This document shows, piece by piece, positions 1 through 34,454 of a stretch of DNA of 34,454 nucleotides. The DNA is from a virus. The stretch lies in the IMG/VR virus record IMGVR_UViG_3300048055_000061, positions 1 to 34,454 of that record, one strand, 5' to 3'. How positions within the stretch are numbered: the stretch's first letter is position 1; every line of letters begins with the position of its first letter. The translations under genes were made by a program, and so were the position numbers. Under the pieces are notes generated by a model. The model saw only the letters and a program-made list of their open reading frames with translations, did not search any database and was not told where the DNA came from.

Positions 1-1355
1 CGATGGGCCACGACGGCTCTCGCATCGCCGGTTCGATTCACGAGATCGAGCGGATCGGCCAGGAGATCATCGGTCGAGGCAAGTTCGACTCGGGTGTCGA
101 CGGCCAGGAGGCCAAGCGCCTGATCTCTGAGGGCACGATGCGCGGCGTCAGCGCCGACATCGACTCGGTGATCGTCGAGTTCGTCACCCCCGAGGGTGAG
201 TCCGTCGACTTCGAGGACGTGATCTTCGGAGGCGTCGATGCGATCGAGATGCTGGTCGAGGGTCGGATCATGGGTGCCACCATCACCCCGTTCCCCGCCT
301 TCCAAGAGGCGTACATCTCAGTCACCGAGTCCGGCGACATCACCGAGGCCCTGGTTGCCTCGGGCTACCGCGGTGACGTGTGGACGGTCGGCCGTCCGAT
401 CAACGATGGCGAGTTCTCCGTCGGTGGCCGAGCCACCCTCGATCTCGCTGCGCTGGTCGCATCGGCTGCCACCGACCACCTCTCGGTCATCCCGGTCAAC
501 CCCCCGCAGGCTTGGTTCTCCTTGGAGGAGATGTCCGAGCCGGAGCCGTTCACGGTCTACGCCGACGGTCGGGTCTACGGACTCGTCGCTCAGTTCGGCT
601 CGTGCCACATCGGGTTCTCGAAGCGGTGCGTCCCGGTTCCGCAGGGTGGCGCTCCCTTCAAGAAGTTCCGCAACAAGAACACGCTCACCGAGGACGGCGA
701 TCTGATCGCCACGGGTCCGGTCTACATGGACACCGTGCACCCCGATCTCCGCAAGAAGGCCAGCGACACGCAGGCGTTCTACGCTCACACCGGCTGCGCT
801 GTGGCCGACGTGGCGCTCTACGAGAACGAGTGGGGCATCGTCGCCGCCGGATCGCTCCGGCCGAACATCTCGCCTGAGCAGGCACGCACGCTGCGCGGCT
901 CCGACATCTCGCCGGACTGGCGCGAGGTCGACGGCAAGTTGCAGGTCGTGGGTCTGCTGGCGGTCAACGTCTCGGGCTTCATCGTCGATGGCCTCGTTGC
1001 CTCCGGCGGGCAGCCGATCGAGACGAGCCAGCCTCGCGGCCTGTTCGATTCGGTCACTGGCGAGGTCAAGAGCCTCGTGGCCGCTGGCATGGTCCGCCAT
1101 GCCGACTTCGCCAACCGTGAGGAGATCGACGATCTGCGTTCCGAGGTCGCTGAACTCCGTGAGGCGATCCGTCCGTACCGTGCCGAGCGGGCAGCCGCCC
1201 GAGTGGTTCGCATGGCGCTGGTCGGAGAGCAAGCCGTGTCCGAGGGGGAGACGGTGGAGAGCGTCGAGGCAAGCACCGAGGACGTGGCTGAGGCCGCTAC
1301 TTCGTGCGCTTGTGAAGGCGAATCCGCAGAGGCTTGTGCTTGCGTCACCTTGTGA
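1..1355 (+). CDS. Capsid maturation (prohead) protease, 5'-truncated
   Basis: Prohead serine protease of the HK97/S78 type, which trims capsid and scaffold parts during head assembly. The reading frame is open to the window edge and the first ATG, at 3, is probably internal: it encodes MGHD, matching the catalytic His region (H3), followed by IGRGKFDSG and then RGVSADID with the likely nucleophile Ser50. The stretch MGATITPFPAFQEA near residues 90-103 is the family's typical PxPAF segment. A C-terminal extension (about residues 180-450) contains a Cys-containing domain, a short coiled coil (about 370-390) and an Ala/Glu/Cys-rich tail. Terminase and portal genes would be expected upstream. The catalytic assignment comes from family motifs. 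Confidence 0.85.
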   Translation, partial: MGHDGSRIAGSIHEIERIGQEIIGRGKFDSGVDGQEAKRLISEGTMRGVSADIDSVIVEFVTPEGESVDFEDVIFGGVDAIEMLVEGRIMGATITPFPAFQEAYISVTESGDITEALVASGYRGDVWTVGRPINDGEFSVGGRATLDLAALVASAATDHLSVIPVNPPQAWFSLEEMSEPEPFTVYADGRVYGLVAQFGSCHIGFSKRCVPVPQGGAPFKKFRNKNTLTEDGDLIATGPVYMDTVHPDLRKKASDTQAFYAHTGCAVADVALYENEWGIVAAGSLRPNISPEQARTLRGSDISPDWREVDGKLQVVGLLAVNVSGFIVDGLVASGGQPIETSQPRGLFDSVTGEVKSLVAAGMVRHADFANREEIDDLRSEVAELREAIRPYRAERAAARVVRMALVGEQAVSEGETVESVEASTEDVAEAATSCACEGESAEACACVTL

Positions 1356-1363
1356 CCTGAGCA

Positions 1364-1381
1364 GTGCCCAATAGGGGGCAC
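1364..1381 (+). terminator. Hairpin after the protease gene
   Basis: GTGCCC-AATAGG-GGGCAC forms a 6-bp stem just after the protease stop codon. There is no T-tract, so it may be a weak terminator or an mRNA 3'-end stabiliser. A separate palindrome follows at 1388. Confidence 0.35.
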
Positions 1382-1387
1382 CTAACC

Positions 1388-1404
1388 CTCAACCGGAGGT
1401 TGAG
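1388..1404. promoter_or_regulatory. Palindrome CTCAACC-GGA-GGTTGAG over an RBS
   Basis: A perfect 7-bp inverted repeat with a 3-nt centre. Its right half contains the GGAGG Shine-Dalgarno of the gene starting at 1407. The same palindrome with a different centre occurs at 24795 and 25042. It could be an operator, or a hairpin that hides the RBS. Confidence 0.5.
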
Positions 1405-1406
1405 CC

Positions 1407-1700
1407 TTGGGTGACCTGACCGGCAAGATGGACCAGTTCGTGCAGGACTGGTCCCCGCAGCAAGGGCCGACTTGTTCGGTCGGAATGCTGATGGCCGCGC
1501 TCCCGAAGGAGGAGGCTGACGCACTGCGTCGCCTGTTCGCTTCGAGGGTCTACGCCACCGACATCTCCAAGTTCATCCAGAGCGAGGTCCCTGGCGAGCA
1601 TCCAGAGAAGCCCGCGATCGGCGCGCTCGCTCGCGCCGTCAAGCCTGACGCCACCCAGCGTCATCGGCGAGGAGCGTGCGGCTGCGAGGACAAGGGCTGA
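1407..1700 (+). CDS. Small HTH-like protein with C-terminal HRRGxCxC motif
   Basis: A 97-residue protein starting at TTG 1407, preceded by GGAGG at 1395-1399. It has a conserved-looking WSPQQGPTCSVG start, a helical centre (ALPKEEADALRRLF, then a second helix pair ending IGALARAVKPD) and a terminal RHRRGACGCEDKG. This layout matches a small protein common in actinobacteriophages and usually annotated as helix-turn-helix or hypothetical; that match is from memory. The Cys and basic residues at the end suggest nucleic-acid or metal binding. Its stop overlaps the next start (TGATG), so the two are translationally coupled. The palindrome over its RBS may mean autoregulation, which is inference. 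Confidence 0.6.
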   Translation: MGDLTGKMDQFVQDWSPQQGPTCSVGMLMAALPKEEADALRRLFASRVYATDISKFIQSEVPGEHPEKPAIGALARAVKPDATQRHRRGACGCEDKG

Positions 1701-3007
1701 TGTCGGACTTCTCCGAGAAGGCCGATCGCCTTCGGACCGTCGAGGACGAGAAGCGTCGAGCGTCGGAAGCCGACCGACGTGAGCCTCAGCACCCGAAGGG
1801 CTGGGAGCCGGGCGTCGAGTTCAACGGTCAGGTGGGCGTGCTCTCGACGGGTCCCCGCACCGAGCCGGGCGCGCCGAGCAACGGCGAGTGGACCGATCTC
1901 CTCGCGATTTGGGATCTCGACCCCGAGGTCTACGAGATCGACCCCAACTTCTCCCCGCAGTTCCGCGCGTGGGATGCGAACCTTGGCCGAGACTCCGACG
2001 GCGAGGCGTGTGTCCAGCGGTTCTACTACTACAAGGCCAACGTCCGGCTGCGATCGCGCTACTACGGACTGGACATCGAGGAACTGCTCGTGGGCCTCGG
2101 CGACCACAAGCGCCCCGAGTCGTCCCTCAGCGTCCCTGACAGCCCCGTGGGGATGGTCGTGCCCCTGTCGGACTGGCAGATCGGTAAGGGCGACGGAGAC
2201 GGCGTGAAGGGCACTCTGGAACGACTCGACGAGGTGAAGTGGCGGATCGTCGATCGCATCGCCGACGTGAAGCGCATGGGCTGGGAGATCGGCTGCCTGT
2301 ACCCCATCGGCATCGGCGATCTCGTCGAGCAGTGCTGGGGCAACTATCCGGCTCAGCCCTTCACCGTGGAACTGAATCGGCGCGAGCAGGTTCGACTCAC
2401 CCGGCGCGTGCTCCGCGACTACTTCATCGAGTGGTCCAAGCACGTGCCTCAGATCGTCGGCGGAGGCGTTGGCGGGAACCACGGTGAGAACCGCGGCGGA
2501 TCGTCGTCGTCAGGAGGTAAGGCCAAGTCGTTCACCACGCCCGGCGACAACGACGACGTGGCTGTGTTCGAGATGGTGGCCGAGACGCTCGCTCAGAACG
2601 ACGAAGCCTTCGGGCACATCCACTGGGCGATTCCTGACGAGTCCCTCAACCTCGTGCTCGACATCTACGGGACGATCGTCGGCTTCAACCACGGTCATCT
2701 AACCAAGGGCGGAGGTGATCCACAGCGAAAGATCCTGTCGTGGTGGAAGGACATGGGCCATCAGGAGCATCCGATCGGGGATGCCCACGTGCTCGTCACG
2801 GGCCATTACCACCACTTGCAGATCGTCGACCACGGGCCGAAGGTCTGGATCCAGTGTCCGAGTCTCGATGGCGGCTCGCGCTGGTGGCAGGACATGGGCG
2901 GAGGCCGATCGGCTTCCGGTCAGGTGTCCTTCCTCGTTGGTGCTCAGATGCCGAACGGCTGGGGCTGCCCGGACGTGATTCAGTTCGATCCCCCGCCGCC
3001 GGAGTAG
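1700..3007 (+). CDS. Metallophosphoesterase (calcineurin/Mre11-like)
   Basis: A 435-residue protein. The ATG at 1700 overlaps the previous stop; an in-frame GTG at 1676 would overlap the upstream gene more. All dimetal phosphoesterase motifs are visible: D158-W-Q160 (in place of the usual DxH), G206-D207 (GIGDLVE), GGN260-H261-GE, NHGH with H331/H333, and GHYHH with H369/H371. The first 145 residues are a family-specific N-terminal part (GWEPG, WDLDP, YKANVRLRSRYYG). In actinophages this enzyme commonly follows a small HRRGxCxC protein. It probably hydrolyses phosphodiesters, perhaps as a DNA nuclease or repair enzyme; the substrate cannot be told from sequence. Confidence 0.85.
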   Translation: MSDFSEKADRLRTVEDEKRRASEADRREPQHPKGWEPGVEFNGQVGVLSTGPRTEPGAPSNGEWTDLLAIWDLDPEVYEIDPNFSPQFRAWDANLGRDSDGEACVQRFYYYKANVRLRSRYYGLDIEELLVGLGDHKRPESSLSVPDSPVGMVVPLSDWQIGKGDGDGVKGTLERLDEVKWRIVDRIADVKRMGWEIGCLYPIGIGDLVEQCWGNYPAQPFTVELNRREQVRLTRRVLRDYFIEWSKHVPQIVGGGVGGNHGENRGGSSSSGGKAKSFTTPGDNDDVAVFEMVAETLAQNDEAFGHIHWAIPDESLNLVLDIYGTIVGFNHGHLTKGGGDPQRKILSWWKDMGHQEHPIGDAHVLVTGHYHHLQIVDHGPKVWIQCPSLDGGSRWWQDMGGGRSASGQVSFLVGAQMPNGWGCPDVIQFDPPPPE

Positions 3008-3008
3008 A

Positions 3009-3266
3009 TCACTTCGGCTCGAAGCCGGGGGCGTCCGCCGGGAAGAACCGGGGAGGCCCGCCGTCGAACTGGCCGTGGGTCACGTCGAAGATCCGGCCGT
3101 CGGGCATGACGTTCCACGTGTGGCAGGTGCCGTCGAAGGTGCCCTCGACGAGAGCGATCCCGAACTCGTCTCGGACGTTCCACGAGGCGACGTAGCAGGT
3201 GCCGGGTCGGGCACCGCCACATGAGTCGAGGAACTCCTCGGCGAAGGTGAGTAGTTCGGTATCCAT
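3009..3266 (-). CDS. Small protein with Cys-His-Asp pattern (papain/transglutaminase-like?)
   Basis: An 85-residue protein read leftward from ATG 3266 and ending 2 nt from the convergent phosphoesterase stop. It has GTCYVASW (C24), CHTWNVMPDG (H49) and FDVTHGQF (D61). The order Cys ... HxW ... DxTxxQF is typical of small transglutaminase/papain-fold proteins, so a thiol protease, amidase or transglutaminase-like role is possible; the fold is inferred from motif order alone. A -10-like TACGGT lies 7 nt before the ATG, so the transcript could be leaderless. Last gene of the leftward module. Confidence 0.6.
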   Translation of the reverse strand: MDTELLTFAEEFLDSCGGARPGTCYVASWNVRDEFGIALVEGTFDGTCHTWNVMPDGRIFDVTHGQFDGGPPRFFPADAPGFEPK

Positions 3267-3273
3267 GACCTGA

Positions 3274-3279
3274 ACCGTA
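3274..3279 (-). promoter_or_regulatory. Extended -10 (TGC-TACGGT) for a leaderless start
   Basis: On the minus strand TGCTACGGT is followed by seven bases and the ATG at 3266. It resembles the TACGNT promoter family of the tRNA island but lacks a clean TGTCC element (TGTAGC lies one base closer). Confidence 0.45.
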
Positions 3280-3294
3280 GCACGTCCGGCTACA

Positions 3295-3381
3295 TCAGAC
3301 GAGCGCGTCCTCCTCCTCGTGGGCGTAGACGGAGAGCAGTGGGTGTCCGCACTCGTGGCAGTTGGAGGAAAAGAACCCCAT
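3295..3381 (-). CDS. Very small CxxC protein (28 aa)
   Basis: Starts at ATG 3381, preceded on the minus strand by AGGAGATCGAG, a good RBS. The product begins MGFFSSNCHECGHPLLS and ends with an acidic stretch. The NCxECGHPLLS core matches, from memory, the N-terminus of a longer family of small phage proteins, so this may be a shortened member keeping only the first metal-binding knuckle. It starts 9 nt after the stop of the gene at 3391-4014. Confidence 0.55.
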   Translation of the reverse strand: MGFFSSNCHECGHPLLSVYAHEEEDALV

Positions 3382-3390
3382 CTCGATCTC

Positions 3391-4014
3391 CTACTTGTTG
3401 GCCGCGAGGCGCTCGCGGTAGTTGGCTGCCTGCACTGCTTCCTCGCCGATGACGCTTGCCACCGCGTGCTCGGGGATCTCGCCGAACACCTTGCGGTAGA
3501 GAGCCTTCGGCTCGGTCCACGTTCCGTAGTCGCCGTTCTCGCCGAACTCCTCGCGCAGCGCATCGGTGAAGTACCCGTCGCTGCCGAACTCGAAGGCGTG
3601 GCCGAAGATGACCCGAGCGGCGATGAGCGTCGCTCCGACGATCTCGTCGTAGCCCTTGCGGGCCGTCTTGCAGAACTCGCGGCGACGGTTGCCGTGCTCC
3701 ACGTAGCCGCTCCACTCGTGCACGGCCCATCGTTGCTCCATGCTCATGTCTCCGTAGGCAAGCGCGAGCACGTCAGCACTCGGGCACTCGGGCGGCAGCG
3801 CCGAGACGATGAACGTCTCATGGCCGTCATCGCCGATCCCGTTGAACCGAACGACGCCCTCGCCGATCTGCGCCGGGCGATCCGGCTGGTCGCACTCGAA
3901 CGCGACCGGCACGTCGCTCGCGTCGATCAGCGCCTTGACGGCCATGCCGAACTCAGCGAACTGCTGCGGCGTCACGTCCTCGGGGGAGATGGTGTAGTAG
4001 TGCGTGTAACCCAT
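3391..4014 (-). CDS. MGYTHY family hypothetical protein
   Basis: A 207-residue protein beginning MGYTHYYTISPEDVTPQQF, the signature N-terminus of a widespread phage/plasmid protein of unknown function. Other visible segments are VVRFNGIGDDGHETF, EFCKTARKGYDEIV and a central VHEWSGYVEHG. There is no signal peptide or membrane segment. The ATG overlaps the stop of the upstream gene (TGATG), so it is co-translated with 4014-4217. Presumably a cytoplasmic accessory protein; no function is proposed. Confidence 0.8.
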   Translation of the reverse strand: MGYTHYYTISPEDVTPQQFAEFGMAVKALIDASDVPVAFECDQPDRPAQIGEGVVRFNGIGDDGHETFIVSALPPECPSADVLALAYGDMSMEQRWAVHEWSGYVEHGNRRREFCKTARKGYDEIVGATLIAARVIFGHAFEFGSDGYFTDALREEFGENGDYGTWTEPKALYRKVFGEIPEHAVASVIGEEAVQAANYRERLAANK

Positions 4015-4217
4015 CAGGCCGCAACCTCCTCGGGAGTGACGGTGCCGTCAGCGTGGGCGATCTCTCGCGGCACGCGGGTTCCGCACGGCCAGGTGGCGAC
4101 GGCTCCCCACGGGCGGCAGTCGCAGTCGATGCAACGGCCGAACTGGGGGTCGAAGTCGTGCGAGGCTCGCGCCTGCTCCACGTCCTCCGTGTTCTCGACT
4201 GGTCGGTTGATGCTCAT
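4014..4217 (-). CDS. Small Cys-rich protein (67 aa)
   Basis: Starts at ATG 4217 with AGAGAGGAA as RBS. It contains FGRCIDCDCRPWG and TWPCGTRVP, four cysteines that could form a zinc knuckle, and an acidic C-terminus (TVTPEEVAA). Its leader closely resembles those before the genes at 26452 and 26873. Overlaps the next gene by the A of TGATG. Function unknown; possibly a small zinc-binding adaptor. Confidence 0.65.
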   Translation of the reverse strand: MSINRPVENTEDVEQARASHDFDPQFGRCIDCDCRPWGAVATWPCGTRVPREIAHADGTVTPEEVAA

Positions 4218-4257
4218 GGTGGTTGGGTTCCTCTCTTGGTTTCTGTGGTTGATGTTA
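4218..4257 (-). promoter_or_regulatory. Promoter/leader copy shared with 26829-26872
   Basis: Minus-strand GTAGTAACATCAACCACAG followed by AAACCAA closely matches GTAGTATCATCAACCACAG followed by AACCAA upstream of 26873. TAACAT (complement of 4252-4257) and TATCAT would be the -10 boxes. A shortened form of the leader (AACCACACCAAGAAGGAACC) precedes 26452. Confidence 0.5.
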
Positions 4258-4276
4258 CTACGAGGGTGAGACATCC

Positions 4277-4495
4277 TCAGCGTGCATCGAAGGTGTCGTC
4301 GCAGCCCCCGCAGTTCGGGCGGTGGCAGTCGCAGGACCGGCCCCGAGCGGGAGCGGCAGCGGGAGTGTGGGCGCTGCACTTGGTGGCCCACTGGCCGTTG
4401 ACCTTGCCAGCCAAGGTCCCGGCACCGGCCGGAACGTGGGTGCCGCAGGTGACGCACTTTGCGGAGAACTTGTTGGGGTGGGCTGCGTTCTTCAT
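4277..4495 (-). CDS. Zinc-ribbon-like small protein (72 aa)
   Basis: Starts at ATG 4495. The N-terminal half carries KCVTCGTHVPAGAG, a CxxCGxxVxxGxG knuckle, and the C-terminal part SCDCHRPNCGGCDDTF adds five more cysteines, so two metal sites are likely. The same CxxCG-V-G-G module opens the protein at 26452, so the two genes look related. A TTGCAC-N18-TACACT promoter ends six bases before the ATG, which would make the mRNA leaderless. First gene of the leftward module; role unknown. Confidence 0.65.
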   Translation of the reverse strand: MKNAAHPNKFSAKCVTCGTHVPAGAGTLAGKVNGQWATKCSAHTPAAAPARGRSCDCHRPNCGGCDDTFDAR

Positions 4496-4501
4496 GTCCT
4501 T

Positions 4502-4531
4502 AGTGTATACAAACCGTCGACAGTGGTGCAA
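4502..4531 (-). promoter_or_regulatory. Sigma70-type promoter, leaderless geometry
   Basis: Minus strand TTGCAC (complement of 4526-4531), 18-nt spacer, TACACT (complement of 4502-4507), then AAGGAC and the ATG at 4495. Same architecture as at 7877, 11900 and 26040. Confidence 0.6.
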
Positions 4532-4590
4532 CTCATTCGGCCACATCTGGCAAACAATCCTGTGACCAGGGCAAACGCGCTCCCGATCGC

Positions 4591-4612
4591 TGTCCCGTGG
4601 TGCTGCTACGTT
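4591..4612 (+). promoter_or_regulatory. TGTCCC-N10-TACGTT promoter of the tmRNA
   Basis: TGTCCC (4591-4596), ten bases, then TACGTT with an upstream TGC (extended -10). The mature tmRNA 5' end is 11 nt downstream, a good distance for a short 5' leader. One of seven copies of this element in the window. Confidence 0.65.
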
Positions 4613-4623
4613 GGTGGTTGCAA

Positions 4624-5006
4624 GGGCCTGACAGGTTTCGACGGTGAGATCTGGAAGCGCCGACTGCGACCCGAGTGATCGTTGGCAGACTCGTAAAACG
4701 GCTGACACCACATACATGCCGAGGACAACACCGCGGCTCCTGAGAGCAACGCCCTGTGGGCGGAGTTCGATGCGCTGGAAGGCGCTCTCGTCTGAACGAC
4801 GAGCAGGACGGGGCTGACTGAGCCTTGCTACCCAATCAGTCGGACGGCTCGGATAGACGAGCGGACGGTCGGAGAGACGACGGACATGGCCGGAGAGACG
4901 GCCAACTGACCCGCAAGGGTGACGCCTCGGAGAGACGAGGAATGGTCGTACATCAGTCGTCGTAACCACTCATCGGACGGGGGTTCGATACCCCCCAGGT
5001 CCACCA
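4624..5006 (+). ncRNA. ssrA: tmRNA (ssrA)
   Basis: Transfer-messenger RNA for rescue of stalled ribosomes. The 5' end GGGCCTG is followed by ACAGGTTTCGACGG, the conserved tmRNA start. The 3' end has a GGGGG-TTCGATA-CCCCC T-arm, CAGGTCC, A73 and an encoded CCA (5004-5006). The acceptor stem pairs completely and has G3-U70, the alanine identity pair. A tag ORF at 4718-4795 starts with resume codon GCC and encodes AEDNTAAPESNALWAEF followed by DALEGALV, then TGA. The 25-residue length and ALV ending match the published mycobacteriophage Bxz1 tag as I recall it. Pseudoknots between 4796 and 4970 are likely but were not folded. The final A is also the first base of the next start codon. Confidence 0.92.
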
Positions 5007-5437
5007 TGAAGTCGGTGATCGAGCACGGGCCGGTCCCGGCCGAGCGATGCGACGAAGTGCTCGCCGAAGCGGCGCTGCACGTGAAGGCCGTCGGCATGAA
5101 GGTCATCTCGTGCGAGGGCTGGCGCGTGAAGCCCGGCAGCGTGGCCGACGCCTTGCTCAACGACATCGGCTTGGCCGTGAGCGAGGCTCAGGTCGTTCGC
5201 TACGGTCCCGGCGGCGAGTACGCCTGGCATACCGATGGACCCAACCGGCGCATCACGATGATCGTGCAACTCTCGGACCCGTCGTGGTACGAGGGCGGCG
5301 ATGTCGAGATCGAGGAGTTCGAGGCTCTCCTCCCGCGCGGTCGCGGCGGCGTCATCACGTTCCCCGCGCAGGTTCGTCATCGCACGCAGCCGATCACCAA
5401 GGGCGAGCGGTACGTGCTCGTCGGGTGGGTCCGCTGA
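5006..5437 (+). CDS. 2OG-Fe(II) oxygenase (prolyl 4-hydroxylase-like)
   Basis: A 143-residue protein with a compact double-stranded beta-helix dioxygenase core: RYGPGGEYAWHTDG supplies H75 and D77, RHRTQPITKGERYVLVGW supplies H125 and the 2-oxoglutarate-binding R135. The full HxD...H...R set is present, so it should be an active hydroxylase. The substrate is unknown; it could be a protein (including a ribosomal or release factor), nucleic acid or small molecule. The ATG starts on the last base of the tmRNA CCA, leaving no room for an RBS downstream of the tmRNA, so 3' processing of the tmRNA would leave a leaderless message. An in-frame upstream GTG/ATG region lies entirely inside the tmRNA and was not used. 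Confidence 0.85.
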   Translation: MKSVIEHGPVPAERCDEVLAEAALHVKAVGMKVISCEGWRVKPGSVADALLNDIGLAVSEAQVVRYGPGGEYAWHTDGPNRRITMIVQLSDPSWYEGGDVEIEEFEALLPRGRGGVITFPAQVRHRTQPITKGERYVLVGWVR

Positions 5438-5471
5438 GCGTCTCATGCGCCGACGCGTAATCCACTGGCGT

Positions 5472-5493
5472 TGTCCCGTGCTAGTGGTACGGT
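5472..5493 (+). promoter_or_regulatory. TGTCCC-N10-TACGGT promoter
   Basis: TGTCCC at 5472-5477, ten bases, TACGGT at 5488-5493 preceded by TGG. It lies upstream of the small ORF at 5538 and the first tRNA block, for which it is the likely promoter. Confidence 0.6.
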
Positions 5494-5537
5494 GGGATCT
5501 CACGACCCGATGAAGCAACCGCGAAGGAGGCACCGCC

Positions 5538-5624
5538 ATGATGCGAGCGACGAGGATCTTTACCGTCGCCACCGCCAGGCGCGGTGGTATCGCGGGGACC
5601 GTCGGGACGATCAGCACACGCTGA
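5538..5624 (+). CDS. Small basic peptide (28 aa)
   Basis: ATG 5538 follows a strong Shine-Dalgarno AAGGAGG with a 7-nt spacer, and the TACGGT promoter is 44 nt upstream. The product starts MMRATRIFTVATARRGG and ends IAGTVGTISTR: basic and mildly hydrophobic, without a clear domain. It ends 15 nt before the first tRNA-like gene, so it may be a leader peptide for the tRNA transcript. It is the best supported of the small ORFs in the island because of its RBS. No function is proposed. Confidence 0.45.
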   Translation: MMRATRIFTVATARRGGIAGTVGTISTR

Positions 5625-5639
5625 CCCCCCACAGTTCGT

Positions 5640-5711
5640 TGCGGGAGAGCCGGTGCTCGGGAGTGGCTCATAACCACACCTTGCTGGGACCAACACCCAG
5701 TCCCGCCACCA
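5640..5711 (+). tRNA. tRNA-Met(CAT), atypical
   Basis: Acceptor TGCGGGA/TCCCGCC with A73 and encoded CCA. Anticodon loop CTCATAA on stem AGTGG/CCACA; T-arm CTGGG/CCCAG with the unusual loop ACCAACA. The D-arm GAGC-CGGT-GCTC directly abuts the acceptor stem. Position 1-72 is a U-C mismatch, as might suit an initiator, but the three G-C pairs of initiators are incomplete. Reading as an Ile tRNA after lysidine modification is also possible. Confidence 0.6.
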
Positions 5712-5716
5712 CCTGC

Positions 5717-5795
5717 CGGAACCGCTAGAAGCCAATCGCCCTAGCGGGCTTGGCTGAGGTTCCGTTCCGGGTCGGGAGTGCAGGCTCCCGGCCCG
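5717..5795 (+). other. Structured stretch, possible tRNA remnant
   Basis: Overlapping inverted repeats: CGGAACC/GGTTCCG, CCGCTAG/CTAGCGG, GCCAA-GCCC/GGGC-TTGGC, and a 10-bp stem GGGTCGGGAG/CTCCCGGCCC. The first three are mutually exclusive. CGCTAGAAGC is identical to the 5' region of tRNA-Gly at 5904, suggesting a decayed tRNA or a folding switch. No plausible anticodon arm was found. Confidence 0.4.
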
Positions 5796-5799
5796 TCAC

Positions 5800-5870
5800 G
5801 GGGTACGCGCGTTGGGTCGCAGCCATCCCTTGCAAGGAAGGTCTGCTCGGATCGTCACCGAGGTACTCCA
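5800..5870 (+). tRNA. tRNA-Ala(TGC), atypical
   Basis: Acceptor GGGGTAC/GTACTCC includes the G3-U70 pair expected for alanine; A73, no encoded CCA. Anticodon loop CTTGCAA on stem CATCC/GGAAG (one mismatch). The T-loop ATCGTCA lacks the usual TTC, and the D-stem is only GCG/CGC next to the acceptor. Confidence 0.7.
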
Positions 5871-5902
5871 CTGCAAAGCAACCTGCTCTTTGACAAGTCC
5901 AC

Positions 5903-5977
5903 GCGCTAGAAGCATTGGTGGTGATGTGCCGTCCTTCCAAGTCGGGGAACCGAGTTCGACTCTCGGCTGGCGCTCCA
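5903..5977 (+). tRNA. tRNA-Gly(TCC)
   Basis: Acceptor GCGCTAG/CTGGCGC, T73 and encoded CCA. D-arm GCAT/ATGT, anticodon loop CTTCCAA on CCGTC/GTCGG (one T-T mismatch), T-loop TTCGACT. Confidence 0.88.
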
Positions 5978-5978
5978 T

Positions 5979-6053
5979 GCGATCGAGGTCTACTTGGCGA
6001 GACGCCACGGTGCCATCGTGGAGAACCGGGTTCGACTCCCGGCGATCGCTCCA
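5979..6053 (+). tRNA. tRNA-Gly(GCC)
   Basis: Acceptor GCGATCG/CGATCGC with T73 and CCA; D-arm GTCT/AGAC; anticodon loop GTGCCAT on CCACG/CGTGG; T-loop TTCGACT. One base after the preceding tRNA. Confidence 0.93.
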
Positions 6054-6054
6054 A

Positions 6055-6129
6055 GGGTCATTGGTGAAACTGGAATCACATGAGCGTGAAGCACTCAGGT
6101 TCTCGGTTCGAGTCCGGGGTGGCCCACCA
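6055..6129 (+). tRNA. tRNA-Phe(GAA)
   Basis: Acceptor GGGTCAT/GTGGCCC, A73 and CCA. D-arm GTGA/TCAC; anticodon loop GTGAAGC on TGAGC/ACTCA (C-A closing mismatch); T-arm CTCGG/CCGGG. Confidence 0.88.
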
Positions 6130-6136
6130 CAAACGC

Positions 6137-6211
6137 AGACCTGTAACTCAGCGGCAGAGTGCCTCCGTCACATGGAGGTGGCCGAGGGTTCGAGTCCCTC
6201 CGGGTCTACCA
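6137..6211 (+). tRNA. tRNA-Val(CAC)
   Basis: Acceptor AGACCTG/CGGGTCT, A73 and CCA. D-arm ACTC/GAGT; anticodon loop GTCACAT on CCTCC/GGAGG; T-arm GAGGG/CCCTC. Confidence 0.93.
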
Positions 6212-6212
6212 G

Positions 6213-6288
6213 TGCCAGCGGACCATCGGGTGATGGTGTCGTTCTGATAAGGCGACCGTGCAGAGTTCGAGTCTCTGGCTGGCAACCA
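6213..6288 (+). tRNA. tRNA-Ile(GAT)
   Basis: Acceptor TGCCAGC/GCTGGCA fully paired, A73 and CCA. D-arm ACCA/TGGT; anticodon loop CTGATAA on TCGTT/GGCGA; T-arm CAGAG/CTCTG. Confidence 0.93.
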
Positions 6289-6300
6289 CAAGAAACGCAA

Positions 6301-6372
6301 CGACCTGTGGCTCAGAGGCAGAGCAGCACCTCGACACGGTGAAGGTCGCAGGTTCGATTCCTGCCAGGTCGA
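6301..6372 (+). tRNA. tRNA-Val(GAC), C33 variant
   Basis: Acceptor CGACCTG/CAGGTCG, A73, no CCA. D-arm GCTC/GAGC; anticodon stem GCACC/GGTGA with loop TCGACAC, so position 33 is C rather than the near-universal U. T-arm GCAGG/CCTGC. Isotype taken from GAC; the shifted loop makes this less certain. Confidence 0.7.
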
Positions 6373-6383
6373 CAACAAGACGA

Positions 6384-6460
6384 AGGCACGAGGTCCGATC
6401 GGAACGGACGCCGGTTTCCTAAACCGGAGAGTGCGGGTTCGAGTCCCGCCGTGCCTGCCA
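6384..6460 (+). tRNA. tRNA-Arg(CCT)
   Basis: Acceptor AGGCACG/CGTGCCT, G73 and CCA. D-arm GTCC/GGAC; anticodon loop TTCCTAA on CCGGT/ACCGG; T-arm GCGGG/CCCGC. Reads AGG, a rare codon in a GC-rich genome. Confidence 0.93.
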
Positions 6461-6461
6461 C

Positions 6462-6533
6462 GCACCCGTGGTTCATCAGGTAGAACACCGCTCTCGTAAA
6501 GCGGAGGGGCCGGTTCGAGTCCGGCCGGGTGCT
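6462..6533 (+). tRNA. tRNA-Thr(CGT)
   Basis: Acceptor GCACCCG/CGGGTGC, T73, no CCA. D-arm GTTC/GAAC; anticodon loop CTCGTAA on CCGCT/AGCGG; T-arm GCCGG/CCGGC. Confidence 0.93.
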
Positions 6534-6544
6534 CGCAACAACAT

Positions 6545-6619
6545 GCCTCTGTGGTCCCAATGGTAGGACGTGTCCGTGGTAAGGACGAGGTTCGGGTTCG
6601 ATTCCCGGCGGAGGCTCCA
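6545..6619 (+). tRNA. tRNA-Thr(GGT)
   Basis: Acceptor GCCTCTG/CGGAGGC, T73 and CCA. D-arm GTCC/GGAC; anticodon loop GTGGTAA on TGTCC/GGACG; T-loop TTCGATT. Confidence 0.93.
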
Positions 6620-6620
6620 T

Positions 6621-6692
6621 GCCGTTGCTCACGGCTGAGGCCCCCTGCCTTGTAAGCGGGAGGCTCGGGGTCGGCACCCGGCAGCGGCTCCA
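6621..6692 (+). tRNA. tRNA-Thr(TGT), atypical
   Basis: Acceptor GCCGTTG/CAGCGGC, T73 and CCA. Anticodon loop CTTGTAA on CCTGC/GCGGG. The D-arm CTCA-CGGC-TGAG joins the acceptor directly, and the T-loop GTCGGCA lacks TTC. Completes a set of three Thr isoacceptors. Confidence 0.78.
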
Positions 6693-6709
6693 ACGAGAGA
6701 GGGAACATC

Positions 6710-7349
6710 ATGCGAGTAGAGATCAGGCCCGGTGAAGGTGGTGACGACGCTCAACGCTTCGCTCAGGAGTGTCTTTGACGCGCTCCTTCGAGCGGCTCGG
6801 CGGCGTGGTGATGAGGTCCGCTCGCGATCGTCCGGGCGCACCCTCTCGTTCGAGATCGGCGACGGTGAGTGGCTGAGGCCCTTCGTCGGCACCCACCGCG
6901 TCCAGCGCATCCCCAAGGGCGCATCAGCGCGCCACACCTCCACCGCGACGATCGCTCTCGTGGACGGTGATAGCCGAGGGGCTATCACGTTGGCAGAGGA
7001 CGACATCGAGGAGCGGTTCGACCGAGGCTCGGGTCCGGGCGGTCAGCATCAGAACACGACGGACTCGGCGGTCACCGTGATCCATCGCCCGACGGGGACC
7101 AGCGTCCACATCGAGGGGCGATCGCAGACCGAGAACCGGCGCAAGGCGCGCTCCGAGTTGGCTCGACGGCTGGATCGCCGGGCCGAGGCCGACACGTTGC
7201 GTATCCGCAACGCCCAGCGCCGCGAGCAGATCACCTCGGGCGAGCGGCCGGTCAAGCAGTTCACCCACAACACCCAGCGCAACGAGGTCGTCGACCACGA
7301 GACGGGCAGGAAGTGGACGCTCGATCGTTGGATGAAGGGCCGGTGGTAA
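6710..7349 (+). CDS. GGQ release factor-like protein with programmed +1 frameshift (joined product)
   Basis: The ATG at 6710 (RBS AGAGAGGG) reads 22 codons, starting MRVEIRPGEGGDDAQRFA, up to CTT TGA at 6773-6778. Skipping one base to read GAC at 6777 continues to TAA 7349 for a 212-residue product. Both halves match class-I release factors: EIRPGEGGDDA and THRVQRIPKGASARHTST are domain-2 motifs, and GSGPGGQHQNTTDSAV carries the peptidyl-tRNA hydrolysis motif GGQ (110-112). The shift site CAGGAG-TGT-CTT-TGA-C reproduces the E. coli prfB frameshift signal, including the 3-nt spacing from the SD-like AGGAG. The N-terminal domain 1 is missing and no clear SPF or PxT codon-recognition motif is seen, so it may act in rescue or as an unusual RF. 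It begins 17 bases after a tRNA gene. Confidence 0.88.
6768..6779 (+). promoter_or_regulatory. RF2-type +1 recoding site
   Basis: SD-like AGGAG (in 6765-6769), one TGT codon, then CTT TGA C. Stalling at TGA when RF2 is limiting would favour slippage from CTT to TTT in the +1 frame and resumption at GAC. Confidence 0.85.
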
Positions 7350-7358
7350 GTTCACCGC

Positions 7359-7487
7359 ATGGCCGACCGTCAGCCGCGCTACTGCCAGATCTGCAAGACC
7401 TATCGCGTGTTCGAGGGGGACCGCGAGGTCGAACCGTGTGCCTGCGAGGAGTGCCCCGGCGAGTGCATCTTCCTCGAAGCGGACTAG
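7359..7487 (+). CDS. Small zinc-ribbon-like protein (42 aa)
   Basis: ATG 7359, 9 nt after the release-factor stop. The product contains YCQICKTYRVFEGD and then PCACEECPGECIF: seven cysteines in 42 residues, arranged as CxxC followed by CxCxxCxxxC, so one or two metal sites are likely. There is no strong RBS, so it may depend on translational coupling with the upstream gene. Its last codons overlap the end of the convergent gene at 7484. No function can be assigned. Confidence 0.55.
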   Translation: MADRQPRYCQICKTYRVFEGDREVEPCACEECPGECIFLEAD

Positions 7488-7870
7488 GCGGCGATGAGTC
7501 CCTCGAAGGTGTCGGGGATTCCAGCGGAACCGTCGAGCGCGGCGATGGCCTCGTCAACCTCGATGATGAGCGCATCCTTGATCCGCACAGCCCCGGAGCG
7601 CCAGAGCACCTCCTCGGGGAAGATGGCGTCGGGCATGTCGTCGGTGGCGAACAGCACCGCAGCCTTGCGGCCCTCGTCACCGATCACACCGCAACCGCCG
7701 CCGTACTGCACACCGGGAACAGAGGAGCCGCCAACCGCAACGGCGTAGGCGGACTCACGAGTACCGGCCCGAACCTCGCCGGTAGCGACGATGGCCTCGG
7801 CGTCCTCGGCGGTGGTGAAGTGCACGTAGAGGCCGGTGATGATCTTGGTGACCAGGGTGGTTGCGTCCAT
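7484..7870 (-). CDS. Hypothetical protein, possible ADP-ribosyltransferase-like fold
   Basis: A 128-residue protein, leftward from ATG 7870. It opens LVTKIITGLYVHFTTAEDAE and continues AIVATGEVRAGTRESAYAV, a pattern (short strand, HxT, helix, IxxxGxI) seen in ART/PARP-like and RNA 2'-phosphotransferase-like proteins. A later segment VLFATDDMPDAIFPEEVLW could hold a catalytic Glu, but no H-Y-E triad can be assigned confidently, so the fold is a tentative idea. A GTGCAC-N17-TACAGT promoter ends six bases before the ATG (leaderless). It is one of few leftward genes here and converges on the release factor operon. Confidence 0.65.
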   Translation of the reverse strand: MDATTLVTKIITGLYVHFTTAEDAEAIVATGEVRAGTRESAYAVAVGGSSVPGVQYGGGCGVIGDEGRKAAVLFATDDMPDAIFPEEVLWRSGAVRIKDALIIEVDEAIAALDGSAGIPDTFEGLIAA

Positions 7871-7876
7871 GCCCTT

Positions 7877-7905
7877 ACTGTAGCAGGCTCGACGACACCG
7901 TGCAC
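7877..7905 (-). promoter_or_regulatory. Promoter of the leftward gene, leaderless geometry
   Basis: Minus-strand GTGCAC, 17-nt spacer, TACAGT preceded by TGC, then AAGGGC and ATG 7870. Confidence 0.55.
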
Positions 7906-7920
7906 AAACCTCTCGATCGC

Positions 7921-7942
7921 TGTCCCGCGCTGGTGCTATCCT
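7921..7942 (+). promoter_or_regulatory. TGTCCC-N10-TATCCT promoter
   Basis: Seven bases separate TATCCT from an ATG at 7950. The sequence upstream (GATCGCTGTCCCG) is shared with the tmRNA promoter. Likely drives the tRNA block from 8074. Confidence 0.6.
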
Positions 7943-7949
7943 GACCCCC

Positions 7950-8036
7950 ATGACGTTGAACGTGCGAGATCGAGAGCGGGTGGAGCGATGGCTCCCCGTT
8001 GCGCGCGCTTCCGTCCCTGAACCCTCGGATCGGTAG
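7950..8036 (+). CDS. Small Arg-rich ORF (28 aa), leaderless
   Basis: ATG 7950 lies seven bases after the -10 box TATCCT, where +1 is expected. The product is MTLNVRDRERVERWLPVARA followed by SVPEPSDR, highly charged. The sequence alone cannot tell a real peptide from a chance ORF, but four other copies of this promoter are likewise followed by a start codon. It could be a leader peptide for the downstream tRNA transcript. Confidence 0.35.
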   Translation: MTLNVRDRERVERWLPVARASVPEPSDR

Positions 8037-8073
8037 CGGCGCTGGGGCATCAGCCCTCGCTCCGCCACATCAT

Positions 8074-8151
8074 GCCGCTGTAGGGGAAATGGTCAGACCC
8101 ACCTGCCTCTCACGCAGGGACTTGCCGGTTCGAGTCCGGTCAGCGGTACCA
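8074..8151 (+). tRNA. tRNA-Glu(CTC)
   Basis: Acceptor GCCGCTG/CAGCGGT, A73 and CCA; D-stem GGG/CCC with long loop; anticodon loop CTCTCAC on CCTGC/GCAGG; T-arm GCCGG/CCGGT. Confidence 0.92.
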
Positions 8152-8152
8152 A

Positions 8153-8228
8153 GGTCCATTGGAGGAGTCAGGCCGTCCTCGCCTCCCTGTCACGGAGGAA
8201 ACCACGGGTTCAAATCCCGTATGGACCG
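8153..8228 (+). tRNA. tRNA-Asp(GTC)
   Basis: Acceptor GGTCCAT/ATGGACC, G73, no CCA; D-arm GAGG/CCTC; anticodon loop CTGTCAC on CCTCC/GGAGG; T-arm ACGGG/CCCGT with TTCAAAT. Confidence 0.93.
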
Positions 8229-8242
8229 CGTAGCAACAACAA

Positions 8243-8318
8243 GCCCCGGTGGTGGAACGGTAGACACACCTGTCTTTCACACAGGCTCTTGCGGGTTCGA
8301 GTCCCGTCCGGGGTTCCA
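8243..8318 (+). tRNA. tRNA-Glu(TTC)
   Basis: Acceptor GCCCCGG/CCGGGGT, T73 and CCA; D-stem GTG/CAC; anticodon loop CTTTCAC on CCTGT/ACAGG; T-arm GCGGG/CCCGT. Confidence 0.92.
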
Positions 8319-8327
8319 GAAAATCAT

Positions 8328-8395
8328 GCGCCGGGTGCTGGGCACGGGTTGGCCTCCAAAACCGACCTTGCGGAGTTCGATCCTCTGACGGCGTG
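8328..8395 (+). tRNA. tRNA-Trp(CCA), compact
   Basis: Acceptor GCGCCGG/ACGGCGT (one mismatch), G73, no CCA. D-arm GTGC-TGG-GCAC directly abuts the acceptor. Anticodon loop CTCCAAA on TTGGC/ACCGA; T-arm CGGAG/CTCTG with TTCGATC. Only 68 nt. Confidence 0.78.
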
Positions 8396-8411
8396 CAACT
8401 CACGAGGTCGA

Positions 8412-8433
8412 TGTCCGATCCTCGTGCTACGGT
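8412..8433 (+). promoter_or_regulatory. TGTCCG-N10-TACGGT promoter
   Basis: TGC precedes the TACGGT -10. It lies between tRNA-Trp and the Leu tRNAs. An ATG follows after nine bases at 8443. Confidence 0.6.
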
Positions 8434-8442
8434 GAGGTCACC

Positions 8443-8508
8443 ATGAAGCAGCGACTACGACTTCGACGGCCCGGTGTGGCCGAGAGACTCCGACGATTGT
8501 CGGCGTAG
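8443..8508 (+). CDS. Very small Arg-rich ORF (21 aa)
   Basis: ATG 8443 follows the TACGGT box by nine bases, with GAGGTCACC between (a weak RBS). The product begins MKQRLRLRRPGVAERLRR: nine arginines in 21 residues. It overlaps the start of the tRNA-like hairpin at 8468, so translation would interfere with that structure. Possibly a regulatory or fortuitous ORF. Confidence 0.3.
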   Translation: MKQRLRLRRPGVAERLRRLSA

Positions 8509-8531
8509 TCACTCGCGCTCCTACCGGGCCA
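8468..8531 (+). other. tRNA-like hairpin element, possible tRNA remnant
   Basis: The ends GGCCCGGT and ACCGGGCC form an 8-bp acceptor-like stem. Inside is a second hairpin GACT-CCGAC-GATT-GTCGG-AGTC. There is no T-arm and no 7-base anticodon loop. It sits exactly where a tRNA would fit between Trp and Leu, so a degenerate tRNA is likely. Confidence 0.45.
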
Positions 8532-8543
8532 ACCCAACTCCTT

Positions 8544-8629
8544 GCGAGTGTGGCGGAACGGTAGACGCAGCAGTCTGAGAGGCTGCCGGGCTTCGGCCCA
8601 TGTGGGTTCGACTCCCTCCACTCGCACCA
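8544..8629 (+). tRNA. tRNA-Leu(GAG)
   Basis: Class II tRNA. Acceptor GCGAGTG/CACTCGC, A73 and CCA; anticodon loop CTGAGAG on GCAGT/GCTGC; variable arm GGGCTTCGGCCC; T-loop TTCGACT (one stem mismatch). Confidence 0.92.
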
Positions 8630-8630
8630 C

Positions 8631-8712
8631 GTGACCGTGGTGGAACTGGCAGACACGCTGTGCTCAGAACGCAGTGCCTTCGGGCGTGAGGGTTCAACTC
8701 CCTCCGGTCACA
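8631..8712 (+). tRNA. tRNA-Leu(CAG)
   Basis: Class II. Acceptor GTGACCG/CGGTCAC, A73, no CCA; anticodon loop CTCAGAA on CTGTG/CGCAG; variable arm GCCTTCGGGC; T-arm GAGGG/CCCTC. Confidence 0.93.
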
Positions 8713-8725
8713 CTCAACACAACTA

Positions 8726-8807
8726 GCCGATGTGGCGGAACTGGTAGACGCGCCGGATTCAAGTCCCGGTGTCCTCGGGCGTGTGGGTTCGACTCCCACC
8801 ATCGGCA
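8726..8807 (+). tRNA. tRNA-Leu(CAA)
   Basis: Class II. Acceptor GCCGATG/CATCGGC, A73, no CCA; anticodon loop TTCAAGT on CCGGA/CCCGG (A-C closing mismatch); variable arm GTCCTCGGGC; T-arm GTGGG/CCCAC. Confidence 0.92.
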
Positions 8808-8816
8808 CGCATACAT

Positions 8817-8891
8817 GCCCCGTTAGTTCAGTTGGATCAGAACGCGCGACTACGAATCGCGAGGCCGCAGGTTCGAGTCCTGCACGGGGCA
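8817..8891 (+). tRNA. tRNA-Arg(ACG)
   Basis: Acceptor GCCCCGT/ACGGGGC, A73, no CCA; D-arm GTTC/GAAC; anticodon loop CTACGAA on CGCGA/TCGCG; T-arm GCAGG/CCTGC. A34 would need deamination to inosine by host TadA. Confidence 0.94.
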
Positions 8892-8893
8892 CT

Positions 8894-8925
8894 GCGCCGG
8901 TTGGGTTCGACTCCCGACCGGGGCG
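8894..8925 (+). pseudogene. tRNA minihelix (acceptor plus T-arm only)
   Basis: GCGCC-GGTTGGG-TTCGACT-CCCGACC-GG-GGCGC folds as a 12-bp helix with a two-base bulge and a perfect T-loop. The D and anticodon arms are absent. It looks like a deletion product of a tRNA, located between two Arg tRNAs. Confidence 0.5.
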
Positions 8926-8971
8926 CTCAATACCTCACTCGATCGGGATACCTCACCGTGACAGTGAACAT

Positions 8972-9040
8972 GCCTCCATCAGCGGATCTGACGCTGGGCT
9001 TCCGAAGCCTGGTTGGTGAGTTCGACTCTCGCTGGGGGCG
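8972..9040 (+). tRNA. tRNA-Arg(CCG)
   Basis: Acceptor GCCTCCA/TGGGGGC, G73, no CCA; D-arm GCG/CGC; anticodon loop TTCCGAA on TGGGC/GCCTG; T-arm GTGAG/CTCGC. Slightly short between D and anticodon stems. Confidence 0.85.
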
Positions 9041-9044
9041 CTCT

Positions 9045-9114
9045 GCCCTCGCCTGTGGATCAGGTCCAGCGGCTTCTATCTGCATGGTGGCGGGTTCGAG
9101 TCCTGCCGAGGGCG
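9045..9114 (+). tRNA. tRNA-Arg(TCT), compact D-arm
   Basis: Acceptor GCCCTCG/CGAGGGC, G73, no CCA. D-arm CCTG-TGGAT-CAGG abuts the acceptor; anticodon loop CTTCTAT on AGCGG/CTGCA (A-A mismatch); T-arm GCGGG/CCTGC. Reads AGA. Confidence 0.82.
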
Positions 9115-9151
9115 CTCGATCGAGGGTGGCGCGCACGTCTCGGTGGTGTGG

Positions 9152-9157
9152 TACACT
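9152..9157 (+). promoter_or_regulatory. Extended -10 (TGG-TACACT)
   Basis: Seven bases before the ATG at 9165; no good -35. Consistent with a leaderless transcript. Confidence 0.4.
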
Positions 9158-9164
9158 TGTAGAC

Positions 9165-9548
9165 ATGAGGAACCACACCTACCGATGCGGGATCTGCGGC
9201 CAGACGAGCCAGCATCCTGCCGACGACGACACCCCGGTCTGCAACAACTCGGCCCACTGTGGCCTGCTGTTCGAGGACGAGATCGTCAAGCCCGAGGTCC
9301 CGACGAAGCGCAGCATCAAGTTCTCGCTCATCGGCGAGGGTCACGTCCAGGGCGACGACCGCGAGTACGAGGTCATCGTGCGAGGCCGGTACATCGGCAT
9401 CGTCTCCGCCGAGCAGCGTCCGGCTGTCCACAAGACCAACGAGGATCACTTCATCGACGGCTTCGCCTTCGGTGGCGAGGTCGACGGAGCCAACCGCTAC
9501 GGCTGGGGACGCACTCGGGCCGAGGCCGTGCTCGACGCCTTCTCCTGA
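9165..9548 (+). CDS. Hypothetical protein with N-terminal zinc knuckle (127 aa)
   Basis: Begins MRNHTYRCGICGQTSQ, with further Cys at VCNNSAHCG, a probable CxxC...C...C zinc site in the first 35 residues. The remainder looks beta-rich (SIKFSLIGEGH, YEVIVRGRYIGIVS) and ends GWGRTRAEAVLDAFS. No membrane segment. ATG 9165 was chosen because the TACACT box is seven bases upstream, and the long upstream extension of the frame passes through tRNA genes. It separates the Arg tRNAs from the Tyr/Ser block. Not recognised; possibly a small regulatory or RNA-binding protein. Confidence 0.7.
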   Translation: MRNHTYRCGICGQTSQHPADDDTPVCNNSAHCGLLFEDEIVKPEVPTKRSIKFSLIGEGHVQGDDREYEVIVRGRYIGIVSAEQRPAVHKTNEDHFIDGFAFGGEVDGANRYGWGRTRAEAVLDAFS

Positions 9549-9562
9549 ATCCACCACGGCGA

Positions 9563-9584
9563 TGTCCGGCACTGGTGCTACGAT
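9563..9584 (+). promoter_or_regulatory. TGTCCG-N10-TACGAT promoter
   Basis: Upstream of the tRNA-Tyr/Ser block. TGC precedes TACGAT, and a GTG codon follows seven bases later at 9592. Confidence 0.6.
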
Positions 9585-9591
9585 CGCTCTC

Positions 9592-9648
9592 GTGCGTACC
9601 ACCTATTCGTCCTCCGAGATCTGTCACGACTCCTCATCGAGTCGCTGA
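9592..9648 (+). CDS. Possible leaderless mini-ORF (18 aa, GTG start)
   Basis: GTG 9592 lies at the predicted transcription start. The product, MRTTYSSSEICHDSSSSR, is Ser-rich, unlike the Arg-rich siblings. Only the promoter geometry supports it. Confidence 0.2.
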   Translation: MRTTYSSSEICHDSSSSR

Positions 9649-9682
9649 CCGGGGCGCGCTCACATATCGGTGCGTCCCCCAC

Positions 9683-9761
9683 GAGAGGGACGCTCCAAGG
9701 TGGACAACCTGGCTGTAAACCGGGTGCTTCGGCGTGGTGGGTTCGATTCCCACGCCTCTCA
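9683..9761 (+). tRNA. tRNA-Tyr(GTA)
   Basis: Class II. Acceptor GAGAGGG/GCCTCTC (G-G at 7-66), A73, no CCA; anticodon loop CTGTAAA on CCTGG/CCGGG; variable arm with CTTCGG; T-arm GTGGG/CCCAC. Confidence 0.88.
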
Positions 9762-9767
9762 CTTCAA

Positions 9768-9850
9768 GGAAGGTGTGCGAGGCGTGGGCCTCGGTCCGGT
9801 TGCTACCCGGTGCGCTCCCTGTGGGTGAGGTTCGACTCCTCCGCCTTCCG
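9768..9850 (+). tRNA. tRNA-Ser(GCT)
   Basis: Class II. Acceptor GGAAGGT/GCCTTCC, G73; anticodon loop TTGCTAC on TCCGG/CCGGT; variable arm CCCTGTGGG; T-loop TTCGACT. Confidence 0.88.
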
Positions 9851-9902
9851 CTTGTCGCCGAGCGACGACATCGCGTAGATGTTGCCGATCGACGACAGAC
9901 AT

Positions 9903-9989
9903 GGAAGGTGCCGCTGGGTTGGCTGGCAACTGGTGTCGAAAGCCAGGGCGTTCTAACGGGCGGGGGTTCGACTCCTCCACCTTCCGCCA
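9903..9989 (+). tRNA. tRNA-Ser(CGA)
   Basis: Class II. Acceptor GGAAGGT/ACCTTCC, G73 and CCA; anticodon loop GTCGAAA on CTGGT/GCCAG; T-arm GGGGG/CCTCC. Confidence 0.9.
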
Positions 9990-10009
9990 ATGTGACCGAT
10001 CAGTCACAA

Positions 10010-10096
10010 GGAGAGTGGACCGGGCAGGCGTACCGGCACCCGTTGGAAGCGGGTTGGGTCCCGAAAGGGGGTGGGGTTCGAGTCCTCGTCTCTCCG
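10010..10096 (+). tRNA. tRNA-Ser(GGA)
   Basis: Class II. Acceptor GGAGAGT/TCTCTCC (T-T at 7-66), G73; anticodon loop TTGGAAG on ACCCG/CGGGT; variable arm GTCCCGAAAGGGG; T-arm TGGGG/CCTCG. Confidence 0.9.
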
Positions 10097-10126
10097 CTGA
10101 GAGGTTCTCGTCACGAGATCCTGTCT

Positions 10127-10172
10127 TGTCGTCGAACGGCGACATCGACATAGTGTCGTCGAACAGCGACAT
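10127..10172 (+). repeat. Two direct copies of a TGTCG...CGACA hairpin
   Basis: TGTCGTCGAACGGCGACAT (10127-10145) and TGTCGTCGAACAGCGACAT (10154-10172) differ by one base and repeat every 27 nt. Each can form a 5-bp stem. A related hairpin occurs at 9853-9870. They fill spacers between Ser and Cys tRNAs and could be processing signals. Confidence 0.6.
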
Positions 10173-10177
10173 GCCAC

Positions 10178-10254
10178 GCATCGGTGCCCGAGCGGCCAAG
10201 GGAACGGTCTGCAAAGCCGTACAACCGTGGGTTCGAGTCCCACCCGGTGCTCCA
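10178..10254 (+). tRNA. tRNA-Cys(GCA)
   Basis: Acceptor GCATCGG/CCGGTGC, T73 and CCA; D-stem CCC/GGG; anticodon loop CTGCAAA on ACGGT/GCCGT; T-arm GTGGG/CCCAC. U73 is the Cys identity base. Confidence 0.92.
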
Positions 10255-10277
10255 CGATCAGAAACCTCCACGGGCAA

Positions 10278-10299
10278 TGTCCCGTGCGCGTGGTACCTT
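10278..10299 (+). promoter_or_regulatory. TGTCCC-N10-TACCTT promoter with palindrome
   Basis: TGG precedes TACCTT; ATG 10307 follows seven bases later. The upstream element is the right half of CACGGG-CAAT-GT-CCCGTG, a palindrome that could also bind a regulator. Confidence 0.6.
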
Positions 10300-10306
10300 G
10301 GTTCCC

Positions 10307-10381
10307 ATGAGGATCCAACGACCTACCCCAGCGAATCGGCAGCGGCGCAAGCCGCATCAGCCGACGCGCGCTCGGGCGTAG
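10307..10381 (+). CDS. Small Arg-rich ORF (24 aa), leaderless
   Basis: ATG 10307 lies seven bases after TACCTT. The product begins MRIQRPTPANRQRRKPHQP and ends TRARA: about one third Arg/Lys, no hydrophobic core. With the ORFs at 7950 and 8443 it forms a set of basic mini-ORFs at the same place relative to the same promoter, just ahead of tRNA blocks. Translation is not proven. Confidence 0.35.
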   Translation: MRIQRPTPANRQRRKPHQPTRARA

Positions 10382-10433
10382 GCGGGTTCCTCCCTAGAAC
10401 CTCCTCACACCTCGTCCGAGCGACTCAACGCTC

Positions 10434-10505
10434 CGGGGTGTGGCTCAGTGGTAGAGCACTCGGTTTGGGACCGAGGGACCGTAGGTTCGATTCCTGCCAC
10501 CCCGA
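10434..10505 (+). tRNA. tRNA-Pro(TGG)
   Basis: Acceptor CGGGGTG/CACCCCG, A73, no CCA; D-arm GCTC/GAGC; anticodon loop TTTGGGA on CTCGG/CCGAG; T-arm GTAGG/CCTGC. Confidence 0.94.
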
Positions 10506-10510
10506 CTGAC

Positions 10511-10546
10511 ATAAGCGTTGTGCTCATCGCGCAACGCTGGCTTATG
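10511..10546 (+). other. Inverted repeat between Pro tRNAs
   Basis: AGCGTTG (10514-10520) pairs with CAACGCT, flanked by ATAAGC and GCTTAT. A strong stem-loop in the spacer, possibly a processing site. Confidence 0.5.
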
Positions 10547-10552
10547 AGTCAA

Positions 10553-10627
10553 CGGGTGGTAGCGCAGTCTGGTCAGCGTACTCGCTTCGGAAGCGAGTGG
10601 TCGCAGGTTCAAATCCTGCCCACCCGA
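10553..10627 (+). tRNA. tRNA-Pro(CGG)
   Basis: Acceptor CGGGTGG/CCACCCG, A73; D-arm GCGC/GCGT; anticodon loop TTCGGAA on CTCGC/GCGAG; T-arm GCAGG/CCTGC. Confidence 0.94.
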
Positions 10628-10639
10628 CGGAAACAACAA

Positions 10640-10713
10640 CGGACTGTGGCGCAGTTTGGTAGCGCACTCGCCTGGGGGGCGAGGGGTCGGGAGTTCGAGT
10701 CTCCCCAGTCCGA
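10640..10713 (+). tRNA. tRNA-Pro(GGG)
   Basis: Acceptor CGGACTG/CAGTCCG, A73; D-arm GCGC/GCGC; anticodon loop CTGGGGG on CTCGC/GCGAG; T-arm GGGAG/CTCCC. The anticodon stem is identical to the CGG isoacceptor, suggesting duplication. Confidence 0.94.
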
Positions 10714-10726
10714 CGCAAGACAACCT

Positions 10727-10797
10727 TCCCGGTTGGTGTAATGGCAACACGCGTGACTCTGAATCACGAGTTGGGAGTTCGAGCCTCTCGCTGGGAG
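10727..10797 (+). tRNA. tRNA-Gln(CTG)
   Basis: Acceptor TCCCGGT/GCTGGGA, G73; D-stem GTG/CAC; anticodon loop CTCTGAA on CGTGA/TCACG; T-arm GGGAG/CTCTC. Confidence 0.92.
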
Positions 10798-10862
10798 CGC
10801 AAGGAAAGCCACACGATCGAGAGCCGATCGGTGGGACAAGATGTGGGAGGAGGTGCTTCCCG

Positions 10863-11378
10863 ATGAACAAGGACGTGCTGGTGCTCGACGCGGCGTACAT
10901 GCCCCTCGGCGTCATCTCCCCGCGCAGGGCGGTGGTGTTGGCGTTGATGGACCTGGCTGAGATCGTGGCTGAGGGAGAAGGGGAGTGCCGCTCCCCGTCG
11001 ATCTCCGTCCCGTGGCCCGAGGTCGTCCGGCTCAACTGGATGGTCAAGGTGCCGGATCGTGCTCGCATCCCGGTCAACAAGAGGAACGTGCTCGCTCGCG
11101 ACAACGGGCGGTGCGCCTACCGGCGCTCCAACCCCGACGAGTGCGAGGGCAAGGCATCGTCCGTCGACCACGTGCGGCCTCGGTCGCGCGGTGGTCGTCA
11201 CCGTTGGGACAACGTGGTGGCCTCGTGCTCGCCATGCAACTCCCGCAAGGACAACGCTCTCCTCACCGAGATCGGCTGGGAGTCAGCCAACGATCCCTAC
11301 GTGCCGCGAGGCGCGCTGTGGTTCGCTCTGGCTCACACCCCGCTGCCGTCGTGGGAGCCGTACTTGGCGGCGGCATAG
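10863..11378 (+). CDS. HNH endonuclease
   Basis: A 171-residue protein; ATG 10863 follows GGAGGAGG. The C-terminal half is an HNH nuclease: RDNGRCAYRRSNPDEC, then SSVDHVRPRSRGG (catalytic DH), WDNVVASCSPCNSRKDN (the N and CxxCN parts). The first zinc knuckle, normally CxxC, reads CAYR, so one metal ligand may be lost or supplied by the nearby Cys of DECEG. The N-terminal half (VLVLDAAYMPLGVISPRRAV) is the usual partner domain of this actinophage HNH family. It lies inside the tRNA array, where free-standing homing-type nucleases are common and may help gene conversion. The stop is 5 nt before tRNA-Gln. Confidence 0.88.
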   Translation: MNKDVLVLDAAYMPLGVISPRRAVVLALMDLAEIVAEGEGECRSPSISVPWPEVVRLNWMVKVPDRARIPVNKRNVLARDNGRCAYRRSNPDECEGKASSVDHVRPRSRGGRHRWDNVVASCSPCNSRKDNALLTEIGWESANDPYVPRGALWFALAHTPLPSWEPYLAAA

Positions 11379-11383
11379 GGCCT

Positions 11384-11454
11384 TCGGGGATCGTTCAACG
11401 GCAGGACGCGACTCTTTGGAAGTCGTCATGGAGGTTCGAGTCCTCCTCCCCGAG
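11384..11454 (+). tRNA. tRNA-Gln(TTG)
   Basis: Acceptor TCGGGGA/TCCCCGA, G73; D-arm GTTC/GGAC; anticodon loop CTTTGGA on CGACT/AGTCG; T-arm GGAGG/CCTCC. Confidence 0.94.
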
Positions 11455-11494
11455 CGCAAGACAAGCACCTGATCGAGAGGTCGGGGATCATCAT

Positions 11495-11569
11495 GGTGAT
11501 CGTGGTCCAACGGCATGACGCCGGGTTGTGTCCCCGGAGATGGCGGTTCGATTCCGCTCGGTCACCCCA
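11495..11569 (+). tRNA. tRNA-His(GTG)
   Basis: Encodes the extra G-1 opposite C73, the histidine identity pair, and CCA. Acceptor GTGATCG/CGGTCAC; anticodon loop TTGTGTC on CCGGG/CCCGG; T-arm GGCGG/CCGCT. Confidence 0.93.
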
Positions 11570-11570
11570 T

Positions 11571-11641
11571 TGCAGAGTGGTGAAATGGCATCACGCGCGG
11601 TTGTTACCCGCGAGTTCGGGGTTCGAGTCCCTGCTTTGCAG
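11571..11641 (+). tRNA. tRNA-Asn(GTT)
   Basis: Acceptor TGCAGAG/CTTTGCA, G73; D-arm GTGA/TCAC; anticodon loop TTGTTAC on CGCGG/CCGCG; T-arm CGGGG/CCCTG. Confidence 0.93.
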
Positions 11642-11670
11642 CCATGTTCAGTCTGATCTTCTTCCGTGAT

Positions 11671-11699
11671 GCGAGCGGCCGAGCACACCTCGGCCTCGC
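11671..11699 (+). other. Strong stem-loop between Asn and Lys tRNAs
   Basis: GCGA-GC-GGCCGAG-CACAC-CTCGGCC-TCGC: an 11-bp stem with a 2-nt bulge, no T-tract. It lies in a 93-nt spacer that otherwise shows no gene. Confidence 0.45.
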
Positions 11700-11734
11700 G
11701 AAACGCGCCCGGCGAAAGCCCAAGCGCGCACCGC

Positions 11735-11808
11735 GGAGGTAGCACCCGACAGGACTGGGTACCGGGCTTTTACCCCGGATTGAGTGGGTTCGAGTCCCAC
11801 TGCCTCTA
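11735..11808 (+). tRNA. tRNA-Lys(TTT)
   Basis: Acceptor GGAGGTA/TGCCTCT, A73; D-arm ACCC/GGGT; anticodon loop CTTTTAC on CCGGG/CCCGG; T-arm GTGGG/CCCAC. Confidence 0.93.
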
Positions 11809-11812
11809 CCGC

Positions 11813-11887
11813 GGGGGTGAAGCATTGACGGCGATGCACCCGGCTCTTACCCGGAAGAACAGGGTTCGACTCCCTGTACCCCTACCA
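11813..11887 (+). tRNA. tRNA-Lys(CTT)
   Basis: Acceptor GGGGGTG/TACCCCT, A73 and CCA; D-arm GCAT/ATGC; anticodon loop CTCTTAC on CCCGG/CCGGA; T-arm CAGGG/CCCTG. Last tRNA of the array. Confidence 0.93.
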
Positions 11888-11899
11888 CCTCGACATGAC

Positions 11900-11928
11900 T
11901 TGCACGCTGTAGTCGAGACTGATACAGT
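11900..11928 (+). promoter_or_regulatory. TTGCAC-N17-TACAGT promoter, leaderless
   Basis: Consensus-like -35 and -10 with 17-nt spacing, then TTGGTC and ATG 11935. Near-copy of the promoter at 26040. Confidence 0.7.
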
Positions 11929-11934
11929 TTGGTC

Positions 11935-12159
11935 ATGGACGAGATCGAAGTTCTCACCGGAGCACTGACCAGGGCGCAGGAGCGTGACCTGATCGCGGCA
12001 CTCGATGGCCGACTGACCAACGTCGAGGGCAAGCCGGGTCGCCCGGTCCGTGCGCTCGAAGCACTGCACCTCGTGGACGTGACCGTCCGTCAGGGATCGT
12101 TCAGCGCCCACCCCTCCATCACCGGCCAGCAGGTCGCACACGCCATCCTCGGCTGGTAG
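11935..12159 (+). CDS. Hypothetical small protein (74 aa)
   Basis: Starts at ATG 11935, six bases after the -10 of a strong promoter, so the message is expected to be leaderless. The product MDEIEVLTGALTRAQERDLI continues with AALDGRLTNVEGKPGRPVRA and ends ITGQQVAHAILGW. It appears mostly helical with a basic central loop and resembles a small winged or HTH-type protein, but no motif is decisive. First gene after the tRNA array and separated from it by the promoter, so independently expressed. Confidence 0.65.
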   Translation: MDEIEVLTGALTRAQERDLIAALDGRLTNVEGKPGRPVRALEALHLVDVTVRQGSFSAHPSITGQQVAHAILGW

Positions 12160-12160
12160 G

Positions 12161-12166
12161 TACCGT
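12161..12166 (+). promoter_or_regulatory. -10-like TACCGT before a GTG
   Basis: TACCGT followed six bases later by GTG 12173. It has the leaderless geometry but no good -35. Confidence 0.3.
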
Positions 12167-12172
12167 GACGGC

Positions 12173-12223
12173 GTGACGCTCCCGCCGGTCGAGATCTACG
12201 ACGGCAACGCCCACTGGATCTGA
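12173..12223 (+). CDS. Possible mini-ORF (16 aa)
   Basis: GTG 12173 to TGA 12223, reading MTLPPVEIYDGNAHWI. The stop overlaps the start of the next promoter element. Supported only by start-site geometry. Confidence 0.22.
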   Translation: MTLPPVEIYDGNAHWI

Positions 12224-12245
12224 TGTCCCGCGCTCGAAGTAGCGT
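12224..12245 (+). promoter_or_regulatory. TGTCCC-N10-TAGCGT promoter
   Basis: ATG 12252 follows six bases after TAGCGT. This copy drives a full-length gene, which supports the element as a genuine promoter. Confidence 0.6.
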
Positions 12246-12251
12246 GCGGCC

Positions 12252-12794
12252 ATGCCACGTATCTTGATCGAGTGGGGGAACGGCGACCGACGCTGGCGCG
12301 CCCCAAAGGTCGTTCGAGAACAGCCCGAGGAACGCAGCGTGATCTCGGCGCTCCGGGGCGACATCACCGCAGCGGTGGAGCGATCCTCCAACCATCAACC
12401 TCAACCCGAGGTCGAGGGTTCGCAGATCGGCCATGATCCCAGCGCCGAGACTCGTGAGCGTGCGTGGCGGAACATCGAGGAAACGCAGGAGCGGCTCATC
12501 ACTGCGATCCGAACGGGCGACGAAGGCCCCGACACGGATGCCAAGAGGTTCTGGCTTGGCGGAGCGATCGCGACCTTCGCCCTCCTCACCGGCCAGGACG
12601 GCGACACCCTCAATCGAGGTCTGGCCGAGAAGTACCCACTCCCCACCTACCAGGGGATGAGGGTGCGCGACCCCCACAAGACGACACGTCCGTCGCCCCA
12701 TCCGGGCCGTCAGCGTCCCGTCGATCCTGACGAGGACGAGGTGGAAGCCTTCGGCATCGAGATTGCTGGGGACGGCGTGAAGTCCCCCGAGTAG
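12252..12794 (+). CDS. Hypothetical protein (180 aa)
   Basis: Starts at ATG 12252, six bases downstream of a TAGCGT -10 box, with no Shine-Dalgarno. Begins MPRILIEWGNGDRRWRAPKV, then a charged segment, an amphipathic helical centre (WRNIEETQERLITAIRTGD, FWLGGAIATFALLTGQDG) and an acidic, Pro-rich C-terminus (RQRPVDPDEDEVEAFGIEI). The FWLGGAIATFALLTG stretch is hydrophobic but short and flanked by charge, more likely a buried helix than a membrane span. No family is recognised. Confidence 0.65.
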   Translation: MPRILIEWGNGDRRWRAPKVVREQPEERSVISALRGDITAAVERSSNHQPQPEVEGSQIGHDPSAETRERAWRNIEETQERLITAIRTGDEGPDTDAKRFWLGGAIATFALLTGQDGDTLNRGLAEKYPLPTYQGMRVRDPHKTTRPSPHPGRQRPVDPDEDEVEAFGIEIAGDGVKSPE

Positions 12795-12852
12795 CGATCA
12801 TGTTCGTCTACGGGTAGGCCACGTAGGTACACTGTCTACAAGGAGGTGTGCC

Positions 12853-13044
12853 ATGTCCCCCGTCAGCGAAGCAATCGAGATCGCAGTCGAACTAGATCAG
12901 ATCCGTCAGGTCTACGGGTCTGACTGCGCCACGTTCGTTGAGCGCGCGTTGCGCTCCTGCACCACCGACGATTGGAAGTCGATCGTCACCGCGGCCGTTT
13001 TCGAGTGGTCAACGCGGCATCGTCGCGAGCAGTTCGTCGCGTGA
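12853..13044 (+). CDS. Hypothetical small protein (63 aa)
   Basis: ATG 12853 has a strong RBS, AAGGAGGTG, and a TACACT -10-like box at 12828-12833. The product MSPVSEAIEIAVELDQIRQV continues YGSDCATFVERALRSC and ends TRHRREQFVA: helical, with a basic tail. Unlike its leaderless neighbours it has a conventional leader. Last accessory gene before the capsid gene; function unknown. Confidence 0.65.
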   Translation: MSPVSEAIEIAVELDQIRQVYGSDCATFVERALRSCTTDDWKSIVTAAVFEWSTRHRREQFVA

Positions 13045-13105
13045 TCCAACCCTCACCCTAGAGTTGAGGTTGAGGGTATCCACGGGAGAACACGAGTCTC
13101 CTGTC

Positions 13106-13111
13106 TATGAT
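13106..13111 (+). promoter_or_regulatory. Candidate -10 (TATGAT) for the capsid gene
   Basis: TATGAT lies in the 167-nt gap before the major capsid gene, giving a leader of about 95 nt that includes a GGAAC-GAA-GTTCC hairpin and an AGGAG RBS. No convincing -35 is seen. Confidence 0.4.
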
Positions 13112-13211
13112 GCACTTACGGTCACGGAACGAAGTTCCTGGCCCAGTGAGCCGATCGGGTGCAACCCAAGGCGCACGGTGACATCATCCGACAGAGACAC
13201 AGGAGAAACCC

Positions 13212-15152
13212 GTGGACCGCATCACTGTTCCCGACGATCTTCACGATCTCTCGGACGTGGAACTCACCGACTTGGGTTTGCAGATCCGCGAGGCCGCAGA
13301 GGCACTCGCAGATGACGCAGCCAACGACGACGAGGCCCTCGCCGAGATCGAGAAGTTGGTCGCTGAGTTCGACCGAGTGAACAACGAACTCGCTGCTCGT
13401 GAGGAGAAGGCATCGGCACGCCGCGAGCGCGCCGAGCAGATCCTCTCCCATCTCGACTCCGGCTCCGAGCCGGTGATCGAGGACATCACCGTGGACGAGG
13501 CTGACGCCGAGGCCGCTTCGATCGAGGCTGACGCCGACGACACCGCTGAGGCGGAGGTTGGCGACACCGCTGAGGTCGAGGTCGTCGAGGCAGCAGTCGA
13601 GGACACCGACATCGAGGCCGAGGTCATCGAGGTTGCCGTCGAGGCAGCCATCGAGTCCGAGGTCGCAGAGGACGCGTCGATCATCGACGAGTCCGACGCT
13701 GAGGCACCCGCCGAAGCGACCATCACCGAAGCGGCCATCGAGGTCGCAGAGGAAGCCAACACCGTGCCAGCAACCCTGGCAGTCGATCAGGAGGTCGAGA
13801 TCGTGGAGGACACGCCCACCACGGCGATTGCCCGGAGCACCCGCCCCACGGTGGCTGCGCTTCGCAAGAGCCGCCCCGCTGCTGCCGAGCCGCGTGAGGA
13901 GTCCGAGGTTCAGCGCACTGGCGCTGCGTTCCTCGCTTCGACCGCGATCCCCGGCATCCACGAGGGCACCGAGTTGGACAACGCCCGGCTCGCCGAGAAG
14001 ATCGCATCGAAGGCCCACGGGCTGAACAGCGCATCGGCTGGCGGCTACGAGCGGATCGTCATGGCGACCGCCAAGAGCGACCACCCCTTCAAGGTCACTG
14101 GATCGGCCGAGGAGAACTTCGCCACCATCGAGGCGGTCAAGGCTGCACACCGCAACCGCACCTCGCAGGAGCAGGCTCTCGTCGCTTCCGGTGGCGTGTG
14201 CGCTCCCTTGGAGCCGTCCTACGACTTCTTCCGCTTGGCGGAGGAGTTGAACCCGGTGGAGTCGTGCCTCCCCGTGGTCGAGGCGGCTCGTGGTGGCATT
14301 CGGTTCATCACCCCGCCGGACTTCCGTGACGCCGCTGGTGGCGTCCGGGTGACCACTGAGGCCGAGGACGCTGCCGGGTACCCCCCGACGGCACCGAAGC
14401 CCTGCGTCGCGGTCGTGTGCCCTCCCGTCGAGGAGTGCCGCGTGGATGCCGTCTCGCAGTGCGTGCAGTTCGGCAACCTCAACTTCCGGGTGTTCCCCGA
14501 GCAGGTCGAGGCGTTCCTCGCCGATCTCTCCGTCATCTTCACCGAGACGAAGGAGATCTTCTACCTCGATGCGATCGACGGTCTGTCGACCGCTGTGACC
14601 TCGACCCCCGCCTACGGCGCGGTCCGGGGACTCTTGCAGGATCTCGCGGCAGCCGCCGCGGGCTACCGCCGACGGAACCACATGGCTCCTGACGCGATCT
14701 TGCAGGTGCTCCTCCCCTCGTGGGTCATCGAGTTCATCAAGGTGGACATGGTGAACGACCACAGCCTCGGCCTCGGGTTCCTCGGAGCCGACACGATGGC
14801 CGTCGCTGCGGAGATGCTCGCCAGTTGCTACCTCGATCCGTGCTTCTACTACGACTCGGCAACGGGCGCAGGACAGGCATTCAACGGTGCACAGGGTGCG
14901 GGTGTTCTCAACCCCTTCCCGACCACCGTCGTCTCGTACATCTTCGCACCGGGCACCTTCGTCCGGCTCGACGGTGGCACGCTCGACGTGGGCCTCATCA
15001 GGGACTCCACGCTGAACGGCACCAACGACTTGCAGATCTTCTCCGAGCAGTGGGTGCAGGTCTGCCGCGTTGGCTTGGAGTCGATCCGGTTGGAGTCGAC
15101 GCTGTGCCCCGACGGCACCGCGCCGGAGCCGGTCATCCCGCTGGTCTGCTGA
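13212..15152 (+). CDS. Major capsid protein with N-terminal scaffold-like arm
   Basis: A 646-residue protein from GTG 13212 (RBS AGGAGAAA). Residues 1-80 are a helical/coiled-coil segment (LHDLSDVELTDLGLQIREAA, EKLVAEFDRVNNELAAREEK). About 88-205 is an extremely acidic Glu/Asp/Ala/Ile/Val repeat-like linker. The shell domain follows from about 235, ending GTFVRLDGGTLDVGLIRDST and LQIFSEQWVQVCRVGLESI, typical of actinophage HK97-fold capsid proteins. The N-terminal part is probably a delta-domain-type scaffold cut off by the protease encoded at 1-1355. Eleven cysteines, all in the shell domain, include CVAVVCPPVEEC. A terminator-like hairpin follows. Confidence 0.88.
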   Translation: MDRITVPDDLHDLSDVELTDLGLQIREAAEALADDAANDDEALAEIEKLVAEFDRVNNELAAREEKASARRERAEQILSHLDSGSEPVIEDITVDEADAEAASIEADADDTAEAEVGDTAEVEVVEAAVEDTDIEAEVIEVAVEAAIESEVAEDASIIDESDAEAPAEATITEAAIEVAEEANTVPATLAVDQEVEIVEDTPTTAIARSTRPTVAALRKSRPAAAEPREESEVQRTGAAFLASTAIPGIHEGTELDNARLAEKIASKAHGLNSASAGGYERIVMATAKSDHPFKVTGSAEENFATIEAVKAAHRNRTSQEQALVASGGVCAPLEPSYDFFRLAEELNPVESCLPVVEAARGGIRFITPPDFRDAAGGVRVTTEAEDAAGYPPTAPKPCVAVVCPPVEECRVDAVSQCVQFGNLNFRVFPEQVEAFLADLSVIFTETKEIFYLDAIDGLSTAVTSTPAYGAVRGLLQDLAAAAAGYRRRNHMAPDAILQVLLPSWVIEFIKVDMVNDHSLGLGFLGADTMAVAAEMLASCYLDPCFYYDSATGAGQAFNGAQGAGVLNPFPTTVVSYIFAPGTFVRLDGGTLDVGLIRDSTLNGTNDLQIFSEQWVQVCRVGLESIRLESTLCPDGTAPEPVIPLVC

Positions 15153-15186
15153 TCTTCCGCCAGACCGGCAACTTCACTTCCGAGGA

Positions 15187-15214
15187 GAGGGTCGGCCTTC
15201 ACGGGTCGGCCCTC
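15187..15214 (+). terminator. Hairpin after the capsid gene
   Basis: GAGGGTCGGCC and GGTCGGCCCTC form an 11-bp stem (with G-U pairs) around TTCACG. No T-run; probably a terminator or 3' stabiliser for the abundant capsid mRNA. Confidence 0.55.
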
Positions 15215-15263
15215 CCTCGCGGAGTACCCTGTTACATTGCCCGAGACGGAAGGCTGAACGACG

Positions 15264-16526
15264 ATGGGCGTTGCACCCGACGCAGTATCCGACGCTCCAC
15301 GGTCGGTCGAGCCTCTCCACAACCTCATTGCGTCAGCGCCGACCTTCGTTGGTGATGACCAGGGCGAAGCGGACGGCATCCTCGAAGGTCGTTGGCTCGG
15401 TGGTATCGAGTTCAAGCCGCGCAACTGCCAGGAGGCAGCGACGGTCAACCCCTGTGGGGTGACCAACGAGATCCAGTCGATCACCGTCGATGCCACTTCC
15501 GGCACGTGGACGGTCGACTACAACGGCGACGTGTCAGGCCCGCTGGCCTTTGACATCTCTGCCTACGACCTACAGGTCGCGCTCGAAGGACTCGTCGGGA
15601 TCGAACTTGGCGATGTCGTCGTGGTCGGTGGCCCCGGCGACAATGGAGGCACCGCTCCCTACTTCATCACGTTCACGGGCTTGCTCGAAGGCGTCGATGT
15701 CGTGCCCCTCGTGGTCGCCTCAATCGACCTTGCTGGCGGCGGAGCGAGCGTCGCGCAAGATCAGGTGCAGGAGGCTGGCGACCCGATCGTCAAGCAGCCC
15801 TACACCGACCCGACTGAGTTCGTCGTGGTTGACCCGTACACCGTCGAGGTTCCCTTCGAGTGCTCCTCGTTCGGCTGGCAGGCAACGGACTACGAGGAGC
15901 GCGCTCTCGACAACCTGCGGTTGGGGAAGTCCAAGGCAATCGAGTCGGAGTGGTGGACCGGGACCAAGATCCCGACCAACCCGAGCCTCGTGCGATCGAC
16001 GCCCAACGACGACGACCACATCCTGAACCCCGGCGGCGCTGCGGCTCCGATCGCCGTCTCGCCGGGCATCGCTCTCATCCTGTTCGCTCAGGCGCTCGCC
16101 AACTGCGGCACCGGCCAGCGCGGCATGATCCACGCCACCCCGGCGCTCGTCGAGCGGTGGCTGAACCTGACCGCCGTGAACTCGGTCCCGATCTCGGACT
16201 TCTTGGCCGAGGAACTGGGGATCAGGAACGAGCCTGGGCTGGTCATCCTCACGCCGGGCCGCGGCGACATCGTGGTCAACGGCGCTGGCTACCCCGGCAC
16301 CGGCCCCCTCGGTCAGCCCCCTCCGGGTCCGAACGAGGTGTGGGCCTTCGCCACGGGCATCGTGAACGTCCGCACAAGCGACACCATCCTCATCCCTGAC
16401 AACTTGGACGAGGCGCTCGACCGGGCCACCAACACGATCACGTACCGAGGCGAGATGGAGGCGATGGCCTACGACGATGGGTGCTGCCGGTTCGCGGTCC
16501 TCATCGACATCTGCGGCACGGTCTAG
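15264..16526 (+). CDS. Structural (head) protein with inserted Ig-like domain
   Basis: A 420-residue protein; ATG 15264 with GGAAGG upstream. Residues about 70-168 form a beta domain (QSITVDATSGTWTVDYNGD, LQVALEGL, DVVVVGGPGDNGGTAPYFIT, LAGGGASV) that recurs in the adaptor at 27876. The remainder (GWQATDYEERALDNLRLGKS, GMIHATPALVERWL, NEVWAFATGIVNVR, ATNTITYRGEMEAMAYDDGC) resembles minor head or penton-like proteins that follow the capsid gene in some actinophages. A shell, vertex or decoration role is inferred from position. Several Cys, including a vicinal pair near the C-terminus. Confidence 0.65.
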   Translation: MGVAPDAVSDAPRSVEPLHNLIASAPTFVGDDQGEADGILEGRWLGGIEFKPRNCQEAATVNPCGVTNEIQSITVDATSGTWTVDYNGDVSGPLAFDISAYDLQVALEGLVGIELGDVVVVGGPGDNGGTAPYFITFTGLLEGVDVVPLVVASIDLAGGGASVAQDQVQEAGDPIVKQPYTDPTEFVVVDPYTVEVPFECSSFGWQATDYEERALDNLRLGKSKAIESEWWTGTKIPTNPSLVRSTPNDDDHILNPGGAAAPIAVSPGIALILFAQALANCGTGQRGMIHATPALVERWLNLTAVNSVPISDFLAEELGIRNEPGLVILTPGRGDIVVNGAGYPGTGPLGQPPPGPNEVWAFATGIVNVRTSDTILIPDNLDEALDRATNTITYRGEMEAMAYDDGCCRFAVLIDICGTV

Positions 16527-16538
16527 GGGAGGGTCAAC

Positions 16539-17225
16539 ATGCCGGGTGCCCCGATCCCCGAGTGCATCACCACGGCTGGCGACGAGTGTCAGCCAGTCCA
16601 GTTGGTCATCCTCTGCGACGACAACGGCCCGTTCCTACGCCGTTACATCATCAACTGCGACACCGGAGCGATCCTCGGATTCGTCGACTCTGACTTCGCT
16701 GGCGCTCCTTACGCTCCCGTCGGCACGGTCCAGTCATGCGCGAACGATGCTCTCGATCAAGAGGTCATCGTCCGCCAACTCTGCGATCTCGGCGCTGGCG
16801 GCGGACTGCCTGGCTTCCAGCAGACGTTCCTGCGCGTCGAGGTCCGCAACGCCGACGGCTCTCTGGCCTCGTCGTTCGACACCGAGGCCGATGGCGTCAC
16901 GCCTTACGTCCCGATCGGCCCGATCGACTTCGAGTGCGACTGCTTGGAATGTGAGCCTGACTCCATCTCGGCTCGGCGCGAGCACTTCGTCGGAGCCTTC
17001 TCGTGGGCGCTGCCTGCCGAGGTGGTGCGATTCACCGTCAAGGTCCGCGCTCTCGACGCGCCTGGGTCGGTTACCATCACTGACAACGCTGCGAACGTGA
17101 CTCCGATGTTCGTGGGCGACGAGGAGTCGTGGGGCAACGGCTCTGATTCACTGGCTCAGCCCTTCACGGTTGATGGCGTTGGGGCTGGCGATCTCGTCAC
17201 GATCTTCTACGAGGTGATGGTCTGA
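16539..17225 (+). CDS. Cys-rich repeat protein, probable decoration or minor structural protein
   Basis: A 228-residue protein; ATG 16539 with GGGAGGG upstream. Contains two copies of a ~45-residue module, [L/I]C-D-x-FLRRY-x-G-x-F-D-x-TPYVPIG-x-C: one around VILCDDNGPFLRRYIINCDT, the second ending DTEADGVTPYVPIGPIDF. A C-terminal beta domain (GSVTITDNAANVTPMFVGDE ... GDLVTIFYEVMV) is shared with the protein at 21201. Its stop overlaps the next ATG (TGATG). No enzymatic motif; probably displayed on the virion. Confidence 0.65.
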   Translation: MPGAPIPECITTAGDECQPVQLVILCDDNGPFLRRYIINCDTGAILGFVDSDFAGAPYAPVGTVQSCANDALDQEVIVRQLCDLGAGGGLPGFQQTFLRVEVRNADGSLASSFDTEADGVTPYVPIGPIDFECDCLECEPDSISARREHFVGAFSWALPAEVVRFTVKVRALDAPGSVTITDNAANVTPMFVGDEESWGNGSDSLAQPFTVDGVGAGDLVTIFYEVMV

Positions 17226-17938
17226 TGTCCTGTGGTGGTGGATGCCGAACCCGCTGTCAGATCCAGGCTCAGGCCACTGACTGCATCGACCTGAGTGGAG
17301 ATGGGTCGATCGCGTCGCCGTTCGAGGCAACGCCGATCATCCCCACTCCGATTGACCATCCGCTCATCGGCGCTGCTGTTCCTGTCTCCAACGGTCTGAC
17401 GTGCGGCCCGGCCGGATTCGAGGTGGGTCCGTACTCCTTCGTGTTCGGCGGCGGCGGCGGACTGCCGGTCGGCTCACTACCTCCGATTGTGGCCGACACT
17501 CCCCCCGGACCGTTTGTCGGTGGACCCCTTGGGTCGATCCCCTGGGGTCCGGTGCTGTCTGTGTCCGTTCCCAATCCGTCGGCGGCAGGGCAGTTGTTCG
17601 GAGGTCTTGCTACCACCGAGCACCCCCTCATCCGAGTCACGTTGGAGCCGGGAGCCGAGTTCCACTATGGGATTTCCGTTGGCTGCCCCGATCCGATCGG
17701 CGCGCCCTTCTTCACCATCTCCACGGATAACTACATCAACACCGGGGCCACGACCGTCTCGTTCCAGTTCAGGCCAACGACCGGAGTGGACGGGATCATC
17801 CTTCCCCCGGCCCCGTCGTCTTTCGACGCCTGTGTGGTCAGCACCGTGGCTCTGTTCGGATCGAGTGGCGCGTCCTCGATCGTCTCGGCCCTGTTCGGCT
17901 CCGGTATCGAGATCACTGCTTTCGGGGGGACTGTCTGA
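17225..17938 (+). CDS. Gly-rich structural-type protein (237 aa)
   Basis: ATG 17225 overlaps the preceding stop. The N-terminus MSCGGGCRTRCQIQAQATDC is unusually Cys-rich and leads into IDLSGDGSIASPFEA, a motif common in phage appendage proteins. The rest is Gly/Pro-rich beta structure with low-complexity loops (FVFGGGGGLPVG) and ends SGIEITAFGGTV. Translationally coupled on both sides (TGATG at each end), so made in fixed proportion with its neighbours. Probably a fibre-associated or decoration protein; no specific family is recognised. Confidence 0.6.
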   Translation: MSCGGGCRTRCQIQAQATDCIDLSGDGSIASPFEATPIIPTPIDHPLIGAAVPVSNGLTCGPAGFEVGPYSFVFGGGGGLPVGSLPPIVADTPPGPFVGGPLGSIPWGPVLSVSVPNPSAAGQLFGGLATTEHPLIRVTLEPGAEFHYGISVGCPDPIGAPFFTISTDNYINTGATTVSFQFRPTTGVDGIILPPAPSSFDACVVSTVALFGSSGASSIVSALFGSGIEITAFGGTV

Positions 17939-18291
17939 TGAGCATGTATCCACCCGACGCTGTGGAGACTCGCACCTACTGGCAGGTCGGCAACGGTGAC
18001 CCCTTCAATGGCGGAGCGTTTGGCTACGACTCCACGTGGACTCTCGACGGTACGGTGATCGGTACCTGCGACACGCGCCCGGCCGGTGCTGCTGACATCA
18101 CCGAGCCGGACTACGCCGCGCTCGAAGCCGCTTACCTGGCTGCGTGGGATGCTGGCGCGATCGACGGCAAGGCATGGCTCGACGGTCAACTGGCTGCCGA
18201 GCAGGTCGTCAAGAACGACGCGAAGGCTGCCCTCATGGCAGGCACCCCGCTGACTGACGCTGAGGCGAAGATCGTGACAGGAGGCATCTGA
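17938..18291 (+). CDS. Hypothetical protein (117 aa), possible fibre partner
   Basis: ATG 17938 overlaps the previous stop (TGATG). Starts MSMYPPDAVETRTYWQVGNG and has an Ala-rich helical C-terminal half (YAALEAAYLAAWDAGAIDGK, LTDAEAKIVTGGI). No membrane segment or catalytic motif. Coupled upstream of the 796-residue repeat fibre, so it may be a chaperone, adaptor or capsid-attachment domain for that fibre; this is inferred from position only. Confidence 0.6.
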   Translation: MSMYPPDAVETRTYWQVGNGDPFNGGAFGYDSTWTLDGTVIGTCDTRPAGAADITEPDYAALEAAYLAAWDAGAIDGKAWLDGQLAAEQVVKNDAKAALMAGTPLTDAEAKIVTGGI

Positions 18292-20681
18292 TGGGTTGCT
18301 GCAAGGTTCGCATCCCCGCCGATCTTGACGCGATCGTCTTTGCCCCCACGCCGGGCGTTGTCTCCAATGCCAACGCGACGAACTGGCTCGATGGCGTTCC
18401 GATCGTCTCTGGCCTCTACGCGAGCAACCAGGGCGATCCGACTGCGGTCGTCACTGGCGACCAGTCCGCGATCCTCGGTGGCCTCGGGAACTCGGTGGTC
18501 GGCGATCGCTCGGCCATCGTCGCTGGTGACTCTCATTCCATCGTGGCTGACGACGCCTTCATCGGCGGTGGTGAAAGTAACTCCATCGTCTCGGGAGACG
18601 GCTCGGCCATCATCGGCGGAAGCGTTCTGTTCGTTGGCAACTCAATCTTGGGTGCCGAAGCCTCGGCCATCATTGCTGGTGCAGCCAACTCAGTGACCGC
18701 CGACGGCTCCCTGGTGGGAGCGGGTGCCGGGAACTCAGTGGCAGCCATCGTTTCGGCCATCGTTGCCGGGGCCTCGAACACCATCACCGCTCAGATCGTT
18801 GGTCGCGCCTTCATCGGCGGTGGAGACTCGAACACCATCACGGGATTCGCTGCCCGAGCGAGTGCCATCCTCGGTGGCGAGTCGAGCATCATCACGTCGG
18901 GGGCGAGAGGGTTCATCGCGGGCGGAACGCTCCACATCCTCGACTTGGCCCCATCGTCGGCGATCATCGCCGGTCAGTCCCACACCATCGACGGTGTAAT
19001 GGATTCGGTCATCGCTGGCGGCACCGGAAACTCGATCCTTCCGGGGCTGACGCTCCCGACCGCCGAGCACAACGGCATCATCGCCGGGCAGTCCCACACG
19101 ATCGAAGGTGGAGACGAGAACTTCATCGGCGGCGGCGCAGACAATCTCATCGACGCTGTAGATGCCAGCGCGGATCGCGTCCGCAATGGCATGGTTGCCG
19201 GTTTCTCTAACTCGGTTCTCCTCGGCACCGACAACTTCATCGCTGGTGGGCGCAGTCACACCATCGGCGATGGTGTGACTGCGGTAGCGCGCTCGGCAAT
19301 CGTTGGTGGCGACACGCACACCATCGTTGCCGATGACGCCTTCATCGGTGGCGGCGACCCGCACTCGATCACAGGTGACCGAGGGGCCATTGTTGGCGGC
19401 TCGAACAACTTGGTCACCGGAGCCGATGGGTTCGTCGGCGGCGGCGACCGTGGTGCCGCTACCGGACCCCGCTCCATCGTGGTCGGCGGAACGAGGGGGT
19501 TCAGCGCCTCGGCAGACTCGGCGAGCATTGGTGGGGCTGGGTTCCCCTTCAACGGCGGCGCTCGCTCCATCGTGCTGGGCGGAGACTCCCCCTTCCTCGA
19601 CGACGCGGCCGACTCGGGCATCGTTGCTGGAACCTTCCACGCGATCACGGAGTTCGTCGGCCCTTCGGCGCGAGGCTTCATCGGTGGAGGCAACGGCTCC
19701 TTCATCGACGGTGGCGTTGACGCTGGGATTGTCGCCGGTCGCTTCCACTACATCGAGGGTCCTTTGGCTGACCGCTCGGCGATCGTCGGTGGCACCTTCC
19801 ACTACATCTCCGGGGAGGACTCGTTCATCGGCGGCGGTAGCGGACCCGCCACGATCGGCCCGATTCGCAACCACAGGATCACCGGAGATCGCTCGGGTAT
19901 CGTCGCTGGCTTCAACGGAGACATCACCGCCAACGATGGCTTCATCGGCGGCGGCTCCGGGGCGACTGTCGCCAACATCCGTTCCGCGGTAGTTGGTGGG
20001 TCGGGCAACTCCGTGAACGCCGAGGACAGCGCGATCATCGGCGGCACGTTCGGCCTCATTGGCGTCTCGGCACCGGGAGCGTCTGTGATCGCTGGTGGTG
20101 TGGGCAACACGATGTCCTCGAACCGCTCGTTCATCGGCGGCGGGGACTCCAACGCGATCAACGGAGCGTCGCGCAACGCGATCATCGGCGGACTGTCCAA
20201 CTTCTTCGGTATCGGCTCGAACGACAATGGGGCGATCTGCGGTGGCTCGCTGAACGGCATTGACGGGGCGCGTGATTACGGCGGCATCCTCGCCGGGCGC
20301 AACAACCGAGTCCAGGCCACTGACGCCGCGATCGCTGGCTCCAACGGGGCGACCATCGTGTTCGGTGTGAGCACCACCGGCTTCATCGGCGGGTCTGGCA
20401 CCGGGGCGACGGTCAGCGCGGCTCGCGGCTCGATCCTCTCGGGCGGCGTGGTCACCTCCCCCGACTCGGTGGCGATCTGCGGCGGGACGGCCAGTGCCGG
20501 ATCACGCACCTTCGCTCACGGCACCGGCCTGACCAACCCGGTAGGCTTCCGCGGCGTGGTGCCGGTCACGGCTCCTGTTCTCGCTGCGATCCCCGGACCA
20601 ACTGGCATCGCCGGATTGGACGCTTGGATCGCATCTATCGACGCTGCACTGCTCACGCAGGGATTGGCTAGGAGGCCATAG
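18291..20681 (+). CDS. Repeat-rich beta-solenoid fibre (YadA-head-like)
   Basis: A 796-residue protein, ATG 18291 overlapping the previous stop. From about residue 55 to 760 it consists of roughly 14-residue repeats alternating SAI[I/V][A/G]GxxHxI and xFIGGGxxNxI, for example SAIVAGDSHSIVADDAFIGG. Such short A/S-I-x-G-G-x-x-N-x-I repeats build left-handed trimeric solenoids in YadA-type adhesin heads and some phage fibres. The N-terminus MGCCKVRIPADLDAIVFAP is likely the attachment region, the C-terminus (IAGLDAWIASIDAALL) a helical cap. Probably receptor- or surface-binding. It lies in the head region rather than after the tape measure gene, so it could be a head fibre. Confidence 0.75.
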   Translation: MGCCKVRIPADLDAIVFAPTPGVVSNANATNWLDGVPIVSGLYASNQGDPTAVVTGDQSAILGGLGNSVVGDRSAIVAGDSHSIVADDAFIGGGESNSIVSGDGSAIIGGSVLFVGNSILGAEASAIIAGAANSVTADGSLVGAGAGNSVAAIVSAIVAGASNTITAQIVGRAFIGGGDSNTITGFAARASAILGGESSIITSGARGFIAGGTLHILDLAPSSAIIAGQSHTIDGVMDSVIAGGTGNSILPGLTLPTAEHNGIIAGQSHTIEGGDENFIGGGADNLIDAVDASADRVRNGMVAGFSNSVLLGTDNFIAGGRSHTIGDGVTAVARSAIVGGDTHTIVADDAFIGGGDPHSITGDRGAIVGGSNNLVTGADGFVGGGDRGAATGPRSIVVGGTRGFSASADSASIGGAGFPFNGGARSIVLGGDSPFLDDAADSGIVAGTFHAITEFVGPSARGFIGGGNGSFIDGGVDAGIVAGRFHYIEGPLADRSAIVGGTFHYISGEDSFIGGGSGPATIGPIRNHRITGDRSGIVAGFNGDITANDGFIGGGSGATVANIRSAVVGGSGNSVNAEDSAIIGGTFGLIGVSAPGASVIAGGVGNTMSSNRSFIGGGDSNAINGASRNAIIGGLSNFFGIGSNDNGAICGGSLNGIDGARDYGGILAGRNNRVQATDAAIAGSNGATIVFGVSTTGFIGGSGTGATVSAARGSILSGGVVTSPDSVAICGGTASAGSRTFAHGTGLTNPVGFRGVVPVTAPVLAAIPGPTGIAGLDAWIASIDAALLTQGLARRP

Positions 20682-21133
20682 TGGACTACCAACACATCAA
20701 CGCTGCGGAGGCCGCAGAGAAGTTGACCCGACAGACCGGGTATGGCGACACGGGAGTCCTGAGCGATTCCGATGCCATCGCTGCCGAGGCGTCGTACTGC
20801 GGCATGGACTTGCGGATCGGGATGCTCGAAGCGCACGGAGCGAGCGCAGACCCGGCTGCCGTCGCTCTTGCGCGGCACGCCACGGCGTTGCAGAACACGA
20901 AGGCGGAACTCCTCGCCGTTCGAGATCGCATGGTCACTGCCACTGGTGCAGATGTGAGCGCCGTCATGCCCGAGGTCTTGGCCCTGAACCGAGCCAAGTG
21001 CGAGTCGGACCACTTCGAGGCCGACTGGGCGCTGACCAACATCGCCGATCTCACCGCTGACCAGACCGCTGAACTGACGTTGCAGCGTGATCGCGCCGAG
21101 CGCGAGGCCGCTGTGATCGACGGCTGGGTGTGA
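20681..21133 (+). CDS. Helical hypothetical protein (150 aa)
   Basis: GTG 20681 with AGGAGG upstream; its G is the last base of the fibre stop codon. Almost entirely helical and Ala/Glu-rich (AAEAAEKLTRQTGYG, AAVALARHATALQNTKAELL, LTADQTAELTLQRDRAEREA), consistent with a coiled-coil bundle. No catalytic motif. Tight coupling to the fibre gene suggests a fibre assembly or attachment factor. A candidate TAGGAT promoter for the next operon lies just downstream. Confidence 0.6.
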   Translation: MDYQHINAAEAAEKLTRQTGYGDTGVLSDSDAIAAEASYCGMDLRIGMLEAHGASADPAAVALARHATALQNTKAELLAVRDRMVTATGADVSAVMPEVLALNRAKCESDHFEADWALTNIADLTADQTAELTLQRDRAEREAAVIDGWV

Positions 21134-21200
21134 CCTGACCCCTCTTTCGCTGGTGAGCCGGTCCTCGGCCATCGTGCGGGACTGACGTAGGATTGGCTCT

Positions 21201-22082
21201 ATGTCCGGTGCTCCCATCCCTGATTGCGACGGCAGTGACGGCTTCGCGTGCGTGAAGTGTGAGATCCTGTGCGACAACGGGACTGCCCCGTCCACCTCGT
21301 TCCTTCGTACCTATGTGTTGGATTGCGCGACGGGCGATGTCACCTCGACCTTCGACACCCTTCTCGACGGCACGACTCCATACGTCCCGATCGGAACGGT
21401 CGGCGTCTGTACCGGAGACATCAACATTCCGCCGACCAACGCGGTCGACGCCGAGTTGGTGTGCTTCGATGCTGGCCCCAGCCCCCTCATCCGAGTCACG
21501 GTCTACAACCCGACCACCGGAGCGATCGTCGCTGGACCCTTCTTCCGCGATCCCATCACGGGCCTCCCTGTTGTCCCTGGCGGAGCCGCGATCCCCTGCG
21601 CCGAGGCCGCTGCCGATGTCGAGCAGGAGATCCTCTGCGACGACGGCTTCGATCCACCGTCGCCCTTCCTTCGCGTCTACGAGTGGACCGATGGTGTCAA
21701 CACCGGAGTCACCGACTTCGAGTTGGACGGCACGACCCCCTACGTTCTCGTCGGCGATGCAGTCGCTTGCCCCGTCCAGATCACTACCACCGAGAACGGC
21801 GAGTCGATCCGATCCGGCTTCACCCGCATCTCTGGCGTGGGTGCCTCGTGGGCTGTCGGAGTCGACACCGTGGGTCGCGTGCAGGCGGTCACGTTCCTCG
21901 TCAACAACCGAACCGGCGTGACCATCACCGACGACTTCGGTAACGTGATCGCTCCGTTCTCGAACTTCGATACCTTTGAGTGGTCGACCGAGGCGCTCGA
22001 CTCTGAGATCGAGCCGACGCTCAGCGTCGCTATCGCTGCGGCAGCGGGCGACGTGACGATCATCTGGACTGAGGTGGCCTGA
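21201..22082 (+). CDS. Cys-rich repeat protein (293 aa), probable decoration protein
   Basis: ATG 21201, seven bases after TAGGAT (21188-21193), a possible leaderless promoter. Three copies of the ~45-residue module are visible: one starting EILCDNGTAPSTSFLRTYVL with DGTTPYVPIGTVGVC, a diverged one (ELVCFDAGPSPLIRVTVYNP), and a third starting EILCDDGFDPPSPFLRVYEW with DGTTPYVLVG. The C-terminal beta domain (GVTITDDFGNVIAPF ... GDVTIIWTEVA) matches that of 16539. Opening residues MSGAPIPDC parallel MPGAPIPEC of 16539, so the two genes are paralogues. Probably a surface-exposed structural protein. Confidence 0.65.
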   Translation: MSGAPIPDCDGSDGFACVKCEILCDNGTAPSTSFLRTYVLDCATGDVTSTFDTLLDGTTPYVPIGTVGVCTGDINIPPTNAVDAELVCFDAGPSPLIRVTVYNPTTGAIVAGPFFRDPITGLPVVPGGAAIPCAEAAADVEQEILCDDGFDPPSPFLRVYEWTDGVNTGVTDFELDGTTPYVLVGDAVACPVQITTTENGESIRSGFTRISGVGASWAVGVDTVGRVQAVTFLVNNRTGVTITDDFGNVIAPFSNFDTFEWSTEALDSEIEPTLSVAIAAAAGDVTIIWTEVA

Positions 22083-22984
22083 TGAGTACCGGAGCGCAGA
22101 GCGGGCGTAGTGAGGTCACTGGCGTTGATGGCGCGGCCATCGACATCGAGGGCACGATCGACATTGGGAACTGGCGCGACGACGCCGAGTTCGAGATCGT
22201 CTGTGACTCCGGCGTATCTGGCCTCGCGTTCCTGCGGCGCTACGACGTGGACGACGCTGGGACGGTCACCGTCATCAACACCCTGCTCGATGGGGTGACG
22301 CCTTACGTCCCCGTCGGTTCAGCCGCGGACTGCGGTGCGTTCTATGCCTTCACCGACGACTCGCTCATCCTCTGCGACACTGGCGCTGGTGGTGTTCGGT
22401 TCCTCCGCACCTACCGCCACAGCCTCTCCGGGGCGACCGGCGTGCTCGACACCTTCCTCGATGGGGTGACGCCCTATGTGGTCGTCGGTCCGGTCGCGAC
22501 GTGCATCGAGGTCAACGTCACCGCGAGCGATTGCGATGATGTCGAGTTCCTCGACCTGATCGACTGCACGCAGACCGCGTTCCTGCGGCGCATCGACCAC
22601 GCGTGCGACGGCACCGTCACTGTGGTCGATACCGAACTCGACGGCACGACGCCCTACGTCGCGTGCGACCCGGTGCGCTTCGCCTCAGAGGGTGCGCTGC
22701 AATCGGGCGCGGGCGGTCCCGCTATCGTCACCCGAGTCGTCCAGGCGGCGAACTACACGACTTCGAGTGCGACTCGGCGCGTGACGATCATCTGGACCGG
22801 CAACGCTGCATCGGTCGGCAACCGAGTTCAGTTGCAGATCGACGCTGGCGCGTTCGTGGCGCTCGTGAACGAGGCTGGCCTCATTGTCTTTGGGGATCTC
22901 GCCTCACCCGATGAGATGGGCTACACGATCACGATTGACGTGAACCAGAACGCTGATGACGTGACTGTGATTGAGGAGTTCTGA
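22082..22984 (+). CDS. Cys-rich repeat protein (300 aa), probable decoration protein
   Basis: ATG 22082 overlaps the preceding stop. Three ~45-residue modules: EIVCDSGVSGLAFLRRYDVD, LILCDTGAGGVRFLRTYRHS and LIDCTQTAFLRRIDHACDGT, each ending in DGVTPYV or DGTTPYV followed by a Cys. The C-terminal region (RRVTIIWTGNAASVGNRVQL ... DDVTVIEEF) differs from those of 16539 and 21201 but shares its ending with the next gene (NDIVIVEEF). The paired Cys of each module could form disulfides or metal sites. Confidence 0.65.
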   Translation: MSTGAQSGRSEVTGVDGAAIDIEGTIDIGNWRDDAEFEIVCDSGVSGLAFLRRYDVDDAGTVTVINTLLDGVTPYVPVGSAADCGAFYAFTDDSLILCDTGAGGVRFLRTYRHSLSGATGVLDTFLDGVTPYVVVGPVATCIEVNVTASDCDDVEFLDLIDCTQTAFLRRIDHACDGTVTVVDTELDGTTPYVACDPVRFASEGALQSGAGGPAIVTRVVQAANYTTSSATRRVTIIWTGNAASVGNRVQLQIDAGAFVALVNEAGLIVFGDLASPDEMGYTITIDVNQNADDVTVIEEF

Positions 22985-23286
22985 TGGCACTAGGCCCATA
23001 TCCCGCAGAGAATCCAGAGCCGCGTCCTGATCCGATCGTCGTCGCCCTCATCGGCAACGGACTCACGCATGACACCAGCCCCGTCGCTCGCAAGGTATCC
23101 ATCTACGTCCATGCTCCCATCGAGGGTGCCGAGCGTGCTCGTCCGACCGTGAACGGGGCTGCCATTCGTGGAGCGAACAGCGGCACCCCCTACGTCTTTG
23201 AGGCACCTGCTGGGTTCACGGTGCCAGTGCTTGTCATCGCGACCAGGGCGGGCAGTAACGACATCGTGATCGTGGAGGAGTTCTGA
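22984..23286 (+). CDS. Small beta protein (100 aa)
   Basis: ATG 22984 overlaps the previous stop (CTGATGG). The sequence is beta-strand-like (DPIVVALIGNGLTHDTSP, RKVSIYVHAP, FTVPVLVIATRAGS) and ends NDIVIVEEF, matching the C-terminal end of the previous protein, so it may be a free-standing version of that terminal domain. No Cys, unlike its neighbours. Its stop overlaps the next ATG. Probably a small virion protein. Confidence 0.6.
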   Translation: MALGPYPAENPEPRPDPIVVALIGNGLTHDTSPVARKVSIYVHAPIEGAERARPTVNGAAIRGANSGTPYVFEAPAGFTVPVLVIATRAGSNDIVIVEEF

Positions 23287-23867
23287 TGATCGCTGACATC
23301 GGCCAGGTCAAGCATTCGTTCTTCCGCACCGAGGCGCGCGACAACGGCTCCCTCTCCCTCACGGCCATCGGCGCGACCATCGACCACGGCGACGCGTCGG
23401 ACATCACCGACTTCGTGATCGCCTATCTCGACGACACCACCGAGGTCGATCCGATCAACGCTCCGGGCGTCACGATGCAGATGCTCCTTGCGGGTGGCGA
23501 GATGGAGTGGACCAGCGAGGGCATCATCACGCTGCTGCTCACCGACGAGGTGGACAGCCCGTTGAAGCAGGCGGTCTTGCAGCAGTTCCTCACGCTGTCG
23601 ATGATCTCGGGGCGCTTCCGTCCTGACGAGGGCACGCAGGTCCACATCTACGCCGATGCAGCAACGGGCGCGCTCGCCGCGAACCCGCAGTGCCCGGCTC
23701 TGTGGTGGGATGCGCTGGACGCTGGGGCGATCGCGAACCTTCCCGACTCCGAGTGGAACACTACCTACGCTCCCGGTGCTGGCGGAGTGTGGACCTCGAC
23801 CGAGGCCCTGTTCGTCGAGTGGGTGACTCGCTACTCCGGTGGGGAGTTCGTCCTGATGATGACCTGA
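23286..23867 (+). CDS. Hypothetical structural-region protein (193 aa)
   Basis: ATG 23286 overlaps the previous stop. Starts MIADIGQVKHSFFRTEARDN; the middle has VTMQMLLAGGEMEWTSEGII and QAVLQQFLTLSMISGRFRPD, the end GGEFVLMMT. Mixed alpha/beta, acidic, no membrane span or catalytic motif. It is the last of the coupled genes before a membrane protein. Not recognised; position suggests a virion or assembly protein. Confidence 0.6.
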   Translation: MIADIGQVKHSFFRTEARDNGSLSLTAIGATIDHGDASDITDFVIAYLDDTTEVDPINAPGVTMQMLLAGGEMEWTSEGIITLLLTDEVDSPLKQAVLQQFLTLSMISGRFRPDEGTQVHIYADAATGALAANPQCPALWWDALDAGAIANLPDSEWNTTYAPGAGGVWTSTEALFVEWVTRYSGGEFVLMMT

Positions 23868-23881
23868 GTCGAGGGGCGATC

Positions 23882-24346
23882 GTGGCATTCACCGACGCCA
23901 AGCCTCGCGGCAAGTACCCCTGGCTCTGGCTCGTCTACGGCGTCCTGTTCGCGGCTGGCTGGGCGATCGCCGCAACCATCGGTGGACCCGTGGCGTGGGT
24001 GACCTTCCTCGGCGCGGCCTTCGCTGGGTTCTGGCTGATCGAGGGACCCGCTCTGGTGAACCGCTCTGGCGGCGACACCCTGACCGAGCACCTGCAATAC
24101 ATCTTCGGGGTCACCAACCTGGCGTGGCTGGCGGTGGTCACGTGGGGAATCGTCTCTGTGTTCACTCTGTTGCAGATCACTGATCTCATCGAGGTAGGCT
24201 TCCCCCGGCGGATCACCCATTTCGCATGGGTCGCTTTCTCTGCGTGGACGTTCAAGCACTTCCTGTGGTCAGATTCGAGGCTGTGGAAGTGGGTCGCTCA
24301 CCGACGGGCGATCCAACGAGGGGAGCAACATGCCGGTCAAGAGTGA
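23882..24346 (+). CDS. Membrane protein with three predicted helices, holin candidate
   Basis: A 154-residue protein from GTG 23882 (RBS GAGGGGCG). Three hydrophobic segments: LWLVYGVLFAAGWAIAATIG (about 15-34), VAWVTFLGAAFAGFWLIEGP (about 38-57) and LAWLAVVTWGIVSVFTLLQI (about 80-99), followed by a charged, Trp-rich cytoplasmic tail (FLWSDSRLWKWVAHRRAIQR). The small size, three spans and basic C-terminus suit a holin, but no endolysin is in view and other membrane roles are possible. The C-terminus overlaps the next gene by 17 nt. Confidence 0.65.
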   Translation: MAFTDAKPRGKYPWLWLVYGVLFAAGWAIAATIGGPVAWVTFLGAAFAGFWLIEGPALVNRSGGDTLTEHLQYIFGVTNLAWLAVVTWGIVSVFTLLQITDLIEVGFPRRITHFAWVAFSAWTFKHFLWSDSRLWKWVAHRRAIQRGEQHAGQE

Positions 24347-24716
24347 GATCGACAACATCGTGGCGCGCGGTGAGGGGGTCGACCGGACGCGGAAGTGGCG
24401 GCGCTACCCGGCGCGATCGGGAGTTCGAGCGGCGGTCGAACGTCCTGCTCCGATCTCTGCCTCGGCTTCCTTCAAGGCGCTCGGCGGCGAGATCATGGCC
24501 GAGGTGCACGTCGTCAACCGCACCGGACACGAGGTCGTGTTCGAGGCTCGGGTGGGCAACGACCACCACAAGATCGCCGTGGATGCCAACGCCAACGGCA
24601 CGGCGCTGTTCGCCAGTCGGCCACACGCCGAGGTGATTGTCCGGGTTCAGGGGTCCTCGGGGTCTACCCTGTACGAAGGGGTTACCCCCGACATCGGCAA
24701 GGAGTCGTTTGCATGA
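24330..24716 (+). CDS. Hypothetical protein (128 aa)
   Basis: ATG 24330 with GAGGGGAG as RBS, overlapping the membrane protein gene. The basic N-terminal half (VDRTRKWRRYPARSGVR) is followed by a beta-sandwich-like C-terminal half (AEVHVVNRTGHEVVFEARVG, AEVIVRVQGSSGSTLYEGVT). No known motif. Its stop overlaps the next start (ATGA). Probably an assembly or minor structural factor by position. Confidence 0.55.
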   Translation: MPVKSEIDNIVARGEGVDRTRKWRRYPARSGVRAAVERPAPISASASFKALGGEIMAEVHVVNRTGHEVVFEARVGNDHHKIAVDANANGTALFASRPHAEVIVRVQGSSGSTLYEGVTPDIGKESFA

Positions 24717-24997
24717 GCACCGAGAAGGCACGAAGCGGGAAGCACTCACGGTTCCCCGCAGTCAACCGAGAGGGCCGATCGGCTGCCCCCAAGGCTCAAC
24801 CTCCGGTTGAGGTCGAGGCTGTCGCCGAGGCTCCCCCCGAAGATCAGATCGACCTGTCCAGCATGAGCGCCGATGACGTGCTCACTTGGGCCGGAGACGA
24901 CGGCGTGCGCCAGTCGGTTGCGCTCGCCGCCGAGCAATCGCGGGACCGACCCCGCAAGACCGTGCTGCGAGAGTTGGACTCGAACTTCGAGGGATGA
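24713..24997 (+). CDS. Hypothetical protein (94 aa)
   Basis: ATG 24713 overlaps the stop of the previous gene as ATGA. The N-terminal 25 residues are basic (STEKARSGKHSRFPAVNREG), then an acidic Pro/Val/Glu linker and a helical end (DDVLTWAGDDGVRQSVALAA, DRPRKTVLRELDSNFEG). The coding sequence contains a copy of the CTCAACC-N3-GGTTGAG palindrome at 24795. Not recognised; possibly an intrinsically disordered assembly factor preceding the major tail gene. Confidence 0.55.
   Translation: MSTEKARSGKHSRFPAVNREGRSAAPKAQPPVEVEAVAEAPPEDQIDLSSMSADDVLTWAGDDGVRQSVALAAEQSRDRPRKTVLRELDSNFEG
24795..24811. repeat. Palindrome CTCAACC-TCC-GGTTGAG
   Basis: Perfect 7-bp inverted repeat inside the gene at 24713, with the same arms as at 1388 and 25042. 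Confidence 0.5.
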
Positions 24998-25041
24998 CCC
25001 TCCGGCAACACCTGCTGTCGTAAGATGGCTGCGAGGATGAA

Positions 25042-25060
25042 CCTCAACCACAGGTTGAGG
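25042..25060. promoter_or_regulatory. Palindrome CCTCAACC-ACA-GGTTGAGG before the major tail gene
   Basis: A perfect 8-bp inverted repeat in the leader of the gene at 25089, between a TAAGAT -10-like box (25021-25026) and the GGAGG RBS. Operator, or mRNA stem-loop for high expression. Confidence 0.5.
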
Positions 25061-25088
25061 GTTTGACGGCTCCGAGGAGGACCGAGAA

Positions 25089-25883
25089 ATGGCGATCTGC
25101 TGCCCGAAGTCGATCAAGGCGTGTGCCATGCGGATCACGCGCCAGACCGAGTGCGACATCGTGCTCGATCCGTTGGTGCCCAACTCCCGCATCGAGACGA
25201 GTGGGTTCATGGAGTTGAACCTCTCTCCCGACGTGGAGTCGGGCAACGACATCACCACGGTCAACGCGTGTGGTGACATCTGCATCCGAGACAAGGACTG
25301 CGATCGGTTGAAGGGGTTTGACGTGGAGTTGATGCTCTGCGGCGTCCCGCTGCCGGTCATCGAGATGCTCACGGGTGCGACCCTGCTCGACGATGGAGCC
25401 GGTGGCTTCAAGGGCGCGGTCATGCGCGAGTCCAAGAGCGTCGCTGCTTGCGAGAACTCGAAGCAGTTGCAGTTCTGGTCCAAGAACGCCGACAAGGGTC
25501 AGTGCACGGTCGACGGCACGATGCAGGATCTCTACATCGAGTGGGTCCTTCCTCGCACGATCAACTGGGAGATCTCGGGTGGGCTGAACTTCACGAACGG
25601 CCCGTTGGAGATCACGCTCTCGGGCTACGCGGAGAACAACCCGCTGTGGTTCCCCTCGTTCCCCGACGCGACCTTCCCCTCGTGGGCACCTGCCTACCCG
25701 GTGCAGCCGAACTTCCCGACCGGCGCTCCCGGCCCGACCCTCCCCGCGGGTGTCACGGCCGACTCGTGGACGCTGGCCGATCAGGTCGCGATCCAGGCTG
25801 GCGGTCCGATGGCATGGCAGTGCGTCGCTGCGCTGCCGACCAACATCAACGACTGCGCCTACATGCCCAGCACCGCACCCTGA
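25089..25883 (+). CDS. Major tail protein
   Basis: A 264-residue protein, ATG 25089 with GGAGGACCGAGAA upstream. It fits the actinophage major tail subunit: ITRQTECDIVLDPLVPNSR near the start, a beta-sandwich core (MELNLSPDVESGNDITTVNA, FDVELMLCGVPLPVIEMLTG) and LEITLSGYAENNPLWFPSFP towards the end. It forms the tail tube around the tape measure protein. Twelve cysteines (CC at 4-5, then VNACGDICIRDKDCD) is high for this family. Monocistronic layout with its own leader and a strong terminator suggests high late expression. Confidence 0.8.
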   Translation: MAICCPKSIKACAMRITRQTECDIVLDPLVPNSRIETSGFMELNLSPDVESGNDITTVNACGDICIRDKDCDRLKGFDVELMLCGVPLPVIEMLTGATLLDDGAGGFKGAVMRESKSVAACENSKQLQFWSKNADKGQCTVDGTMQDLYIEWVLPRTINWEISGGLNFTNGPLEITLSGYAENNPLWFPSFPDATFPSWAPAYPVQPNFPTGAPGPTLPAGVTADSWTLADQVAIQAGGPMAWQCVAALPTNINDCAYMPSTAP

Positions 25884-25937
25884 TCGGGGCGCTGGCCTCC
25901 GGGCCAGTCTGACAACTTCATCCTCACCTCACGCTGA

Positions 25938-25974
25938 GGCCCCGGTTCCTACCCGTCGGCGGACCGGGGCCTTT
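25938..25974 (+). terminator. Intrinsic terminator after the major tail gene
   Basis: GGCCCCGGT and ACCGGGGCC form a perfect 9-bp stem followed by TTT. Placed 55 nt after the major tail stop. Confidence 0.75.
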
Positions 25975-26039
25975 GCGCGTTCCGAGAGAGCCGTGTCTCC
26001 CTTGGGCTACAGGGCCTCTCTCCGATCTGCCCCAATGAC

Positions 26040-26068
26040 TTGCATACTGTAGACGGCCATGATACAGT
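26040..26068 (+). promoter_or_regulatory. TTGCAT-N17-TACAGT promoter, leaderless
   Basis: Followed by TTGGTC and ATG 26075. Almost the same sequence as 11895-11938, including GACTTGCA, CTGTAG and GATACAGTTTGGTCATGGA. Confidence 0.7.
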
Positions 26069-26074
26069 TTGGTC

Positions 26075-26416
26075 ATGGAGATCACCGCAAAGACCAACCA
26101 GGAACTCACCAAGATCTACCAGCACTGCTCCGACCAGCGGGCATGGGCAGCACGGGACAACGCCCGTCAGGGTCGCCCCACTCTCGGCTCCAAGTTGGAG
26201 AACGGAGCGAAGCGCACGATGGCTCTGGTCATGGACGAGATGGTCGCCCGAGGCACCAGCCCGGTCACCTACGGCCCCGCCGCTCCCTACGTTGCTCGCA
26301 AGGCAGGCAAGAGCATGGCCGCTCGCTTCGCAGGCAAGTGCGGAACTTGCTCCGGCGACATCGCCAAGGGCGAGCAGATCCGCTTCGATGGCAAGGCTCA
26401 CCACGGGTCCTGCTGA
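26075..26416 (+). CDS. Hypothetical protein with C-terminal zinc finger (113 aa)
   Basis: ATG 26075, six bases after the -10 box, so leaderless; an in-frame TTG at 26069 would lie in the promoter. The N-terminal part is helical and basic (LTKIYQHCSDQRAWAARDNA). The C-terminus GKCGTCSGDIAKGEQIRFDG plus KAHHGSC forms a CxxC...HxxxC zinc-binding unit of the type CxxCxxxIxKGExI, also seen in small phage proteins. First gene of a cassette between the tail and adaptor genes. Possibly DNA- or protein-binding; role unknown. Confidence 0.7.
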   Translation: MEITAKTNQELTKIYQHCSDQRAWAARDNARQGRPTLGSKLENGAKRTMALVMDEMVARGTSPVTYGPAAPYVARKAGKSMAARFAGKCGTCSGDIAKGEQIRFDGKAHHGSC

Positions 26417-26451
26417 GAACCACCAACCACACCAAGAAGGAACCAGCCACC

Positions 26452-26817
26452 ATGCACACCATCACCCGCAAGCCGAACCGCTACGCAGGGATCTGCGAGA
26501 ACTGCGGTCGTGCCGTCGGCGAAGGCGAGGGCTACCTCGTTGGCAAGCACCACGCTCGCGGCGCATGGCTGATCGCCCACACCGACTGCGAGATCTCCGA
26601 GGCTGCGGTCCGCTCCGACATCGCCGAGGCGCGCAAGGCGCTCACTCCCGACCCGGCCAACATCGACGAGGCCATCGCCGCTCTCTGCGAGGAGCACATC
26701 ATGCTGGCGGAGATCGACAACATCTTCGAGCCTGGCAGCGACATCGAGATCCGCCACCTGGCCGAGATGGGCCGCATCAACACTGAGATCGCTCGGCTCG
26801 AAGCCATGAAGGGCTGA
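26452..26817 (+). CDS. Zinc-ribbon-like protein (121 aa)
   Basis: ATG 26452 with AAGAAGGAACC upstream. The first 45 residues contain ICENCGRAVGEGEGYLVGKH and IAHTDCEI: the same CxxCG-V-G-G knuckle as the leftward gene at 4277. The rest is helical (AAVRSDIAEARKALTPD, IDEAIAALCEEHIMLAEIDN, HLAEMGRINTEIARLEAMKG), ending in a probable coiled coil. The leader resembles that of 4217 (AACCACACCAAGAAGGAACC). Likely a small zinc-binding adaptor or regulator. Confidence 0.65.
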   Translation: MHTITRKPNRYAGICENCGRAVGEGEGYLVGKHHARGAWLIAHTDCEISEAAVRSDIAEARKALTPDPANIDEAIAALCEEHIMLAEIDNIFEPGSDIEIRHLAEMGRINTEIARLEAMKG

Positions 26818-26834
26818 CTGTCCCACCCCTGTAG

Positions 26835-26872
26835 TATCATCAACCACAGAACCAACCACGAAAGAGGCAGAC
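26835..26872 (+). promoter_or_regulatory. TATCAT promoter and leader, copy of 4218-4257
   Basis: TATCAT (26835-26840) followed by CAACCACAGAACCAA and the RBS GAAAGAGG. Matches the minus-strand leader before 4217 over about 30 bases. Confidence 0.5.
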
Positions 26873-27553
26873 ATGGCAGTAGGACGATTTATCGGGAACG
26901 GCTCGGCTTGGCAGAACGGCGAGCGCAACGGCGACGCCGACTACGAGATCACCTTCGAGGGCGCGGTCCTACAGACCTACGAGCGCAACGGATCGTGGGA
27001 CTCCGACTTCTACGCCATCGTCTACAACGTCGAGAGGGACAGCATCGAGCACGTGGAGTACGCCACCACCCGCGGCTGGACCTACCCGAACTACGCCACG
27101 GTCGATGCCACCCCCGAGGTGCTCGCCAAGGCTCAGGAGGCGATGCGCCGGGCCGATGTCCGCATGACCGTGATGACCGCCGAGTGGGCCTCGGTGGAGC
27201 ACGCGAAGGGCAAGCGGGTCGCCGTGATCGGCACCGGCTCGAAGCAGGGCGGCGCTCGGCGCTGGAAGGGCGAGGTCATCGAGGCAGGCTCCGAGGGCGA
27301 GACGTTCTGGATGGGCGTCGATGCCTACCGCACTCCCCGCTACGCGGCGAAGTACGGCCACCCCGTCTCCTACCGGCTCGGCGTCCTCCTCGACGATGGC
27401 CGCAAGGTGTTCGGCCCCGACGATGCCTTCGAGGTCGTCAACCCCGAGCAGTACGTGCCGACCGAGGCGCAGGTCGCTGAGCGCATGGCCCCGGCTGAGC
27501 GCACCACGAACTTCCACCGCGGCGTCCCCGGCATCCTGAACATGGTGGGCTGA
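26873..27553 (+). CDS. Hypothetical protein (226 aa)
   Basis: ATG 26873 with GAAAGAGG as RBS. Begins MAVGRFIGNGSAWQNGERNG with strand-rich DADYEITFEGAVLQTYER; the middle has KAQEAMRRADVRMTVMTAEW; the C-terminal half GKRVAVIGTGSKQGGARRWK followed by GEVIEAGSEGETFWMGVD looks like a KOW/SH3-type beta barrel. No catalytic motif identified. Its duplicated leader links it to the 3-4.5 kb module. Cytoplasmic accessory protein of unknown role. Confidence 0.65.
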   Translation: MAVGRFIGNGSAWQNGERNGDADYEITFEGAVLQTYERNGSWDSDFYAIVYNVERDSIEHVEYATTRGWTYPNYATVDATPEVLAKAQEAMRRADVRMTVMTAEWASVEHAKGKRVAVIGTGSKQGGARRWKGEVIEAGSEGETFWMGVDAYRTPRYAAKYGHPVSYRLGVLLDDGRKVFGPDDAFEVVNPEQYVPTEAQVAERMAPAERTTNFHRGVPGILNMVG

Positions 27554-27556
27554 GCG

Positions 27557-27844
27557 ATGGCGATGCACGACAGCGAGCCAGACCCGTACACCTACGTCCT
27601 CGTGAGCCAGTGGAGGAGCGGTGCCGATCGGCGGTACGACGTGTTCCGCGACGACCGGCACCTCGGCCAGATCGAGAGCGGCACCCGATCGACAGACACG
27701 ATGATCCCCGGCACACGGATGCGTCGGCAGGGCAAGGGCGCGCCAGCCTTCTTTGAGGTGGGTGATCGGTACCGCGTGCCCTACGACCGGCGGCGCGATG
27801 CTGCTCGGGCGCTCGAACGGGGCACCGGCTGGATGCAACCCTGA
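27557..27844 (+). CDS. Hypothetical small protein (95 aa)
   Basis: ATG 27557, 3 nt after the previous stop, so probably coupled. Basic and charged: YTYVLVSQWRSGADRRYDVF, RDDRHLGQIESGTRSTDTM, VPYDRRRDAARALERG. No recognisable domain. Last gene of the cassette; a TAGCAT box for the adaptor gene follows within 25 nt. Confidence 0.55.
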   Translation: MAMHDSEPDPYTYVLVSQWRSGADRRYDVFRDDRHLGQIESGTRSTDTMIPGTRMRRQGKGAPAFFEVGDRYRVPYDRRRDAARALERGTGWMQP

Positions 27845-27863
27845 TCCCTTCGAGGGTGAGCGG

Positions 27864-27869
27864 TAGCAT
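27864..27869 (+). promoter_or_regulatory. -10-like TAGCAT for a leaderless GTG start
   Basis: TAGCAT, then GGGCGC, then GTG 27876. The same 6-nt geometry as other leaderless promoters here; the -35 is weak. Confidence 0.4.
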
Positions 27870-27875
27870 GGGCGC

Positions 27876-29105
27876 GTGGCTGCTCCCCCGACTACCGTTC
27901 CGTGTGAGCCGTGGACCACTCCCGCCGACGTGCGCGCGTGCTGCCCCGGCCTTGATCCGGCCTACGACCTGACGGACTCGATCGCGTTCGCCACCGAGAT
28001 CCTGTTCCGACTCTCGGGTCGGCAGTTCCCCGGCGTGTGCGACCGGATCATCTATCCGTGCAAGGGCGAGAACTGCGGCTGCGACAGTCCGAACTGGTGG
28101 GCGATCCTCTCCGGCTCTGACTGGATTTGGGGTGTGGTGCCGGGTCCCGGCGGCGCTCCGGCATGGCCGATTCCGACGGGCGATGGGACGGGCTTCATCA
28201 ACTGCAAGATCCAGGGATCGTGCCAGGGCAAGTGCCGACTCGACTGCCTCGACTTGCCGGGCACCATCAACGACATCATCGAGGTCGTGATCGACGGCGA
28301 GGTCATCCCGGCCAGCAACTACAAGATCAAGGCGTACCGGGAACTCTGCTGGGTCGGGGCCTACACCGACCGATTCGGCCGAGTCCGAACCTCGTGGCCG
28401 TGCTCGAACAACCTCGCTGGGATCTCGTGCGTGAACACGAACCTGATCCTCTCCGCCACGGTCGACGCGACCGGCGGGCTGTGGGAGATCGAGGTCACCA
28501 CGCTCGACGGCTCAGGCGTCGCTGTGGTGGACTCTGTGCAGGTTGGGGCCACCGACACCGCAGCGGCCGTCCAGACGGCCTTGGAGGGCCTCTCGAACGT
28601 CTCTCCGGGCGATGTGCTGGTGAGCGGGGGTCCGGGTGACGCAGGCGGTACGACGCCCTACGTGATCGAGTGGGATGTGGAAGCGATGGGTCAGATCCCG
28701 TCCATCTCCATTACAGATGTCTCGCTGTCGGGCGGCGCTTCGACGGTCGTGCAGGCGACGACGCAAGTGGCCTGCCTCGCTGATGAGGGCACGTGGTCCG
28801 TGCGCTACAACTACGGCAAGCCAGTCACCGACGGCGGGCGAGTGGCAGCGGCGATCTTCGCTTGCCAGATCGCGCTCAACCGCTGCGGCGGATCGGGCTG
28901 CGTCCTCCCTCAGCGCGTCAAGGAGATCACGCGCCAGGGCGTCGACATGCTGTTCGCTGATCCGCTCACCTTCCTCGGCGACTTCCTGACCGGCATCTAC
29001 GAGGTCGATATGTGGCTCATCTCGGTCAACCCCAACAAGTTGCAGCGCCGGGCGCGCGTGTTCCGGGCTGACGCTGGTCCAGGGAACACGACGTTCACGG
29101 GCTGA
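27876..29105 (+). CDS. Head-to-tail adaptor with inserted Ig-like domain
   Basis: A 409-residue protein from GTG 27876 with no RBS, six bases after TAGCAT. N-terminal WTTPADVRACCPGLDPAYDL and IAFATEILFRLSGRQFPGVC fit the gp6-type connector family of actinophages. About residues 190-295 is an inserted beta domain (SATVDATGGLWEIEVTTLDG, VQTALEGLSNVSPGDVLVSG, GGPGDAGGTTPYVIEW, LSGGASTVVQATTQ) homologous to that in 15264. The helical C-terminal part (GGRVAAAIFACQIALNRC) continues the adaptor fold. Eighteen cysteines, including NCKIQGSCQGKCRLDCLDL. Joins portal to tail. Confidence 0.75.
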   Translation: MAAPPTTVPCEPWTTPADVRACCPGLDPAYDLTDSIAFATEILFRLSGRQFPGVCDRIIYPCKGENCGCDSPNWWAILSGSDWIWGVVPGPGGAPAWPIPTGDGTGFINCKIQGSCQGKCRLDCLDLPGTINDIIEVVIDGEVIPASNYKIKAYRELCWVGAYTDRFGRVRTSWPCSNNLAGISCVNTNLILSATVDATGGLWEIEVTTLDGSGVAVVDSVQVGATDTAAAVQTALEGLSNVSPGDVLVSGGPGDAGGTTPYVIEWDVEAMGQIPSISITDVSLSGGASTVVQATTQVACLADEGTWSVRYNYGKPVTDGGRVAAAIFACQIALNRCGGSGCVLPQRVKEITRQGVDMLFADPLTFLGDFLTGIYEVDMWLISVNPNKLQRRARVFRADAGPGNTTFTG

Positions 29106-29130
29106 TTACAGTGGACACCGAGGAGATCCC

Positions 29131-29658
29131 GTGCCGCTGAACGATCCCGCCTACTACGTCGACCTGCTCGACCACATTCTCGGACTGGCGTGCGAGTGCT
29201 TGGAGGACACCGTGACTGGTGCTCCTGCCGACTGCTTCGTCTCGCACTGCTCACCCGCTGACGACTGCTGCGACTTCCTGGCGATCTGGCTCGATGAGGT
29301 CTACCCGACCCGCAACTTTCCGGTTCAGTACGACGGCACGTCGCGCGAGTGCACCGATGTCTCTCCGGCGATCCGCGTCGGACTTCGACTGATGCGTCCG
29401 TGCGTCCCGACGCTCGTGGACAACGCGACCAACCCGTTCCCTCCGGCCTCAGAACTTGATGCCTCGGCGAAGGATCTCCTCGTCGATGCGCGCGTGCTGT
29501 GGTGCTGTCTGATCCAGGCTCACTCGCTCGGCAATCTCTGGCCCGATGGCTACGAGTGCCTCGACGTGCGCTGGGGGAAGTTGAGGCCCGAGTGCCCCCG
29601 AGGCGGGTGTGCTGGGTGGACGTGGTTCTTCGATCTCGAAACTGACCAGTGTTGCTAG
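29131..29658 (+). CDS. Extremely Cys-rich head-tail connector protein (175 aa)
   Basis: GTG 29131 with GAGGAG upstream; a TACAGT box lies at 29107. Fifteen cysteines in 175 residues: LACECLED, DCFVSHCSPADDCCDFL, ECTD, RPCVP, WCCLIQ, ECLD, ECPRGGCAGW and a terminal QCC. Placed between the adaptor and the HK97 gp10-like protein, it corresponds to the conserved small gene usually seen there in actinophages (stopper or connector). The density of Cys suggests disulfide or metal stabilisation of the neck. Confidence 0.6.
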   Translation: MPLNDPAYYVDLLDHILGLACECLEDTVTGAPADCFVSHCSPADDCCDFLAIWLDEVYPTRNFPVQYDGTSRECTDVSPAIRVGLRLMRPCVPTLVDNATNPFPPASELDASAKDLLVDARVLWCCLIQAHSLGNLWPDGYECLDVRWGKLRPECPRGGCAGWTWFFDLETDQCC

Positions 29659-30063
29659 ATGCCCAAGTTCGTAGCGACGTTCGCGCCGAACCCTGCGGGG
29701 CTGACGAACCTGCTCGCGTCACCAACTGGTGATGTAGGGCGCTGGCTTCTCGCGCTCGTCAACGAGGTCAGGATCGTCGCTCAGGGCAACGCTCCGATGG
29801 TGACGGGCAAACTCCGCAACTCCATCGTGGCTCGGGTCATCCCGGCCGGAGTGGGGCTGATCGGCGAGGTGGCGGCTCAGGCGGCTTACGCGATCTACGT
29901 TCACCAGGGCACGGTGGCTCACCCCATCGAGGGCAACCCGATCCTGCGCTTTCCCTCGGCGCAGACCGGCATGATCGTGTTCACCCCCCGTGTGGACCAC
30001 CCCGGAACCAAGGCAAATCCCTTCCTGCTGGATGCGCTCGTGTTCGTTGTGGGCAGCCGCTAA
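29659..30063 (+). CDS. HK97 gp10-like head-tail joining protein
   Basis: A 134-residue protein, ATG 29659 directly after the previous stop (TAGATG). The family motif APMVTGKLRNSIVARVIP, then AAYAIYVHQGTVAHPI, ILRFPSAQ and VDHPGTKANPFLLDAL, is the classic HK97 gp10/tail-completion pattern. Such proteins close the tail tube or join it to the head connector. Length is normal for the family. Translationally coupled to the upstream Cys-rich connector. Confidence 0.85.
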   Translation: MPKFVATFAPNPAGLTNLLASPTGDVGRWLLALVNEVRIVAQGNAPMVTGKLRNSIVARVIPAGVGLIGEVAAQAAYAIYVHQGTVAHPIEGNPILRFPSAQTGMIVFTPRVDHPGTKANPFLLDALVFVVGSR

Positions 30064-30110
30064 GGTGTGCAACAATCTACGACGGCAACAACGACACGAG
30101 GTGATGTGAG

Positions 30111-30539
30111 ATGTCCGATCTCTCTCAGGGTGGGGTGACCGCAGGTGGAGTGCAGGCGGCGGCTCCGGTCCCGGCAGTCCCGACCACGACCGAGCGACCC
30201 GCTCCCGAGGCGCACGATGGCACCGCTGTCATGGCGGCTCAGGTGGCCGAGGCCGAGGGCGTGCCCCGCGAGTTCCCGATCCGCGATCGCGTGTTCCACC
30301 TCGTGCCCAAGTTGCCCGGCATCACCCTGATGAAGATGGGCGTCGCTGGCGATCCGTCGATCGGCCCGGCGCGCCAGATGTCCGCGATCCTCGACTTCCT
30401 CCACGTCGCTCTCGTCGAGGATGAGCGCGAGGCGTTCATGCACTTCTTGGAGCACGACGCCAAGCCGGTCATCGAGGTCGAGGAACTCAACGAACTGATC
30501 GGCAAGATGGCCGAGGTGTTCACGGGACGCCCTACCTGA
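30111..30539 (+). CDS. Tail assembly chaperone (G)
   Basis: A 142-residue protein, ATG 30111 with GAGGTGATG region upstream. The N-terminal 45 residues are a Pro/Ala-rich tail; the rest (REFPIRDRVFHLVPKLPG, ILDFLHVALVEDEREAFMHF, EELNELIGKMAEVFTGRP) matches G-type tail chaperones of actinophages. It binds the tape measure protein during tail assembly. The end overlaps a -1 frame that encodes the T extension. Confidence 0.82.
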   Translation: MSDLSQGGVTAGGVQAAAPVPAVPTTTERPAPEAHDGTAVMAAQVAEAEGVPREFPIRDRVFHLVPKLPGITLMKMGVAGDPSIGPARQMSAILDFLHVALVEDEREAFMHFLEHDAKPVIEVEELNELIGKMAEVFTGRPT

Positions 30540-30865
30540 CCGTCAGGATCCTGACGGCGTACCTCGTCAAACTGGGTCCGGCGATCAACGGAAGCCTCGT
30601 CCCCACGCAGATGAGGCTTGTGGATCTCAGCGCGGTCGATCTCCTCGACTACGCATACTTCATGCTGACCAAGGACCGAGACGCGGCAACCCTTCGCAAG
30701 ATCGAACTCATGCTCATGGGCAGGCTCGGCGAGCACGGCGGCGAGATCATCGACGATCCCGACTTGCCCGCGAGTATGCAGGGCATGGAGGCCCCGTCGT
30801 GGTGGAATGGTAGCCATGACCCGTGGGCTGAGCAGCATCGGCTGGCGGCTGACACCCAATACTGA
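30521..30865 (+). CDS. Tail assembly chaperone T extension (-1 frameshift)
   Basis: Open in the -1 frame relative to the G gene, from about 30521, reading HGTPYLTVRILTAYLVKLGP and then RLVDLSAVDLLDYAYFMLTK and QGMEAPSWWNGSHDPW to the stop at 30865. It ends 17 nt before the tape measure start, exactly where a GT fusion is expected. The shift probably occurs near 30522-30533 (ACG GGA CGC CCT); no perfect XXXYYYZ heptamer is present there. An independent start at ATG 30611 is less likely. Confidence 0.7.
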   Translation, partial: HGTPYLTVRILTAYLVKLGPAINGSLVPTQMRLVDLSAVDLLDYAYFMLTKDRDAATLRKIELMLMGRLGEHGGEIIDDPDLPASMQGMEAPSWWNGSHDPWAEQHRLAADTQY

Positions 30866-30882
30866 GGAGGGGGTGAAGCCCG

Positions 30883-33800
30883 GTGGCTGATGTCGTCGGC
30901 ACCGCAGTAGTCAGGATCCTCCCCGATACCACCGGGTTCTCCGCCGCGCTGGCGTCGCAGATGTCGGGCGCTACTGCCGCGCTCACCGGCATGGGCGGCG
31001 CTGCCACCGGGTCCATTGCCGCCTTGAAGGGTACGCAGACGGCTCTTGCCGCGACGGCTGCCACGGCCAAGGCCACCGGGGCTGCGCTCACCAAGTTCGT
31101 CACGCTCCCGATTCTCGGCCTCGGCGCGATTGCCTTGAAGGCCGCGGCTGACTTCCAGACTTCGATGCTGCAAGTCCAGGCTGTCTCAGGGGCCACCGCA
31201 ACCCAGTTCGAGGAACTGAACGATCTCGCCAAGCAACTCGGTCGCACCACGCAGTTCTCTGCCAGCCAGGCGGCGGACGGCATGGGCTTCCTCGCTATGG
31301 CTGGCTTTGAGGTCCAAGAGATTCTCGACGCCATGCCGGGCGTGCTCAACCTCGCGGCGGCTGGCAATCTCGATCTCGCTGTAGCAGCGGATATCGCGTC
31401 GAACGTCCTCTCCGGCTATGCGTTGCAGGCGTCGGAGATCGGCCGCGTCAACGACGTGATGGCTCAGACCTTCACGAGCACCAACACGTCGCTCGCTCAG
31501 TTGGGTGAGGCTTTCAAGTTCGTCGCTCCGGTCGCCGCGGCGTCTGGCGCGGAGTTGGAGACAGTCAACGCGGCTCTCGGCCTCTTGGGCAACGCCGGTA
31601 TCCAGGGGTCGATGGCTGGTACCACGCTGCGAGGTGTGTTCGCCAAGTTGGCGAAGCCCTCGGCGGAAGCAGAGGAGTCGCTGGCTCGACTCAACATCAC
31701 GGTGTTCGACGCCAACAAGAAGATGCTTCCGCTCGTCGACATCGTGGAGCAGTTTGAGAAGGCTGGCCTCAGCACTGCTGACGCCATGACGATCTTTGGT
31801 CTGCGCGCCGGTCCCGGCTTCCAGGCTCTTGTGTCTCAGGGGTCCGCTGCGCTCGACGAGTTGACCGTGGCGAACCGTCGTGCTGGTGGCGAGATCGAGG
31901 CCATCACTGAGCAGTTGGGACTGAACGAGAAGCAGGTCAAGGCTCTCAGCGCGGCGTTCGATGCCACGCAGGCGTCGGTGCAGGCGGTTGGCGCGAACCT
32001 CGACGAGACGAGCGCGGTGCTCGGCGCGCTGATCGACGAGGAGTTCACCGCCACGCAGGCGACCGAGACTCTCAACGGTGCTCTCAACGCAATGGGCCAG
32101 GAAGGGTTCGGCGAGTTGATCGGCGCGACCCGCAACGCTCAGGGCATGTTGGTCAACGCCGAGGGCGAGGTCATCACGTTCATCGAGGCCATCGCGATCT
32201 TGCAGTCTCAGGGCCTCACCACGGCCGACGCGTTCAAGACGCTCGGGGCCGAGGGGGCGGCGCTGGCGGACATCGCTTCGCTCGATGTCGATGTGATCGG
32301 CGATCTGTTCCAGGCTACCTCCGAGGCTGGCCGTGGTGCCGAGATCGCGGCGATCCAGATGTCCGGTGTCCGTGGCTCCATGCTCCGCATGAAGTCTGCG
32401 GCCGAGGGCGTCGCCATCGCCTTCGGCGAGTCGGGCGCTCTCGACGCGATCGCCAACATGGCCGAAGGGTTCGCCGGATTGTTCCAGCGACTCGCCGAAG
32501 TCAACCCCGCTGTGTTCCGATTCATCGCGGTGGCCGGGCTGTTGCTCGCCGCGGTTGGCCCGCTGATGAAGGTGTGGGGTGGGCTGAACAAGGTGTTGGC
32601 GAACTACGTCGAACGACAACTCGTTGCGGCCCAGGCGCAGGCGGCGGGCGTCGCCACCACCGGGAGTCTGACGGCATTCACCACCTCGCTCAATGCTGCA
32701 CTGCGAACCACGGCCACTCGACTGTGGGCCATCGTCACCAACCCCGTCGTCCTCGTGCTCACCGCGATCGCCCTCGCATTGAAGTTGATGTGGGAGAACT
32801 CCGAGGAGTTGCAGGATGCGGTCAAGCGACTCACCGACCTGTTCGGTGGAGCCTTCACGACGGCGCTCTCGTTCGCTGGTGACCAACTGGCTCGGGTCGC
32901 CAACTTCCTCGGCGACAAGGTGGCGGCGGGTGCCGGGGCGGCTGGCGACGCGATCGCTCACCTCATCAACCTGTTCGTCGACAAGTTGGAGCCTGCGCTC
33001 CAAGCGACGAGGGATTTCCTCGCCGAAGTGATCGACAAGATGAGGCTCGTCATCAACGCGTTCCGCAACGCCGACGACTTCGTTGGCACCTTCGGCGAGA
33101 CGATGGACGACCTGTTCGGCGGGACCGGGCGACTCATCGACGCGTTCGAGTCGATCGGCGGAACGATCCTGAGCGTGCGCGACACCTTCCGAGACGCGGG
33201 CAGCAAGATCGGCGACGCCTTCGGGGGCGTCATCAAGATGTTCCAGGGCTTGTTCACCCTCGACTGGGACAAGTTCAAGGAGGGGGCCGAGGAGGCGTTC
33301 GAGGGCATCGTCCACGCAGCGGGCGATATGTTCCTCCGACTCCCGTTCATCGTCACGGCGGGGCTTCGCAACGTCGGCAACATGATCTTCGCCAACATCA
33401 CTGATCTGCCGGTGGTGGGTCCACTCGCCGTCAAGGCGCAGGAGATCTTCAACGGCGTCATCGACGCGATCCAGCAGACGATCATCGGCATGGCTCTGCT
33501 GTTCCAGGGCGAGTTCGATGAGGCATTGGAGTGGCTCGGTGGCGCGGGGGACACGCTCATCGAAACCCTCACGTCGAGCCTCCCTGGCCTGTTCGTCGAG
33601 TTGGGCAACCTCCTGAGCGACCTGTTCGTCATGGCCTACGAGGCCGCGGTCGACGCTGTGATCCCCGTGTGGGATCGTCTGTTCGAGCAGGCCCGCACCT
33701 TCGTCACAACGACGCTGCCCGCTGCGTTCGCCGATCTCGCCACCTGGCTCTCCGGTCCGTTCGCCGATGGGGTCGTCGCCGCGATCGAGGCGGCCTCCGA

Positions 33801-34454
33801 TCTCGGTCAGCGGTTCGCCACGGCACTCGCTGACAAGTTGGCAGGACTGCCCGTCGTCGGACCGCTCGTCACTAGCCTTCGCGAGTTCCTCTCCTCGGCG
33901 GTCACGGAGGCAGCCAAGGGCATCGACATCGCAGGTGCTCTGTTCTCGGGCGACTTCGCTCCGGCTGGTGACGCTCTCGGCGACATCTCGTCGTCGGTTG
34001 CTGATGCTGCATCCACGGGGGCCTTCGAGGTTCTCCCCGGAGCCTTCAAGGCGATCGGTGAGGCAATCAGTGGGCCGTTCGCCAGCGCGCTCGGCCTCCT
34101 TGACACGGACATTCCGGTCATCTCTAACCTCGTCGATCTGTTGCAGACGATGGCTGGCAGCGTGGGCGATGTCATCGGGACCGTCGCTGATGCCTTCGGG
34201 GAGTTGCAGCCGATCTTCACGGCCATCACCGACAACGTGGGACCGACCCTCGGCACGATCGGTCAGGTCATCCGAGACGACATTCTCCCCGCCGTGGGCG
34301 AGTTGGCGGATCCGCTCCGAGACATCGTGACGCTCGCGGTCGGCCTCGGCAAGATCATCGCCACGGTCCTCGGTGGCATCGCGATTGTCGCGATCGAGGC
34401 GTTCGAGTTGGCGGTCAAGGGCGTGACCGCGGTGTTCCGCTCGCTCGACGAGAT
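30883..34454 (+). CDS. Tail tape measure protein, 3'-truncated by the window
   Basis: GTG 30883 with GAGGAGG upstream; the frame stays open to the window end (at least 1190 residues). The first residues MADVVGTAVVRILPDTTGFS, then KGTQTALAATAATAKATG and ADFQTSMLQVQAVSGATATQ, match phage tail tape measure proteins, as does GSMAGTTLRGVFAKLAKPSA. Hydrophobic stretches (TLPILGLGAIALKAA; FIAVAGLLLAAVGPLM; TNPVVLVLTAIALALKLMW) and long Ala-rich helices are typical. It sets tail length and is ejected with the DNA. Genes for tail tip and lysis would follow. Confidence 0.9.
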   Translation, partial: MADVVGTAVVRILPDTTGFSAALASQMSGATAALTGMGGAATGSIAALKGTQTALAATAATAKATGAALTKFVTLPILGLGAIALKAAADFQTSMLQVQAVSGATATQFEELNDLAKQLGRTTQFSASQAADGMGFLAMAGFEVQEILDAMPGVLNLAAAGNLDLAVAADIASNVLSGYALQASEIGRVNDVMAQTFTSTNTSLAQLGEAFKFVAPVAAASGAELETVNAALGLLGNAGIQGSMAGTTLRGVFAKLAKPSAEAEESLARLNITVFDANKKMLPLVDIVEQFEKAGLSTADAMTIFGLRAGPGFQALVSQGSAALDELTVANRRAGGEIEAITEQLGLNEKQVKALSAAFDATQASVQAVGANLDETSAVLGALIDEEFTATQATETLNGALNAMGQEGFGELIGATRNAQGMLVNAEGEVITFIEAIAILQSQGLTTADAFKTLGAEGAALADIASLDVDVIGDLFQATSEAGRGAEIAAIQMSGVRGSMLRMKSAAEGVAIAFGESGALDAIANMAEGFAGLFQRLAEVNPAVFRFIAVAGLLLAAVGPLMKVWGGLNKVLANYVERQLVAAQAQAAGVATTGSLTAFTTSLNAALRTTATRLWAIVTNPVVLVLTAIALALKLMWENSEELQDAVKRLTDLFGGAFTTALSFAGDQLARVANFLGDKVAAGAGAAGDAIAHLINLFVDKLEPALQATRDFLAEVIDKMRLVINAFRNADDFVGTFGETMDDLFGGTGRLIDAFESIGGTILSVRDTFRDAGSKIGDAFGGVIKMFQGLFTLDWDKFKEGAEEAFEGIVHAAGDMFLRLPFIVTAGLRNVGNMIFANITDLPVVGPLAVKAQEIFNGVIDAIQQTIIGMALLFQGEFDEALEWLGGAGDTLIETLTSSLPGLFVELGNLLSDLFVMAYEAAVDAVIPVWDRLFEQARTFVTTTLPAAFADLATWLSGPFADGVVAAIEAASDLGQRFATALADKLAGLPVVGPLVTSLREFLSSAVTEAAKGIDIAGALFSGDFAPAGDALGDISSSVADAASTGAFEVLPGAFKAIGEAISGPFASALGLLDTDIPVISNLVDLLQTMAGSVGDVIGTVADAFGELQPIFTAITDNVGPTLGTIGQVIRDDILPAVGELADPLRDIVTLAVGLGKIIATVLGGIAIVAIEAFELAVKGVTAVFRSLDE

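Follow-up and report, generated by a model that had tools for sequence, protein, structure and literature searches.

A decoding island in a phage structural gene region

The window, a 34,454-nucleotide stretch of an uncultured actinobacteriophage-like genome, contains a decoding island of about 7 kb flanked by a head protease gene and a capsid gene. The island carries a near-full bacterial tRNA set, with one copy of each, and two candidate ribosome-rescue genes. An earlier note had placed it at 4591-11887, and these limits were borne out: the first promoter-like motif starts at 4591, the tmRNA follows at 4624-5006, and the 3' end of the final tRNA is at 11887. The observation of a decoding island is thereby confirmed, whereas the interpretation given with it is partly supported. 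The island is kept at the equivalent locus in three relatives (G015, G016 and G017) and is absent from the sister group compared. Its features other than tRNAs are as follows.

4591..4612, +, promoter-like motif 1, upstream of the tmRNA
4624..5006, +, tmRNA (ARAGORN; RF00023 79.3 bits; tag AEDNTAAPESNALWAEFDALEGALV, coding part 4718-4795; G3:U70, encoded CCA)
5006..5437, +, 2OG-Fe(II) oxygenase-like ORF (Pfam PF13640 1.8e-13; ATG overlaps the tmRNA CCA)
5472..5493, +, promoter-like motif 2 (motif search)
6732..7349, +, RF1-like GGQ protein, 205 aa (Pfam RF-1 1.6e-19; stop-codon-reading residues deleted or changed)
7484..7873, -, uncharacterised ORF, 129 aa (no Pfam, NCBIfam or PHROG match)
7921..7942, +, promoter-like motif 3 (ATG after the motif, leaderless layout)
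8412..8433, +, promoter-like motif 4 (motif search)
9167..9550, +, uncharacterised ORF, 127 aa (no Pfam, NCBIfam or PHROG match)
9563..9584, +, promoter-like motif 5 (motif search)
10278..10299, +, promoter-like motif 6 (motif search)
10863..11378, +, HNH endonuclease, 171 aa (Pfam HNH 3.5e-10; conserved in G015, 56%)

The tmRNA named in the earlier note has a tRNA-like domain with G3:U70 and CCA and a tag reading frame, the C-terminus of the tag is conserved in G015, and the gene looks functional from its sequence. The 34-kb fragment yielded no recognisable aminoacyl-tRNA synthetase or SmpB; the latter may come from the host or from a part of the genome outside the fragment. The oxygenase-like ORF had no tblastn match in the relatives and is not in their islands. 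The promoter-like motif, TGTCCC-N9-TGCTACGTT, occurs six times in the window, always on the + strand and at 4591-10278, compared to an expectation of about 0.2 per strand, and we infer that it serves as a promoter.

Detection of the tRNA set

ARAGORN at default settings reported 29 tRNAs (5903-11887) and the tmRNA, and Rfam at gathering thresholds reported 25 tRNAs. Seven genes were missed by both: Met, Ala, Ile, Thr-TGT, Trp, Arg-CCG and Arg-TCT. These were scored with a covariance model, R1, built from 58 tRNAs of the relatives and no window sequences, and scanned with filters off. The complete list, all on the + strand, is as follows.

5640..5711, +, tRNA-Met(CAT): R1 29.6 bits; compact D-arm, non-canonical T-loop ACCAACA, 1-72 mismatch
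5800..5871, +, tRNA-Ala(TGC), borderline: R1 13.9 bits; 3-bp D-stem, T-loop ATCGTCA, G3:U70, A73
5903..5977, +, tRNA-Gly(TCC): ARAGORN, Rfam
5979..6053, +, tRNA-Gly(GCC): ARAGORN, Rfam
6055..6129, +, tRNA-Phe(GAA): ARAGORN, Rfam; G015 orthologue 92% identical
6137..6211, +, tRNA-Val(CAC): ARAGORN, Rfam
6213..6288, +, tRNA-Ile(GAT): R1 54.7 bits; anticodon stem with two G-U pairs
6301..6373, +, tRNA-Val(GAC): ARAGORN, Rfam; unusual C33
6384..6460, +, tRNA-Arg(CCT): ARAGORN, Rfam
6462..6534, +, tRNA-Thr(CGT): ARAGORN, Rfam
6545..6619, +, tRNA-Thr(GGT): ARAGORN, Rfam
6621..6692, +, tRNA-Thr(TGT): R1 30.4 bits; compact D-arm, non-canonical T-loop GTCGGCA
8074..8151, +, tRNA-Glu(CTC): ARAGORN, Rfam
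8153..8229, +, tRNA-Asp(GTC): ARAGORN, Rfam
8243..8318, +, tRNA-Glu(TTC): ARAGORN, Rfam; unusual U73
8328..8396, +, tRNA-Trp(CCA): R1 29.7 bits; compact D-arm, 3-nt loop TGG, G73
8544..8629, +, tRNA-Leu(GAG): ARAGORN, Rfam
8631..8713, +, tRNA-Leu(CAG): ARAGORN, Rfam
8726..8808, +, tRNA-Leu(CAA): ARAGORN, Rfam
8817..8892, +, tRNA-Arg(ACG): ARAGORN, Rfam
8972..9043, +, tRNA-Arg(CCG): R1 28.3 bits; compact D-arm TCAG CGGAT CTGA
9045..9117, +, tRNA-Arg(TCT): R1 32.3 bits; compact D-arm CCTG TGGAT CAGG
9683..9762, +, tRNA-Tyr(GTA): ARAGORN; R1 21.7 bits
9768..9851, +, tRNA-Ser(GCT): ARAGORN
9903..9989, +, tRNA-Ser(CGA): ARAGORN; G015 orthologue 92% identical
10010..10097, +, tRNA-Ser(GGA): ARAGORN; G017 orthologue 83% identical
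10178..10254, +, tRNA-Cys(GCA): ARAGORN, Rfam
10434..10506, +, tRNA-Pro(TGG): ARAGORN, Rfam
10553..10628, +, tRNA-Pro(CGG): ARAGORN, Rfam
10640..10714, +, tRNA-Pro(GGG): ARAGORN, Rfam
10727..10798, +, tRNA-Gln(CTG): ARAGORN, Rfam
11384..11455, +, tRNA-Gln(TTG): ARAGORN, Rfam
11496..11569, +, tRNA-His(GTG): ARAGORN, Rfam; unusual T37, C73
11571..11644, +, tRNA-Asn(GTT): ARAGORN, Rfam
11735..11810, +, tRNA-Lys(TTT): ARAGORN, Rfam
11813..11887, +, tRNA-Lys(CTT): ARAGORN, Rfam

This matches exactly the isotypes that had been read by hand: 36 genes with 36 distinct anticodons, or 5.8 per kb over 5640-11887. Six of the tool-missed genes scored 28-55 bits with R1, compared to a background maximum of 12.5 bits in the other 22 kb, and Ala scored 13.9 bits. 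On these scores, 35 of the genes are firmly tRNA-like, with Ala a borderline case. The Ala gene has a 7-bp acceptor stem with G3:U70 and A73, and its syntenic G015 orthologue has an identical acceptor stem. In the relatives' tRNAs all cloverleaf pairs vary yet remain paired (95.5% paired; covariation 0.95 versus 0.21 when shuffled). The discriminator base is appropriate to the amino acid in 35 of the 36 window tRNAs (31 parsed by script, four by eye).

The low scorers could instead be pseudogenes, leaving a real set of about 29-30 without Met, Ala, Trp and perhaps Ile. Default ARAGORN and Rfam did miss them, and Met, Ala and Thr-TGT lack a TTCRA T-loop. We consider this unlikely, given the score for Ile, the canonical T-loops of Trp, Arg-CCG and Arg-TCT with a compact D-arm common to other phages, and the nearly fully paired stems and retained identity elements of all seven.

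Isoacceptors are clustered as the earlier note described, with 13 adjacent same-amino-acid pairs compared to a shuffled mean of 1.3 and a maximum of 7. The proposed cause, local duplication with anticodon change, is not supported as a recent event for most of them: 19 of 25 testable genes are nearer to a relative's same-anticodon gene than to neighbouring isoacceptors.

tRNAs with a compact D-arm

Five window tRNAs (Trp, Arg-CCG, Arg-TCT, Met and Thr-TGT) share a compact D-arm, in which the 8-9 linker is absent and the D-loop is 3-6 nt with GG retained. A canonical bacterial tRNA has a two-nt 8-9 linker, a 7-11-nt D-loop and 18-22 nt from acceptor stem to anticodon stem; these five have no linker and 14-16 nt, and the 30 others, Ala aside, are canonical-looking. 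Both G015 and G017 have the tRNA-Trp layout, with changes that compensate each other across the stems, the acceptor 5' strand of Thr-TGT is identical to that of a compact Thr-TGT in G017, and a compact-D-arm arginine tRNA was found in 182 mycobacteriophage records.

It is an evenly balanced question whether such tRNAs form a distinct functional class of actinophage-type arrays. Members of the class would have no 8-9 linker, a 4-bp D-stem directly below the acceptor stem, a D-loop of 3-6 nt in which GG is usually retained, and 3-4 nt between the D-stem and the anticodon stem. The layout recurs among tRNAs for Trp, Arg, Thr, Ala and Met in no fewer than five lineages of phages, annotation misses or mislabels it, and it may shield these tRNAs from host nucleases or modification enzymes reading the normal elbow. 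Compact-D-arm tRNAs in well-studied mycobacteriophages are mostly unannotated. Standard tools would undercount phage tRNAs where this layout occurs. The presence of the compact Arg tRNA in easily grown mycobacteriophages makes its charging, decoding and nuclease resistance directly measurable there.

Codon coverage

Near-complete codon coverage is supported: under strict wobble, this set of anticodons can decode 54 of the 61 sense codons, which make up 92.8% of codon occurrences. The term self-sufficient is too strong because there is a single CAT tRNA, no synthetase or SmpB was recognised in the 34-kb fragment, and Ala and Met rest on structurally odd tRNAs. One CAT tRNA cannot provide Met for initiation as well as elongation. 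The claim of tRNAs for all 20 amino acids stands firmly for 19, Met among them with its non-canonical T-loop; all 20 are covered only if both Met and the borderline Ala function. Ala, with 686 of 6082 codons the most frequent amino acid of the encoded proteins, is served by a single weak tRNA, whose T-loop is abnormal and whose UGC would have to read four ways to decode GCY. The other unread codons, TCA, GTA, CTA, TTA and ATA, account for 36 uses in 6082 and rank with the rarest codons that the phage genes use.

A reference actinobacterium, which is not the host, has 44 sense anticodons, and all 36 found here are among them; 36 random draws from these 44 would all be distinct with P about 5e-10. 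AAA and AGA are each used once in 6082 codons, yet both have tRNAs. Since tRNAs are kept for near-unused codons, supply of the whole pool fits better than codon tuning. Changes of A38 to C in the anticodon loop occur in 7 of 22 window tRNAs versus 3 of 42 of the relatives' (Fisher p = 0.025, uncorrected, non-host reference). Protection against host anticodon nucleases, as the earlier note suggested, is consistent with these data, and the A38-to-C excess lends it weak support.

The RF1-like GGQ protein

The release-factor-like gene reported earlier is real (6732-7349, Pfam RF-1 at 1.6e-19), and its product has the GGQ catalytic motif (GSGPGGQHQNTTDSAV). RF1 domain 1 is absent, as the alignment starts at RF1 residue ~108, and segment 115-123, including GxxE (residues 116-119), is missing. 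In all three close members, PxT is altered from PVT to PKG and the next two residues are missing. The residues lost are the readers of stop-codon bases 1 and 2, with the deleted segment reading U1. Equivalents of Q181, P184, H193 and T194 are retained, and domains 2-4 fold as in RF1 (TM-score 0.83 to Thermus thermophilus RF1).

This protein shares the GGQ hydrolase domain of the RF1, PrfH, ArfB and C12orf65 superfamily and is nearest to RF1 in sequence, but it falls far under the NCBIfam cut-offs for RF1 (112 versus 400), PrfH (TIGR03072, 61.4 versus 166.65 bits) and ArfB (30 bits versus 100). It resembles PrfH in having a version of domain 2 but no domain 1; identity as PrfH was rejected on its score and the lack of an RtcB neighbour, with no RtcB among the window family matches (part of the ORFs scanned), and identity as ArfB was rejected on score. 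RF-like genes occur in arrays of at least nine tRNAs at 21 of 79 viral loci versus 0 of 80 bacterial RF loci, and about half of the array-linked viral proteins are of GGQ-domain size.

The termination function proposed earlier is probably wrong. Because domain 1 and the readers of stop bases 1 and 2 are lost, the protein is more likely to be a rescue hydrolase than to terminate translation. The protein might still be a true termination factor, perhaps with altered specificity, as its RF1-like fold and retained residues would allow; mitochondrial mtRF1 has altered recognition loops able to read other codons. Given the absence of domain 1, the deleted U1-reading segment, the PKG change shared by all three close members and the several array-linked relatives consisting of the GGQ domain only, that role appears doubtful.

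Comparison with known tRNA arrays

Phage tRNA clusters that also hold a tmRNA, an RF-1-domain gene and an HNH gene are a known kind (PMC5966550), and the island is one of them. Phage tRNA gene clusters, defined by at least 15 tRNA genes at at least 2 per kb, hold 15-37 genes at 2-10 per kb, and eight contain all 20 isotypes (PMC6409571). The island falls within this definition with 36 genes at 5.8 per kb, and would join the all-isotype clusters only if Ala and Met are both counted towards the 20; it differs in having no duplicated anticodon and an embedded RF-like gene. The G1-type arrays of Mycobacterium abscessus and cluster M phages likewise combine a tRNA array, tmRNA, RF-1-domain gene and HNH endonuclease, all present here. 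They sit on prophages, chromosomes or plasmids, often with a ~430-nt structured RNA that Rfam did not find in the window, and the likeness of the RF genes is by domain only (PMC5966550).

Bixzunavirus is the closest isolate example. The islands of Bixzunavirus and Myrnavirus (mycobacteriophage cluster C) also have about 25-36 tRNAs, a tmRNA and an HNH gene on a single strand, with the same compact-D-arm Arg-CCG tRNA as the window and tmRNA tags sharing the -LV ending (ATDTDATVTDAEIEAFFAEEAAALV; Phabba ...SVLV). However, their DNA has no significant match to the window except in tRNA-like stretches, their islands adjoin tail genes and a helicase rather than protease and capsid, several have a CTA-anticodon tRNA in addition, and Bixzunavirus has a peptidyl-tRNA hydrolase where the window has the RF-like gene. 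The freshwater Actinomycetia phage DSL-LC01, nearest isolate by capsid (39%) with a related head module, differs in having only 3 tRNAs and no tmRNA. What goes beyond the known kind is the RF-like protein lacking residues that read the stop codon and the compact-D-arm tRNAs.

A proposed phage-owned translation kit

On balance, and with modest confidence, we favour reading the island as a translation kit of the phage's own that replaces a host tRNA pool under attack and adds ribosome rescue. Almost all of its genes lie on one strand, and they are apparently transcribed from several copies of the island-specific promoter-like motif. One tRNA per anticodon over nearly the whole code would let phage protein synthesis continue while the tRNAs of the host are being cleaved or degraded or are in short supply. 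The tmRNA probably frees stalled ribosomes by trans-translation, for which the host would provide SmpB and AlaRS, and the RF1-like protein is probably a peptidyl-tRNA hydrolase that acts on stalled ribosomes with no stop codon required. Synthetases, tRNA maturation and ribosomes would all have to come from the host. The sequences show the gene content, the codon coverage, retention of the island at one genomic locus within a clade, compensatory changes in stems and the lost stop-codon-reading residues; that the tRNAs function, that the two genes act in rescue and that attack on host tRNAs, or their decay, is the trigger are what we infer. Phage tRNAs that counter tRNA-targeting defences provide a precedent (PMC10264068, PMC11555353). 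Counting against the kit are the dependence of the commonest amino acid, Ala, on one weak tRNA, the one CAT tRNA, the lack of a recognised synthetase, and an A38-to-C signal that is weak and drawn from a reference that is not the host.

Host tRNAs might instead run out late, untranscribed, as a virulent phage degrades host DNA and RNA, with no host defence involved. The near-complete set and the position inside a structural gene region fit this account, and most tRNA-cluster phages are predicted to be virulent (PMC6409571). It leaves the pairing with rescue factors and the anticodon-loop changes unexplained, and no host-degrading genes were recognised in the 34-kb fragment. We regard it as quite unlikely, while noting that it overlaps the favoured reading and that sequence cannot separate the two. 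Codon compensation, in which tRNAs boost codons used more by the phage than by its host, is the classic hypothesis for phage tRNAs and agrees with the rarity of the tRNA-less codons, but is similarly improbable given single genes per anticodon with no extra dosage for the commonest codons, tRNAs for AAA and AGA, the weakest tRNA for the commonest amino acid, and an anticodon set resembling the general actinobacterial one.

One conserved phage locus here joins a near-complete, non-redundant tRNA set, a tmRNA and a release-factor relative without stop-codon reading. The locus is therefore a testable case of phages carrying their own translation-maintenance kit as opposed to a few codon boosters.

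tRNA genes of the island

At default settings ARAGORN found 29 tRNAs and one tmRNA at 4624-11887, and 25 tRNAs plus the tmRNA scored above Rfam thresholds. Low-threshold ARAGORN together with reading of the gaps added seven weaker tRNAs: Met, Ala, Ile, Thr-TGT, Trp, Arg-CCG and Arg-TCT. These seven were tested independently with a covariance model built from 58 tRNAs of relatives only, with the cloverleaf as structure and filters off. In the underlying alignment 95.5% of cells were paired, 21 of 21 pairs had changed on both sides, and covariation was 0.95 compared to 0.21 when shuffled. Six of the seven scored 28-55 bits and Ala 13.9 bits, against a background maximum of 12.5 bits in the other 22 kb of the window; 200 kb of island-free relatives gave no match at E up to 1. 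Because of these scores relative to background, the 36 tRNAs listed by hand in the earlier note are borne out, with Ala as a weak member close to background in this check for pseudo-tRNAs.

A pseudogene reading was considered for all seven and discarded for Ile, Trp, Arg-CCG and Arg-TCT. In Met, Ala and Thr-TGT the T-stem is fully paired and the T-loop departs from TTCRA, whereas the Ala orthologue of G015 and the Thr orthologue of G017 (two relatives with the same island) do have a TTCRA loop; the three window tRNAs may be decaying or unusual. Two weak tRNA-like folds were left out of the count, one at 7982-8067 (13.5 bits) and one at 8464-8531 (5.2-8.9 bits), the latter overlapping a 21-codon ORF in a stretch conserved in G015. 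The discriminator base, parsed by script for 31 tRNAs and by eye for Ala, Met, Thr-TGT and Tyr, matches the amino-acid class in 35 of 36; the misfit is Glu-TTC, with U73. G3:U70 is present in tRNA-Ala and the tmRNA, C73 in tRNA-His and G73 in tRNA-Trp. Recent local duplication of isoacceptors with anticodon change, also proposed earlier, was rejected for most of the set, the Glu pair being an exception.

Code coverage

The 36 tRNAs carry 36 different anticodons. Codon use was counted over 6082 codons from 22 window genes. Strict wobble lets the 36 anticodons decode 54 of the 61 sense codons, or 92.8% of occurrences; the 29 default genes alone decode 45 codons (77.9%). GCC and GCT (404 uses) are readable only if tRNA-Ala(UGC) decodes all four GCN codons; the other unread codons are TCA (19 uses), GTA (11), CTA (6), TTA (0) and ATA (0). 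tRNAs for AAA and AGA are present despite a single use of each codon. The reference actinobacterium Virgisporangium (G021) has 44 sense anticodons, which include all 36 of the window, each once, and add CCC, CGC, GGC, TAA, TAC, TAG, TAT and TGA; 36 random draws from 44 would all be different with P of about 5e-10. A Virgisporangium ochraceum contig (C143; locus L227, 74000-91500) holds an array of 18 tRNAs that covers most amino acids with one tRNA each and may lie on an integrated element.

Compact D-arms

Default programs miss most of the weak tRNAs because of a compact D-arm, found in the window in Trp, Arg-CCG, Arg-TCT, Met and Thr-TGT. These tRNAs have no linker bases 8-9; the acceptor stem runs straight into a 4-bp D-stem, whose loop of 3-5 nt includes GG, and 3-4 nt then connect to the anticodon stem. 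A structural scan in which a canonical T-loop was obligatory matched Trp, Arg-CCG and Arg-TCT in the window; Trp, Arg-ACG and Arg-CCG in G015; Trp, Ala-GGC and Thr-TGT in G017; Thr-TGT, Arg-ACG and Arg-CCG at locus L184; and one Arg-CCG per genome in three genomes of Bixzunavirus (mycobacteriophages). Matches with a 4-nt linker are canonical tRNAs in a shifted register. Three composition-preserving shuffles of 2.7 Mb gave no matches. With no D-stem requirement, an acceptor-to-anticodon-stem distance of 14-17 nt was seen in 21 viral and 0 of 86 bacterial matches; in 13 of these 21 a 4-bp stem pairs completely. The D-stems vary between phages yet remain paired (in Trp, for example, GTGC/GCAC, GCGC/GCGC and CCAC/GTGG), which argues for selection on the compact stems rather than decay.

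Compact-D-arm tRNA-Arg(CCG) in Bixzunavirus/Myrnavirus isolates:
L231, 15353-15422
L232, 9580-9649
L233, 10263-10332
L234, 8001-8070

The Bixzunavirus copy is found in 182 phage records, at >=99% identity in 177 of them. Among the 40 listed records with it, 38 are unannotated at this position, one has tRNA-Gly and one (Phabba) has tRNA-Arg; the Phabba copy is divergent and keeps the layout. A limited search, covering few subscription journals, found no published description of truncated D-arms in phage tRNAs.

tmRNA tag and anticodon loops

4718-4795, coding part of the tmRNA tag

The tags of the window (ESNALWAEFDALEGALV) and G015 (ESDALWAEFDAREGVLV) share a conserved C-terminal half. The tag ends in -LV in four phage tmRNAs, those of the window, G015, Bixzunavirus and Phabba (4718-4795 here and loci L027, L231, L232, L233 and L234), and in -AA in two other viral tmRNAs (L150, L178). 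Cellular tmRNA tags generally end in -AA. The -LV end may alter proteolysis of tagged products. An ORF resembling 2OG-Fe(II) oxygenases (5006-5437) starts within the CCA end of the tmRNA (CCATG).

C38 was found in 7 of the 22 tRNAs whose non-host reference has A38 (both Glu, Asp, Asn, both Lys and Ser-GCT); relatives have it in 3 of 42 (Fisher p = 0.025, for one of several positions examined). Val-GAC has C33 and His has T37. Loop changes at anticodon-nuclease sites have been described in phage tRNAs (PMC10264068), and those of the window are consistent with that pattern without proving it. Amber-reading tRNAs (anticodon CTA), called tRNA-Pyl, occur in the 182-kb phage G018 (L030, 16818-16894) and in Bixzunavirus (L231, 10936-11008; L232, 5315-5386; L233, 6097-6169).

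A release factor relative with probable loss of stop-codon reading

The 205-aa product of 6732-7349 contains an RF-1 domain. Its alignment to Thermus thermophilus RF1 begins at residue ~108, and domain 1 is therefore missing. A deletion removes RF1 residues 115-123, and PKG stands in place of PVT (184-186), with the next two residues missing; equivalents of Q181, H193 and T194 are retained. In established RF1 structures, base one of the stop codon is read by G116 and E119 and base two by T186. Both losses are common to the two closest relatives (G015, G017), and more distant array-linked relatives retain one or both motifs. The AlphaFold2 model (pLDDT 84.7) has a TM-score of 0.82-0.84 to ribosome-bound RF1. 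NCBIfam scores fall far under the RF1, PrfH and ArfB cut-offs; these scores and the missing motifs led us to reject canonical membership of any of the three. The release-factor-like gene noticed earlier is real as an RF-1-domain gene, and the termination role given to it is probably wrong in view of the deleted or changed stop-codon-reading residues. We infer a stop-codon-independent rescue hydrolase.

At least nine tRNAs lie within about 16 kb at 21 of 79 IMG/VR RF-like loci, compared to 0 of 80 bacterial RF loci. Of the array-linked proteins, roughly half measure only 116-160 aa, the size of the GGQ domain. Such GGQ-domain-only proteins were seen in phage arrays of 9-34 tRNAs from several other lineages (L142-L145, L147, L150, L165, L167, L173, L176, L184 and L185).

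Setting and history of the island

The IMG/VR record is a 34,454-base fragment spanned entirely by the window, with GC mostly 0.63-0.67.

3-1355, head maturation protease-related protein (PHROG)
1676-3007, exonuclease-like protein
13212-15152, major capsid protein (PHROG major head protein, 2e-75), with tail-type genes after it

No close DNA-level match to the window was found among phage records. By capsid, DSL-LC01, a freshwater Actinomycetia phage, is the closest isolate (39%), and Arthrobacter, Microbacterium and Gordonia phages come next. This kinship is the only pointer to a host in the window, which is likely from a phage of Actinobacteria. A 796-aa protein (18291-20681) with many IVGG/FIGGG-type repeats is probably a repetitive fibre-like structural protein.

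In G015, G016 and G017 the protease and exonuclease-like genes (44-71% identity) flank the island on one side; in G015 a homologue of g12252 and the beginning of the capsid gene lie on the opposite side. Recent insertion in the window phage was rejected because these three relatives hold the island at the same place. Loci L003-L017 (capsids 55-67% identical) have the protease, sometimes the exonuclease-like gene, and the capsid gene, with no tRNAs in the approximately 3 kb between protease and capsid. By this placement the island has long been resident in one clade and is missing from its sister group, L003-L017; gain or loss relative to that group may account for the difference.

The window holds six copies of the motif TGTCC[CG]-N-TG[CG]TA[CT], against 0.2 expected per strand; all six lie on the + strand, in gaps of the island.

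4591, 5472, 7921, 8412, 9563 and 10278 (starts), + strand, promoter-like motif

Four of these putative internal promoters have, 7-9 nt downstream, an ATG or GTG that opens an ORF of 18-28 codons, a leaderless arrangement.

Relation to known clusters

Mycobacterium abscessus and cluster M phages are known to have tRNA clusters that also hold a tmRNA, an RF-1-domain gene and HNH (PMC5966550). By 2019, eight phage clusters covering all 20 isotypes had been counted (PMC6409571), and as many as 36 tRNAs are present in cluster C phages (PMC10264068). That phages supply tRNAs to counter host attack on translation is an established proposal (PMC7824862, PMC10264068, PMC11555353), and relatives of release factors have been proposed as rescue factors in conflicts (PMC6514570). 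The type of island is therefore already known, and the present one is a fresh example of it. What it adds to the known clusters is an embedded release factor relative that has probably lost stop-codon reading, and tRNAs with compact D-arms.

Follow-up and report, generated by a model that had tools for sequence, protein, structure and literature searches.

The tRNA-Pyl of Methanosarcina has a short linker, metazoan mitochondrial tRNAs can have a reduced D-arm or none, and the eukaryotic initiator tRNA carries A54 and A60 in its T-loop. tRNA-Pyl is also described as having a small D-loop (PMC9976931). Six tRNAs in the window, by which we mean the whole 34,454-nt stretch of viral DNA analyzed (IMG/VR record IMGVR_UViG_3300048055_000061), resemble each of these in part. 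Like tRNA-Pyl, which is charged and decodes nonetheless, they have a small D-loop and a shortened D region; instead of one isotype with one dedicated synthetase, however, they are ordinary Thr, Trp, Ala, Arg and Met tRNAs with a normal 5-bp anticodon stem. With the mitochondrial tRNAs they share a reduced D-arm and absent connector bases, but the phage tRNAs keep GG in the loop and a 4-bp D-stem under compensatory change, and phages rely on bacterial synthetases. The likeness to the eukaryotic initiator lies in the T-loop: A60 is common in phage T-loops without T54, and the window's Met, Ala and Thr tRNAs combine a purine at 54 with A60. Unlike in the eukaryotic case, the phage non-T54 T-loops are mostly found in elongator tRNAs.

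All six lie on the + strand and have a 7-bp acceptor stem, a 5-bp anticodon stem with a 7-nt loop and T33, and a 5-bp T-stem with a 7-nt loop. Their D regions span 14-17 nt, versus 18-22 nt elsewhere in the array. The canonical connector (positions 8-9), D-loop of 7-11 nt and single base 26 are missing from the Met, Thr, Trp and both Arg tRNAs, which have no connector, a D-loop of 3-5 nt and three or four spacer bases; the Ala tRNA is ambiguous. The initiator-type tRNA-Met(CAT) (5640..5711, cloverleaf 5640-5707, ACCA encoded) has the D-arm GAGC-cggt-GCTC, the spacer ggg and the T-loop ACCAACA, with CC in place of TC at 55-56. Its 1:72 position is unpaired (T1xC72), as in bacterial initiators, and C1xC72 was read by hand in the Met tRNAs of loci L002 and L004. 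The D region of tRNA-Ala(TGC) (5800..5870, cloverleaf 5800-5869, T-loop ATCGTCA) is 17 nt long and reads GCG-(8 nt)-CGC-agc, a parse with two linker bases being equally possible; its A28xA42 mismatch is common to the compact Ala tRNAs of L002 and of Caulobacter phages. tRNA-Thr(TGT) (6621..6692, cloverleaf 6621-6688, CCA encoded, T-loop GTCGGCA) has the D-arm CTCA-cggc-TGAG-gccc, and its D-loop and T-loop recur with different stems in L002 and L086. tRNA-Trp(CCA) (8328..8396, cloverleaf 8328-8394) combines the D-arm GTGC-tgg-GCAC, the spacer ggg and G73 with several flaws (G7xA66, C31xA39, G1.U72 and no encoded CCA), and given these it may be failing. Finally, tRNA-Arg(CCG) (8972..9041, cloverleaf 8972-9039) has the D-arm TCAG-cggat-CTGA and the spacer cgc, and tRNA-Arg(TCT) (9045..9115, cloverleaf 9045-9113) has CCTG-tggat-CAGG and tcc. 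The T-loops of Trp and both Arg tRNAs are of the TTC type, and those of Ala and Thr retain T55-C56, T54 alone being replaced. Synthetase identity elements are retained as well: G3.U70 in Ala, G1-C72 and C2-G71 in Thr, G73 in Trp, and C35, G73 and an A20-like base in Arg.

A sequence-only reading of this array had placed five of these cloverleaves where we find them and had overlooked Arg(CCG). The D-loops of 3-5 nt that it gave for Met, Thr, Trp and Arg(TCT) came out identically in our parse, as did the encoded CCA of Met and Thr. A D-stem joined directly to the acceptor and followed by exactly three bases, which it ascribed to all five, is present in Met, Trp and Arg(TCT), whereas Thr has four spacer bases. 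Its letters for the non-TTC T-loops of Met, Ala and Thr were correct, although only Met departs from T55-C56.

Could these be chance hairpins? We scanned both strands with a custom tRNA parser that allows at most one mismatch per stem and favors canonical geometry. The six compact tRNAs scored 15.4-18.9, versus a best of 14.75 across the remaining + strand and the whole - strand, a background that rules out chance hairpins. Despite its canonical bias, the parser could not place Met, Thr, Trp or either Arg in a better canonical fold. As a control we ran four fragments of E. coli K-12, and each of their 20 complete tRNAs was parsed as canonical at 18-20 nt; in the window, Val(GAC) was missed, so that 35 of the 36 tRNAs accepted (by ARAGORN and by us) were seen. 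Default ARAGORN found none of the six compact tRNAs, and the Rfam tRNA model (RF00005) matched none of them at E values up to 1; ARAGORN in mitochondrial mode found five, two with shifted ends. Single-sequence minimum-energy folding proved a weak guide: it recovered the compact D-arm in Met and Trp, whereas Ala, Thr and both Arg folded differently. Hence, the support for the compact D-arm is comparative.

That support comes from a survey of other phages. Before counting, we dropped duplicate loci (L001, L003, L025 and L026), the tRNA-free locus L190, identical sequences, and tRNAs with a score below 15 or fewer than two strong neighbors inside 1.5 kb; Arg(TCT) of L002 fell under the parser threshold and was used in alignment A5 only. 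The counts include four doubtful rows: NiceHouse Arg(TCT), which its depositors call Thr, NiceHouse Met, River4 Phe (15.0) and L187 Tyr (15.1). Under a geometry of no linker, a 4-bp stem, a short loop and a 3-nt spacer, 66 distinct compact D regions paired in 224 of 264 cells, versus 124±7 in shuffles, and 0 of 2000 shuffles reached 224; the rows compared are related, so that this and the covariation tests overstate independence. Full pairing was seen in 46 of the 66 rows, the next-best geometry paired 128 of 264 cells, and the pairing held when the D-arm term was dropped from the selection score. The helices are kept by compensatory change, as expected of functional tRNAs: both sides changed in three of four D-stem pairs of Thr(GGT) from eight Caulobacter/Brevundimonas phages, with every cell paired; covariation was found in three of four pairs of Trp from four relatives, and in all four pairs of eight Arg genes, two of them from mycobacteriophages, in which GGA was invariant.

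Compaction recurs in Thr, Trp, Ala and Arg, and sometimes in His and Met. The sequence-only reading had considered such tRNAs odd in a phage, but cultured phages of Mycobacterium (C1/C2) and of Caulobacter/Brevundimonas carry tRNAs of this shape too. Among the matches listed, the compact tRNAs were unlabelled in 28 of 35 and 32 of 40 rows of two listings; since many of these genes go unlabelled in records of cultured phages, phage tRNA counts and codon-supply studies miss them. In relatives A-E and H, by contrast with the window, tRNA-Met has a canonical D region of 18-19 nt. BLAST of the array against phage records returned no close relative, the examined pieces of capsid relatives L010-L024 gave no tRNA with default ARAGORN, Streptomyces phage Beuffert and Sphingobium phage Lacusarx had nothing in the 14-17 nt D-region range, and no tRNA was listed in the 1-50000 stretch of Gilgamesh. 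In the open-licence literature we found no earlier report of compact phage tRNAs, a weak negative. We conclude that the compact design is real, recurs across different phages and is accompanied by compensatory change.

Perhaps these genes are pseudo-tRNAs in decay, their small hairpins accidental? The mismatches and absent CCA of the window's Trp, the failure of default finders on all six, and a compact Thr recorded as tRNA-Pseudo in phage Colossus would fit. However, decay does not account for D-stems that change in compensation, a single recurring geometry and retained identity elements; in 176 records, moreover, a compact Arg(CCG) is at least 99% identical, a weak point in that the C1 phages are close kin. 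We consider decay very unlikely, as the sequence-only reading had also argued. That reading further proposed that the elbow contacts are lost, the D-loop/T-loop contact being truly absent as in tRNAs of the mitochondrial kind. The 3-nt D-loop of Trp, the lack of T54 in Met, Ala and Thr, and the CC at 55-56 of Met speak for this. Against it, 74 of 81 compact D-loops retain GG and 70 of 81 compact T-loops retain T54, so that the joint loss of GG and the conserved T-loop that marks mitochondrial-type tRNAs is not what we see. Moreover, the non-T54 T-loops are tied to CGG[C/T] D-loops (7/12 versus 4/69), an association suggesting that the contact persists or has been re-fitted. Such T-loops are not exclusive to short D-arms, occurring also in 36 of 742 canonical-length tRNAs, and A60 is present in 31 of 47 of them versus 11 of 788 T-loops with T54. 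These data contradict elbow loss as a general rule, and we regard that explanation of the compact tRNAs as quite improbable.

Compaction was unevenly spread over isotypes: Thr 28/63, Trp 10/22, Ala 11/41, Arg 15/68 and His 5/29, with lower shares in Met (3/35), Tyr (3/25), Ser (4/79) and Phe (1/24), and none in Gly, Val, Ile, Glu, Asp, Leu, Pro, Cys, Gln, Asn or Lys in the same survey. By the core determinants listed for bacteria in Table 1 of PMC9976931, 39 of 303 tRNAs without one were compact versus 5 of 400 with one; for Arg, Trp and Ala together the count was 36 of 131. D-arm compaction thus seems to follow what each synthetase reads, but this is not the whole rule, because Val, Gly, Asn and Lys also lack listed core determinants yet are never compact. 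GGA in the D-loop marked 14 of 15 Arg tRNAs versus 15 of 64 others, although its presence in some Caulobacter Thr loops counts against this reading. Alternatively, the short arm might be selected to evade a host enzyme that holds on to the tRNA by its D-arm or elbow, be it a tRNA nuclease, a toxin or a modifying enzyme. The recurrence in unrelated phages would suit such an escape, as would the absence of positions 8 and 9, which would presumably remove the modification site s4U8; phage tRNAs reportedly escape through anticodon-loop changes (PMC10264068), which would be a parallel. But the pattern is patchy, isotype by isotype, the same gene is canonical in sister phages, and we know of no enzyme that selects this isotype set; escape is therefore unlikely in our view. 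That the compact tRNAs serve outside translation, as decoys, processing signals or sources of fragments, is scarcely credible: weak anticodon stems in some are all that could be cited, with nothing direct, while these tRNAs retain their anticodon loops, T33 and the bases by which synthetases identify them, and leader ORFs name the same amino acids.

We think it probable that all six function as tRNAs of compact build, and that compaction took place chiefly in isotypes whose D-arm matters little to the synthetase. In this design, a 4-bp D-stem directly follows the acceptor, a loop of 3-6 nt retains GG for the T-loop, and the anticodon stem comes three bases later. Tolerance of compaction would lie mainly with those isotypes that the synthetase recognizes by acceptor end and anticodon rather than by the D-arm (Thr, Trp, Ala and Met); in Arg, whose enzyme reads A20, an A is retained after GG. 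In a few tRNAs, an altered T-loop (purine 54, A60) matched to a CGG[C/T] D-loop would form a re-fitted elbow. Because phage tRNAs are spare copies, a D-arm deletion would be survivable and could later be repaired by pairing. We infer that each compact tRNA is co-transcribed with its block and processed, that host synthetases charge it, and that the ribosome uses it. The genes show that a bacterial-type tRNA stripped of its two connector bases and of most of its D-loop can still be kept by selection, and they are a natural source of minimal tRNAs for studies of decoding and for orthogonal-tRNA work.

The his and trp transcription attenuators employ leader peptides. Mycobacteria have leaderless cysteine-rich small ORFs (PMC4633059). 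In the window, a short ORF likewise precedes each of the five tRNA blocks, with residues that match the tRNAs of the block, as in Caulobacter phages. All five ORFs are on the + strand. The first (5538..5624; 28 aa, Shine-Dalgarno type) matches its block (Met Ala Gly Gly Phe Val Ile Val Arg Thr Thr Thr) at 26 of 27 residues after the start, and the second (7950..8036), of leaderless type with its start 7 nt past TGCTATCCT, matches Glu Asp Glu Trp at 6 of 27. The third (8443..8508; Leu Leu Leu Arg Arg Arg) matches at 11/20, the fourth (9592..9648; Tyr Ser Ser Ser Cys) at 9/17 and the fifth (10307..10381; Pro Pro Pro Gln Gln His Asn Lys Lys) at 10/23. As in the known systems, a short ORF with relevant codons adjoins the genes thought to be controlled, and a GC-rich hairpin lies ahead of the genes in several blocks, for instance between the stop of the fourth ORF and the first tRNA; hairpins past the leader stop in the Tyr-Ser and Glu-Asp blocks had no U-tract. 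Unlike at his and trp, the downstream genes are tRNA blocks, and it is the isotypes of the block itself that the leader codons represent. We found no earlier report of tRNA-matched leader ORFs in the open-licence literature, again a weak negative.

Leader candidates were defined by the motif TGNTANNNT, a length of 12-60 aa and a stop at most 160 nt from a tRNA, a rule framed after the window's leaders had been seen. When all 36 candidates from nine phages were included, poor ones too, own-block residue matches numbered 494 versus 217±34 in permutations, and 0 of 200000 permutations reached 494. Leader codons for the amino acids concerned, as in an attenuator, are hence present. For tRNA-rich phages, we give an even chance to a wider reading in which the blocks, their compact tRNAs included, would be small self-adjusting operons, a stall on the leader ORF for want of charged tRNA opening the block that supplies it, and within which the D-arm would repeatedly have been pared down to a minimal form whose elbow was re-fitted. 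Codon-matched leaders would explain how a phage adjusts the level of each of its tRNAs. Leader ORFs of the Caulobacter phages, such as Ccr32 gp082 and its orthologue in phiCbK, are rich in Thr, Ala and His; for these three, the blocks of Ccr32, Magneto and Rogue provide compact tRNAs only.

The window, a 34,454-base virus fragment from IMG/VR, carries a tmRNA and a tRNA array (5640 to 11887). Default ARAGORN found 29 tRNAs there, and seven more were readable: Met, Ala, Ile(GAT), Thr(TGT), Trp, Arg(CCG) and Arg(TCT). Combined, the 36 tRNAs cover all 20 amino acids. We examined D-region length using a custom parser that fixes the acceptor, anticodon and T stems and leaves the D region free at 8 to 24 nt. 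The parser saw 35 window tRNAs; the D region measured 18-22 nt in 29 of them and 14-17 nt in the other six. Five of these six compact tRNAs, Met(CAT), Ala(TGC), Thr(TGT), Trp(CCA) and Arg(TCT), were those picked out in the sequence-only reading; the sixth was Arg(CCG) (8972-9039). The six scored 15.4-18.9, against a best score outside the array of 14.75, and all 20 complete E. coli K-12 tRNAs used as a control (four fragments) parsed at 18-20 nt. Downstream of the canonical Arg(ACG) of the window, an orphan T-arm and acceptor 3' half (8893-8930) appeared by eye to be similar to the 3' half of a compact Arg(ACG) in a relative (L002, 13020-13047). It looks as if the orphan were a trace of a compact gene replaced by the canonical one.

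Do the short D regions fold? From 835 distinct array tRNAs at 201 loci, we took the D regions 14-17 nt long in Thr, Trp, Ala, Arg and Met, 66 distinct sequences in all. With no linker, a 4-bp stem, a loop and three spacer bases, 224 of 264 cells were paired and 46 of the 66 rows fully so, whereas eleven alternative geometries gave at most 128 paired cells of 264. Shuffling partners between rows yielded 124±7 paired cells, never reaching 224 in 2000 trials, and shuffling letters within rows left at most 7 rows fully paired. The result was unchanged when the selection omitted the D-arm term. Covariation likewise upheld the proposed D-stem: it was completely paired in tool-made alignments of Thr(GGT), Trp and Arg, with two-sided changes at three of four pairs in Thr(GGT) (8 phages), three of four in Trp (4 phages) and all four in Arg (8 genes). 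A second Trp form combines a 5-bp stem with a single linker base (relatives C and H, and L105). Single-sequence minimum-energy folding backed the D-arm hairpin for Met and Trp only.

It had also been suggested that these tRNAs apparently lack the D-loop/T-loop elbow. This was mostly not borne out: GG is kept in the loop region of 74 of 81 compact tRNAs, and the elbow is better described as shortened and mostly kept. T54 is absent from 11 of 81 compact tRNAs versus 36 of 742 of canonical length, and A60 occurs in 31 of 47 tRNAs without T54 versus 11 of 788 with it. A54/A60 is reminiscent of eukaryotic initiator tRNAs. Among compact tRNAs, T54 is missing in 7 of 12 with a CGGC or CGGT D-loop versus 4 of 69 with other D-loops (Fisher p 6e-5; the rows are related). 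The Thr(TGT) genes of the window, relative A and L086 hold CGGC and GTCGGCA constant while both stems vary. We read this pattern as a contact that is probably altered but retained. Some canonical-length phage tRNAs have other odd T-loops (CGCACAT, TGCGAGT, GGCAGCA; L002 5336 and 5515, and L047).

Relatives were found through two array-adjoining proteins, a release-factor-like ORF and ORF 1676-3007. Eight share the array: A (L002/L108), B (L004/L030), C (L028/L109), D (L029/L110), E (L032/L111), F (L031), G (L027) and H (L143/L181). Compact genes are spread patchily among them. Thr(TGT) is compact in the window and in every relative except D; Trp in the window, A, B, C, E and H, not D; Arg(ACG) in A, D and H; Arg(CCG) in the window, A and H; Arg(CCT) in E and H; Thr(CGT) in D and E; and Met, within this group, in the window only. 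Less related phages also carry compact forms: three Thr, Arg and Ala in L086/L182; Thr, Trp and two Arg in L105/L183; Met in L103; Thr and Ser in L052; and Trp in L088.

Cultured phages have them too. Mycobacterium phage LinStu (C1) carries compact Trp, Tyr, an amber-reading tRNA and Arg(CCG); Phabba (C2), Arg(CCG); Vibrio River4, Trp; and Caulobacter and Brevundimonas phages, Thr(GGT), Thr(CGT), Ala(TGC) and His, though not every phage has the full set. The LinStu Arg(CCG) gene matched 186 records (≥99% identity in 176); among the 40 matches listed, 32 had no label, five tRNA-Gly and three tRNA-Arg. Of the 35 listed records that match the Caulobacter Thr pair, 28 leave it unlabelled; two more records lack any annotation. 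We conclude that compact tRNAs are real and not confined to one phage, and that they are a new variant of tRNA, not a separate new kind.

Several individual genes deserve mention. The LinStu Arg(CCG) (L191 14855-14924) is labelled tRNA-Gly(tcc) there and in some other C1 phages, and tRNA-Arg in ET08 and Pio. The LinStu amber-reading tRNA (CTA; L191 10298-10370) is annotated tRNA-Sup, and is perhaps the pyrrolysine-type tRNA that PMC6409571 reports for 44 of 55 mycobacteriophages. In their compact Ala tRNAs, the window's phage group and Caulobacter phages have in common an A28xA42 anticodon-stem mismatch (window 5800; L002 5076; L194 10809), which may reflect gene exchange or convergence.

Perhaps synthetase determinants dictate which isotypes are compact? 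Table 1 of Giege and Eriani (PMC9976931) gives bacterial core-region determinants for Cys, Ile, Leu, Glu, Gln, Pro, Ser, Asp and Phe, where 5 of 400 tRNAs were compact. It also gives Arg A20, Trp A9 and Ala G20, isotypes with 36 of 131 compact. For Met, Val, Tyr, Gly, His, Thr, Asn and Lys, without a core determinant in that table, the share was 39 of 303. GGA is kept in 14 of 15 compact Arg versus 15 of 64 other compact tRNAs, the latter count taking in stem letters. However, no Gly, Val, Asn or Lys tRNA among the 835 was compact, which speaks against a simple determinant rule.

In the window, a short ORF lies ahead of every one of the five tRNA blocks (5538-5624, 7950-8036, 8443-8508, 9592-9648 and 10307-10381), with residues that match the amino acids of the block behind it. 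Four of the five start 7-9 nt downstream of a promoter-like motif, TGNTANNNT. For 36 candidate leaders in nine phages, own-block residue matches numbered 494; permuting the blocks within each phage gave 217±34 and did not attain 494 in any of 200,000 trials. In the window, the true assignment ranked first of 120. Relatives A-H show the matching as well, as do Caulobacter/Brevundimonas phages. In Caulobacter phage Ccr32, 41 of the 44 residues of hypothetical protein gp082 are amino acids served by the block behind it (Pro Pro Thr Thr Lys Lys Leu Leu Leu His Ala Ser Ser), making it the top of 269 candidate ORFs ahead of 131 blocks at 16 array loci. Same-place leaders were present at eight of nine Caulobacter/Brevundimonas loci, with 31-42 matches of 41-44 residues; no candidate was found in Colossus, the ninth. 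In Ccr32, Magneto and Rogue, compact tRNAs are the sole source of Thr, His and Ala in that block. This pattern favours the compact genes being working members. The leader ORFs suggest attenuation, and those of the window may be tRNA-sensing attenuators. Between the stop codon and the first tRNA, the Tyr-Ser blocks of the window, C, E, F, G and H have a GC-rich hairpin of variable sequence; folding at this site is less clear in A and D.

The release-factor-like gene (6710-7349; Pfam RF-1) aligned to RF1 residues 124-330. It has an in-frame stop within CTTTGA at 6773, and L002 (8039) and L004 (8042) carry the identical CTTTGA site in matching surroundings. We take this site to resemble the programmed +1 frameshift site of bacterial RF2.

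Follow-up and report, generated by a model that had tools for sequence, protein, structure and literature searches.

A shortened RF1-like release factor of uncultured phages, probably gated by a prfB-type +1 frameshift

The window, by which we mean the whole stretch of 34,454 nucleotides of viral DNA analysed here, holds a dense tRNA array (positions 5903–11887), within which a release-factor-like (RF-like) gene is placed directly after Thr tRNAs, as it is in relatives. The array and the features of the gene described below are all on the plus strand. An SD-like stretch read from the sequence, AGAGAGGG (6696–6703), lies upstream of an ATG (6710–6712), and the same ATG is preceded by an SD-like stretch in all five loci examined. 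This ATG opens 22 codons, MRVEIRPGEGGDDAQRFAQECL, that end at a TGA; the resulting ORF1 (6710–6778) encodes the N-terminal part of domain 2 (VEIRPGEGGDDA). Near the end of ORF1, AGGAG (6765–6769), the putative anti-SD-pairing stimulator, ends exactly 3 nt before the shift codon of a CTT TGA C heptamer (6773–6779), which consists of the slippery Leu codon CTT (6773–6775), the premature TGA (6776–6778) and a 3′ C (6779). ORF2 (6777–7349) follows in the +1 frame, from GAC at 6777 to TAA at 7347–7349, and its 190 aa comprise the rest of domain 2, the GGQ domain 3 and domain 4; the fused product of both frames has 212 aa. The codon-recognition loop reads IPKGASAR (HRVQRIPKGASARHTS, 6909–6932); the RF1 loop is two residues longer, and the threonine of PxT is gone. 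The GGQ peptidyl-tRNA hydrolysis motif (7038–7046) is invariant in five of five aligned members.

Further along the array lies a phage tRNA-Leu(GAG) gene (8544–8629, plus strand), which also occurs in the islands of four relatives (G001, G002, G003 and G004) and is predicted to read the CUU shift codon. Directly 5′ of the RF-like gene, positions 6620–6693 look tRNA-like by eye, ending in GGCTCCA and with TGT at the anticodon position; no tRNA is called there by ARAGORN or Rfam. An HNH endonuclease gene (10656–11378) is also found within the array.

The initial annotation, made from the DNA alone, had proposed that the two frames make one release-factor-like protein, and the fusion bears this out. 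The Pfam PCRF match goes from E=0.004 with ORF2 alone to 2e-8 with the fusion, and ORF1 thus contributes part of the release-factor fold; the Pfam RF-1 domain matches the fused protein at 1.6e-19, and the prfA alignment of the fusion covers RF1 residues 108–329 without a break. Since this alignment starts at residue 108, domain 1 is absent, as had been noted from the DNA; the ATG has its own SD and the tRNA array upstream. The gene had also been styled after RF2, which is apt for its prfB-type signal and not for the protein: the fused protein and its relatives are RF1-like, with NCBIfam E-values for the fusion of 1.4e-35 for prfA against 1.8e-20 for prfB and 2.7e-17 for PrfH. All three scores are far under the curated cut-offs (63 versus 166.65 bits for the PrfH equivalog), and none of the PADLOC models matches the protein. 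The SPF motif of RF2 is missing from the IPKGASAR loop and PxT is lost in the window clade, both in line with the first reading of the sequence.

An AlphaFold2 model of ORF2 alone has a mean pLDDT of 80, low around GGQ, and resembles ribosome-bound RF1 (TMq 0.80). ORF2 starts inside a helix in this model, and the window's shift site is therefore within the domain-2 helix, which agrees with the earlier placement of the shift in domain 2 and not in an N-terminal leader. By sequence, then, the fused protein is an RF1-like release factor of domains 2–4 with an intact GGQ. According to PMC1586002, which cites Mora et al. 2003, RF1 remains active both in vitro and in vivo when domain 1 is missing.

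The junction had been recognized as a copy of the prfB recoding signal, and the comparison holds up. The E. coli prfB site is AGGGGG TAT CTT TGA C, and the window has the same layout: CTT, UGA and C, an SD-like sequence ending 3 nt upstream, a short ORF1 followed by a long +1-frame ORF2, and a class-I release factor as the product. It differs from bacterial prfB in several respects. Relative to the AGGGGG of prfB, the pairing of the window's AGGAG with the anti-SD is moved by one register towards CTT, the phage site lies in domain 2 whereas that of prfB lies in the N-terminal leader, and the product is RF1-like, lacks domain 1 and is phage-borne.

The window gene is one of a clade of six distinct genes from independent metagenomes: the window itself, four IMG/VR contigs (G001, 171 kb, G002, G003 and G004; RF loci L001, L002, L003 and L005) and L142, of which L144 is a copy from a second metagenome. 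The RF-like genes of the four contigs are 57–61% identical to that of the window, and on each contig the gene sits in a tRNA array directly after Thr tRNAs. All six clade genes carry CTTTGAC at the identical codon; the SD core of L003 is AGGAC, versus the AGGAG of the window clade. The heptamer has been kept despite wide synonymous divergence (ORF2 pS 0.58), and CTT is the shift codon in all six genes, yet it makes up just 11–19% of Leu codons genome-wide. Reassignment of UGA fails to explain the break, because UGA is the commonest stop (54–73%) in all five genomes, no UGA-reading tRNA was found in the window or the four relatives, and readthrough would not restore the frame.

What the initial annotation missed is that the gene is no single oddity and belongs to a widespread phage family. 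A tblastn search led to LR745208.1, a huge phage of 485 kb (L053; second assembly L059), in which a domain-1-less RF1-like gene (L053, 1377–2031) is broken at codon 37 by GGAGG GGT CTT TGA C. Scanning IMG/VR with a profile of such proteins gave 117 related contigs, of which 80 were kept; 51 of the 80 have a +1 break at CTTT-stop. With the window clade included, the set comprises 50 distinct genes (less than 90% identical), which form 38 clusters at 70% identity. Because the family was searched for by protein, the DNA signal played no part in the selection. Exactly one RF-1-domain gene was present in each of the 38 phage contigs tested. Other routes gave less: the exact DNA pattern GG.GG..(D/E)A..CTTTGAC hit 14 stretches in IMG/VR and no RF gene among them, a scan of genome contigs matched only a cellular prfA, no RF-like relative was found among annotated actinophages (cultured phages), and release-factor matches in 'phages' were mostly unannotated records or ordinary prfA or prfB.

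The premature stop in the 50 genes is UGA in 37, UAG in 12 and UAA in one, and it is followed by C in 39. An SD core ending exactly 3 nt 5′ of CTT is likewise present in 39 of the 50; among the other CTTTRA sites of that DNA it occurs at 2 of 287. With the VEIR motif as the reference point, the break lies at 32 codons in 42 genes, at 20 in the six genes of the window clade, and at 42 and 48 in one gene each, so that there are four positions overall and most family sites are 12 codons beyond that of the window clade. The commoner site falls, by alignment, in the loop after the domain-2 helix. The suggestion that the signal arose independently or was moved is in keeping with the sites of other phages, which are at least 12 codons further on. 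Most of the wider family keeps PxT or PxN in the loop, and we looked for a correlation between loop type and gate stop codon and saw none. In a quick tree, with many open forks, built mostly from fragments of uncultured phages and unable to separate gains from losses, the window clade falls outside the main group as a single lineage with strong support, and repeated switches of the gate stop codon are seen without evident loop change.

About 20 relatives lack the shift; in nine of them the reading frame runs on unbroken, and some eleven carry an in-frame UGA in the corresponding region. The in-frame UGA stands where relatives frameshift in L072, L119, L123, L130, L135 and L128; in L072 and L119 UGA is otherwise a normal stop, and there it is possibly an alternative, readthrough gate. 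In four huge phages of 634–735 kb (L049, L051, L052 and L058) the RF-like gene has at least one in-frame UGA and nearby stops are nearly all UAA; UGA is probably reassigned in these phages. On Variovorax plasmids (L048, 3965–4669; four near-identical records), an in-frame UGA (GGC TGA CTC) interrupts an RF1-like gene that lacks domain 1, and the two parts are annotated as separate genes; this could be either a readthrough gate or a pseudogene.

With the family at hand, two explanations that dispense with frameshifting can be weighed. The two frames differ by a single base, as they would after a sequencing error or in a decayed pseudogene. Against this speak the recurrence of the heptamer at one codon position in all six clade genes, which come from independent metagenomes, the dozens more genes with a CTTT-stop break and the signal, the near-identical copies in separate assemblies (L142/L144, L059/LR745208), and dN/dS values of about 0.1–0.27 in both the ORF1 and the ORF2 parts. 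The comparative data refute error and decay alike, and we put the chance of either at next to nil.

The other explanation is that ORF2 is initiated internally, leaving ORF1 as a leader peptide or relic. In principle, ribosomes might load at the internal SD, and in some loci the +1 frame is open upstream and contains GTG codons. A start in the ORF2 frame within four codons of the site is present in only one of the 50 genes, however, 18 lack any start of this frame upstream, and the start position is conserved nowhere across the family. Selection points the same way. Across five loci (the window and G001–G004), pN is 0.100 and pS 0.553 for ORF1 in frame 0, and 0.242 and 0.577 for ORF2, whereas the ORF1 region read in +1 has a pN of 0.205 that exceeds its pS of 0.121, that is, it lacks purifying selection. 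From this pattern it follows that ORF1 is selected as a frame-0 protein and ORF2 as a +1 protein, and that ORF2 is no independently started gene reaching upstream. Since ORF1 is also part of the release-factor fold, internal initiation is very improbable, and we reject it on the lack of starts and of +1-frame selection. We are nearly certain that the frameshift is real.

The host setting bears on how such a signal would work. The major capsid protein of the window matches 448 phage records, almost all of them actinophages (phages of Gordonia, Mycobacterium, Microbacterium, Arthrobacter and Streptomyces), and for this reason the host is probably an actinobacterium. The initial annotation had taken actinobacterial prfB genes to lack the shift, and this is confirmed in the literature: the motif is wholly absent from Actinomycetota prfB, with a frameshift in 0 of 2,658 genomes (PMC12421855, mBio 2025). 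The B. subtilis prfB motif shifts at 6.6% in Mycobacterium smegmatis versus 52.7% in B. subtilis (PMC12421855). High RF2 could be the cause of the low shift in M. smegmatis, in which case the phage gene would stay off until RF2 is limiting; if the poor shifting is intrinsic, little phage product would be made.

The islands that carry the gene are translation-directed: they hold near-complete tRNA sets, to which relatives add RNA ligase, Pnkp-like and RlaP-like RNA-repair genes. In G001 (L031, 726–1619, 4325–5011 and 7776–8582; L066, 3605–4699) the repair genes near the RF-like gene are a T4 RnlA-type RNA ligase, a Pnkp-like kinase-phosphatase, an RlaP-family nucleotidyltransferase and a calcineurin-like phosphatase, several of which are common to G002, G003 and G004. 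Such genes fit translation damage, for example tRNA cleavage by host defences. They also recall PrfH, which acts with RtcB2 and is, like the phage factor, a domain-1-less GGQ factor related to RF1 and RF2 and tied to RNA repair. The phage factor differs in its score, far under the PrfH cut-off, and in that no adjacent RtcB partner was seen; no frameshift is known for PrfH. G003 also has, at 19426–19501 on the plus strand, the strand opposite to the rest of its array, a CTA-anticodon (Pyl-type) tRNA called by ARAGORN that is possibly false.

The window contains a tmRNA gene with a 25-aa tag (4624–5006), overlapped by a frame (4919–5437) with a 2OG-Fe(II) oxygenase match. A partnership between this tmRNA and the RF-like factor had been suggested, and we abandoned the idea: the tmRNA is in the window alone, and none was found in the contigs of the four relatives, one of them 171 kb long.

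UGA is read by RF2 and UAG by RF1. The reading we prefer, with a probability of roughly 0.7, is that a prfB-type +1 frameshift gates a phage RF1-like factor without domain 1 on slow termination, and that this factor serves as backup termination or ribosome rescue. Its basis is the pair of frames with homology to one protein, conservation, selection on both frames, the conserved signal with its spacing, and the RF1 fold; judged from these comparative data, the gate appears to be selected and programmed. A ribosome would translate the 22 codons and arrive at UGA-C with CUU in its P site, while the internal AGGAG, 3 nt upstream, would strain the P and E sites. Where RF2 is plentiful, termination would release a 22-aa peptide; where termination at UGA is slow, slippage of tRNA-Leu from CUU to UUU would yield the 212-aa factor, with the phage tRNA-Leu(GAG) supplied for the shift codon. 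The switch would thus come on when termination is limiting in infection, through RF2 for UGA genes and RF1 for UAG variants. The factor would then enter the A site and hydrolyse peptidyl-tRNA via its GGQ, on ribosomes that we take to be stalled or terminating, as a backup when host termination fails in infection.

That the shift occurs in the host and responds to release-factor activity is what we infer from this analysis; sensing of RF2 would be the natural reading for the UGA genes, but in 12 of the 50 family members the stop is UAG, a codon of RF1. Several points weigh against the gate. Shifting as low as the 6.6% seen in M. smegmatis (PMC12421855) could make the full product scarce in an actinobacterial host, the SD core of the window clade departs from that of prfB in its register, with AGGAC in L003, and some relatives have no break or have an in-frame UGA instead.

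A different function for the same shift would be autoregulation as in prfB, with the product terminating at its own premature stop and so limiting its own synthesis. UAG at 12 of 50 sites here, versus none in 8,164 prfB gates (PMC12421855), is what one would expect if the cognate factor is RF1-like, and in the window clade the loop is shortened and PxT lost, so that specificity may have changed. Autoregulation would need a relaxed, UGA-accepting loop in the window clade; in the UAG variants ordinary RF1-type specificity would suffice. It misfits most family members, because 37 of the 50 gates are UGA and most of their products nevertheless have an RF1-type PxT or PxN loop, which should not read UGA; the stop has, moreover, switched repeatedly on the tree without the loop evidently following. 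We consider autoregulation unlikely.

The frameshift might also sense nothing and serve only to hold at a fixed low level a factor whose excess is toxic. Excess release factor is toxic in Bacillus subtilis, RF2 more than RF1 (PMC12421855), and the interconversion of UGA and UAG gates on the tree is allowed by a pure dosage device. A weak start site would be a simpler way to set a dose, however, and the stop at every site and 3′ C at most would tie the dose to termination speed, whether or not this is the selected use. A pure dosage device is, to our mind, decidedly unlikely.

The nearest published cases to the gate on termination are bacterial prfB and the eRF1-like gene of Mimivirus (R726) and Megavirus (mg280). 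In the latter a +1 shift takes place at CUU UAG C or CUU UAA C, and the Mimivirus site has been shown experimentally to shift in E. coli (PMC3521657). These too are virus-encoded class-I release factors made via a +1 frameshift; they differ in belonging to the eukaryotic/archaeal eRF1 family, of unrelated fold, in having an extra stop-codon readthrough and in their eukaryotic host. Bacterial RF1 (prfA) is the best profile and structural match, and its PxT is kept in most of the wider phage family; it has domain 1 and no gate, and its loop is altered in the window clade. No prfA gene is known to use a convincing programmed frameshift (PMC12421855), and the +1 CUU-stop sites of RECODE are all prfB (PMC10885494). 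Release factors 1 and 2, likewise phage-encoded termination factors, have been reported in huge phages, and frameshifting is absent from that paper's main text (PMC7162821). We found no description of a frameshift-gated phage release factor in the open-access papers searched, and priority is not certain.

Many uncultured large phages, then, carry a shortened RF1-like gene with a putative frameshift gate. A broader proposition, to which we would give about even odds, is that several large-phage lineages have, more than once, placed an RF1-like factor for rescue or termination under the control of a stop-codon sensor. Host termination capacity (RF2 via UGA, RF1 via UAG, perhaps in-frame UGA readthrough) would then govern a counter-measure of the phage; the actinophage clade would do so in a phylum whose prfB has lost the mechanism, with a new-loop factor that may read signals besides normal stops. 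Standard annotation splits or misses such genes, which would appear as two fragments. The family offers minimal release factors with altered codon loops. The CUU-UGA +1 frameshift has hitherto been seen as private to prfB; with its presence in dozens of phage RF1-like genes, at various positions and with UAG besides UGA, it would become a portable termination sensor. The phage gates would be natural reporters of termination capacity in infected cells, and would allow a test of whether the signal works on actinobacterial ribosomes in the first place.
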